A DNA stretch of 64,000 bases from Argopecten irradians. Taxonomy: Eukaryota > Mollusca > Bivalvia > Pectinida > Pectinidae. Of the stretch, positions 1-64,000 are shown in pieces. Made by a program: the position numbers and the translations under genes. Below the pieces are notes generated by a model, which was not told the origin of the DNA, made no database searches, and was given only the letters and a program-made list of their open reading frames with translations. Within the stretch, counting starts at the first letter, position 1. Each line of letters opens with the position of its first letter. The stretch covers positions 5,570,255-5,634,254 of the forward strand of contig NC_091134.1 in assembly GCF_041381155.1 (NCBI RefSeq). The letters are read 5' to 3'.

Positions 1-180
1 GTTAGAAATTGAGAAGAATTTAAAAATGTGTTTTCAAGATGTTTCAGCCAAATCGTAATGGTAGAACTTGAGAAGAAGTTCAAAATGTGAAAAGTTAACG
101 CACCGCGGACGCACCGCGGACGGCGCAGGACGAAACATGACAACTATAGTTCATCTTGACCCTTCGGGTCAGATGACCTA
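1..180. repeat. Probable end of a dispersed repeat
   Basis: Two related phrases (a GTTAGAAATTGAGAAG type and a GTAGAACTTGAGAAG type) stand about 60 bp apart. They are followed by a doubled GCACCGCGGAC and a small hairpin, GACCCTTCGGGTC, near 159-171. GC-rich doublets followed by a short hairpin are typical of the other dispersed repeats in this window, so this is read as the tail of one that starts left of the window. No coding potential was recognised. Confidence 0.35.
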
Positions 181-560
181 TACAGACACTTGGATAACAC
201 ATGCATAGTGATCAACTTGTCTATAAACATGACATGGACCAGTATGTCAGTATATAGACAAGTTTCTAGTGTTGTATAATTGGCGAAAAATGATAGTCCG
301 CCCTCGGTTCCAATTGGATGACCCATCTGATCCAATAATTTGCACAAAATGATCGGTTCAATTTTGCAGTCAAATTGCCTTTTTATGGCTACTTTTGTCT
401 TCATCGTAAGCAGTGAAGTGAATGTTGAATGTTTTTCTTACAAGTTTTTGACAATAAATGGTGAAAAATATTGTAATAGAAAAATGTATGAAGGCATTCA
501 CACTGTAATTTGTATTTTAATTTGAAAATTGTTAAAATCACAATAAGTTCTAATATTTAC
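181..560. other. Unassigned AT-rich DNA before the satellite
   Basis: Short open frames on both strands resemble no protein family I know. The region probably belongs to an intron of the coiled-coil gene whose 5' exons lie at 8.1-11.9 kb on the minus strand, because downstream exons of that gene must lie further left. Confidence 0.3.
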
Positions 561-3500
561 CCCACTAGTCGATTATACAATTTTTAATCAATTATTGGAT
601 CGGTTAAGTGTCATCTAGTAGTTAATCGATTATTGGATCGGTTGAGGGTCATCTAGTAGTTAATCGATTATTGGATCGGTTGAGGGTCATCTAGTAGTTA
701 ATCGATTATTGGATCGGTTGAGGGTCATCTAGTAGTTAATCGATTATTGGATCGGTTGAGGGTCATCTAGTAGTTAATCGATTATTGGATCGGTTGAGGG
801 TCATCTAGTAGTTAATCGATTATTGGATCGGTTGAGGGTCATCTAGTAGTTAATCGATTATTGGATCGGTTGAGGTCATCTAGTAGTTAATCGATTATTG
901 GATCGTTGAGGGTCATCTAGTAGTTAATCGATTATTGGATCGGTTGAGGGTCATCTAGTAGTTAATCGATTATTGGATCGGTTGAGGGTCATCTAGTAGT
1001 TAATCGATTATTGGATCGGTTGAGGGTCATCTAGTAGTTAATCGATTATTGGATCGGTTGAGGGTCATCTAGTAGTTAATCGATTATTGGATCGGTTGAG
1101 GGTCATCTAGTAGTTAATCGATTATTGGATCGGTTGAGGGTCATCTAGTAGTTAATCGATTATTGGATCGGTTGAGGGTCATCTAGTAGTTAATCGATTA
1201 TTGGATCGGTTGAGGGTCATCTAGTAGTTAATCGATAATTGGATCGGTTGAGGGTCATCTAGTAGTTAATCGATAATTGGATCGGTTGAGGGTCATCTAG
1301 TAGTAATGATTATATTGGATTGGTCTAGTTGATATTGGATCGGTTGAGGTCATCTAGTAGTTAATCGATTATTGGATCGGTTGAGGGTCATCTAGTAGTT
1401 AATCGATTATTGGATCGGTTGAAGGTCATCTAGTAGTTAATCGATTATTGGATCGGTTGAGGGTCATCTAGTAGTTAATCGATTATTGGATCGGTTGAGG
1501 GTCATCTATAGTTAATCGATTATTGGATCGGTTGAGGTCATCTAGTAGTTAATCGATTATTGGATCGGTTGAGGGTCATCTAGTAGTTAATCGATTATTG
1601 GATCGGTTGAGGGTCATCTAGTAGTTAATCGATTATTGGATCGGTTGAAGGGTCATCTAGTAGTTAATCGATTATTGGATCGGTTAAGGGTCATCTAGTA
1701 GTTAATCGATTATTGGATCGGTTGAGGGTCATCTAGTAGTTAATCGATTATTGGATCGGTTGAGGGTCATCTAGTAGTTAATCGATTATTGGATCGGTTG
1801 AGGGTCATCTAGTAGTTAATCGATTATTGGATCGGTTGAGGGTCATCTAGTAGTTAATCGATTATTGGATCGGTTGAGGGTCATCTAGTAGTTAATCGAT
1901 TATTGGATCGGTTGAGGGTCATCTAGTAGTTAATCGATTATTGGATCGGTTGAGGGTCATCTAGTAGTTAATCGATTATTGGATCGGTTGAGGGTCATCT
2001 AGTAGTTAATCGATAATTGGATCGGTTGAGGGTCATCTAGTAGTTAATCGATTATTGGATCGGTTGAGGGTCATCTAGTAGTTAATCGATTATTGGATCG
2101 GTTGAGGGTCATCTAGTAGTTAATCGATTATTGGATCGGTTGAGGGTCATCTAGTAGTTAATCGATATTGGATCGGTTGAGGGTCATCTAGTAGTTAATG
2201 ATATTGGATCGGTTGAGGGTCATCTAGTAGTTAATCGATTATTGGATCGGTTGAGGGTCATCTAGTAGTTAATCGATTATTGGATCGGTTGAGGGTCATC
2301 TAGTAGTTAATCGATTATTGGATCGGTTGAGGGTCATCTAGTAGTTAATCGATTATTGGATCGGTTGAGGGTCATCTAGTAGTTAATCGATTATTGGATC
2401 GGTTGAGGGTCATCTAGTAGTTAATCGATTATTGGATCGGTTGAGGGTCATCTAGTAGTTAATCGATTATTGGATCGGTTGAGGGTCATCTAGTAGTTAA
2501 TCGATTATTGGATCGGTTGAGGGTCATCTAGTAGTTAATCGATTATTGGATCGGTTGAGGGTCATCTAGTAGTTAATCGATTATTGGATCGGTTGAGGGT
2601 CATCTAGTAGTTAATCGATTATTGGATCGGTTGAGGGTCATCTAGTAGTTAATCGATTATTGGATCGGTTGAGGGTCATCTAGTAGTTAATCGATTATTG
2701 GATCGGTTGAGGGTCATCTAGTAGTTAATCGATTATTGGATCGGTTGAGGGTCATCTAGTAGTTAATCGATTATTGGATCGGTTGAGGGTCATCTAGTAG
2801 TTAATCGATTATTGGATCGGTTGAGGGTCATCTAGTAGTTAATCGATTATTGGATCGGTTGAGGGTCATCTAGTAGTTAATCGATTATTGGATCGGTTGA
2901 GGGTCATCTAGTAGTTAATCGATTATTGGATCGGTTGAGGGTCATCTAGTAGTTAATCGATTATTGGATCGGTTGAGGGTCATCTAGTAGTTAATCGATT
3001 ATTGGATCGGTTGAGGGTCATCTAGTAGTTAATCGATTATTGGATCGGTTGAGGGTCATCTAGTAGTTAATCGATTATTGGATCGGTTGAGGGTCATCTA
3101 GTAGTTAATCGATATTGGATCGTTGAGGTCATCTAGTAGTTTATGTCGGTTCATCTAGTAGTTAATCGATTATTGGATCGGTTGAGGGTCATCTAGTAGT
3201 TAATCGATTATTGGATCGGTTGAGGGTCATCTAGTAGTTAATCGATATTGGATCGGTTGAGGGTCATCTAGTAGTTAATCGATTATTGGATCGGTTGAGG
3301 GTCATCTAGTAGTTAATCGATTATTGGATCGGTTGAGGGTCATCTAGTAGTTAATCGATTATTGGATCGGTTGAGGGTCATCTAGTAGTTAATCGATTAT
3401 TGGATCGGTTGAGGGTCATCTAGTAGTTAATCGATTATTGGATCGGTTGAGGGTCATCTAGTAGTTAATCGATTATTGGATCGGTTGAGGGTCATCTAGT

Positions 3501-6500
3501 AGTTAATCGATTATTGGATCGGTTGAGGGTCATCTAGTAGTTAATCGATTATTGGATCGGTTGAGGATCTAGTAGTTAATGATTGGATCAGGTCATCTAG
3601 TAGTTAATCGATTATTGGATCGGTTGAGGGTCATCTAGTAGTTAATCGATATTGGATCGGTTGAGGGTCATCTAGTAGTTAATCGATTATTGGATCGGTT
3701 GAGGGTCATCTAGTAGTTAATCGATATTGGATCGGTTGAGGGTCATCTAGTAGTTAATCGATTATTGGATCGGTTGAGGGTCATCTAGTAGTTAATCGAT
3801 TATTGGATCTGGTTGAGGGTCATCTAGTAGTTAATCGATTATTGGATCGTTGAGGGTCATCTAGTAGTTAATCGATATTGGATCGGTTGAGGGTCATCTA
3901 GTAGTTAATCGATTATTGGATCGGTTGAGGGTCATCTAGTAGTTAATCGATTATTGGATCGGTTGAGGGTCATCTAGTAGTTAATCGATTATTGGATCGG
4001 TTGAGGGTCATCTAGTAGTTAATCGATTATTGGATCGGTTGAGGGTCATCTAGTAGTTAATCGATTATTGGATCGGTTGAGGGTCATCTAGTAGTTAATC
4101 GATTATTGGATCGGTTGAGGGTCATCTAGTAGTTAATTGATTATTGGATCGGTTGAGGGGTCATCTAGTAGTTAATCGATTATTGGATCGGTTGAGGGTC
4201 ATCTAGTAGTTAAGATTATTGGATCGGTTGAGGGTCATCTAGTAGTTAATCGATATTGGATCGGTTGAGGGTCATCTAGTAGTTAATCGATTATTGGATC
4301 GGTTGAGGGTCATCTAGTAGTTAATCGATTATTGGATCGGTTGAGGGTCATCTAGTAGTTAATCGATTATTGGATCGGTTGAGGGTCATCTAGTAGTTAA
4401 TCGATTATTGGATCGGTTGAGGGTCATCTAGTAGTTAATCGATTATTGGATCGGTTGAGGGTCATCTAGTAGTTAATCGATTATTGGATCGGTTGAGGGT
4501 CATCTAGTAGTTAATCGATTATTGGATCGGTTGAGGGTCATCTAGTAGTTAATCGATTATTGGATCGGTTGAGGGTCATCTAGTAGTTAATCAATTATTG
4601 GATCGGTTGAGGGTCATCTAGTAGTTAATTGATTATTGGATCGGTTGAGGGTCATCTAGTAGTTAATCGATTATTGGATCGGTTGAGGGTCATCTAGTAG
4701 TTAATCGATTATTGGATCGGTTGAGGGTCATCTAGTAGTTAATCGATTATTGGATCGGTTGAGGGTCATCTAGTAGTTAATCGATTATTGGATCAGTTGA
4801 GGGTCATCTAGTAGTTAATCGATTATTGGATCGGTTGAGGGTCATCTAGTAGTTAATTGATTATTGGATCGGTTGAGGTCATCTAGTAGTTAATCGATTA
4901 TTGGATCGGTTGAGGGTCATCTAGTAGTTAATTGATTATTGGATCGGTTGAGGGTCATCTAGTAGTTAATCGATTATTGGATCGGTTGAGGGTCATCTAG
5001 TAGTTAATCGATTATTGGATCGGTTGAGGGTCATCTAGTAGTTAATGATTATTGGATCGGTTGAGGGTCATCTAGTAGTTAATCGATTATTGGATCGGTT
5101 GAGGGTCATCTAGTAGTTAATCGATTATTGGATCGGTTGAGGGTCATCTAGTAGTTAATCGATTATTGGATCGGTTGAGGGTCATCTAGTAGTTAATTGA
5201 TTATTGGATCGGTTGAGGGTCATCTAGTAGTTAATTGATTATTGGATCGGTTGAGGGTCATCTAGTAGTTAATTGATTATTGGATCGGTTGAGGGTCATC
5301 TAGTAGTTAATCGATTATTGGATCGGTTGAGGGTCATCTAGTAGTTAATCGATTATTGGATCGGTTGAGGGTCATCTAGTAGTTAATCGATTATTGGATC
5401 GGTTGAGGGTCATCTAGTAGTCAATCGATTATTGGATCGGTTGAGGGTCATCTAGTAGTTAATCGATTATTGGATCGGTTGAGGGTCATCTAGTAGTTAA
5501 TCGATTATTGGATCGGTTGAGGGTCATCTAGTAGTTAATTGATTATTGGATCGGTTGAGGGTCATCTAGTAGTTAATCGATTATTGGATCGGTTGAGGGT
5601 CATCTAGTAGTTAATCGATTATTGGATCGGTTGAGGGTCATCTAGTAGTTAATTGATTATTGGATCGGTTGAGGGTCATCTAGTAGTTAATCGATTATTG
5701 GATCGGTTGAAGGTCATCTAGTAGTTAATCGATTATTGGATCGGTTGAGGGTCATCTAGTAGTTAATCGATTATTGGATCGGTTGAGGGTCATCTAGTAG
5801 TTAATCGATTATTGGATCGGTTGAGGGTCATCTAGTAGTTAATTGATTATTGGATCGGTTGAGGGTCATCTAGTAGTTAATTGATTATTGGATCGGTTGA
5901 GGGTCATCTAGTAGTTAATTGATTATTGGATCGGTTGAGGGTCATCTAGTAGTTAATTGATTATTGGATCGGTTGAGGGTCATCTAGTAGTTAATCGATT
6001 ATTGGATCGGTTGAGGGTCATCTAGTAGTTAATTGATTATTGGATCGGTTGAGGGTCATCTAGTAGTTAATTGATTATTGGATCGGTTGAGGGTCATCTA
6101 GTAGTTAATCGATTATTGGATCGGTTGAGGGTCATCTAGTAGTTAATTGATTATTGGATCGGTTGAGGGTCATCTAGTAGTTAATTGATTATTGGATCGG
6201 TTGAGGGTCATCTAGTAGTTAATCGATTATTGGATCGGTTGAGGGTCATCTAGTAGTTAATTGATTATTGGATCGGTTGTTGAGGGTCATCTAGTAGTTA
6301 ATTGATTATTGGATCGGTTGAGGGTCATCTAGTAGTTAATCGATTATTGGATCGGTTGAGGGTCATCTAGTAGTTAATCGATTATTGGATCGGTTGAGGG
6401 TCATCTAGTAGTTAATCGATTATTGGATCAGTTGAGGGTCATCTAGTAATTAATTGATTATTGGATCAGTTGAGGGTCATCTAGTAGTTAATATTATTGG

Positions 6501-7735
6501 ATCGTGAGGTCATCTAGATAATGATTATTGGATCGTTGAGGGTCATCTAGTAGTTAATGATTATTGGATCGTTGAGGTCATCTAGTAGTTAATGATTATT
6601 GGATCGTGAGGGTCATCTAGTAGTTAATCAATTATTGGATCAGTTGAGGGTCATCTAGTAATTAATTGATTATTGGATCGGTTGAGGGTCATCTAGTAGT
6701 TAATCAATTATTGGATCGGTTGAGGGTCATCTAGTAGTTAATTGATTATTGGATCGGTTGAAGGCATCTAGTAGTTATCGATTATTGGATCGGTTGAGGG
6801 TCATCTAGTAGTTAATCGATTATTGGATCGGTTGAGGGTCATCTAGTAGTTAATTGATTATTGGATCGGTTGAGGGTCATCTAGTAGTTAATTGATTATT
6901 GGATCGGTTGAAGGTCATCTAGTAGTTAATTGATTATTGGATCGGTTGAGGGTCATCTAGTAGTTAATTGATTATTGGATCGGTTGAGGGTCATCTAGTA
7001 GTTAATTGATTATTGGATCGGTTGAAGGTCATCTAGTAGTTAATTGATTATTGGATCGGTTGAGGGTCATCTAGTAGTTAATTGATTATTGGATCGGTTG
7101 AGGGTCATCTAGTAGTTAATTGATTATTGGATCGGTTGAGGGTCATCTAGTAGTTAATTGATTATTGGATCGGTTGAGGGTCATCTAGTAGTTAATTGAT
7201 TATTGGATCGGTTGAAGGTCATCTAGTAGTTAATTGATTATTGGATCGGTTGAGGGTCATCTAGTAGTTAATTGATTATTGGATCGGTTGAGGGTCATCT
7301 AGTAGTTAATCGATTATTGGATCGGTTGAGGGTCATCTAGTAGTTAATTGATTATTGGATCGGTTGAGGGTCATCTAGTAGTTAATCGATTATTGGATCG
7401 GTTGAGGGTCATCTAGTAGTTAATTGATTATTGGATCGGTTGAGGGTCATCTAGTAGTTAATCGATTATTGGATCGGTTGAGGGTCATCTAGTAGTTAAT
7501 TGATTATTGGATCGGTTGAGGGTCATCTAGTAGTTAATCGATTATTGGATCGGTTGAGGGTCATCTAGTAGTTATATCGATTATTGGATCGGTTGAGGGT
7601 CATCTAGTAGTTAATCGATTATTGGATCGGCTGAGGGTCATCTAGTAGTTAATCAATTATTGGATCAGTTGAGGGTCATCTAGTTAATTGAAGGTCATCT
7701 AGTAGTTATTGATTGGATTGTCATCTAGTAATTAA
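560..7735. repeat. 38-bp satellite array, about 190 copies
   Basis: The unit is 38 bp and reads TTAATCGATTATTGGATCGG followed by TTGAGGGTCATCTAGTAG. Most copies are identical or differ at one base. From about 4130 rightward, many units carry TTGATT in place of TCGATT, a C-to-T change at a CpG; this variant is essentially absent from the left 3.5 kb. Patches near 1295-1350, 3110-3150, 3560-3600 and 6480-6620 contain many single-base deletions. The array ends in degenerate copies at 7670-7735. It has stops in all frames and no unique spacers. It probably lies in an intron of the minus-strand coiled-coil gene. Confidence 0.97.
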
Positions 7736-7945
7736 TTACAAATTATACAAAATACAACACTACAGGTTTCCTGATTGCAAGGTTTGAATTACTACAAATC
7801 AAAATGGAAAATGCTATACAATCACACCAGAGTAATTTTGTATTCAGCTTTAAGACTCTTCAATATATATTAGTTTTGAACACAATTGTAACAATTGTAG
7901 ATACTCTATAGAGCGATAGTGCCTCAGAGCCATTCTGTTTTTAAA
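7736..7945. other. Short unique stretch between two arrays
   Basis: About 200 bp of AT-rich DNA separate the 38-bp satellite from the 102-bp coding-like repeat. I see no exon in it. In gene orientation it is the start of the intron after the last visible coiled-coil exon. Confidence 0.4.
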
Positions 7946-8430
7946 TCTCACCTGATTTCTCTCCGACTCCACCATGTTCTCAATCTCTCGTTCTCAGCTT
8001 AGTAAAGTGTTGTGGGACTCTTCAGACAGAGCCATTCTGTTTACAAATCTCACCTCATTTCTCTCCGACTCCACCATGTTCTCAATCTCTCATACTCGGC
8101 TTAGTAATGTGTTGTGGGACTCTTCAGACAGAGCCATTCTGTATACAAATCTCACCTCATTTCTCTCCGACTCCACCATGTTCTCAATCTCTCGTACTCG
8201 GCTTAGTAACGTGTTGTGGGACTCTTCAGACAGAGCCATTCTGTTTACAAATCTCACCTCATTTCTCTCCGACTCCACCATGTTCTCAATCTCTCGTACT
8301 CGGCAAAGTAACGTGTTGTGGGACTCTTCAGACAGAGCCATTCTGTTTACAAATCTCACCTCATTTCTCTCCGACTCCACCATGTTCTCCATCTCCCGTA
8401 CTCGGCTTAGTAATGTGTTGTGGGACTCTT
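7946..8430 (-). repeat. 102-bp tandem repeat of an exon 3' end with its splice donor
   Basis: About five units of 102 bp (34 codons). On the minus strand each unit holds the exon end (SEESHNTLLSRVRE..., then a glutamate-rich ENMVESERNE), the donor AGAAATGAG|GTGAGATT, and 34 bp of former intron that stays open in frame. Donor copies end at 8360, 8258, 8156, 8054 and 7952; the last reads CAG|GTGAGA. In gene order the first three units are open. The fourth has a TGA at 8092-8090 where its sisters have CGA, again a C-to-T change at a CpG. Splicing at 8360, 8258 or 8156 would therefore give proteins differing by whole 34-residue units, while the last two donors lie past a stop. Confidence 0.85.
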
Positions 8431-11400
8431 CAAGACTGCTTCGAATACTTTTCTCTCTTTCCAAATCTTCTTTTAATTCTGACATCTTTTTCTCCATCTT
8501 TTGTTTGCCCGATACCATTTCCTCTGCAGACACAGCAGCCTCCGCCTAAAATCAATTATAAAAGACTTATTTATGTATATCCTCCTGTTTTTGTTTGCTT
8601 CCAATTGCCTGCTTGTTTGTTTGTGTTTTGTTTTATCTCTCAACAGCCATGAGCATAATTTTAATGTCAATTAATTTGTATTTCTTTTAATTTTCACCAT
8701 CTCAAACTGTCGCAAGCAAATTCGTGGAATTTCCATCCCCTGCTTTCAGGAGATATTGCATTGTAGGTAAACATTGTTGAGGTTAGGTTTAACCTTGGTT
8801 GAAACATGCCGTGGCAATCAAACTTGGCCAAGCCCTTAAGGCAATTTGACCTTGTTACCAAGTTTGAAGAAAATCGGTTAATATTTATTAGAGTTATTGC
8901 AGGGAAATGGCAGAAAATGACTTTTTCTTTTATTAAATCAAAGGGCCATAACTCTGCTAATTAAGATCTGCCAAAAGTGGCGATCAAACTTGGCTATAGC
9001 CCTTGAGACATTAAGTTTGTTACCAAGTTTTAACAATATTAGTTTTAACATTTGTTAGTTATTACACAGAAACTGCAGAAAAATGAAATTTGTAGTAAAT
9101 TAAAGGGCCATAACTCTGATAAATAACATCCGCTGAAAGAGTTTATCGAACTTAGCCAGGCACTTAAGGCATTCAACCTTGTTACCAAGTTTGAATAAAA
9201 TTGGTTAATATTTATTACAGTTATTGTACGGAAGTGGCAGAAACTGACTTTTAATTTTACTTAAGCAAAGGGCCATAACTCCGCTAAATAAGGTCCGTTG
9301 GAAGTCGTGATCAAACTTGGCCGAGTCCTTAAGGCATTTCATCTTGTTACTAAGTTTGAAGAAAATTGGTTTACAGTTATTGCAGGGAAACGAAGTGAAC
9401 ATTACAGACAGACGGACAGACAGACAGACGGACAAACCCAAATTAATATCCCCCGTTTTGGAGAAAGCGGGGGATAATAAAACATACAATGTGTGAATAT
9501 AGATTCTTATATATGATGGTTCAGATCCATAAAGCAGCAATATACTATTTACATAGGGGTAAATGTCACATGAAATATCACACGTTTTGAAAGAACCGCC
9601 ACAGTCAACACAATGTTTCAATTAAGTATAGGAAAACTGAGTTGCATCATGTGACCAACATTGACAATACCTGTATAGATCGGAACCCCCCAAGTCATAT
9701 AATGTAACCCACATCGGATAGGAATAGATTGGAACAGTTCGGAGATTTCCGAGCTATTTCAAACAGATATAAAAAACATCTTTCAAATTTGAGGAGAGGT
9801 GTCAAGGTGACACCATGTCAACAGCCATATGCATGCAAGGCCATAATTTAAAGGGAGGCTATCAAGTATTATAAAAATTAAGACACTAGCACAGTTTGGT
9901 CTTACATTTTCAGAAATATTAATTATAACATTGCAAAGTACTCAGATATATCATCAACTATATTCTAAGAAAATTTGGACTGATCACAGGGCCTTTTGTG
10001 ATTTTAACAAGGCTAATATTTGATGATCACTAACAAGAATTGTGTTTAAAGTTAATTTCAACCCTTGAATTCAGCTTTCAATTGTAAAATGGATAAAACA
10101 AAAAATAAAAAGAATCCCATATATAAAAATAAAAGGGGAAAATTGTAAGGGAATTATAATTATTTATCAATTTTACTACAAGTGTATGCACAGAGTACAA
10201 ATCACCATGCATGAAACAAATGTCTAAATCAAAAGTGGTTTGAATCTTTTATCAGACTACAACAAGCAGTACAAGGCTTTTTTTCTCATTAAATCTGGAA
10301 GTGGTGCCTTTTAAATCTCATTTTTAAGAGAATATTGACAAATTGGGAATTTAATTAAAGGAGTGTATTTTCTGAGAGTTTTACTGAAATTTGTTCGATC
10401 ATTTCCATTTTAGTGAGTGACTATGGTATATTTAACTTATTGTTAAATACTTTGATATGCCAATACACCATGATCCTTAAGGTAAGTGGCATATCAACTA
10501 TTTAATGATTTTAATAAATTTCATATTACATAGCCATAAAATAATGTAAAATTCTATTTATCACATACATGTATTAATATTTATATAAATATAGACCCCC
10601 AGTCAGGCAGCTCGGATATGACGTCTCTGTCTACCAAGACAATCGTGCGAGGTCATATTTTGATAATGATGGACATGTGAAATCACAATATATTTTTTAT
10701 TAACATGTGTCTTACAATATAAATTATGATATAGCTTTACTAGTGTATGACATGGCTAAACTGGTTATTATATGTGATAAATTCACATTTTCATGAATAT
10801 AAAGGGCTAACTTTAGGAGTCTACATACAATTCAGTGTAAACTGGTCTACTTCTCAAATCTTATCTGTAGTTATAATGTCAGAATGGCAATATTCATGTC
10901 CAATAAGTAGATATTATCACATTGCCTGAATACATTATCAAGACCTCTGATACCTGAAAATGACTGACTTATAAAGTGTATCAGGGAAAGCTGCAAAGTA
11001 ACGGTAATGAAAAGTATTAATGAAAAGAATTATCAGTGTACATGAAGACTTTATCACTCAGAGCTGTTTATCACAGACTAGGCATACTTAGTTCTGCGCT
11101 TTCAAAACTATAATGAAATCTAATTTTATGATCATGATCGCTTCAGGAAATTAAATTGATATCAATATTAAATTAAATACAACTTGGGGAAATATAAAAC
11201 TGTACGTACAGTACTAAGCAGTGCCAATCTATTTATTAGGATGATAAAGAAAAATCATTCAATTTCTATGTCAGAGAATTCGAACAGGACTTTGGAAGTA
11301 TATATAAATACCTGTGTTCAGAAGGAGAATTAACAGTCAAACACCATACAAATCGATTTTGTTAAGAAACAAAAAATACCTACTCTTGTTGTGGTAGCCT

Positions 11401-11929
11401 CTTCCAATGCTAGTCGGAGCTCTTTCACTTCTTCCTGTGCCCGGTTTTTGGAGTCAGTCTCTTGTTTTAACTCCTCTCTCAAATCCTCTGTTTCACGCTG
11501 ATATTTTCCAAGTTCATTTTCACAAGCCTCTTTCAATAATTGATACTTATCCTCCGTCTGGTCATGTAGTTTTGGGTTTAAATCCTGTTGTCCCTGAATA
11601 TTCACTAAATTTAACTTTAAAGTTTGTATGGCACTTTCTGTTTTACAAACTCTTGAAACCAAAGTTTCATAGCTGTCTTGTAAAACGTCAACATCTGCAA
11701 TTCTTGGTTTGTATGGTGCAATCGGTTCCTTCATCTTCATGTCTTGACTGTCCATGTCCCGCTCTGCTTGGTGGACATTCTGTCCGAAACCCATACCTGA
11801 TAGATGATCAATTAATTCCATTGTCTCTTGCTCAGCAGCAGTAAGTCTGTCCTCCAAAACATCTATCGTCTGCTGTGAGGAAACACCCGGCGGACATGAC
11901 AGTGGAGGAATAACTGACCGTGACATCAT
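8156..11929 (-). CDS. Coiled-coil protein, CCDC150-like, 5' exons (partial gene)
   Basis: Two coding exons are supported. Exon A is 11929-11384, 182 codons. Its ATG is preceded directly by an in-frame TGA, and it ends at donor AGA|GTAGGT in phase 0. Exon B starts at 8545 after acceptor GATTTTAG and ends at a GAG|GTGAGA donor at 8360, or at tandem copies of it at 8258 or 8156. The joined frame is open. The N-terminus is low-complexity (about residues 1-20). It is followed by a VLEDRLTAAEQE segment with a nearby GFG, then a VLQDSYETLVSRV segment, then heptad coiled coil rich in E, K and L. This order, and the ETLVSRV-like phrase, recall vertebrate CCDC150, a poorly characterised protein; that assignment is from memory and is only moderately supported. 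No enzymatic motif is seen. A missed small exon between A and B cannot be excluded. Confidence 0.55.
8546..11383 (-). other. Intron of the coiled-coil gene
   Basis: The intron between the two coding exons holds the repeat at 8750-9475 and AT-rich DNA with no recognised exon. A moderately GC-rich stretch near 10595-10665 looked RNA-like, but I could not fold it into a tRNA or other known RNA. Confidence 0.5.
8750..9475. repeat. Hairpin-ended dispersed repeat with four ~162-bp subunits
   Basis: The phrase ACCAAGTTTGAAGAAAAT and its variants recur near 8858, 9022, 9183 and 9349, about 162 bp apart. AAAGGGCCATAACTC lies between them. The right end has a run of ACAGACGG-type repeats, then a hairpin (ATCCCCCG...CGGGGGAT) at about 9449-9475. 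There is no open reading frame. The GGGCCATAACTC motif is widespread in bivalve genomes, so this is called a non-autonomous dispersed family of unknown class. Confidence 0.75.
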
Positions 11930-13777
11930 TCAAAGTTTTGATGTTGACGATAACAGTCAAATTAATAACCTCGGTCCATATATATACAAGTGTCACACAG
12001 GTGAATTTTCAGCCATGGCGCGTGCCTTTGCGTACCCATTAAGATTTTCTACAAAAGATAATATTTTCAAAACAATGTAAAACTACAATGTAGCTGTACC
12101 AAATCAAAGAATGGCTGTCACTCGGTTATAACAAAATGATCTATATAGAACAAGTATTTCTAGTATATACCAGTATGCTACCTTCTTATGCCTTCAGTGA
12201 CTCCTGTGAAATATCAATGGACCCACTAGCTGTTATACACTTAGATAAAAACCTCCCTGCTATTTGTCTGTTCTGCTTTAAGATGCGATCAAGAGGAACC
12301 CACACATGAAATACAATTATTAAATACCCCGTCCGATACAGTCAAGGTTTACTACAGACAAACAAGTTAACGGATAACATGTTCATTGTTTAAATGCATT
12401 GTTTACATAGCAAATGTCTAAAGTGGTACAATAAAAGCCCACTGACCCATGCTAAACCCTTCCCCTTAAAGGTATGTTGGGTATATACAGTGTGATCTGT
12501 AGGCCTTATCAAAAGTGTTCCTTGAGTCTAAAACTCACAAAGTCACAAGCACCATAGGTAATTATAAACAAGGGTCGGATTGCAAGCTCAGATTGGATGA
12601 TACAACTCAAGTTTACAAGGTGTTACAAGGACAACAGAATCAATCAAATTGTCTCCAATGTGTCATGTTTAGACACGAATATTTTATAAACAGACAGGTG
12701 AAACTGTCTGTCGTATATATTAGCACGAGTTTGGGATTATAGTTAACACTTCAGCTGACAGCTACCGTCGACGATAAGTTTCATGGCTTCAATTTAAGCA
12801 GGGAAAATTACAAAAATAATCCCAGTTAAAAAGGAAAACGTGACATTTTCTGAGGATAGAAAATTATTTGAAAATATAACTAAAATAAACATAACAAATA
12901 AATGCAATTACTTTAAAATGATTAAGTAAGAGTGTGTGCTTAATGCTACGAGGCTGTCGACAAAACATGTATACCTCAACTTCCAGCAGCTTTCTTGTGC
13001 ATCCTCACGAATGATCTGCTTTTCGTGGCCATATTGTAAACAATGCGGTTTGATTGGTTGCCGCCGAGTCTCAATCAAACGTTTGCACTGACGGGCGCAC
13101 CAACGTCAAACGCTTGACTGACCTCCCCATTGACGGTAACACGAAATTGTCGTTGTTACCTCCCCTTGACCTTAATCAAATAAATCCAGAGCATTAATTT
13201 GGTGACTTTTAGAGATTGGATTACTACTGAAATTCTTTATGTCAATGATTTTTTTCATTTTAAAAACAAAACATGCCAGTAGAGTCTAGCCAGTAATAGT
13301 TCTATTTTTGTAAATTCCAATCATGTTAAGGATGTGCTCCCATGAGAAGTCAAAATTTTCTTGTAAACTTTTTTTCTCATATAGATTTTTGGAAACAGCC
13401 AGGAGTTCATGCCATAAAAGAAAATGGAAGAAAAAACACATGTCCGTATGCTCGTTTTTGTGCTATTGTCACTCCAAGGTACCTAGTTGACAAAATATTG
13501 GATTTTATGGGAATTTGTCGTTTTGACCATATATACAAGATATTAAAGCCATAATTTCCTAATGAGATGTTTGATATGTATGGATGTTTGTAGAATTTAT
13601 TTTCCAGTAGTCTTCTTTAAAAATATACCAGTTTTGATTAATAAGAGTAATATTTTTTCTCAAAATAACAACATATGCTACCCCTACCCCTTAATTTTTA
13701 GCTACAAAATGCACTATTTTCAGCCATTTTTGCCAAATTCAACCCTTTATAGAAAAAGTTCCGGTATTAAACTTTTG
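11930..13777. other. 5' flank of the coiled-coil gene and intergenic DNA
   Basis: This holds the presumptive 5' UTR and promoter of the minus-strand coiled-coil gene. An inverted CCAAT box (GATTGG) lies near 13052-13057 in a relatively GC-rich, CpG-bearing stretch (about 13010-13160), the best promoter candidate. Short open frames on both strands (12515-12742, 13342-13554, 13562-13810) resemble nothing known. The transcription start was not located. Confidence 0.3.
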
Positions 13778-14355
13778 TTAAAGGGACAATTCATTCTACG
13801 AGAACATTAAAATTTGTATATACACCGGAAAACCCTCAGTTCTAATGGAAATTAGATCAGTCGGTGTTACTGTGATATGTCAGAAAATCCCATGGTGATG
13901 AAATGCGTGTGAAATGTTCAAACTCACTCGCTGTCCGCCATTACACATTGTGGTCGAATATCTTGTATGCCGAACCCAGTCCCTTGCTTGTAGAGTAATG
14001 CTACTTTTGTCTAGAACAGCTCAAATCGCTCTGACAGAACTGTGTTTACCTTATTAGGTGAATGGTCTTACCTTAAAAAATCATTATATCACCTCCACAG
14101 TGGTTATGTAGTTCATTTGTTTAACGTGCATGACTTTGGCTCAGATATTGGTACAGCGTACATATTATACCTGCTTAATCGTATTGATCAACGATTTGTA
14201 ATTACAACGGTATCAATTAAAATACTTAACAATAATGTGGAATTTGTAAATATCTTATGTTATATGCTTCATAAGAAATGTAGAACAATACATTTATGCC
14301 ATATTTTGCTTCTTGGTTATGTAAAAGAATTAGCCTGAGTGAATTGTCCCTTTAA
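13778..14355. mobile_element. MITE with TTAAAGGGACAATTCA-type termini
   Basis: The left end reads TTAAAGGGACAATTCATTC and the right end GTGAATTGTCCCTTTAA, an inverted match of about 16 bp that includes TTAA at each extreme. The element is about 578 bp. A 98-codon frame inside (14042-14338) matches no transposase I know, so it is a non-autonomous element. TTAA ends suggest a piggyBac-type target, but other superfamilies cannot be excluded. Confidence 0.65.
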
Positions 14356-15540
14356 TATTTTTTATATCAACAGGGAAAGGGTTGTTCTTTCTAAATCAGG
14401 CAGAAAAATGGGGGGTCCGTGTGCTAACTTTTTTGCCCCATTTGAATATTTGTTATTTTTCGGTATTTTAGAGTAAAAAATAAAAGTGATCAAATTACCA
14501 TTAAATATCAAAATAAAGTGACAAAATTGTATCAATTCACACATTAATGTTCAATTTTTTAATTACCACGAACCCGGTAAAGATTTACAGGAAAAATTAG
14601 CCCGATACAGCTAAAATTACTGGCGCAATGATGATTTAAGTAAAAACATTTTAGTAAAAAATGGTAAAACTGTGGCTCTACTCAAAGCGAAAAAAAGACA
14701 CAATTTCAAAATGGCCGTCAAATGGGCTATTTCTTGAAATGTCCGTATAAAAAAAATCTGCTAAAAATAGAAATGTAATGTTTTGACAAAATTTGCAACT
14801 GGCAACTTGCTACAGATATCGATAGATTTTATTTGAAAATCTCATAACTTCTTTGATCTACATGTATGTCGAAACGAGACTTAAACGATACTGAAACCTC
14901 CTTAACTGTACTGATGCAGTAGACATATTTCAATTTTATTTTAGGCAGAAACATATTTATCCCCGCATCCGATCCAGATTTCTACTGTTTTATATTATAT
15001 AGAGACGAAATTTGTGTGCAATCGTGCAATCGTGACTATATGTGATATGAAAGTTTTATCAAACTCGTTAAATAATTTAATTGTCCCACTCGCCTTAAGG
15101 CTCGTGTGCATATCAAAATCATTGAACTCGTTTGATAAAACGTTTGATAAATTCCATAGAGGCCTAAGTCACTCATGTAAGATCCTCTATAGGCCTAGAT
15201 TCTATAACTGTCTTACAAAGTGACTGTATGAGCCATGAGCCAAAAGGCTTTTTTAATTTATAGCTTGTTTGATAATCACATATGTCACGAGTCTGAAAGA
15301 TTCTATTTATCACATAACTTATATTAACAGAAATATAATTAGACCTAAAAATATATGCATGATTCAGGTTACATAACTGAAAAATACAGCAGGTCGGTCG
15401 GGACATTTTTTAGTAGGGGTGGGGGAGGAGTTGAGTGGCTTTATTACTACATTACAAAGTAATTAATGATACATGTCATTTGTCTTTCAGGCTTTATGCT
15501 GGCTAGAAGCACAGGGATCTGAGAATTAGTTACAGATTTT
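14356..15540. other. Intergenic AT-rich DNA
   Basis: No exon, RNA gene or repeat boundary was recognised. Open frames are short and of low quality. Confidence 0.4.
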
Positions 15541-15790
15541 ATAATCATGGACTCACCAGAGTGCCTTAAGACCATTTTAGACGTTTTAGAGGTCTAGATT
15601 AAAAAATGATAAAAATCATACTCTACATGGTACTATATTTGAGAAGGGTGGAAAGCCTTAGACTCCAAATTTCTAACCCGCCTACCTTTAGCGGCTATAA
15701 AAACACATTTCAAGTACATCGTTTTCCTTTCAAAATCATCCTACACATATATACAAAGTGGTGTTATTAAGACGATATAAGCCCCATTAT
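15540..15790 (+). repeat. Dispersed element, copy 1 of an inverted pair
   Basis: The stretch starting ATGGACTCACCAGAGTGCC matches, in inverse orientation, the stretch that ends near 33020. Similarity continues through TTTAGACGTTTTAGAGGTC, TTTCCTTTCAAAATC and TATATACAAAG to AAGCCCC, with many substitutions and indels. Both copies also have a GCAATCTCATTGG phrase within 250 bp. The class is unknown. Confidence 0.6.
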
Positions 15791-15929
15791 GACAAACATC
15801 TTGAACAGCAGCTAAATAAAATTCATCCTGGCGGTGTGGCCGATATATATGTATGAGCGAGGCTTCAGCTGCAATCTCATTGGCCAGCTATAAAAAGTCT
15901 ATCTTTTCGGGACGTTGTACATCTATATA

Positions 15930-17592
15930 TGGATTTCGCCGTACACATGTTCAGGCCCGGTGGATACTTGGGCAAGAATGTAATTCAAACCCAGGAAGTC
16001 AAGGAGCTTGATCACCAAGAGAGGCAGGGTCACGGAGAAGTTCTCGATGCTTATCCATGGCGAAAAGATTCCCTCAATCGTTAACAACCCGATCAAGTGT
16101 CTGGGAAAGTGGTTTGATGCTAGCCTTAAATGACTCTTACAACATCAGGAGGCTGCAAACACAGATAAAAGAAGACTCAGAGCGATCGACAAGACAGGAC
16201 TTCCAGGGAAATTCAAGGCGTGGCTCTACCAGTACGGACTTCTACCTCGTCTGACGTGGCCGTTCATATTGTATGAGGTTACCACAACGACAGTAGAGGC
16301 ACTGAAAAGAACCATCAGCAAGTTCCTGCGAAGATGGCTAGGAGCACCCCAAGCTTCACGAGCGTTGGTCTGTACAGCTCATCAGTCAAACTACAGCTCC
16401 CAAATTTCATCACTCGTTTAGGAGTTCAAGGTGGCTAAGGCAAGACAGATGATGATTGTGAGGGACTCAAGAGACGATAAGATCAGACTCGCGGGCATAG
16501 AGACGTGAACGGGGAGGAAATGGCCTTCAAGCAGCGCAGTAGAAGCAGTTGAGAGCCGCCTGAGACATCAAAATATCATTGGTACAACGTGCGTAGGACG
16601 CCAAGGACTGGGTACAAGTCATGTACAGCGCTGGGGGACATCAGATAAAGCCGGCAAGAGGAAGATGGTACAGGAGAACAACAGGAAAATGGAGGAGGAA
16701 ATCAGGAAGGCCAAAGTGGTGGAGATGGGAGCCCAGGGAGCATGGACGAGGTGGGGAACTACAGACAGAAAACTGTCGTGGTCGGACATCTGGCGTTTGT
16801 AACCTTACCGAATCCAGTTCCTGATGAGGTCAGTTTACGACCTGCTTCCCTCACCTACCAACCTCCATAGATGGGGCTTGACTAAGACTCCAGACTGTCC
16901 ATTGTGCAACCAACCAGGGAACCTTGCGCATGTACTATCAGGATGCAATGTTGCCCTTACACAAGGACGCTACAGATGGCACCATGACAAGGTGCTAAGA
17001 GAACTGGCTGACATCCTGGAGAGGGAGAGGACTAAGAAGCGTAAGCCTGCGATGGGTTGTACATTCATCAACTTTGTACGAGGCGGGGAGGGAGGACATA
17101 CTTCTACAACATTTTACCGGGGGGAATCCTTGACGGCGCACAGAACTGGGAGATGAAGGTCGATCTAGACAGGAGACTGGTATTCCCCGACATCATCCAG
17201 ACCAATCTGCGTCCAGATATCCTCATATGGTCAACGCAGGGAAAGAAGATGGTCATGGTTGAATTGACAGTTCCATGGGAAGAAAGATGTGAGGAGGCAT
17301 TTGAGCGAAAGAAGGGAAAGTATGAAGAATTGGCAGGAGACATAAGGGCCCTAGGGTGGAGTGTTTTGGTCTTCCCAGTGGAGATCGGATGCAAAGGATT
17401 TCCTGCACATTCAACATGGAGAATCTTTGCAGCACTGAGTGTGAAGGACAGAGACAGGAAAGCAGCATTGGACCGACTGTCAAGAACAGCAGAGAAGTCG
17501 TCCAGCTGGCTGTGGTGTCAACAAGACATGAAATGGAAGCTATCCACAGACGGGCAGTGATTTGGCCAATCAATGTCGACTCGCCATCTTAA
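15930..17592 (+). pseudogene. Broken R2/NeSL-type non-LTR retrotransposon, C-terminal half of the polyprotein
   Basis: The stretch carries the end of a reverse transcriptase (KCLGKWFDASL, then a GLPGKFKAWLYQYGLLPR-type segment near 16195-16255). Next come a CCHC zinc motif C-x2-C-x7-H-x4-C at about 16896-16946 and a restriction-like endonuclease core R-P-D-x14-E at about 17210-17263, followed by LTVPWEE and a lysine-rich helix. Zinc motif followed by RPD...E is diagnostic of the single-ORF, site-specific-type LINE clades (R2, NeSL and relatives), in which it cuts the DNA target. The copy is dead: there is an in-frame TGA at 16131-16133, further breaks between 16300 and 16820, and a frame change between about 17060 and 17130. 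The 5' part, with the RT palm, is missing. It is an old 5'-truncated insertion. Confidence 0.82.
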
Positions 17593-17899
17593 GGGCGTTC
17601 CAGGTTAGGAGTCAAAACGTTCAGGAAAAGGTGGACCTGGCTGATGACGTCTGTGGAGCTGCAATCCAGGGATTGTATTTAGGTTATATTAATATTGTCA
17701 GTTAAGCTCTGGCATACATACTAATACTATAATCAGAGTTCAAGAAATGACTGGGTTTAAGTCTGTGTGAGACTTCATTGAAAGAATATTGAAATATTCT
17801 ACAAAGTGACCAATATGATTAAAATACATGTATATTCTGTTATTGCATTAGTCGGTTGTCCATGGCAACATACCAGAAGCCCACTATTTCCTGCTAAAT

Positions 17900-18131
17900 C
17901 ATTATGGTTTAGTTTGGTTTGGTTTGATTAGTTTAACGTCCTATTCAGCCAGGGTCATTTAAGGACTTGCCAGGTTTGTTGGTGGAGGAAAGCCGGAGTA
18001 CCCGGAGAAAAACCACCGACCAGCGGCTAGTTCCTGGCAAATGCCCCACATGGGATTCGAACTCACGACCCAGAGGTCCAGACATGTGGTAATATGTTGG
18101 TACATCTTAACCACTCGGCCACCGCGGCCCT
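17900..18131 (-). mobile_element. tRNA-derived SINE
   Basis: On the minus strand the element begins GGGCCGCGGTGGCCGAGTGG. An A box (TGGCCGAGTGGTTAAG, 18121-18106) and a B box (GAGTTCGAATCCC, 18065-18053) form a pol III promoter of tRNA-Leu/Ser type. The body contains GGTTTTTCTCCGGGTACTCC, the conserved central domain shared by several mollusc SINEs, and a run of GGTTTGGTTTGATTAG type lies at the far end. It is non-coding. Confidence 0.85.
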
Positions 18132-19128
18132 GAAAATCATTATCAAAATCATTTTAAAGGCTGTTCCATCAAATGATGTTTTTCTATATGCAGACGTATA
18201 AGTTTTATTTTCATACTTTATATTTTACCTATTTTCTTTAAAATGGGAATGACTAGTTAAAATGTAAATATACATGTAAACATTGGTTGTCATATTTTTG
18301 ACACACACTTGGTTTTGCTATAACACCCAATATATTTTACACACCAATGCATGTAAAATTTGACAACCAATGCTTAAATGTGACATCATAATAGTGTTAT
18401 TACACATGTGTCTTAATTACGATATTTATGATACTTCTGCAGGTAATACATTTCATTGATACTATTTTTTATAATAATTTAAATCTTTATCTTTCTTTTA
18501 TGCAAAAGATTTACTCCATCATATACATGTAATAAAGAAGATGCTGAGTTCAGTTCAAGTTAATGACTGATCTATTTTTATGGTCACATGACATCTAGAC
18601 AATTGCATAATAGAAGTTGAGTACATGTATAATGTTATAACCTAATTTCAAGGTCAAATGACATCAGGCAAGACGCATGATAGTTAATGTTGTCACTCAG
18701 GGTGTTCAAATTAATGACTTTTGATCTAATACTTTCATGAATCACCTTGGCCTACACTTTTATTGACAAATTACACAAGCTAGTAGCAGAATTGAATCTA
18801 AAGTTCTATTTAAGTAATGGCTTTTATCAAGCTTCTTTCAAGTCACATGCTATAGAAATAATGAAAGACTTCTTCAAGATAGAAAAAACAACCAGTCAAC
18901 AGCTAAAGGTTGAATATAATATTTTATATAGTTAAACACTCACACATGTTCAGATATCAATAAATATTTCAATTCTTATGTACATCTCCCTGCTTCTATC
19001 AGAACTATTGTTATGTGTCAAGCACCCTTTATCTATAATTATGGTCCCTCATTAACACAATGATATGTACTTAATAATTCATACATTGTATACACAGACA
19101 AAAAACAGTTATCTACCAAAATATACAT
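18132..19128. other. Intergenic AT-rich DNA with a small inverted repeat
   Basis: CATTGGTTGTCATATTTTT near 18283 pairs with AAATTTGACAACCAATG near 18357 across an arm spacing of about 55 bp, a probable MITE remnant. Two diverged copies of GGTCACATGACATC-like sequence lie near 18581 and 18652. There is no gene. Confidence 0.4.
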
Positions 19129-19310
19129 CCGTATTCAGCCCAATAAGTGCCCATGTTCCCTTTTTGAGGCCTCAATTTCAATTGTCCACGCATAAATAAA
19201 GACCAAAACTACACAAAACTGTATAGATTTGCAACAATTTCATCTTATTAGCACCTTTTCATTTTTTCAATTTTTTTAAACGCCCTGGGCGCTTATTGGG
19301 TCGAATACGG
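19129..19310. mobile_element. MITE with CCGTATTC termini, copy 1
   Basis: The left end, CCGTATTCAGCCCAATAAG, is an imperfect inverted match to the right end, CTTATTGGGTCGAATACGG. The body contains TTTTTGAGGCCTCAATTTCA. A second, more diverged copy occupies 29694-29956, so this is a repeated family of 180-260 bp non-coding elements. Confidence 0.8.
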
Positions 19311-20489
19311 TATTTATATTGTGCTAAATTGAAATTCATTAGCATATGGTTATTGGAAACCATTTAGATTCAGTACTAAAAGATAATATAAGGTCAACGA
19401 CAGCTAGTATTTACTGATCCCAGTTAATGAAGCTATTCATTACTATGTAGGCCTTCTACTGCCTCAACATTTCTTAGTAAAACTTAAACCTTGCGAGATT
19501 ATCATTTCGCAAAACTGAAATGTTAATTTCCCCATGCTTATACTGTTTTCTTTTTTAACAGGAAAGTTTGGTCCAATTTAACACATACACTGATTGTTCA
19601 AAATCATTTGCTCTTTAGTGTGATATTATTTTTCATATTTAATGACATACGTAGTAATGCATTAAAATGAATAATTTAGAATGAAATTCAACACGGAAAA
19701 AGTGAAATACACAATGTACAATTCAGCAACCATATACAAATATTATGTATATTATATAGATTATGAAGAGCCCCTTTTATGGAGTGAAATATTTATATAC
19801 ATATACCACTTTATCTCCTATTAAAAGGATGCATTCATCACACATACAGCTACATTTATATATTATTCATTATGCTATTTTTAATTCTTAATTGTAGTTA
19901 AAAATATTTTTCAGAAAAAAATATTGCTTGATTTACATGATTTCTTATAGGTCCTTAAAGACATTTAATTATTCTATTACATTTAAATTATCAGGTCAGT
20001 GTAGGTTCATCAAAGGGAAATAACTCTAGTTAATGGTCTATTTGCTTTGGTAATAAATGAACTAAGATTCAACAGTTTCTATCATTTGTCTTTCCAAGAA
20101 AAAAAACCTGATCACTGATGCGAAAGAGTTTGCTTATATAGCAGTCTCAAATTTCATGTCATTTTTTAATATTTCAATATTCCTTATTAGTTTAATAAAA
20201 TATAATTATAATTCAACAACGAAACAGTCAACAAAAGTTTACATGAAAGTCCAACCAACTTTATACATGTACATGTATGTACAATGTATTATGGAAAATA
20301 TAGAGGTTATTATAGGCTTATGAATACTTGTACATTGTAGAAATATCAAATCAGGGGTAGTACAAAATGTATATCTATTATTGCTAACTTGCAAAGATAG
20401 CTGTTACAGCTGTAACATCTGGGAATATATCATACTTACACTAGGGTCGTTATGGTAACTACTGAATAGTCGTCCGTTTTTGTTTTAAA
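19311..20489. other. Intergenic AT-rich DNA
   Basis: Nothing recognised beyond simple AT-rich and ACATGTA-type low-complexity sequence (about 20265-20285). Confidence 0.4.
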
Positions 20490-20731
20490 TAACCGCCAGG
20501 GTCATGGCTATTTTACTGATTAAGATTTACTACATTATTGTATGTTTAAGAGGTGGAGGGAAATTGGAGTACCCAGGGAAAAACCATCAACATAAAAGTC
20601 AGAAGGTAAAATGTCCCATAAGGGATTTAAATTTGGAACCTGGAGGTGCAGGGCCAGTGGTTATATGTTGGAACACCTGTATAGCCACTCGCCCATCACG
20701 TCCACTAATCTCACTAGTCAATCACTGTTAG
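20490..20731 (-). mobile_element. Diverged SINE of the same family as 17900-18131
   Basis: The order of phrases is the same as in the intact copy: CCAGGGTCAT, GGAGTACCCAGGGAAAAACC, GGGATTTAAATTTGGAACC in place of the B box, then CCACTCGCCCATCACG in place of the A box. The pol III boxes are degraded, so this is an older copy in the same orientation. An open frame across it (20504-20731) is fortuitous. Confidence 0.7.
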
Positions 20732-22001
20732 AGGAAACAGCAATCATACTAAGAGAGTAACTAAGTATTTTACCTCACGTTGATGACCATGAGGACATAC
20801 CTCAGATTCTCCATTAAAAGTTTTCCATAGAGTAAATGACTAAATGTTTATATTATGTACATACACTTCCAAACAAGAGAGGACACAAATTGACCAACCA
20901 AAAAGCATAATTCAAACAAATTAAACATTTCTATAGACATAGAGGGAAGGACCAGATGCTCCAGGAGATTAAAGTCCTTTGTTACCTGTCATATATATCT
21001 ACTCGCTAAGCCTTAATGTCTACTGAAAATTGGAAAGTGATAACATCACTTTTTAGTATATTTAAACATATTTAAGTCTAGGTTTATGTATAACACATGT
21101 TTTATTCTTTGTTTTCATCGATGTACATCACTCCAGAAAAAAAGTTTTTTTAAGAAATTTTTAGTCCCTGTGAAATATTGAAATAAGATTCCACTATGCA
21201 TACTGGCTCTAAAAGACTATCACAAAATGTAGCACTTGATTTATACACTTAGTAAGCCAGATACAATGGAATGTATTCACTATATGTAAATATATCAGTC
21301 ATGGTAACTTAATCAAATTTCAACAAATAAATTCATTCCCATTCATCCAAGTTGTTACATGAATAGATAATTTGTTTAACGACCCATATGAACCTTAACT
21401 GGAAAATATCTCTTTAACCAGTTTGGTGTCAACAAAAATCGTCCGTTTCCTGACAGAAACTTATCCAAGTACAACAGTATCTTGCAGTTCTATATAAATA
21501 CATGTATATGTATCCATAAAATATTTGAGTAACATTGTGTGTTAAGACCTTCTAATATGATCCAAGGGAGATAACTTTGATCTAAGTACGGATCAATTAA
21601 TCAAATAATTAAGAGTGCAAATCCTGTTTGTGTCTCTAAAATCATGTCACCCAATGGAGCCTATTTTTTCTGAAGCCTCTACAGTATACCTACAGGATGT
21701 TATGGAGCAGGTAACACAGCTAAGTAAACAATTCCCTATGAGACTGAAATACATATGTGTCAAGGTCATGAGAAGGTGACTCCGTGAGGAATGATCTAGT
21801 TTCAAATATCTTAATCAGATTAGTGATAAGCTAAAGTTATATGTTTCTTTCCTAAGACATTGACTATCCCTATCAACACATTTATCAATTGAAAAGACAA
21901 AAGCTTCAGTAGGATTTCTAAACAAACAAAACAACACACCTATGTGTACCACACTCTGATTAATGATAATCCACAACCACTAACATGTAAAGTCTGCATA
22001 C
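20732..22001. other. Intergenic AT-rich DNA
   Basis: No gene, RNA or repeat boundary was recognised. Confidence 0.4.
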
Positions 22002-22185
22002 GCCCAGTTTCATGAACATTCCTGGAAGTTCAGGAATCCCTGAACTTAAAATTCTCCATAGGAAAGTATTACAGATTTTAAGGAAGGCTCCATAACTTTT
22101 TCCCCTTAACTTTGTAATGCTTTTCTATGGGGAATTTTACGTAAAGGCATTCCTTAAAGTAAAGGAATGTGGGTGAAGCTGGGCC
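22002..22185. mobile_element. Palindromic MITE, copy 1 (GCCCAG...CTGGGC ends)
   Basis: GCCCAGTTTCATGAACATTCC at the left pairs with GGAATGTGGGTGAAGCTGGGC at the right. The interior is itself semi-palindromic (AAGGAATT/AATTCCTT-like and CTATGGG/CCATAG-like arms). It is non-coding. Confidence 0.7.
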
Positions 22186-22261
22186 CTGACATGCTTTTAC
22201 AAGACACACTTCAAGGTGCTGGAGATAAGCTAAACAGTGGGTGTGTATGCAGAGGTGATCA

Positions 22262-22398
22262 GGCCCAGTGTAATCAACATTCATTAACTTAAAGGAATTC
22301 CTTAACTAAAATTATCCATGAAATGCATTACAGAAGTAAGAGAACACCCTTAAGTTAAAGAATTCCTGAAAGTAAGGAATGTGAATGAAACTGGGCCC
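22262..22398. mobile_element. Palindromic MITE, copy 2
   Basis: GGCCCAGTGTAATCAACATTC pairs with GGAATGTGAATGAAACTGGG. It is a relative of the element 77 bp to its left, with a shorter interior. Two copies this close could be a local duplication or insertion into the same hot spot. Confidence 0.65.
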
Positions 22399-23879
22399 AG
22401 TAATATCAACAGTGAACATTGATCAAAGACTAGAATAGATGCTACAGTATATTCATACTTCATCTATAATCTATAAAATAATGGTCTAGCAGAACACATT
22501 TTGTTGATCCCTAAAAATACAACACTAAACTTTAAACCCTACAACATGTTGTACATATAGCTACAAACAATTTCAATATCATACAGCTAAGTTAAATAAT
22601 CAATGTATCATTTGAAAGATGAAGAAAAGGCACTTTAACATACATTATTATTCTGACTAATGTGTACATTTATTATCATAATTGACGTTAGGTTTGATAA
22701 TTTTCATCAAATGTTACAGTACCATGTTTGCGATAATTAACACCACTTGCCCCAAATTATAAACAGCCTATTTTTAGAAGTCCCCTGACATCAATGATCG
22801 CAAATATGATCTTTTCAAATGCTAAATACCTTTTGCTTTGTTCAGAAATAAGTATTAAATCTCTCATCAACTGGGAGAGTCATACAATGTACATGACATC
22901 ATGTTCTCACCATAACATCAACAACTCAGAATGGGATATCAGTACCAAATTATCTTAGTGCATGAAGATAAAAATGTTATCCTCAATGATGGACAATGTC
23001 ATGGAACAAATCTTGGGATAAGAATGTCTTACCAAAGCTAAATTGTAAAATCATTATGATTTAACCTTTAAGTGTGCGTTTATAAAAATATACATGCCTA
23101 CTCAGACATGAACATATCTGAAACAATTTATACTTGTAAATATATTACAAGTGAAAAACAACCTACATTTTGCATGTGTTAATCATTATCAAATTTCTAT
23201 AATACATGTAGCATGGACCAGTTATCAAGCAAAATAATTAATACTTTAGTATACTTTGATAAACTTTAGTCCAAATGAAACGTTTAAAGATCAAAGAATG
23301 AATTAAATACTTCAATAGTTTTGTGAGAGTAAAGACAGTGCTGTGATTGAGAATATTAAATTAGAAAATTAATAACTAAATCCTAAATTGTTTGTACTGT
23401 ACCAGTACTTCGTGACACACTGTAAAATTTGTCTTCATTTAATTCTCTCACTTATAAGTCGAAATCAGAAGATTTGTTTTCCTGTTAATAATCGGTTATT
23501 GTTGGTCCTATCTATCTGCATTACAATCATATGATTATGAAAAGAATCCACAAACTGAAGAAAATATATGGAAAGGAAAAGTACATGTACAATAATTTAA
23601 AATGCCAATTTAACATGTAATATATAATATAATATCCTTTTCTCAACAAGTTTGCTTTGAAATATTCATCACAATTTTAAATAAACATTTCAACAAAATT
23701 TCACTACTAACAAAGTTCTATTATAAGAAATGATAAAATAAATGTCCAGATTAACACGGTTCCTAATTAAGCAGGAACTATGTGTGAGCATATTTCAACA
23801 AATATAGTAAATAATTGTATATCTTTTTCTAGTGATGTAATCTAAAATAAAATATGTCGCATGTAAATGTGGCTAAGAA
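22399..23879. other. Intergenic AT-rich DNA
   Basis: Nothing recognised. In gene orientation this is downstream of the SLC35E2-like gene. Confidence 0.4.
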
Positions 23880-24915
23880 ATAGATTTCTTTGATGACAGC
23901 GAAACCATGGGTTGGAGATCGAATTCCTTGATGACACCCATCAGTGAGACTATCAACTGGAAATCAGATTTCTAAGATAATGTCTTGACACCAACAAAAC
24001 CATTGGTTAGAGATCAGATTCCCTTGGTAACAGCCATCAGCGAGACTATCAACAGGAAATCAGATTTCTAAGATAATGTCTACACACCAACAAAACCATT
24101 GGTTAGAGATCAGATTCCCTTGGTAACGGCCATCAGTGAGACTATCAACTGGAAATCAGATTTCTAAGATAATGTCTTGACACCAACAAAACCATTGGTT
24201 AGAGATCAGATTCCCTTGGTAACAGCCATCAGCGAGACTATCAACAGGAAATCAGATTTCTAAGATAATGTCTTGACACCAACAAATTAAAACCATTGGT
24301 TAGAGATCAGTTTCCCTTGGTAACGGCCATCAGCGAGACTATCAACTGGAAATCAGATTTCTATGATAATGTCTAGACACCAACAAAACCATTGGTTAGA
24401 GATCAGATTCCCTTGGTAACGGCCATCAGTGAGACTATCAACTGGAAATCAGATTTCTATGATAATGTCTAGACACCAACAAAACCATTGGTTGGAGATC
24501 AGATTCCCTTGGTAACGGCCATCAGTGAGACTATCAACTGGAAATCAGATTTCTATGATAATGTCTAGACACCAACAAAACCATTGGTAAGAGATCAGAT
24601 TCCCTTGGTAACGGCCATCAGCGAGACTATCAACTGGAAATCAGATTTCTATGATAATGTCTAGACACCAACAAAACCATTGGTAAGAGATCAGATTCTC
24701 TTGGTAACGGCCATCAGTGAGACTATCAACTGGAAATTAGATTTCTAAGATAATGTCTTGACACCAACAAATTAAAACCATTGGTTAGAGATCAGATTTC
24801 CTTGGTAACGGCCATCAGCGAGACTATCAACTGGAAATCAGATTTCTTTGATAATGTCTTGACACCAACAAAACCATTGGTTAGAGATCAGATTCCCTTG
24901 GTAACAGCCATCAGC
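23880..24915. repeat. 96-bp tandem array abutting the SLC35E2-like stop codon
   Basis: About eleven units of 96 bp with the phrases CCATTGGTTAGAGATCAG, GGTAACGGCCATCAG and GGAAATCAGATTTC. Some units carry an extra ATTAA. The final partial unit runs straight into the last codons of the minus-strand CDS: coding sequence around 24910-24960 (GATACTATTGGTCAGATTTC, then CACCCATGAGTGAG) resembles unit sequence (GAGACTATCAACTGG...CAGATTTC; CACCCATCAGTGAG). The array would lie in the 3' UTR or just past it. Confidence 0.9.
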
Positions 24916-24919
24916 GATA

Positions 24920-32212
<7,293 letters not shown>

Positions 32213-32729
32213 AAACACCAGCAGACAAACAAACAGCTGCTTCACAGCTCCTCAAAGGATCAATTTATAATGAAGTATTAACTAGGTATTTAGATCATCA
32301 GCTGCTGTCCTTCACATGGGTTTTTCCAGGTTTCAGATTTTTGTTGGTTACCAAGGCTGGAACCAAACGTATACCAGCACACAGGTCACATCTTTGATAG
32401 ACCTTGAAGGATAATAAACAATATAATGCTATAAACAAACAATATTTATATTAAAGTATACATATATCAGAATAAGAGAGAAGCAGCCCCAAAAGTGATC
32501 AGGGTCTGGAAAATCATCATGACATATATGCATTTTAATTATATTTGCTCATGCATTATGCATGAGCAAGACCTTTGCTGCAATCTCATTGGCTGACTAA
32601 AATGAAAAGTTGTAATGGTCTTTCTGGACCCCTCATCATTTACCTTTGGCATATAACCCCTACACCAGATACACCTGAAAAGAAATGCCATGATGATTTT
32701 AAAAACCCTGCTAGGCCTATATTTGTACT
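32213..32729. other. 5' flank of the SLC35E2-like gene
   Basis: Presumptive 5' UTR or first intron. No core promoter element is convincing. A palindromic CATGCATTATGCATG lies at about 32550-32565 next to the GCAATCTCATTGG phrase shared with 15865-15880. Confidence 0.3.
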
Positions 32730-33020
32730 TTTGGGGCTGCTATCATCTTAGTAATGGCCCTTTGTATATAGTTGTGGTGGACGATTTTGAAAGGAAAATT
32801 ATTGCGCTTTCCAATGATAGTAACCGTTTTTTATGAAGACTTGATAGAAATTTGTAGCCACTAACGCTAGGTGGGTTAGTAGTTTTGAGTCAGGGAGCTT
32901 TAAAACCACTGTTGACGTATATGTAGTAATTAGGCATATGTAGAGTGTAATTTTTACCAATTTTTTACCTAGACCTCTAAAACGTCTAAAAATGGTCTTA
33001 AGGCACTCTGGTGGGTCCAT
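32730..33020 (-). repeat. Dispersed element, copy 2 of an inverted pair
   Basis: Read on the minus strand from 33020 it starts ATGGACCCACCAGAGTGCC and follows the element at 15540-15790 over about 250 bp. A 73-codon open frame inside (33020-32799) is broken in the other copy and is not a conserved protein, so it is not annotated as a gene. Confidence 0.6.
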
Positions 33021-34368
33021 AACAAGGATTTATAAGTGAGAAGAATTTGTCACTGTCTCTTTCCACTACTAAACACGACTATGAACCGGGAATAAAACCA
33101 TTTTCTCCACAAATACTTGTCTTATCGAGTCAAAAGAAACACTAATGTAAAGTTTATTAAATTTCACAATGTTTAAAACTTGCTTTCAAGACGGAAGATT
33201 TAAATGTCTTCAATTTTTGTTAAAAAAATATGACAGCTCATGAAATGACGGCCCACTTAAGAAAGTAAGACAGACGATTGATAAGCCTGGCACCCGCAAG
33301 CAATAATCTAATAACATAAGACGTCGGTATTGAGAAACTTCTGATGGGCAAAACCGACATCAAATATGGCTAGGGCTATATGAGTCTTCACAAGTTCTTC
33401 CCTCGACCTAGGGCACGAGTTTGACGCTTAATTACGGAACAAAAATTTACAAGAATGTCAAAAAACATGTATAGCATGAATCAGTATATAGTAATCCATG
33501 AACACAACCAGCTATAAGAATAGGTATGACAAAATATAAATCCACAAAATAATCACACATAACGTAGGTGACCCATAGCAGTCATGTCCAGTGCTGTACT
33601 ATCTTGGTTAAATCATATTCCAATTTTCATCACTTCTGGTTTATCAAGATAAAGCATGATGTATGAAGTGAAAAGATAATATTAACAATGGTAAACAAGT
33701 AGTTTTTATCAGTTTTAATGAATTCTGGAAATATTTTAATACAACAATACATTTTAGTTCAAATACTGCAAGAATTTTGGAGATAATGGTAATTTTACTT
33801 TCCGTCACTATTCCGTAATTTGTAACTACCGAGTAAAAATGGCTAACAGGTAGACTTACAAATAGTGGTGCCCAGGGCCCGAGTAAAGAAATGTCTAAAT
33901 TCAGTATAAAAATGCACCAGTGACATTTTTTGTTTTGGATTTGATTAGCATGGTTTTGGATAATTCATTCAGGATATGAAAGGTTAGTGTAAAGACAACT
34001 TGAAATTTTGAATTCATATTAAGCCGATTTCTGTGCCGTGTGAATCCTGACTCGATTGTAAGAGGTTAGACACGACGAAATGATTAAATGTGTCTTGTGG
34101 TGCTATACCTCTAATATTGTTGGAGTACTGCAAGCTACATCAACGGTTGCGCTGGCGGATATCAAAGGAAAATTACAACAAAAAAGCTCTTACACCGTAT
34201 TCATCCAAAACCCAGAGTGACAAATCCTTCTCCAAATCCTTGGTCCATAAATGTACATAAACTGTAACTAATTCTCAAATCCCTGTGTGGCTTTGAAGTC
34301 TAAGAAGACCTGTGATGCCATGTATATAGAATGATAGTGATAGTAACTCCCGAAATATAGATAATAGA
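33021..34368. other. Intergenic region between the SLC35E2-like and UBE4B-like genes
   Basis: No exon or RNA gene was recognised. It probably contains the SLC35E2 promoter and a non-coding first exon, which I could not place. Confidence 0.35.
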
Positions 34369-35250
34369 CAGGTCGGGGAGAAGTCCTGATTTGGCTATTA
34401 TAGTGAAATACAGCTGTAATAGCCAAATATAGCTATATAAAGAGTGGCAAAACGCATTAATTCTTCCAGAAGAGGTATATGTTGCAAAAAGCGAGAGTTT
34501 TTGATGCTATGTATGTTATCTTTGTCCAAAGTTGACACGATAACAAAGTTAAAATGAAAAACTCACCTGTGCATTTTTCTGTAAAATCATCGTTTTTCTA
34601 GCAGTGAATTGCAATTGTTGTCTGTATTTGCTTATTAACCAATTTCTAATCCATCTGAAGGTCACAATAACTTGCACATGTTCTCCCATATTTGTGCCAA
34701 TCGAGTCAGAGTCGCTTCAACCGGAAGGGGATTTATACATTTTTTCCCTTTTTGACCGCCGGCTGAAAATGTCAATGGGCCGACTTGGGTATGGTCCGAG
34801 TTCTCCTTCAGTTAGAGTTACTCCCCTTTGTTCATTCTGTTATTATGGCGATAAAAACCAGGGATTTTACAGAAAATTGCACAGGTGAGTTTTTGATTTC
34901 AACATCGTTTTTGTAGTAACTAAGAACATGGATCATATTCCAATTAGCCCGACACCAGACTTAGACATTATGACAGATAGATGTCTGGTTTAGGGCCAGA
35001 GCGCCGTAGTACTCGAAAACCTGGAATAAGCCGACACCTTTTGGTATTGGGCCAGGTACTTTCCGATGTCCAATCTGGTGTAAGGGCCAGAGTATCTCGG
35101 GCTAATTCCAATTTACTGTAACACTCGCTTTTTGCTTTAAATACATTTTTCGGCAGATTCCATGTGTTTTGATTCTGTTTGTATAGCTATATTTGGCTAT
35201 TAAAGCCGTATTTCACTATAATAGCCAAATCAGGACTTGTTCCCGACCTG
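34369..35250. mobile_element. Fold-back (long-TIR) element of 882 bp
   Basis: The outer arms, CAGGTCGGGGAGAAGTCCTG at the left and the inverse of CAGGACTTGTTCCCGACCTG at the right, pair over about 70 bp, including TTGGCTATTATAGTGAAATA. Further inner pairs: CAAAAAGCGAGAGTTTT (about 34485) with AACACTCGCTTTTTGC (about 35120), and AACTCACCTGTGCATTTTTC (about 34560) with GAAAATTGCACAGGTGAGTT (about 34870). Much of the element is thus one imperfect hairpin, interrupted by the nested element at 34937-35112. There is no transposase. Confidence 0.8.
34937..35112. mobile_element. Nested MITE of about 176 bp
   Basis: ATTCCAATTAGCCCGA at the left pairs with TCGGGCTAATTCCAAT at the right (14 of 16 bases). 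The body repeats GGGCCAG and CCGACACC phrases. It interrupts only one arm of the surrounding fold-back element, so it inserted later. Confidence 0.65.
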
Positions 35251-35735
35251 ATAGAGCATGAAATTCCTATTAATTATGCTTTGTATAAAACATCCCTATT
35301 TTTATTAATACACCGGTGGTGTCTTCTTGTGTTTGCTGAATGCAAATTGAATATGTATTCAATTATCATTTATTTTGTTTACTTTCAGTAGACTCTACAT
35401 GTTTCAAATACATCAAGATTCTGTTCTGCTGGTCTATGACATTAACCCTAAAATTTACATTAATTCGAATAATCTTGAAACAATTATTTTTGTGATTTTT
35501 TTCCTTTTTAAGAAGAATCCTTTCCGGTTATTCTGTATTTGTGTTTAAATTATGTCATGTTCGGCCAAATACTTACGATAATTAAGCAAATGCACGTTGC
35601 AAATAAATGGCAATATTGCCAACACACACCTTGCAGGTATTCTTTGTTAAAATGAAGCTTCAGTGATCTAGGCGAACGAAGATATTCGAAACAAACGTTT
35701 CACTGACTCAAATTTCCAAGACTACGATCATTTCT

Positions 35736-35761
35736 ACTTCCGGGTCAAGTACATGACGTCA
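35736..35761 (+). promoter_or_regulatory. ETS and CRE sites upstream of the UBE4B-like start codon
   Basis: ACTTCCGG at 35736-35743 is a consensus ETS-family site, and TGACGTCA at 35754-35761 is a perfect palindromic CRE (CREB/ATF). They are 11 bp apart and about 155-180 bp upstream of the ATG at 35915. Such pairs are common in TATA-less promoters of housekeeping genes. Function is inferred from position and motif only. Confidence 0.55.
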
Positions 35762-35914
35762 CGAATGATGGCAGGCGAAAGACATCAGAATCAGTTCTTA
35801 GTTATTCAATGAAAGAAAATGCTATATTTGGCTCATAAGATGAAACAAATATCCCAAAGATAAATCTACAGTGCAAAATATAGTTTGTAGGTATATATTC
35901 AGCGTACATAAAAC

Positions 35915-38900
35915 ATGAGCGAACTTACACCAGACGAAGTGAGTATTTTTCAGTTGGACAAAATTTGCGAATCCATATTTGACTGCTTTGTTTACATACA
36001 TGCTAAGATATGGCATTCTGCGGAGAATGCTTCCTTGACGACTCGTGGGGTTTCAGAATAGGCAGAAAATAACATTAATAAAGGAAATATGCCCTTCTAT
36101 CGTTTGCCCAACTGACCATTTCGGTTTTGGGTGGCCTCCATGTACTTCTGACAATTCGGCCCCAAGGCCCTAGGTTGGGGACATTCCAGTATATGCAGGA
36201 TAGTCCTGCATTTGAGTAACAGTCCTGTATTTGAGGGATAATTTTGTTACGCAAATGCAGGTTTCTGTGAAATGAAAATGGATACAGTTGTTTTAAAAAT
36301 TTGTATAAAAAGGCGTCATAATTTAAAATTCTTCATTTAGTCATATAACTGATTGAAGATTTATGTTTAAATTGTGTATGAACTATTGAATTCTATTATC
36401 TCACTTTGTAATAAAATGACAATTCAGGTACTCTCCATAGACTACAGTGTATAGCCACAGAGATTTAAATAGTATTGGGATAAGTAACTAGGGCTGTTTT
36501 CGCGATATCACATACACACCTATTGTTATCGTAAACAGATGAACGGTTACCGCGAGACCAAGCCGTGCGTCTGCGCACTTATAGCTGGAGGCGAGTTATC
36601 ATAGTGTTAGCCCGTGAAGCTGTGTACGGCATATTTGACTACAAACCAATAAACATCGAAAAGTATCTCATAACTTTTTTACTGTTACATTAGAGACGCT
36701 CATCTCATGCATGTATATTTTATGTGTTATTTTTTATGAAAAATTGTAAAATTAAAACCTATGTATTGAAAATTCTGTAAGTAATGATCATAATGTTAGT
36801 AAATTTTGGTGATTAATGACATATTATAAAAGCTTTTCTTGATTTGTTAGAATGAAATTACGACACATATAAATTAAATGAATTAAAACCTGGAAATTCA
36901 ATTCGGCTTTAGTAAAAAAATTGCTTGGTAAAGTAGGATAGTTAAATAAATTATATTCAAATCTCTGTTGAAGCGGAATATTTACATTTCACTTAAAATT
37001 GATTTTTATTTCAATATGGTTCTATGCATTATAAATAAAGCTGTTTGGGAAAATTAAGATTAGAAAAATATTACCTATTTTACAAACTTAATGTATAGCC
37101 TTCAAGACTCAGACACAGGTAAATGGACCCCCGTTGAGTTAGTGAGGCGATGACCTGGGGCGGTGGCCAGGTGTTCTGGCCGACGGTTCACCTAATGACA
37201 GTATGACACCTGTACATAGCAGTTGCAAATCACTTTCCGTTAATTAGATATCAAATTACGCTATCACAGCTCGATCGACACTATCTCTTCGCCATGATAC
37301 ATGTATGTTGGGTACCATCGATAATTTGTTAACACTTGTACTTGAGCTTTTAAAGTTTCCATATGTGCAAACTCAACCAATAGAAAATTAATATTTGAAA
37401 ACTTAAAGGAAATCAGTCAATAATTGAATTCAGAGTACGTGGTTTTAATTTTGCTATCTTTCACGACCCTATCTGAACAGTATCGTCGCCAGTATAAATT
37501 TGGGGTAGCTTCGATGATTTGTGTACAGTTTTACCTCCGAAAATTCAAAAGGTTCAATATGTTCAATTTAGATCAATTTAATATATTAACATTTAAAATT
37601 TACCAAGCAACAAATATTTGAAAACTAAATGGAAATCGGTCAATTATTGAAATCAGAGTATGTGGGTTTTATTATATTAATATTTCACGGGGCGATCGAT
37701 TGTACCGATCGAGGAAGTAATCATGTCGAGATGAGGACATTCACAGTTAACATTACGTTTATTTAGTGTAACACCTCTACAATTATGAAAATGTGATGGA
37801 TTATTCAAATAAATTACATTTTCAATAAAGAGCAAACTTTAAGCTATTTGGTGGGTTTTTTTTCTGTTCATCTCCTGTTATAGCCTAGATCGCTTCATCG
37901 GACGAAGCGTAGTTTCAATATGGCGTCGTTAGACTGTACTCGACTGTAAGTTAGACACGCGATGCACTCTGGGATAGCTTCCGCTGTGGGCGTCGTTAAG
38001 TAAGGCTATGAGCTATCTTCTTATCCCTACTATTTAAATCTCTGATAGCCATCAGGAAAATTTTGTCAAATATCATGGTTATTTAATTTTTACCTATAAA
38101 TTTGTTCCAATTTTAGCCCCATAGTAAGCAATAGAGGCGATTTTATTTGTGACTTTTACAAACATTTAGATAATGAAATTTGTTTCCATTTGAGTAATAA
38201 TGTGGAAAGTTGTATTAGTGATGGTGCCATGTAAAATTATGATGCTCTTTTTTTATAACAATGTTAAAAAACTTTATCAGTTTTCATTTCACAGAATCCT
38301 GAATTTGCATAACAAAATTATCCCTCAAATACCGGACTGTTATCAAATGCAAGACTATCCTGCATAAACGGGAGTGTACCCAACCTGGCCCCTACAGTTC
38401 TACTATCAGACGACCAGTTCTTGCGGAGTACCAAATCTCACAATCGCATCTGTATCTGTATGATTTCCATGCAAATCTAGCAAATAAAGCTATCTTCTGA
38501 TAGAAGACACTACCAATCAATGCTGATTTCCACAAAATATGATTCAAAATTTGTCTGTGATCATACAAGTACACATGCGATGGCAAGAATTGGTACTCGA
38601 TGAGAACTGGTCGCTTGCCAGTACACTACATTTCCATCAAGTTTTACAATATTTGAGAGAATATTTTTTCTCACTTCTCTTGATTTAATTTAAACATTGA
38701 CTATAAGTAATAAATAATAGAACCATTTTAAAACTCTAAGTAATAAATAATAGAACCATTTTAATAAAATGATTTTGTTAAGTTTTTTATTAAATTTGTT
38801 AGAATTATTTTATTGTTTGTTAGATCAGAGATTATGAAATTAAGACAATATTGAACTTCTTTCTAGTATTCCTTTTCTACATCCAGACCAGAGGACACAT

Positions 38901-41900
38901 TTAAATTTAATTACCTGTTAAACATTACACTGATGTTTTGCCAGTTTTGTAACTGTATATAGTTAAGTGTCATGATGATCATGAAACCAGCTATATCATT
39001 TGATACCAATATTTTCCAACAGTTTTGCTGATATCCATTGAAAGTAAATTGTTATTGTTCAATGTTGAAGAAAATAGTAAAACAAGTGGTATGTATAAGT
39101 AAACAATATATAATATATATATATAAGTATTGTTTTTCTGCTCTATTAGATCAGAAGACGGCGATTGGCCAGATTAGGTTCTCAGCCCAATTCATCATCA
39201 CAACAAGATGGTGCTTCACGATCTCAAAGTCAGGGACAATCTTCAAGTCAAGGACAGATGCAAAGTCAGACATCTGGAGCCAGCGCTGGTGGGAGTCAAG
39301 GATTATCTATGGAGACCCAGCAGACTAGGACCCCACCTAGTAATTATCTACAAAGTCTATATAGCTAGATTCATATAAAAATGTTGATAATGAATAGTAT
39401 TGGGATGGGACTGTTGGTATATAATTTGTGTCTTATCTAGACACCTGAAGGTAGATTGAATAAAAGAGCAGGAGGTCATCACAATCGAGAGAGGAATTCT
39501 TGATGGCTTGCAAATTGTGTATTTATTGTCAACTGGTTTCATTGGTATAGAGTATTTCTTTGCTTTAAGTACTAGAATTGAGGATGTATATTACTTTGTT
39601 ATTTGTGCATGTGTGAATCAGTAATGTGACATCTAGTTGTCATCTACTGAAAAAATGGATGGCATAGTGATGTTCTGATTGAATTTGATACAGTAGATAC
39701 AATTTATTATTTATACGAATGAAGCATGCTTTCAATGGTGAAAAGAACTGAATGATTAAATACAAATAACTGTATCTTTCTGTTAAAGGTAGCTTGAGTG
39801 TTGATCCTGTTACACCTGGTATGGATATAGATTCAGAATGTTCTGAGAAAAAGTAAGTACATTATGTTCAAGTGTTAAAGATTGAATGTTGTTTTCTCTA
39901 GAGATAAAAAGAAACTCTCACTTTTCAGTCTTTTACACAAGACATTAAAGATAATTTTAAAATTCTGTACATGCAGTTGTTGCAACTTCTAGACACAGTG
40001 AAAGCTTGTTTTACTGGTACTTTTTATTCAAAATTTGTAAGTATGTAAGATTTGTTTATGCTTACAGCTTCCAATCCCAAATGGATGTTGACTCGGGCAT
40101 AGAGAACCCCATGGAAGTTGATGAAACAGAGATGAAATACGAAGTAAAAAGAAAAAGGGTAAGACCATGAGGTTATATAACATGATGTAACACACTTCTT
40201 TATGTAAATTGATATTGAGGATAAATATATATTGAATAAAGCATTTCGATCAGATATCCTTTGTAGAAAGCATTTCTTACATTTTGATCCATGTTGATTA
40301 CTTGACTTAAAACTGCTTCAGATGTTCACTGGACACAAGTGTTTATAATGATGCCACAATGTGTTAATTGACTAAGGTTGACACTTTGGGTCAACGTCAT
40401 GTCAAATTTTACATATTCTTGCTGATGAATGAATTGTTGCAGAGAAATGTTTTTTTGTAACAAAGTAAGGAGTCAACCGCCCAATGGTCTTGATTTCAGT
40501 GTTATTTCAAAGTCAAGTTAATATTCTATTATACAATGTAACTTGTCTAAAGCAGACCCTGAACAAACTGGAATCTTATCCATTCAGATTAAATTATGTG
40601 GTCCTGATATAGTTATTAATAAATATCAGTATAGAAAACCTGTATAATCTGGAACCTGTCTATTCTGAAAACTGGACTGATCTTGGTAATTTTACTCTGT
40701 CTATTCTGAAAACTGGACTGATCTTGGTAATTTTACTCTGCTTACTATGTAAAATTAACTTAGGTAAACTGGCAATGAGGTTTCACAACACAGAACAACC
40801 AAAACAAGCACTATCCATTCATGTCTTTGATTCATAGCTACCATCCAATGATGAGATTCCTATGGGTGTTTTACCTGTACTGTCACGACAGCATTTCACA
40901 TGTACATGTTTTGTAAATACTTTTCGTGTAACCACACTCTACCTCCATTCTGTTCCCGGCAAGGCCTATGTTATTATATTTCTGTCACAGTTAAATATTG
41001 TAGGTCATTCATTATTGGTAAACTTGCCATATTTGGAGGACTAGATTTTCTAACGAGAACTATCATGGCGGCCAAGTGAGTCGTATATGAGAGCCGTTGA
41101 AATGTACTTACAAAAATATGCATGATGGTGGGTAAATAAATGGTCAGTTTATGTCTGAAATATTGAATTTTGCTGAATTAATAATCACAAATTTACTTTA
41201 CATCATTTTCACTGATAGATGTTTAGCAACACAATAGGTGATGGGAAAGAGTTGTTGTTCAGTATGTCATCACAGCTTACTATAAAAAAGGTTATATTCT
41301 CTACAAACCGGAGACCTGTATAAACCTGGTTTAGACAAGTTATACTAGTCTTTGAAAAATCACATAAACATGGTGGGTACAGGCCTTAAAAAGTCCTTGA
41401 ATTTATGTGTTGGCCTTGAAAGTCCTAAAATAAAAAGTTTGGCATTGAAAAGTCCTTGAATTAACCAAAAGGCCTTGAAAAATCCTTGAAAAATACATTT
41501 GTACTAAAATGACATTTGATTCCTCATTCAAAATCTGTATTAAAGCTCAAAATGAAGATGAAATTTGATCAAACTTGCGGCAGAAGTATTGTGGGAATCA
41601 ATCCAAGAATTTGAATCAACCCAAAATACATAATTTTTAATTCTTGACTCCGGACCATGTTCTCATTCTGATTTAGACATATCCCAGAACGTCATTTAAT
41701 GAATTATTTCTTTATTCATAATCATCAGTGATAGTAAATGATCACTTAAGCTATTGTTCTAGAAGTTGTAGCCGACAGAACATTTGATTTTTTTTATTGA
41801 TTGATTCTAAAATTGATTTCAATTGGGCCTTAAAAATGACATAAAGGCCTTAAAAAGTCCTTAAAAAGTCCTTGAACATTTTTTTTTTTAAATTTCTGTA

Positions 41901-44900
41901 TGAACCATGATAAAACATAAAAAAATAATTTTTGTGCATTATTAATGTTCCTCACATAAATGCTTTTTCTTTAACCAAACAAATATTCTTCGAAATGAAA
42001 CTTTTGTTTACAGGATACAAGTATAGGATCTGAGGCCACTCGGGAACAGATGCTGTCTACAATCAGTCGAACCTTCTTAGTCTCCTGGAAGGAGGCAAAT
42101 CCAGAGACTTTATTTGTTCCAGATATAAGTTGTTGTGTGGAAGAAAATGGTGGGTTAAAATCATTTAAAAATAAAAGGATTCTGTAAACAAATTTTGCTT
42201 AACAATAATGTTAAAGATGCTCCATCACTGACAAACAGTATTTTTTCTCTATCAAAAACAAGAGCAGACGATTTAGTATTTTTCTTTAATTACAAATGTT
42301 ACTTACTTTACACCATTACCACCATTGAAAAGTTTGAGCTTCTAATTTTATTTCACGATAAAAATATTAAAAATAATTAATACATCCTTAAAAAATTCTG
42401 GGACGCTATGTCCTATGTGGAATGCAGTACTGATTGCACATGCACTGAAAGCAAAATAAATTATCTAAAATTATTTTTTGTATTAATTAGACATATATAT
42501 ACACGATTAAACTCCAATTATTTTTCAAATTATAGGTATCGTTTATGCTCCGTCGACAGTGGAGCATCTTTGAAAAATGACAGATTAATTATAAAAAAGT
42601 CAGATAAAAGACTTAGAAGAAATTAATTCATTGATGTTAAGGTGTCATACTTAAATTAACTGAATTTAAAAAACAAGTCTGAAAATTGGATCAACTTAAT
42701 TGATAATTCATTAATATTTGATGTGAATTTCATTCACAATTTAACAATATGTTTACTAGGGTACTACTTGATAATCTAAACAACCTAAAGAAAATACAGA
42801 TAAATCTAAATTTTGTGTATTATATAAGTTTTCTAATTGTTTTCAGATGATATTGATTACAAAGATCTTGTCAACAATGTAGTGATAGAGGTCTTATTGA
42901 AGATCAAAGATTCTAAAGACAATCCTGTTCTTAGACTCCGCCCTCCTGTAGAGACATCTGTGTCACCACGGAAACATGGATCTAGTCCAAAAGGGTAAAA
43001 ACAAAATATCTTATTCTTGGTTCATGATAGGGTTTACTGTATTCTTATTTAGGTGGTGTTAATTGCCCAGCATATGCAGGACATATCTGTAAAAATAAGT
43101 TGCAAATAGTAAAGTTCACAAGTAATATTCTTACAAGTTTATGGTGTTTTAATTATTATTAGCATAAAGTAGCCAATGACTGTATGTTTGCAGTTGAGGA
43201 AGTCAGATTAGGATTTGTATCTTATTTATAGTAACTTACTTTGTCTTTCACTATTTTTATTATGTCTTATTTATAGTAACTGACTTTGTCTTTTACTATT
43301 TTTATTATGTCTTATTTATAGTAACTAACTTTGTTCTTTTACTATTTTTATTATGTCTTATTTATAGTAACCGACTTTGTCTTTTACTATTTTTATTATG
43401 TCTTATTTATAGTAACTGACTTTGTCTTTTATATTTACTTTGTCTTATTTATAGTAACTACTATTTTACTATTATTTTGTCTTATTTATAGTAACTACTT
43501 TGTCTTTTACTATTTTTATTATGTCTTATTTATAGTAACTGACTTTGTCTTTTACTATTTTTATTATGTCTTATTTATAGTAACTGACTTTGTCTTTTAC
43601 TATTTTTATTATGTCTTATTTATAGTAACTGACTTTGTCTTTCACTATTTTTATTATGTCTTATTTATAGTAACTGACTTTGTCTTTCACTATTTTTATT
43701 ATGTCTTATTTATAGTAACTGACTTTGTCTTTTACTATTTTTATTATGTCTTATTTATAGTAACTGACTTTGTCTTTTACTATTTACATTATGTCTTATT
43801 TATAGTAACTAACTTTGTCTTTTACTATTTACATTATGTCTTATTTATAGTAAACTTTGTCTTTTACTATTTACATTATGTCTTATTTATAGTAACTACT
43901 TTGTCTTTTACTATTTACATTATGTCTTATTTATAGTAACTACTTTGTCTTTTACTATTTACATTATGTCTTATTTAGTAACTACTTTGTTTTTTATATT
44001 AATTATGTAAGTAACTACTTTGTCTTTTACTATTTACATTATGTCTTATTTATAGTAACTAACTTTGTCTTTTACTATTTACATTATGTCTTATTTATGT
44101 AACTACTTTGTCTTTTACTATTTACATTATGTCTTATTTATAGTAACTAACTTTGTCTTTTACTATTTACATTATGTCTTATTTATTGTAACTAACTTTG
44201 TCTTTTACTATTTACATTATGTCTTATTTATTGTAACTAACTTTGTCTTTTACTATTTACATTATGTCTTATTTATAGTAACTAACTTTGTCTTTTACTA
44301 TTTACATTATGTCTTATTTATAGTAACTACTTTGTCTTTTACTATTTACATTATGTCTTTTTATAGTAACTAACTTTGTCTTTTACTATTTACATTATGT
44401 CTTATTTTGTAACTAACTTTGTCTTTTACTATTTACATTATGTCTTATTTAGTAACTACTTTGTCTTTTACTATTTACATTATGTCTTATTTATAGTAAC
44501 TACTTTGTCTTTTACTATTTACATATGTCTTATTTATGTAACTAACTTTGTCTTTTACTATTTTTATTTGTAACACTTGTCTTTTACTATTTACATTATG
44601 TCTTATTTATGTAACTACTTTGTCTTTTCTATTATTATGTCTATTTATTGTCTTTTTTAGTCTTATTACTATTTGTTTTACTATTTACATATGTCTTATT
44701 ATAGTAACTACTTTGTCTTTTACTATTTACATTATGTCTTATTTATAGTAACTACTTTGTCTTTTACTATTTACATTATGTCTTATTTATAGTAACTATT
44801 ACTTTGTCTTATTTTTTTACTTGCTTTTACTATTTACATTATGTCTTATTTATAGTAACTAACTTTGTCTTTTACTATTTACATTATGTCTTATTTATAG

Positions 44901-47900
44901 TAACTTACTTTGTCTTTTACTATTTACATTATGTCTTATTTATAGTAACTAACTTTGTCTTTTACTATTTTTATTATGTCTTATTTATAGTAACTTACTT
45001 TGTCTTTTACTATTTACATTATGTCTTATTTATAGTAACTGACTTTGTCTTTTACTATTTACATTATGTCTTATTTATAGTAACTGACTTTGTCTTTTAC
45101 TATTTACATTATGTCTTATTTATAGTAACTAACTTTGTCTTTTACTATTTTATGTCTTATTTATAGTAACTACTTTGTCTTATTTTATTATAGTAACTAC
45201 TTTGTCTTTTACTATTTACATTATGTCTTATTTATAGTAACTAACTTTGTCTTTTACTATTTACATTATGTCTTATTTATGTATGATTTGTCTTATTATT
45301 TATAGTAACTGACTTTGTCTTTTACTATTTACATTATGTCTTATTTATAGTAACTGACTTTGTCTTTTACTATTTACATTATGTCTTATTTATAGTAACT
45401 GACTTTGTCTTTTACTATTTACATTATGTCTTATTTATAGTAACTAACTTTGTCTTTTACTATTTACATTATGTCTTATTTATAGTAACTAACTTTGTCT
45501 TTTACTATTTACATTATGTCTTATTTATTGTAACTAACTTTGTCTTTTACTATTTACATTATGTCTTATTTATTGTAACTAACTTTGTCTTTTACTATTT
45601 ACATTATGTCTTATTTATTGTAACTTACTTTGTCTTTTACTATTTACATTATGTCTTATTTATAGTAACTAACTTTGTCTTTTACTATTTACATTATGTC
45701 TTATTTATTGTAATATTTTATGTCTTATTTATAGTAACTACTTTGTCTTTTACTATTTACATTATGTTATTTATTTACTATGTTTACTTTCTTATATTAC
45801 TTATTTATTTATAGTACTACTTTGTCTTTTACTATATTTTATTATGTCTTATTTATAGTAACTAACTTTGTCTTTTACTATTTACATTATGTCTTATTTA
45901 TTAGTAACTACTTTGTCTTTACTATTTACATGTATTATGTAACTACTTGTCTTTACTTTTTACTTATGTCTTATTTATGTAACTACTTTGTCTTTTACTA
46001 TTTAATTATGTCTATTTATAGTAATTACTTGTCTTTTACTATTTCATTATGTTTATATGTAACTTTTATACTTTGTCTATTTGTACTACTTGTTTTACTA
46101 TTTACATTATGTCTTATTTATAGTAACTAACTTTGTCTTTTACTATTTACATTATGTCTTATTTATTGTAACTTACTTTGTCTTTTACTATTTACATGAT
46201 GTCTTATTTATAGTAACTAACTTTGTCTTTTACTATTTACATTATGTCTTATTTATAGTAACTAACTTTGTCTTTTACTATTTACATTATGTCTTATTTA
46301 TAGTAACTAACTTTGTCTTTTACTATTTACATTATGTCTTATTTATAGTAACTAACTTTGTCTTTTACTATTTACATTATGTCTTATTTATAGTAACTAA
46401 CTTTGTCTTTTACTATTTACATTATGTCTTATTTATAGTAACTAACTTTGTCTTTTACTATTTACATTATGTCTTATTTATTGTAACTAACTTTGTCTTT
46501 TACTATTTACATTATGTCTTATTTATAGTAACTTACTTTGTCTTTTACTATTTACATTATGTCTTATTTATAGTAACTTACTTTGTCTTTTACTATTTAC
46601 ATTATGTCTTATTTATAGTAACTTACTTTGTCTTTTACTATTTACATTATGTCTTATTTATAGTAACTAACTTTGTCTTTTACTATTTTTACATTATGTT
46701 TTACTTATAGTAACTACTTTGCTTTACTATTATGTCTATGTAACTACTTGTCTTTTATAGTCTTATTTATAGTAACTACTTTGTTCTTTTACTAATATTT
46801 CATTACTTGTCTTTATATTTATAGTAACTGACTTGTCTTATCTTTAGTACTACTATTTACATTATGTCTTATTTAAGTAACTACTTTGTCTTTAATTTAC
46901 TACTATATGTACTACTTTGTCTTTTACTATTTACTATTTTATGTCTTATTTATAGTAACTAACTTTGTCTTTTACTATTTACATTATGTCTTATTTATAG
47001 TAACTAACTTTGTCTTTTACTATTTACATTATGTCTTATTTATTGTAACTTACTTTGTTTTTTACTATTTACATTATGTCTTATTTATAGTAACTTACTT
47101 TGTTTTTTACCATTTACAGAGCACTAAAATTGGGTGCAGCTCCACTCCCTAAACGAGAATTTTCTCCTAAATACCCGTCTGAGAAGAATAAGGAGGTTGA
47201 TATGATAAACTACCTTCTAGACTGCTATGAGCGGGCTGGTATAGAGGAAAGAACAGCACCCATTGTGAGTATACTGTAAAAATACATATTACAATCAAAG
47301 TTTACAAGAAAGTTTAGCTTAGTTGGTATAGAACTGAGTAGTACAGTGATGGAGTTGCACAGTTACAGTAATTGTTATACTTACAGAAAATACAATTAGC
47401 ACAGACATGTTTTAGGGCAAAAGTTCTGACACACAAAAAAAAAACCAATGCTAAAATAATACAGTATTATATAGTAAAAAAAACCACGGAGTATAACGTA
47501 ACGCTTCCCAAAATGGAACACTTTTGAATTCTGTGATACAGAATTTTCAGTTTATAATCTAAACTAACAATAACTGTCCTGAACAAAAATTAAGGTGCCT
47601 AATAACTGTGACAGTTTTAATATGTCATTTTCTTTCCAGTTGCCTATTATCTGTATTTAAAAATTAAGAAAAATGAAATTTTGAAAAACTCTGGGAAACG
47701 ACGTCGTGCGACAACCCTAAAAACACCATATATTTTAAAATAAGAAAAACAATTGCTGAATTGAATATATTTGAAAGACATTTGACTTGAATAAACTAAA
47801 AAATGTTTGAACTTTCTGTAAATGAATTCAAACATTTTTTATCATACCTTGTTATTTATTAATCAAACTTTATTTAGGAGGTGTTCCATTTTTCGTACTC

Positions 47901-50900
47901 AAACTTAGGGCTTGACTGGGCATGCTTTAATGCTCTGTATTTATAATTAAACAAATCATGAAATTTAAAATAAAGGCATCTATTTGTGGAATATTAAGAA
48001 AAAAATCTGGATTCGAGCACAAGTAAATAAAAGTAAAAAGATATTAAATTTTAGAAATAAAAAAGGAAAATTGAATTTATTGTAAATAAGTTTTACTGTT
48101 TGTTGAATAAGAAAAAAGTGAGAGATTTCAAGTCCAGCTTAAAAAGATGCTATGGCTGTGTCTGTGTTTGTTGTTACAGAAAGCAAGTATCCCACCAATG
48201 AGTGTGATGTTGTCAACGACGAGAAATCAGTGTGTCTGCCATACAGTTCTGGTACTTCAAGGAGTGCTTACCCAACCCAGGTGAACTTTTTCTTCAATAA
48301 TTTTACTGTTTCAGTGTGAAAGATAGCGATGTAAAATGCCCTTTGGCAATAAGATTTATAGCTAGACTAAACTGAAGATATGAACATTTGAAAAATTAAT
48401 TTTATGTATTACTTTTGATCATGTGTTTATGTGGAAATGAAAATTGCTTATCAAATTGAATATTATATAAAGCAGTATCCTTGTGATTTAGAAGTAATTA
48501 ATATTAATTTAACAAACAATTTGATCGATTTTTAATAGAACTTGCAAATATAAGCATTCAGATTAAATTTACAATCTGACTTTAGCCAAGGAATATTTGA
48601 TACAGTGATGTCTATCTGTGATCTGTACCACATTCTGTTGATTTTGTGTGCAGGTCTATCTGTGATATGTACCACATTCTGTTGATTTTGTGTGCAGGTC
48701 TATCTGTGATATGTACCACATTCTGTTGATTTTGTGTGCAGGTCTATCTGTGATATGTACCACATTCTGTTGATTTTGTGTGCAGGTCTATCTGTGATAT
48801 GTACCACATTCTGTTGATTTTGTGTGCAGGTCTATCTGTGATATGTACCACATTCTGTTGATTTTGTGTGCAGGTCTATCTGTGATATGTACCACATTCT
48901 GTTGATTTTGTGTGCAGGTCTATCTGTGATATGTACTACAATTTGTTAATTTTGTGTGCAGGTCTATCTACCACATTCTGTTGATTTTGTGTGCAGGTCT
49001 ATCTGTGATATGTACCACATTCTGTTGATTTTGTGTGCAGGTCTATCTGTGATATGTACCACATTCTGTTGATTTTGTGTGCAGGTCTATCTGTGATATG
49101 TACCACATTCTGTTGATTTTGTGTGCAGGTCTATCTGTGCATATATGTACCACATTCTGTTGATTTTGTGTGCAGGTCTATCTGTGATATGTACCACATT
49201 CTGTTGATTTTGTGTGCAGGTCTATCTGTGATATGTACCACATTTGTTGATTTTGTGTGCACCACATTGAATGTTACACATTTGTTGTTTTGTGTGCAGG
49301 TCTATCTGTGATATGTACCACATTCTGTTGATTTTGTGTGCAGGTCTATCTGTGATATGTACCACATTCTGTTGATTTTGTGTGCAGGTCTATCTGTGAT
49401 ATGTACCACATTCTGTTGATTTTGTGTGCAGGTCTATCTGTGATATGTACCACATTCTGTTGATTTTGTGTGCAGGTCTATCTGTGATATGTACTACAAT
49501 TTGTTAATTTTGTGTGCAGGTCTATCTGTGATATGTACCACATTCTGTTGATTTTGTGTGCAGGTCTATTGGTGGAATGTCCATCCTGTTACCCTTCCTT
49601 CTCTCGCATAATCTTCCAAGAGGGTTTCTATCTGAGCTGGTTCAAACAACGTACCACGACAAAAATACATTTAATACGGTATGTCAGGTGTATTTTGTTT
49701 TCACTAATCGTTAACAAAATTTCAAAATTGCTTTAATTATATTTTATGATATTAAATTATTATTATATAACAATATTAAGATTGTTTTGATTTAGAAATG
49801 ATGATTTGTTTTCTGATTGTTATCTACAGAGTTTGATTTCCTGTTACAGGTGTTTGGCCCTGTGATACAGAGTCTGACAAGGTTGATACATACATTATCA
49901 CTAGACAATGAAGATTATCGTGATCCTCTCACAGTCCTGTCTGAATTATGTGAAGTGAAGAGTGGCAATACTAGACCTATATGTTCATTGGTAACGTAAC
50001 AAATGTTTTACATTTAATATTTGATAATGTTTTATTTGGAGTTAGACATCTGAGGCACCCTCTACTACACCATCAAAACTCTACAGGAAATAGTATGTTT
50101 ATGAACATTTAATAAAACAAGAATTTGAAACATATTATTTAATTTAAGTATAAAACTCATATATTTAAGTTACATCTTACACATACCTTAGTTAATGATT
50201 TTCACAAATTGTTACAAACCAGATTTTTTATTCATGTAGAAAAATTTTATGAATATTTATTAATTTAAATGATTATTGGTTTATTGTTTGCTTTTGTATC
50301 TGCTTTCAAAAGCTTTTCAGCCTTTTATATTTAGTAAATATATTTCTTTATCCAACTGTAAATGATTACTGGTATCTATAGTTCTTGTTTTGGTGTATGT
50401 AGATTGTTCAGCAGTCCAACTGGATACCAGAGGCACTATCTCAGGCTTCTGGCATGGAACTGGAGAAACTTACCTTACTGGGACCATTTCTAGGTCTCTC
50501 CGTGTTCGCAGAGGATAATGTAAGTTGCTCAGGATTTTTTTACTAAAAGTTAAATGATAATTATAAGTTCCTCACCGAAGAACTTACGTTTTGTTCAGGA
50601 TTACTACCAATTTAAATAGTTACGTGATAGAATTGTTTGTTCTATTGTCAGAAACTTTAGTATTTCCCTTCAAACGTTATGAGTAAAACAATTTACCTAT
50701 AAGTCTGTTGGTTTGTTTTAGGACAATGTAATATTTATTAATTTGATTTTTTGTAATAAATGAGTATAATTGTACTTATTATTTGACTCGTATCATGATC
50801 TTTTGATTTATTACTGTATCTCTTAGGAATGAAATTTCATGGTAGAGTACAAGTTAATCAACATTAAATTAAAAGTTCAGTAAAAATAGACAATAATAAA

Positions 50901-53900
50901 TTGTTCTAGTGTATAATTTACTCCTTGTTTGATTTCCAGACCAAGGTTGTGGAGAAGTACTTTTCTGGGCACCAACTCACACCAGAAAATACTAGACTTA
51001 TCCACCAGTCCTTACAACATGGAATGGAATATGTACGGGTAAGTCTCGGTTTACATTAAAAGTTTATATTAATCTGTAATTTAAGGAAAACCCAACCCTG
51101 ATCGTTTTTATTTTTTTAGCTCACCTGGTCCGAAGAACCAAGGTGAGCTTATGCCATACCGTGGCGTCTGTCGTCCGTCCGTCAACAATCGCCTTCTTCT
51201 CCCAAACTGCTGGTCGGAATTTAACAAAATTAAATGGAAACATCCTTATGGGGGTACTGACTGAGGGACGGGCCAAAAGGGGTCAATGGCTATTTCCATA
51301 TAAATGACTTCTCTGAAACTAAGCATAGAATATCACTTATAATGCAATGGTAGCATCCATATAGGGCAAGGATTCAAAATTGTATAAATAATGGGGCTGA
51401 CCCTCCGGTGGCCTGAGGGGCGGGGTCTTTGTGATAATTATTGAAGAAGAAAAAAACAGAATAGCGATACAGGCCCTCTGGGCCTCTTGTTTTAATTTTG
51501 TAGGATCCCAAACATTATCACCTTACCATTAATACTACACGGATCATCACTTCATCAATAATTTAGAAAGAAACAATTTGAAAGTAAATTCCCATAAAGC
51601 AGGTTGTTATGTTTCTTGATGTTGTCCTTATTACAGAAGTTTGCTATCTCTACAGAGATTAAACAATGGAATCTTACATTTGGTTGATATTGTAAAGAGT
51701 ATAGGTGTTCTGACATTAGTGATTCCAGTTGAACTACCGGTAAATTGATGCGACATGGAATGCATTTGGATTTTTCCATGATGGCACACTCATATGAATG
51801 ATATGCTTTTAATATAAAAGTCAAGTATTTTCAGTATTAACATATACATTGAAATAAATAATCCATGTAATTCCATCATATTTAATTATTCTCTGTCTTG
51901 TTTTGATGACAAATGAAAAATCTTGTGTCTGCCATCTTGGATCCAAGTGATATGCTTCAGAAAACAAACCGTTTGTGCCGGTACAGTTCTGCTGGTACGA
52001 CGCGGTCTATTTGAGATACAGCAGATTCATACCAGTACAACTTGTATACATTTTTTAAATCTGCAAAAAAAAAAATTAATGGATAATCTTAATTTTTGGT
52101 CAGAATCATGTTGTGGACCTTTATTGTTATTTTCAATGTTAATACTGTATTAATTTCATATGAATTATATATATATTGCTTTGTTTCAGAATGAGTTGTT
52201 CAAAGTCTTTCACAACATCCTCCTCAATTCTGAGAGTAGAGATGCCGCCCTTAACTTCATGGCTACAGCTTTAACACGAAATCTCAAGAAATCACAAATC
52301 CAGGTAAATTGTGGGAAAGCAATGATCATAATTAGTTAGATTATGGTCTGTGAATTGAAGGAAAAGTATTGATCATTGGAAGGATTTTAACTTTTCATCA
52401 TGGCAAAAACAATTGAAGCAAACAAAAGTTTAATGTTAAGAAAAAATATTTCAGAGTTGTGCATAAGATGAAGTAGAAAATCTGTTGAAGGAACTGTTAT
52501 TAATTGTAGAATTTCATTCGCACAGTTTATCAAATGTATAAAGAACTAATTGAATACCGATTTTATTAGCCCACCATCATCAGATGGTGTGCTTTTCAAA
52601 TTGCTTTTTGTCCGTGGTCTGTGGTCCATTCTTCAGCCGTCCATCCTTGCTTCCTTTTGTCCGTTAACATTTCTTGTTACCGCTATTTCTCAGCAATTAC
52701 TGAAGAGATCTTTCTCAAATTCCATGTGTAGGTTCCCCTAGGCCCTAGTTATGGAAATTGCATTTTGGGATCAATCGGTCAACAACCAGGCAGCCATCTT
52801 GAATTTTGATAGTTAAAGTTTGTCACTGCTATTTCTTAGAAAGTACAAAAGAGATCTCTCAATTTTCACATGTAGGTTCCCCTAGGGCCCTAGTTGTGCA
52901 TATTGCTTTTTGGGACCGATCAATCAACAAGATGACCACATGCCTTCATCTTGGAGTTTGACAATTGAAGTTTGCGACCGCTATTTCTCAGAAAGTAATG
53001 AAGGGATCTGATTCAAATTTCATGTGCATGTTTCCCTAGGTCCCTGGTTATGCATATTGCATTTAGGCACCAATTAGTGAATAAAATGGCCGACGGGCTA
53101 CCATCTTGGATTTTGACAATTGAAGTTGGTTACTGTTATTTATATCAGAAAGAACTCAAAGGATCTCTCTCAAATTGCATATGTAGTAATATGTAGTCAA
53201 AATTTGAAAAGCAGAGAAAAGATCCCTCTTTCCATTGTCAGAGGTTAATCATTCTTTGGTGGGTGCCAAGGTCCCTCAGGATCTCTTGTTCTGATAAAAC
53301 AAGTCTAAAACTAATTTTAATGGCATTTTCTGAAGTTTAGCATATCTATCTAATATGAGTTTCTGACATTATAAATTTGTTATAAATTTCACTAAATCCT
53401 GAGTATTTGTTTGAAATACCATTTATTGAAATGTTTGCTATACTTTTCCAGGTCGATGAGCGGCTAGTATCTGGGGACGGCTTCATGTTGAATCTTTTGT
53501 ATATTCTCCAAAAATTAGCAAAGAAAATAAATCTAGATAAAGTAAGTCTAATTCACACTATTTATTTTTATACATACATACAAGAACAATCCAAAACAAA
53601 TAATTGCCAATTGGTATGAATGATGGTGATAATGAAAATTATGTTATAATTGCATAATCTCAAACCTTTTTGTTTCTCTATGTGGAGACTGATAAGATAG
53701 AATATTCTAATAAATATTCTTTCTCTAACTAATTAATGTGATGCCAACTATTTGTAGAATTAAATCTACTATTATGAGATATATGCTTTCTCTAACTGAT
53801 AAACATGATGACAACTATTTATAAAATTAAATCCTACTTTGGTTTTCAGGTTGATGTGTACTACTTATTTCATCCCAATGCCAGAGTTAGCATCAAGTCT

Positions 53901-56900
53901 GAAACAAGACTGCGATCTCTTCCCGATGATGCAGATAAATGGGCACAAAGTCTTAGTAAGTTAACCTATTATCTAACTATTAGGACATTAATACATTTTG
54001 TACCCTAAAAAGGCCAATTACATCTAGATGTCCTTATCTGTAGGTACTTTGTGTTACTTTCTGATTCAGTTTAACCCAAACTAAATGGTTCTGACATACT
54101 ACAAGAAGACATGTGACATTTAAATTACACCAGATATTTCTTTTATCTATCAATGTTTAGGATGAACAGTCAAATGACAATTAAATGCTTGTTTCCTTTG
54201 TCATCTTCAGGCCTACTGTATTAGATGTTTCCATTTAGAAAACTAATGAAATGAAATTTTATTTCACATATGTCATAGATTGAACTATTATAATGTTGCT
54301 TATTCCATTTCAGAAGAACAGAAGAACCCACCCTGGCAGGAACCTAAATTTCCCACAGAATGTTTCTTCCTCACTCTTCACTGCCACCATCTGTCCATCA
54401 TACCAGTGTCCCGTCGCTACCAGAGACGGCTTCGTGCAATAAGAGATCTCAACCGTATGGTGGAGGAAATGGAGGCCGCCGAGCCTCAGTGGTCCCTTCT
54501 CCCTAACGCCTCACGAAACAAAGAGCTCCTCAAAAAGTGGAAGTCCCAAGCTCAGGTATGGAGGGTTATCAGAATTGAACATTACCTTTATATGCCTCAG
54601 CCATGAAAATAAAGTTCCCATGTTTCTTGTATCCCATACAATTCATAATTTATGGGAGACTTCACCCTACAAAATTCTTGTAAATAAACACTGTTGTAAT
54701 TAGTACCTTCAATTATCAATATATTATTTAACTTCTTAGTTATTGACTCAAATGTGCTAAAACTTAATTTGTATAGCTATGATAGTTTATGATGACTGAA
54801 GTTTTGGTTGTTGAGGAAAGCTTAGTCAGTACCTGAAGATAAGTTTGAAACACTGACCTGCAGCTATTACAACAATAAGTAATCTATGAGAACTGGAATA
54901 CATTAGATTTGTTTGACCCACAGCCTTTTAAGAGCTTACAGAAATAGGTATATCATGTTTCTAATATCATGCTTTTCATTTGATGAAAATTGTTTATTGT
55001 GGCGACAGAGACTACAAAAGAGCAAGCTTTGTGCTGATGCAGCTGTTCTGGATGAGAGTCTATTGATGCACTGTCTGGAATTCTACAGTTCTCTCGCAGA
55101 CTATATACTTAAAGCTATGGATCCCACGAATAGAGGGTAAACAATACACACGCTGATTTGTAAGCTACATATCAAGTACATGTGAAACAAAATTATTTAT
55201 TTTAGTTTATTTTATTATAATACATACAATATTCAAGTCTATGAAACATTAAGTCTTCTTTTCAAGGTAAGAAAGATGCGTATCTAATTTAAATAAATAA
55301 ATTGATGCCTGATCTTTAAATGGGAGAGGGGACATGAAGTGTTACCCATGTAGATATAGCTAGGCTTTGTTATATTCATTCCAATCTCATTTCAGTTAAA
55401 ATGACTAATTTCAGGATATACCACTGCAATTTTTACATCGGCAGAAAGATTTAATTTTGAATACACAATTTTTTTAACATATTGAATGGTTAAATTTAAG
55501 AATAACAATTCAGATAAGTTCCCAGATAAATAGAATGATATAATTTAGTAAGTGATTTTGAATATGTTTCAGAATGACATTACCATTACCTGATGACATT
55601 CCAATGCAGTTCTCAGCACTACCAGACTTCTATCTGGAGGACATAGCTGACTTCCTTCTGTTCGCACTTCAGTAAGTAACCGACAAGCTCATGACATGAA
55701 ACTTTTAAACCAGTTTTCTTTCATGGCCTCTATATTTCCCCATTTGTGTTTCAAAACAAATTTGCAAAAATTTACCTTTTTATCCCCCGCCCAACGAAGT
55801 TGGCGGGGATATACAAATGGGTTCCGTCCGGCTGTCCGTCCGTACGAATGGTTTCCAGAGCATAACTCTAAAACCAGTTGAGATATTCCCACGAAACTTC
55901 ATACACACATTGTTCTTATGGTCTAGTAGTGCCTTTTGCTATTTTTAGGTTTTCATTTTTTGCATTTTTTCCGTAACCATGGAAACATTGCTGAAAATAT
56001 CATTTTTTTGTACCAGGTTTGTTTCCGGAGCATAACTCTAAAACCAGAAGAGATATTTCCACGAAACTTCAGAGACACATTGTTCTTATGGTCTAGTAGT
56101 GCCTTTTGCTATTTTAAGGTTTTCACTTTGTACTTTTTTCTGTAACCATGGAAACATTGCTGAAAATGGCAGATTTTTGTACCAGGTTTGTTTCCGCAGC
56201 ATAACTGGAAAACCGGTTGAGATATATGCACAGAACTCCATAGGCACATTAGTCTTATGGTCTAGTAGTGCCTTTTGCTATTTTAAGGTTTTCACTTTTT
56301 GTACTTTTTTCTGTAACCATGGAAACATTGCTGAAAATGGCAGATTTTAATGTAAGAATCGTTTCCGGAGCACAACTCTAAAAGCAGCAGAGATATTTCC
56401 ATGAAACTTCATAGACACATTGTTCTTATGATCTAGTAGTGCCTTTTGCTATTTTTAGGTTTTCACTTTTTGTGCTTTTTTCTGTACGATAGAAACATTG
56501 CTGAAAATATCATATTTTTGTAGCAGGTTCATTTCCAGAGCATAACTCTAAAACCAGCACAGATATTTCCATGAAACTTCATAGACACATTCTTTTTATG
56601 GTCTAGTAGTACCTTTTGCTATTTTTAGGTTTTCCTTTTTTTGCACTTTTTCTGTTACCATGGAAACATTGCTGAAAATATCATGGTAAATGGTAAATGT
56701 TACTTTGCAAAACTCCACCCATCTTTGTGTGAAATTCATTTTGGGACTCTTTTGTCTATGAAATCATTACGCCGTCATCTCAGCCAATCAGAAGCAACGT
56801 TACAAACGGCAACGCCATTTTTTCCTTTATGGACTGATAAAGTAAATTTTTAAGCCAATGAAAATGCTCGTTACATGCAAAATTGAATTATTCTAATATA

Positions 56901-59530
56901 AATGTCAAGGCTGTATACCTGATTCAACAATTGCAGCCCCGCTCTACTTGAATTATACTCCATCTTTCTTTAGCTCAACTTCCTTTTTCCTGGTTTTTTT
57001 CATACACATAGGTCTCCACAATCAAACTTACTTCAGCTTTGATATCTCCATTTGTGGGGGATCTGAATGACTATGTCCTTGTTGGATTTAAAAATGAGTG
57101 GAAATTGCTTTCAATATGAATTCAGTAGATGTCAATTGGCATAGATAAACTCACAAATTGATGATCCCTGCTTTAGCTGGATTTTTTTTTATAATATATA
57201 TTATATTCTGACTAGGTTTGTGCACCAAATATTTGTCAACCTCTGCTCTGACTGTATACTATATTATTTCAATTCTAGGCTTGTGCCCCAGATATTTGTC
57301 GACCCCTGCTCTGACCGTATATTATATGATTTTGTTTCTAAGCTTGTGCCTCAGATATTCGACGACTCCTGCTCTGACCATATATCATATAATTTTGTTA
57401 CTAGGTTTGTGCCCCAGATATTTGATGACCCCTGCTCTCACCGTATATTATTTTGTTTCTAGATTTGTGCCCCAGATATTTGATGACCCCTGCTCTGACC
57501 GTATATTATTTTGTTTCTAGATTTGTGCCCCAGATATGTGATGACCCCTGCTCTGACCATATATTATTTTGTTTCTAGATTTGTGCCCCAGATATGTGAT
57601 GACCCCTGCTCTGACCATATATTATTTTGTTTCTAGATTTGTGCCCCAGATATGTGATGACCCCTGCTCTGACCATATATTATTTTGTTTCTAGGTTTGT
57701 GCCCAGATATGTGATGACCCCGGCTCTGACCATATATTATTTTGTTTCTAGGTTTGTGCCCAGATATGTGATGACCCCGGCTCTGACCGTATATTATTTT
57801 GTTTCTAAGTTTGTGCCCCAGATATTTGGCGACCCCTGCTCTGACCGTATATTATTTTGTTTTTAGGTTTGTGCCCCATATAATTGACGACTCCTGTTCT
57901 GACCGTATATTATTTTGTTTCTAGGTTTGTGCCCCAGATATTTGATGACCCCTGCTCTGACCGTATTATCCATGTGTTGGTGGTGTTGATCTGTAGTAGC
58001 ACCCGTTACATCAACAACCCGTACCTCACTGCCAAGCTGGTCGAGGTGGTGTTTGTCATGAATCCAGCCATACAGCAGCAGACAGTCAACCTCCACACTA
58101 GACTCCTCATGCACCCTCTGGCCCTCCAGCATCTAGTACCAGCTCTAATGACCTTCTACACAGGTTACTTACAAAACTTTCTCAGTTTTTCCATGGTCAT
58201 GCCTCGGTAGTGAGAGACATGTAACCATGATTATCTCATCCTATCTGGTTACATTGGAAACCATCAGCTTGATTTCAAAGAGAGAACAGACATTTCTAGT
58301 CTTGTGTAAAATTAACTGAAATATCTGCTTCTTCTTTTGATTAAATTGAAGAATCTGATAAGATCTTTGTTTTATGAAATTCACACACATTTAATCATCC
58401 CAAGTTTGTCAATGATATTAATATTATTCTTTGACATTTGTTATAGAAATTGAGACAACAGGAGCTAGCAGTGAGTTTTATGACAAGTTTACAATTCGTT
58501 ATCACCTCAGCATCATCTTTAAGGCCATGTGGAGCATTCCCAGTCACCAGTTGAGAATGATAGATGAGGCGAGGTAATATCTTTAATACTTTTTTATGCC
58601 ATGTTTTATATGTGTAAGAATACCCATGTGCACTTTTTAGCCCACCATTATCAGATGGTGTTCTATTCAAATTGTTTTTTGTCCGTGGTCCTTGGTCCGT
58701 CCTTCCGTGTGTCCATAAACAATTCTTGTTATCACTATTTCTCAAAAAAATTCTGAAGGGATCTGTTTCTAATTTCATATGTATGTTCCCCTAGGGCCTT
58801 AGTTATGCATATTGCCTTTTGGGACCAATTGGTCAACAAGGTATACTCCACTAGCAGATATTATGAATGAAATATTTTCTTCCCACAGTCATATATTACA
58901 TATTAGTAGACGGGACGGTTTTGTGACAGCAAAATTTATTTATTTACAACTTTTAACGTTTTATTGAATAAAATGTGACCGATATCTCTGCTGTCAAAAA
59001 ATGTTGTGTTAAGGTGTTTGCATTATCTGAGCTAGTTTGACGATATTAATAGCTTCATTGAATCTCTAACAATACTCTCTCTTTGACGCACGATAGGTTT
59101 AGAAGAAGCATCGCTTTTATGTCATAATTTCAGCCGATTTTTCATCTTGAAGCGGGTGTTTTTTCATTGTTTTTGTGTGTCCGATATCACTGCCGGTGAC
59201 GTAGGTTGTCCCCATTGATATTGCAGTTAAAAATTAGGATGTAATTATAGTACCTATTAATATAAATGTAAAGCAACACCTCATTCTGTACCAGGGTATA
59301 ACACATCTCTCTACTAATTACTATCAAATGAGACCCTATACTTACGGACATCAGACATGATAGAATTATACCACAATTATTTCAGGAACGGTAAGCACTT
59401 TGTGAAGTTTGTGAATATGCTGATGAACGATACAACATTCCTACTGGACGAGAGTATGGACTGCCTGAAGAGGATCCATGAGGTCCAGGAAGACATGGAA
59501 AACACTGTGGAATGGGCTAAACAACCAAAG
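35915..59530 (+). CDS. UBE4B: UBE4B-like ubiquitin conjugation factor E4 (Ufd2 family), 21 exons, C-terminus outside the window
   Basis: Coding exons: 35915-35938, 39150-39339, 39789-39852, 40068-40158, 42014-42149, 42847-42994, 47120-47264, 48180-48280, 49564-49678, 49850-49990, 50403-50519, 50940-51038, 52190-52303, 53452-53541, 53850-53955, 54314-54555, 55009-55136, 55573-55671, 57925-58163, 58447-58573, 59386-59530. All junctions are GT-AG and in phase, giving 887 open codons. The N-terminus reads [18 protein letters not shown], the UBE4B hallmark (not UBE4A), followed by a Q/S-rich stretch, [10 protein letters not shown] and [15 protein letters not shown]. The family extends ubiquitin chains on substrates and binds p97/VCP. 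The final exon ([20 protein letters not shown]) leads toward the U-box, which would lie beyond 64000. ATG is at the usual family position, with ETS and CRE sites upstream. No inactivating lesion is seen. Confidence 0.95.
36172..38386. mobile_element. 2.2-kb fold-back element in UBE4B intron 1
   Basis: The ends AGGTTGGG (36172) and CCCAACCT (38379-38386) start inverted arms of at least 110 bp: GGGATAATTTTGTTACGCAA pairs with the inverse of TTGCATAACAAAATTATCCC, and CTGTGAAATGAAAA with TTTTCATTTCACAG. A further inner pair, AGAGATTTAAATAGTATTGG (about 36460) with CCTACTATTTAAATCTCTG (about 38025), shows the arms extend roughly 350 bp. Flanks GGCCCT and GGCCCC may be a decayed target duplication. 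There is no transposase; the class is unknown. Inside, a diverged direct repeat (ATATTTGAAAACT...GTCAAT...ATTG...CAGAGTA) occurs near 37390 and 37610. Confidence 0.75.
38697..38770. repeat. Short direct duplication in UBE4B intron 1
   Basis: The phrase TAAGTAATAAATAATAGAAC plus CATTTTA occurs twice, about 37 bp apart, in AT-rich intron sequence. Confidence 0.6.
40656..40740. repeat. 41-bp tandem duplication in UBE4B intron 4
   Basis: CTGTCTATTCTGAAAACTGG followed by ACTGATCTTGG...TTTTACT occurs twice with no visible difference, starting at 40656 and 40697. It is a recent local duplication. Confidence 0.85.
41360..41910. repeat. Dispersed repeat with GGCCTTGAAAAGTCCTTGAA motifs in UBE4B intron 4
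   Basis: Clusters of GGCCTTAAAAAGTCCTTGAA-type phrases stand at both ends (about 41385-41490 and 41827-41878) around unrelated sequence. The class is uncertain and there is no coding potential. Confidence 0.5.
43225..47110. repeat. 45-bp minisatellite filling UBE4B intron 6, about 85 copies
   Basis: The unit is 45 bp (15 codons): TAACTAACTTTGTCTTTTAC followed by TATTTACATTATGTCTTATT and TATAG. It runs to the acceptor of exon 7, where the last copy changes from TTTTACTATTTACATTATG to TTTTTACCATTTACAG|A. Each unit has its own pyrimidine-rich TTATTTATAG, so it looks like an acceptor. Long hydrophobic open frames ([15 protein letters not shown] repeated) arise only because 45 is a multiple of three. 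Noisy patches lie at 44560-44690, 45270-45300, 45760-46090 and 46690-46940. Confidence 0.95.
47265..48179. other. UBE4B intron 7
   Basis: AT-rich, with no repeat or embedded gene recognised. The other UBE4B introns not listed separately (2, 3, 5, 9-11, 14-17, 19) likewise show nothing beyond AT-rich sequence. Confidence 0.5.
48605..49570. repeat. 44-bp minisatellite carrying the exon 9 splice acceptor, about 21 copies
   Basis: The unit starts GTCTATCTGTGATATGTACC and ends GATTTTGTGTGCAG. The last copy supplies the real acceptor GTGTGCAG|GTCTATTGGTGG of exon 9 at 49563/49564, so every unit holds an acceptor and 6-10 exon-like bases. Most copies are identical. Units near 48930 and 49495 share the variant TACTACAATTTGTTAATTTTG, evidence of copying within the array. 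Confidence 0.95.
51115..51495. repeat. Hairpin-headed dispersed repeat in UBE4B intron 12
   Basis: It starts with the hairpin AGCTCACCTGGTC...GAACCAAGGTGAGCT, continues with GTCTGTCGTCCGTCCGTC, and ends with CAGGCCCTCTGGGCCTCTTG. This is a non-coding family common in bivalve genomes. Confidence 0.7.
52558..53292. repeat. Dispersed repeat (AGCCCACCATCATCAGATGG family), long copy in UBE4B intron 13
   Basis: The head hairpin CACCATCATCAGATGGTG is followed by TTTTTGTCCGTGGTC and then internal subrepeats of about 160 bp built on TACCGCTATTTCTCAG...GTAGGTTCCCCTAGG...GCATATTGC. The tail is GGTCCCTCAGGATCTCTTGTT. A truncated relative is at 58638-58845. Confidence 0.75.
55780..56690. repeat. Hairpin-headed dispersed repeat with five ~168-bp subunits in UBE4B intron 18
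   Basis: The head TATCCCCCGCCCAACG...TTGGCGGGGATA forms a hairpin. GAGCATAACTCTAAAACCAG recurs near 55857, 56027, 56195, 56369 and 56535 (spacing about 165-174 bp), each followed by GAAACTTCAT and CTAGTAGTGCCTTTTGC. It has the same architecture as 8750-9475. Confidence 0.8.
57210..57930. repeat. 58-bp minisatellite of acceptor plus exon 19 start, about 12 copies
   Basis: Each unit contains TTTCTAG|GTTTGTGCCCC and then about 42 bases of exon 19 (CAGATATTTGATGACCCC, TGCTCTGACCGTAT) before diverging into ATTATTTTG. The genuine exon 19 (57925-58163) is the last copy. Older copies at the left (57210-57410) are more diverged; those next to the exon are nearly identical to it. An upstream acceptor copy would read into the TAG of the next copy's own acceptor. 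Confidence 0.93.
58638..58845. repeat. Dispersed repeat (AGCCCACCATTATCAGATGG family), truncated copy in UBE4B intron 20
   Basis: Same head, GTCCGTGG segment and CCCCTAGGGCC...ATGCATATTGCC segment as the element at 52558, but only one subunit. It is 65 bp downstream of the exon 20 donor. Confidence 0.75.
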
Positions 59531-62500
59531 GTAATATAGGCTGAATAACCAAAGGTAATATAGGCTAAATAACCAAAGGTAATATAGGCTAAATAACCAA
59601 AGGTAATATAGGCTAAATAACCAAAGGTAATATAGGCTAAATATCCAAAGGGAATATAGGCTAAATAACCAAAGGTAATATAGGCTAAATATCCAAAGGT
59701 AATATAGGCTATACAACCAAAGGTAATATAGGCTAAATAACCAAAGATAATATAGGCTAAATATCCAAAGGTAATATAGGCTAAATAACCAAAGGTAATA
59801 TAGACTTAACAACCAAAGGTAATATAGGCTGAATAACCAAAGGTAATATAGACTTAACAACCAATGGTAAAATAGGCTAAACTACCAAAGGTAATATAGA
59901 CTTAACAACCAAAGGTAATATAGGCTGTATAACCTAAGGTAATATAGGCTAAACAATCAAAGATAATATAGGCTAACCACCAAAAGTAATATAGGCTGAA
60001 CACTTAAAGGTTATATAGGCTGAACACTCAAAGGTAATATAGGCTAACAACCAAAGGTAATATAGGCTAACAACCAAAGGTAATATAGGCAATAAACAAC
60101 CAAAGGTAATATAGGCTAAACAACCAAAGGTAATATAGGCTAAACAACCAAAGGTAATATAGGCTAAATAACCAAAGGTAATATAGGCTAAATAACCAAA
60201 GGTAATATAGGCTAAACAACCAAAGGCAATATAGGCTAAATAACCAAAGGTAATATAGGCTAAACAACCAAAGGCAATATAGGCTAAATAACCAAAGGTA
60301 ATATAGGCTAAACAACCAAAGGTAATATAGGCTAAATAACCAAAGGTAATATAGGCTAAACAACCAAAGGTAATATAGGCTAAATAACCAAAGGTAATAT
60401 AGGCTAAACAACCAAAGGCAATATAGGCTAAATAACCAAAGGTAAAAGGCTAAACAACCAAAGGTAATATAGGCTAAACAACCAAAGGTAATATAGGCTA
60501 ACAACAAAGGTAATATAGGCTAACACCAAAGGTAATATATAGGCTAAAAACCAAAGGTAATATAGGCTAAACAACCAAAGGTAATATAGGCTAAACAACC
60601 AAAGGAATATAGGCTAAACAACTCAAAGGTAATATAGGCTAAACAACCAAAGGTAATATAGGCTAAACAACCAAAGGTAATATAGGCTAAACAACCAAAG
60701 GTAATATAGGCTAAACAACCAAAGGAATATAGGCTAAACAACCAAAGGTAATATAGGCTAAACAACCAAAGGTAATATAGGCTAAATAACCAAAGGTAAT
60801 ATAGGCTAAACAACCAAAGGTAATATAGGCTAAATAACCAAAGGTAATATAGGCTAAACAACCAAAGGAATATAGGCTAAATAACCAAAGGTAATATAGG
60901 CTAAACAACCAAAGGTAATATAGGCTAAACAACCAAAGGTAATATAGGCTAAATAACCAAAGGTAATATAGGCTAAACAACCAAAGGTAATATAGGCTAA
61001 ACAACCAAAGGTAATATAGGCTAAATAACCAAAGGTAATATAGGCTAAACAACCAAAGGTAATATAGGCTAAACAACCAAAGGTAATATAGGCTAAATAA
61101 CCAAAGGTAATATAGGCTAAACAACCAAAGGTAATATAGGCTAAATAACCAAAGGTAATATAGGCTAAACAACCAAAGGTAATATAGGCTAAACAACCAA
61201 AGGTAATATAGGCTAAATAACCAAAGGTAATATAGGCTAAAAACCAAAGGTAATATAGGCTAAATAACCAAAGGTAATATAGGCTAAACAACCAAAGGTA
61301 ATATAGGCTAAATAACCAAAGGTAATATAGGCTAAACAACCAAAGGTAATATAGGCTAAATAACCAAAGGTAATATAGGCTAAACAACCAAAGGTAATAT
61401 AGGCTAATAACCAAAGGTAATATAGGCTAAACAACCAAAGGTAATATAGGCTAAATAACCAAAGGTAATATAGGCTAAACAACCAAAGGTAATATAGGCT
61501 AAATAACCAAAGGTAATATAGGCTAAACAACCAAAGGTAATATAGGCTAAATAACCAAAGGTAATATAGGCTAAACAACCAAAGGTAATATAGGCTAAAC
61601 AACCAAAGGTAATATAGGCTAAACAACCAAAGGTAATATAGGCTAAATAACCAAAGGTAATATAGGCTAAACAACCAAAGGTAATATAGGCTAAATAACC
61701 AAAGGTAAATAGGCTAAACAACCAAAGGTAATATAGGCTAAACAACCAAAGGTAATATAGGCTAAATAACCAAAGGTAATATAGGCTAAATAACCAAAGG
61801 TAATATAGGCTAAACAACCAAAGGTAATATAGGCTAAACAACCAAAGGTAATATAGGCTAAACAACCAAAGGTAATATAGGCTAAAAACCAAAGGTAATA
61901 TAGGCTAAATAACCAAAGGTAATATAGGCTAAACAACCAAAGGTAATATAGGCTAAACAACCAAAGGTAATATAGGCTAAACAACCAAAGGTAATATAGG
62001 CTAAATAACCAAAGGTAATATAGGCTAAATAACCAAAGGTAATATAGGCTAAACAACCAAAGGTAATATAGGCTAAACAACCAAAGGTAATATAGGCTAA
62101 ATAACCAAAGGTAATATAGGCTAAACAACCAAAGGTAATATAGGCTAAATAACCAAAGGTAATATAGGCTAAACAACCAAAGGAATATAGGCTAAATAAC
62201 CAAAGGTAATATAGGCTAAACAACCAAAGGTAATATAGGCTAAATAACCAAAGGTAATATAGGCTAAATAACCAAAGGTAATATAGGCTAAATAACCAAA
62301 GGTAATATAGGCTAAATAACCAAAGGTAATATAGGCTAAACAACCAAAGGTAATATAGGCTAATAACCAAAGGTAATATAGGCTAAACAACCAAAGGTAA
62401 TATAGGCTAAAAACCAAAGGTAATATAGGCTAAACAACCAAAGGTAATATAGGCTAAATAACCAAAGGTAATATAGGCTAAACAACCAAAGGTAATATAG

Positions 62501-64000
62501 GCTAAAATAACCAAAGGTAATATAGGCTAACAACCAAAGGTATATATAACAAATAACCAAAGGTAATATAGGCTAACAACCAAAGGTAATAATAGGCTAA
62601 ACAACCAAAGGTAATATAGGTAATATAGGCTAAAACCCAATATAGGCTAAAACAACCAAAGGTAATATAGGCTAAACAACCAAAGGTAATATAGGCTAAA
62701 CAACCAAAGGTAATATAGGCTAAATAACCAAAGGTAATATAGGCTAAACAACCAAAGGTAATATAGGCTAAATAACCAAAGGTAATATAGGCTAAACAAC
62801 CAAAGGTAATATAGGCTGAACACCAAAGGTAATATAGGCTAAACAACCAAAGGTAATATAGGCTAAACAACCAAAGGTAATATAGGCTAAATAACCAAAG
62901 GTAATATAGGCTAAACAACCAAAGGTAATATAGGCTAAATAACCAAAGGTAATAAAGGTAATATAGGCTAAATAACCAAAGGTAATATAGGCTAAATAAC
63001 CAAAGGTAATATAGGCTAAACAACCAAAGGTAATATAGGCTAAACAACCAAAGGTAATATAGGCTAAATAACCAAAGGTAATATAGGCTAAACAACCAAA
63101 GGTAATATAGGCTAAATAACCAAAGGTAATATAGGCTAAACAACCAAAGGTAATATAGGCTAAACAACCAAAGGTAATATAGGCTAAACAACCAAAGGTA
63201 ATATAGGCTAAACATAAACCAAAGGTAATATAGGCTAAACAACCAAAGGTAATATAGGCTAAATAAACAAAGGTAATATAGGCTAAACAACCAAAGGTAA
63301 TATAGGCTAACAACCAAAGGTAATATAGGCTGAACAACCAAAGGTAATATAGGCTAAACAACCAAAGGTAATATAGGCTAAATAACCAAAGGTAATATAG
63401 GCTAAATAACCAAAGGTAATATAGGCTAAGGTAATATAGGCTAAATAACCAAAGGTAATATAGGCTAAATAACCAAAGGTAATATAGGCTAAACAACCAA
63501 AGGTAATATAGGCTAAATAACCAAAGGATATAGGCTAAACAAATAATATAGGCTAAATAACCAAAGGTATAAGGCTAACAACATAAATAAATATCCAAAG
63601 GTAATATAGGCTAAACAACCAAAGGTAATATAGGCTAAATAACCAAAGGTAATATAGGCTAAATAACCAAAGGTAATATAGGCTAAATAACCAAAGGTAA
63701 TATAGGCTAAATAACCAAAGGTAATATAGGCTAAATAACCAAAGGTAATATAGGCTAAACAACCAAAGGTAATATAGGCTAAATAACCAAAGGTAATATA
63801 GGCTAAATAACCAAAGGTAATATAGGCTAAATAACCAAAGGTAATATAGGCTAAACAACCAAAGGTAATATAGGCTAAATAACCAAAGGTAATATAGGCT
63901 GAATAACCAAAGGTAATATAGGCTAAACAACCAAAGGTAATATAGGCTAAATATAGGCTAAACAACCAAAGGTAATATAGGCTAAACAACCAAAGGTAAT
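59513..64000. repeat. 24-bp minisatellite of the exon 21 end plus donor, more than 180 copies, open at the right edge
   Basis: The unit is 24 bp: GTAATATAGGCTAAACAACC then AAAG. The last 17 bases of exon 21 (GGCTAAACAACCAAAG) and its donor GTAATATAGG are the first copy, so each unit recreates CAACCAAAG|GTAATATAGG. Two main variants, AAACAACC and AAATAACC, alternate in patterns. In frame, any use of a later donor reads GTA ATA TAG, an immediate stop. Noisy patches lie at 60480-60545, 62510-62650 and 63530-63600. The long hydrophobic frames on the minus strand (FSLYYLWL repeated) are artefacts of a 24-bp unit. Confidence 0.97.

Follow-up and report, generated by a model that had tools for sequence, protein, structure and literature searches.

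Four tandem arrays in the scallop Argopecten irradians, with units of 102, 44, 58 and 24 bp, carry part of an exon together with its splice site, and they are probably minisatellites of the "mirage" type: ordinary tandem duplications spanning an exon-intron edge, tolerated since the exon-side copy splices, and then expanded. The window, by which we mean the whole 64-kb stretch of DNA analysed, holds the genes CCDC150, SLC35E2A and UBE4B, and Tandem Repeats Finder (TRF) run over it places the four arrays in CCDC150 and UBE4B. Eleven arrays were counted after merging of overlapping TRF rows, at thresholds of at least 3.0 copies and at least 440 bp; the TRF rows at 98, 9404, 24943, 25196, 38700, 40656, 41382 and 41843, being short or two-copy, fall outside this count. 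Together the 11 arrays make up 37.9% of the window; for A. irradians, a tandem-repeat content of 15.10-15.53% has been published (PMC7090048, Table 2). The genome is repeat-rich, and the arrays have the look of harmless copying without consequence for the cell. A comparison of the window with Rfam gave no match at the gathering score. The features discussed below are as follows, with the evidence for each in brackets.

7925..8432, minus strand: 102-bp array of 5.0 copies in CCDC150 (TRF, sequence, per-position table)
8360..8545, minus strand: CCDC150 exon whose end is the authentic first copy, donor 8360|8359 (sequence, aligned proteins)
23902..24923, minus strand: 96-bp array of 10.6 copies, running from the SLC35E2A stop codon (24922-24920) into the 3' flank (TRF, sequence, shuffles)
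24943..25007, minus strand: two-copy 32-bp duplication in the SLC35E2A coding end, shifting the frame of the tail (TRF, sequence)
43220..47118, plus strand: 45-bp array occupying the greater part of an intron, with its end in the acceptor tract (TRF, sequence)
47120..47264, plus strand: UBE4B exon adjoined by the 45-bp array (reading frame, relatives)
48610..49569, plus strand: 44-bp array of 22.1 copies, with acceptor and diverged exon start in each unit (TRF, sequence, shuffles)
49564..49678, plus strand: UBE4B exon, authentic acceptor in the last copy, 49563|49564 (frame, relatives)
57197..57966, plus strand: 58-bp array of 13.1 copies (TRF, sequence, per-position table)
57925..58163, plus strand: UBE4B exon, authentic acceptor in the last copy, 57924|57925 (frame, relatives)
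59386..59530, plus strand: UBE4B exon, authentic donor in the first copy, 59530|59531 (frame, relatives)
59515..64000, plus strand: 24-bp array, about 186 units in 4.5 kb, truncated by the end of the window (TRF, sequence)

That four arrays hold part of an exon and its authentic splice site had been claimed in a first-pass annotation of this DNA, and TRF together with the exact edges confirms it, the 44-bp case being weak beyond six bases. An exon end with its donor is contained in the 102- and 24-bp units, an acceptor with an exon start in those of 44 and 58 bp. The 102-bp unit consists of 72 exon bases, the donor and 30 intron bases; the 24-bp unit consists of 16 exon bases (one fewer than the 17 first given), the donor, which had been recognized correctly, and 8 intron bases. 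In the 58-bp unit, 16-19 intron bases with the acceptor adjoin an exon part that measures 39-42 bases, so that the acceptor of the earlier description stands and its figure of 42 becomes a range. The 44-bp unit shares six identical bases with its exon and a weaker match to about 27 bases into it, this exonic part being diverged. Its match ranked top among 20 exon starts tested and was equalled in 2 of 500 shuffles (6 of 500 for an unrelated exon start); when the six identical bases were set aside, 63 of 5000 shuffles were as good. The 45-bp unit has no detectable exon similarity (score 6.0; 187 of 500 shuffles as good), and its array stops, as had been noted, within the acceptor pyrimidine tract, a single base short of the exon at 47120. 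At the SLC35E2A stop codon lies a fifth edge array, that of 96 bp, which the first reading had overlooked.

Splice signals are kept in many copies of all four arrays. GT is present in all five copies of the 102-bp unit, a word count over the intronic portion of the 24-bp array finds exact AAGGTAATA donors 166 times, and the AG positions are retained in 22/22 and 21/21 copies of the 44-bp unit (with one gap) and in 13/13 and 11/13 copies of the 58-bp unit. The 44-bp unit also carries TTTTGTGTGCAG|GTCTAT, considered as a recursive-splice or ratchet site, where GTCTAT as a donor appears weak, judged by eye only. Strong extra conservation of the splice bases among array copies was not seen in the per-position table: substitutions in the 24-bp array amount to 13 in 1680 bases at positions 14-22 versus 33 in 2600 elsewhere, position 8 being left out. 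That position is T in 79 of 182 units and would give a stop (TAA) in the exon copy; the array comprises two interleaved unit types and not clean copies.

Judged by reading frame and relatives, the copy adjoining the exon is the authentic splice site. Fifteen UBE4B exons (47120-59530), joined at their exon-side copies, give 669 codons without a stop, and the inserted repeat is absent from all four aligned relatives at three UBE4B junctions. In CCDC150, the 34-residue repeat is missing from 8/8 aligned proteins (seven species), in which other sequence continues at that place. Alternative copies gave an open frame in none of 20 cases for the 44-bp array, 22 for the 58-bp array and 176 for the 24-bp array. 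The earlier suggestion that only duplications preserving splicing survive fits these results, as the exon-side copy restores the exon of the relatives and the other copies of these three arrays never open. The copy used in RNA is presumably likewise the exon-side one. The decoy sites in the arrays are intact and often as good as the real ones: with splice-site matrices built on 24 donors and 25 acceptors from the genes analysed, among them the real sites being tested, all four downstream donors of the 102-bp array score at least as high as the real donor, and 18 of the 24 AG sites in 48560-49570, the real one among them, score at least as high as the real acceptor. The 24-bp array of UBE4B is a natural experiment in splice-site choice, in which the authentic donor is followed by 166 sites identical over nine bases, mostly at 24-bp steps. 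In genomes rich in repeats, exon edges may be wrongly placed by gene prediction.

We infer the following course of events for the mirage-type reading. A short tandem duplication would happen to span an exon-intron edge, probably through slippage of the polymerase or through end joining where a few bases are shared; in the duplicate closest to the exon, exon and splice site would stay whole, leaving the remaining copies intronic. With the exon-side copy intact and all others confined to the intron, such a duplication would be costless and retained, and the array could then grow by slippage or unequal exchange, as in other intronic minisatellites. That the SLC35E2A stop codon was struck likewise is counted in favor of ordinary duplication at edges. 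The spliceosome would pick the exon-adjoining copy by position and exon definition, not by site strength. Against this last part speak the 45-bp array, where the real acceptor (11.72) stands above all decoys (best 8.5), and the 58-bp array, where 4 of 24 AG sites, including the real one, score at least as high as the real site, which beats most decoys.

An unlikely alternative, the best placed of those considered, is that tandem duplication in this genome has mutational hot spots at exon-intron edges, whether through AGGT or through something tied to transcription or splicing, e.g., R-loops. In its favor, four of the 11 arrays extend across a splice edge and one more across a stop codon, and placement over the whole window gives low probabilities, which should be read with the caution that the window was chosen for these arrays: four or more of 11 has P = 0.021-0.027 (0.0046-0.0063 without the two diverged arrays of 165 and 154 bp), and five or more, counting the stop-codon array, P = 0.0042 (0.0006 without those two). 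The excess is weaker when arrays are placed within gene spans, where, in a window so chosen, at least 4 of 11 has P = 0.17-0.20 (0.047-0.063 without the diverged pair). It is weaker too within each array's own intron, where, again in a window picked for its arrays, 1.82-1.95 crossings are expected for the 10 intronic arrays and four are observed (P = 0.085-0.108; 0.030-0.044 without the diverged pair). The own-intron test leaves out the 96-bp array, which is not intronic. It sets the last intron at an assumed 300-3000 bp and counts the CCDC150 intron only as far as it is visible, a restriction that overstates the likelihood of crossing. The premise that arrays placed at random would rarely touch exon edges was not confirmed, since chance alone would carry about 2 of 10 across an edge of the intron in which they lie; chance crossing is plausible because the introns are short without their arrays (median 436 bp for 19 UBE4B introns with arrays collapsed to one unit).

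The breakpoints likewise argue against a hot spot at AGGT: they fall within the exons, at depths of 16, about 22-27, 39-42 and 72 bases, and two of them coincide with shared words 3-6 bases long. These words, judged by eye with the intron side read from an array copy, are CTGTT for the 44-bp array and TAT (TATTAT with a two-base shift) for the 58-bp array. AGGT as the breakpoint is therefore rejected, and the proposal that it is a preferred start of duplication does not fit, AGGT being in the unit because the splice site is. It is true that the unit boundary can be drawn at AG|GT, as first described, and uninformative, since every unit that contains AGGT allows such a cut; an array "starting" at AG|GT is a matter of rotation and no evidence. 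Seven arrays have no exon-splice unit (38, 45, 62, 96, 154, 165 and 170 bp); AGGT occurs on one strand in four of them (62, 154, 165 and 170 bp) and is absent from three, no clear excess over the roughly 2 of 7 expected from unit length alone at equal base frequencies.

A scan of 56 coding edges for two-copy junction duplications, with 60 shuffles each, gave no shuffle as good at the 58-bp, 102-bp, 24-bp and stop-codon edges. The 44-bp edge (2/60) was no better than the array-free donor at 31966 (1/60) and acceptor at 49850 (2/60), and scores of one or two in 60 at 56 edges are about chance level. Apart from the four clear arrays, no young two-copy duplication stands out among these edges, which argues against frequent harmless junction duplication, as this might leave some. 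A broader claim, slightly more doubtful than the hot spot itself, is that exon edges across scallop genomes are a recurrent birthplace of minisatellites beyond neutral expectation, and thereby a continuing supply of spare splice sites, of altered coding ends and, occasionally, of exon extensions in frame, the 34-residue unit of CCDC150 being an example.

We consider it very unlikely that the repeated splice sites are functional as a ladder of alternative sites. Such a ladder could draw on CCDC150, where two of the four downstream donors leave the frame open, the second and third donors adding 34 and 68 residues, and where the scores equal that of the real donor; CeRep25B, a minisatellite of Caenorhabditis elegans introns, is enriched close to where multiple alternative splicing choices occur (PMC4039745, excerpt). 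The other two CCDC150 donors meet stops, 34 residues are by our own reckoning not a whole number of heptads, the insert is lacking in every aligned CCDC150 protein, and the 44-, 58- and 24-bp arrays offer no open-frame alternative. Still less probable is an artefact in which the assembler multiplied short repeats. There is a precedent in amphioxus, where the BflGb6 mirage of haplotype 1 was apparently misassembled in the draft genome (PMC3087553, excerpt), and array copy number may be wrong here; the units nonetheless differ in mixed patterns, with the two interleaved types of the 24-bp array, and SLC35E2A is identical to an annotated Argopecten protein over 379 aligned residues. Least credible of all is intron gain, in which the arrays would be new introns from duplicated AGGT-bearing exon pieces: the units can be rotated to GT...AG and the model is published (PMC3443670, excerpt), but the 44- and 58-bp introns have a single splice site in the unit and far donors outside any array, at 48280 (329 bp from the array) and 55671 (1525 bp).

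The first-pass annotation had also invoked this intron-gain route, and the two far donors tell against it for the 44- and 58-bp arrays; the introns with the 24- and 102-bp arrays run on past the limits of the window. In the published model, as excerpted (PMC3443670), the duplication includes AGGT, as in the scallop; there, however, an exonic piece is doubled and both new splice sites come from the duplicate, whereas the scallop introns with 44- and 58-bp units repeat one splice site only, their two sites not deriving from the same AGGT segment. Intron 3 of an abalone TSSK1-like gene contains a 27-bp head-to-tail minisatellite comparable to the scallop intronic units and, according to the excerpted text, not placed on a splice site, unlike the scallop arrays (PMC6905558). 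A Daphnia tandem-repeat paper (PMC3152781) was checked for three splice-related terms and contained none of these, and the literature searched yielded no boundary-spanning minisatellite in molluscs, which leaves their absence unproven.

The mirage-type reading has its closest counterpart in amphioxus, where mirage minisatellites in Adh3, the globins BflGb6 and BflGb9, TnC and PGBD5 span exon-intron edges at the 5' or 3' side with units of 10-160 bp, many copies keep their AG/GT signals, and Adh3 data as well as globin RT-PCR suggest regular splicing (PMC3087553, PMC3902484, excerpts). As far as these excerpts describe them, they are the same in kind as the scallop arrays, with a unit across the exon-intron edge and many copies with splice signals. 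The differences are that the scallop is a bivalve, that its four splice cases fall in two genes within 64 kb and are known from DNA alone, and that one array runs to about 186 units over 4.5 kb, as against 3 and 6 units in the two haplotypes of BflGb6. A pattern found in the literature searched only for amphioxus is hereby extended to a mollusc.

The orthologs identified in the window and the arrays that cross their exon edges are as follows.

11929-11384 and 8545-8360, minus strand: two visible exons of the CCDC150 ortholog
32209-24920, minus strand: SLC35E2A ortholog
39150 to past the window end, plus strand: UBE4B ortholog
102-bp array, minus strand: unit includes the donor of CCDC150 exon 8545-8360
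44-bp array, plus strand: unit includes the acceptor of the UBE4B exon at 49564
58-bp array, plus strand: unit includes the acceptor of the UBE4B exon at 57925
24-bp array, plus strand: unit includes the donor of the UBE4B exon ending at 59530

Pfam searches found Ufd2P_core in a piece of UBE4B and TPT in a piece of SLC35E2A. Over 379 aligned residues the assembled SLC35E2A protein does not differ from the Argopecten irradians protein that represents its cluster and carries one extra N-terminal methionine, and the best matches of UBE4B (97%) and CCDC150 (92%) are Pecten maximus entries, each standing for a cluster. The DNA is thus most probably that of the bay scallop. A G+C-rich stretch with plus-strand frames at 16000-17600 (G+C 0.476 at 16001-18000 vs. 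0.339 and 0.304 in the flanks) matched zf-RVT weakly (1.3e-5; 26.2 bits, under the curated cut-off of 27.5), with no Pfam match in four other frames; it is probably a retroelement fragment.

TRF output comprised 54 rows, and the 11 arrays obtained by merging them (minimum 3.0 copies and 440 bp) occupy 37.9% of the window. Comparison of TRF arrays with exon edges bears out the first-pass annotation in that the 102-, 44-, 58- and 24-bp units each hold an exon edge together with the splice site there, and a 45-bp array (43220-47118) does reach an acceptor, stopping one base short of the UBE4B exon at 47120, with no exon sequence detectable in its unit. A 96-bp array (23902-24923, minus strand) starts at the SLC35E2A stop codon, and its unit is weakly similar to about 30 bases of the coding end (2/1000 shuffles as good). 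A scan of 56 coding edges for duplicated edges gave no further convincing case; in the same scan the 44-bp edge (2/60 shuffles as good) did no better than two array-free edges. A 38-bp array (about 187 units, 584-7684) lies inside the visible part of the expected CCDC150 intron, with the nearest exon 675 bp away. The 58-bp array was probably once longer, since a degenerate piece resembling its unit (TTGATGATCCCTGCTTTAG, 57155-57180) lies upstream of the TRF boundary. The 24-bp array (59515-64000) mixes two unit types, 82 with AAACAACC and 67 with AAATAACC, of which the T-type contains a stop if read as exon; TRF gives it periods of 48 and 72 besides 24.

Judged by frame and by aligned relatives, the authentic splice site is that of the copy adjoining the exon. 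Joined at these copies, 15 UBE4B exons give 669 codons with no stop, and at the junctions of the 44-, 58- and 24-bp arrays the inserted repeat is absent from 4/4 aligned relatives. Alternative copies never gave an open frame in the 44-bp (0/20), 58-bp (0/22) and 24-bp (0/176) arrays, nor did any of the remaining 71 AGs in the 45-bp array read stop-free. Two of the four donors that follow in the 102-bp array keep the frame open, adding 34 or 68 residues; all eight aligned CCDC150 proteins (seven species) run on with a different stretch where the array copies begin.

Many of the other copies are nonetheless strong sites. Exact matches to the real donor's nine bases number 166 in the intronic part of the 24-bp array; none of the four additional donors in the 102-bp array scores below the real one (matrix built from 24 donors of these genes); and at 48560-49570, around the 44-bp array, 18 of the 24 AG sites, the real one counted, equal or exceed the real acceptor in the acceptor matrix. 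By the same matrix only 4/24 AG sites of the 58-bp array do so, and no other AG of the 45-bp array reaches the score of the real acceptor. With such intact, equally strong decoys, site strength alone cannot direct the spliceosome in the 24-, 102- and 44-bp arrays, and we infer that position adjoining the exon decides the choice. The splice bases of array copies are not clearly better conserved than other bases (24-bp array: 13/1680 substitutions vs. 33/2600, position 8 excluded), and position 8 is T, a stop in exon, in 79/182 units; the copies therefore drift as intron.

A preference for AGGT as duplication start point does not survive, as the breakpoints lie elsewhere, 16, about 22-27, 39-42 and 72 bases inside exons. 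The units can indeed be written from GT to AG, but any circular unit holding AGGT can be so cut, and the rotation adds nothing beyond the presence of a splice site. The 44-bp breakpoints show CTGTT on both sides (intron -19 and exon +23) and the 58-bp breakpoints TAT, extended to TATTAT if a two-base shift is allowed; judged by eye, with the intron side taken from an array copy, these words look like the expected trace of slippage or microhomology joining. The published AGGT intron-gain model (PMC3443670) is a misfit for the two arrays with both intron ends visible.

A general preference for exon edges is considered unlikely. It had been argued that random intronic arrays would rarely touch exons, yet with arrays collapsed to one unit each, 19 UBE4B introns are short (median 436 bp, mean 597 bp), so that an edge will often fall within a unit of 24-170 bp. 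When every seed was placed within the intron that holds it, 1.82-1.95 crossings were expected among 10 and 4 were observed (P 0.085-0.108; 0.030-0.044 without two diverged arrays of 165- and 154-bp units), the expectation being somewhat raised because the CCDC150 intron enters with its visible part only. Placement over gene spans gave 2.26-2.42 of 11 (P(≥4) 0.17-0.20; P(≥5) 0.064 with the stop-codon array included) and over the whole window 1.19-1.27 of 11 (0.021-0.027; 0.0042); without the diverged arrays, P(≥4) was 0.047-0.063 and 0.0046-0.0063, respectively. All these values understate the true P, because the window was selected for arrays at edges.

The edge arrays are real and, most likely, of ordinary origin. 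Noncoding tandem duplications would be tolerated, and edge-crossing ones too, because the exon-side copy still yields the same exon; an established array could expand like other minisatellites. The sheer volume of tandem repeats can supply such cases: published values are 15.10-15.53% for A. irradians (PMC7090048, Table 2) and 21.7% for another scallop, A. pleuronectes (PMC10225492). The cost of tandem duplication in coding DNA is shown by the last SLC35E2A exon (24920-25007, minus strand), where a 32-bp duplication shifts the frame into a 17-residue tail absent from the five other-species proteins aligned. The other frame still reads SLMGDAKEI*, an older-looking terminus that resembles their short KEV, KDI, KDV and KLI ends.

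Minisatellites over exon-intron edges are known from amphioxus as mirages, reportedly first described on Adh in Nucleic Acids Research in 2002. For the study of how splice sites are chosen, the scallop arrays offer a natural test case. In two later accounts, mirages span exon-intron boundaries as tandem repeats, many copies carrying AG/GT, and RT-PCR suggests regular splicing (PMC3087553, PMC3902484). The scallop arrays share this anatomy, and as far as the literature searched goes, arrays of the mirage type are new to this phylum.
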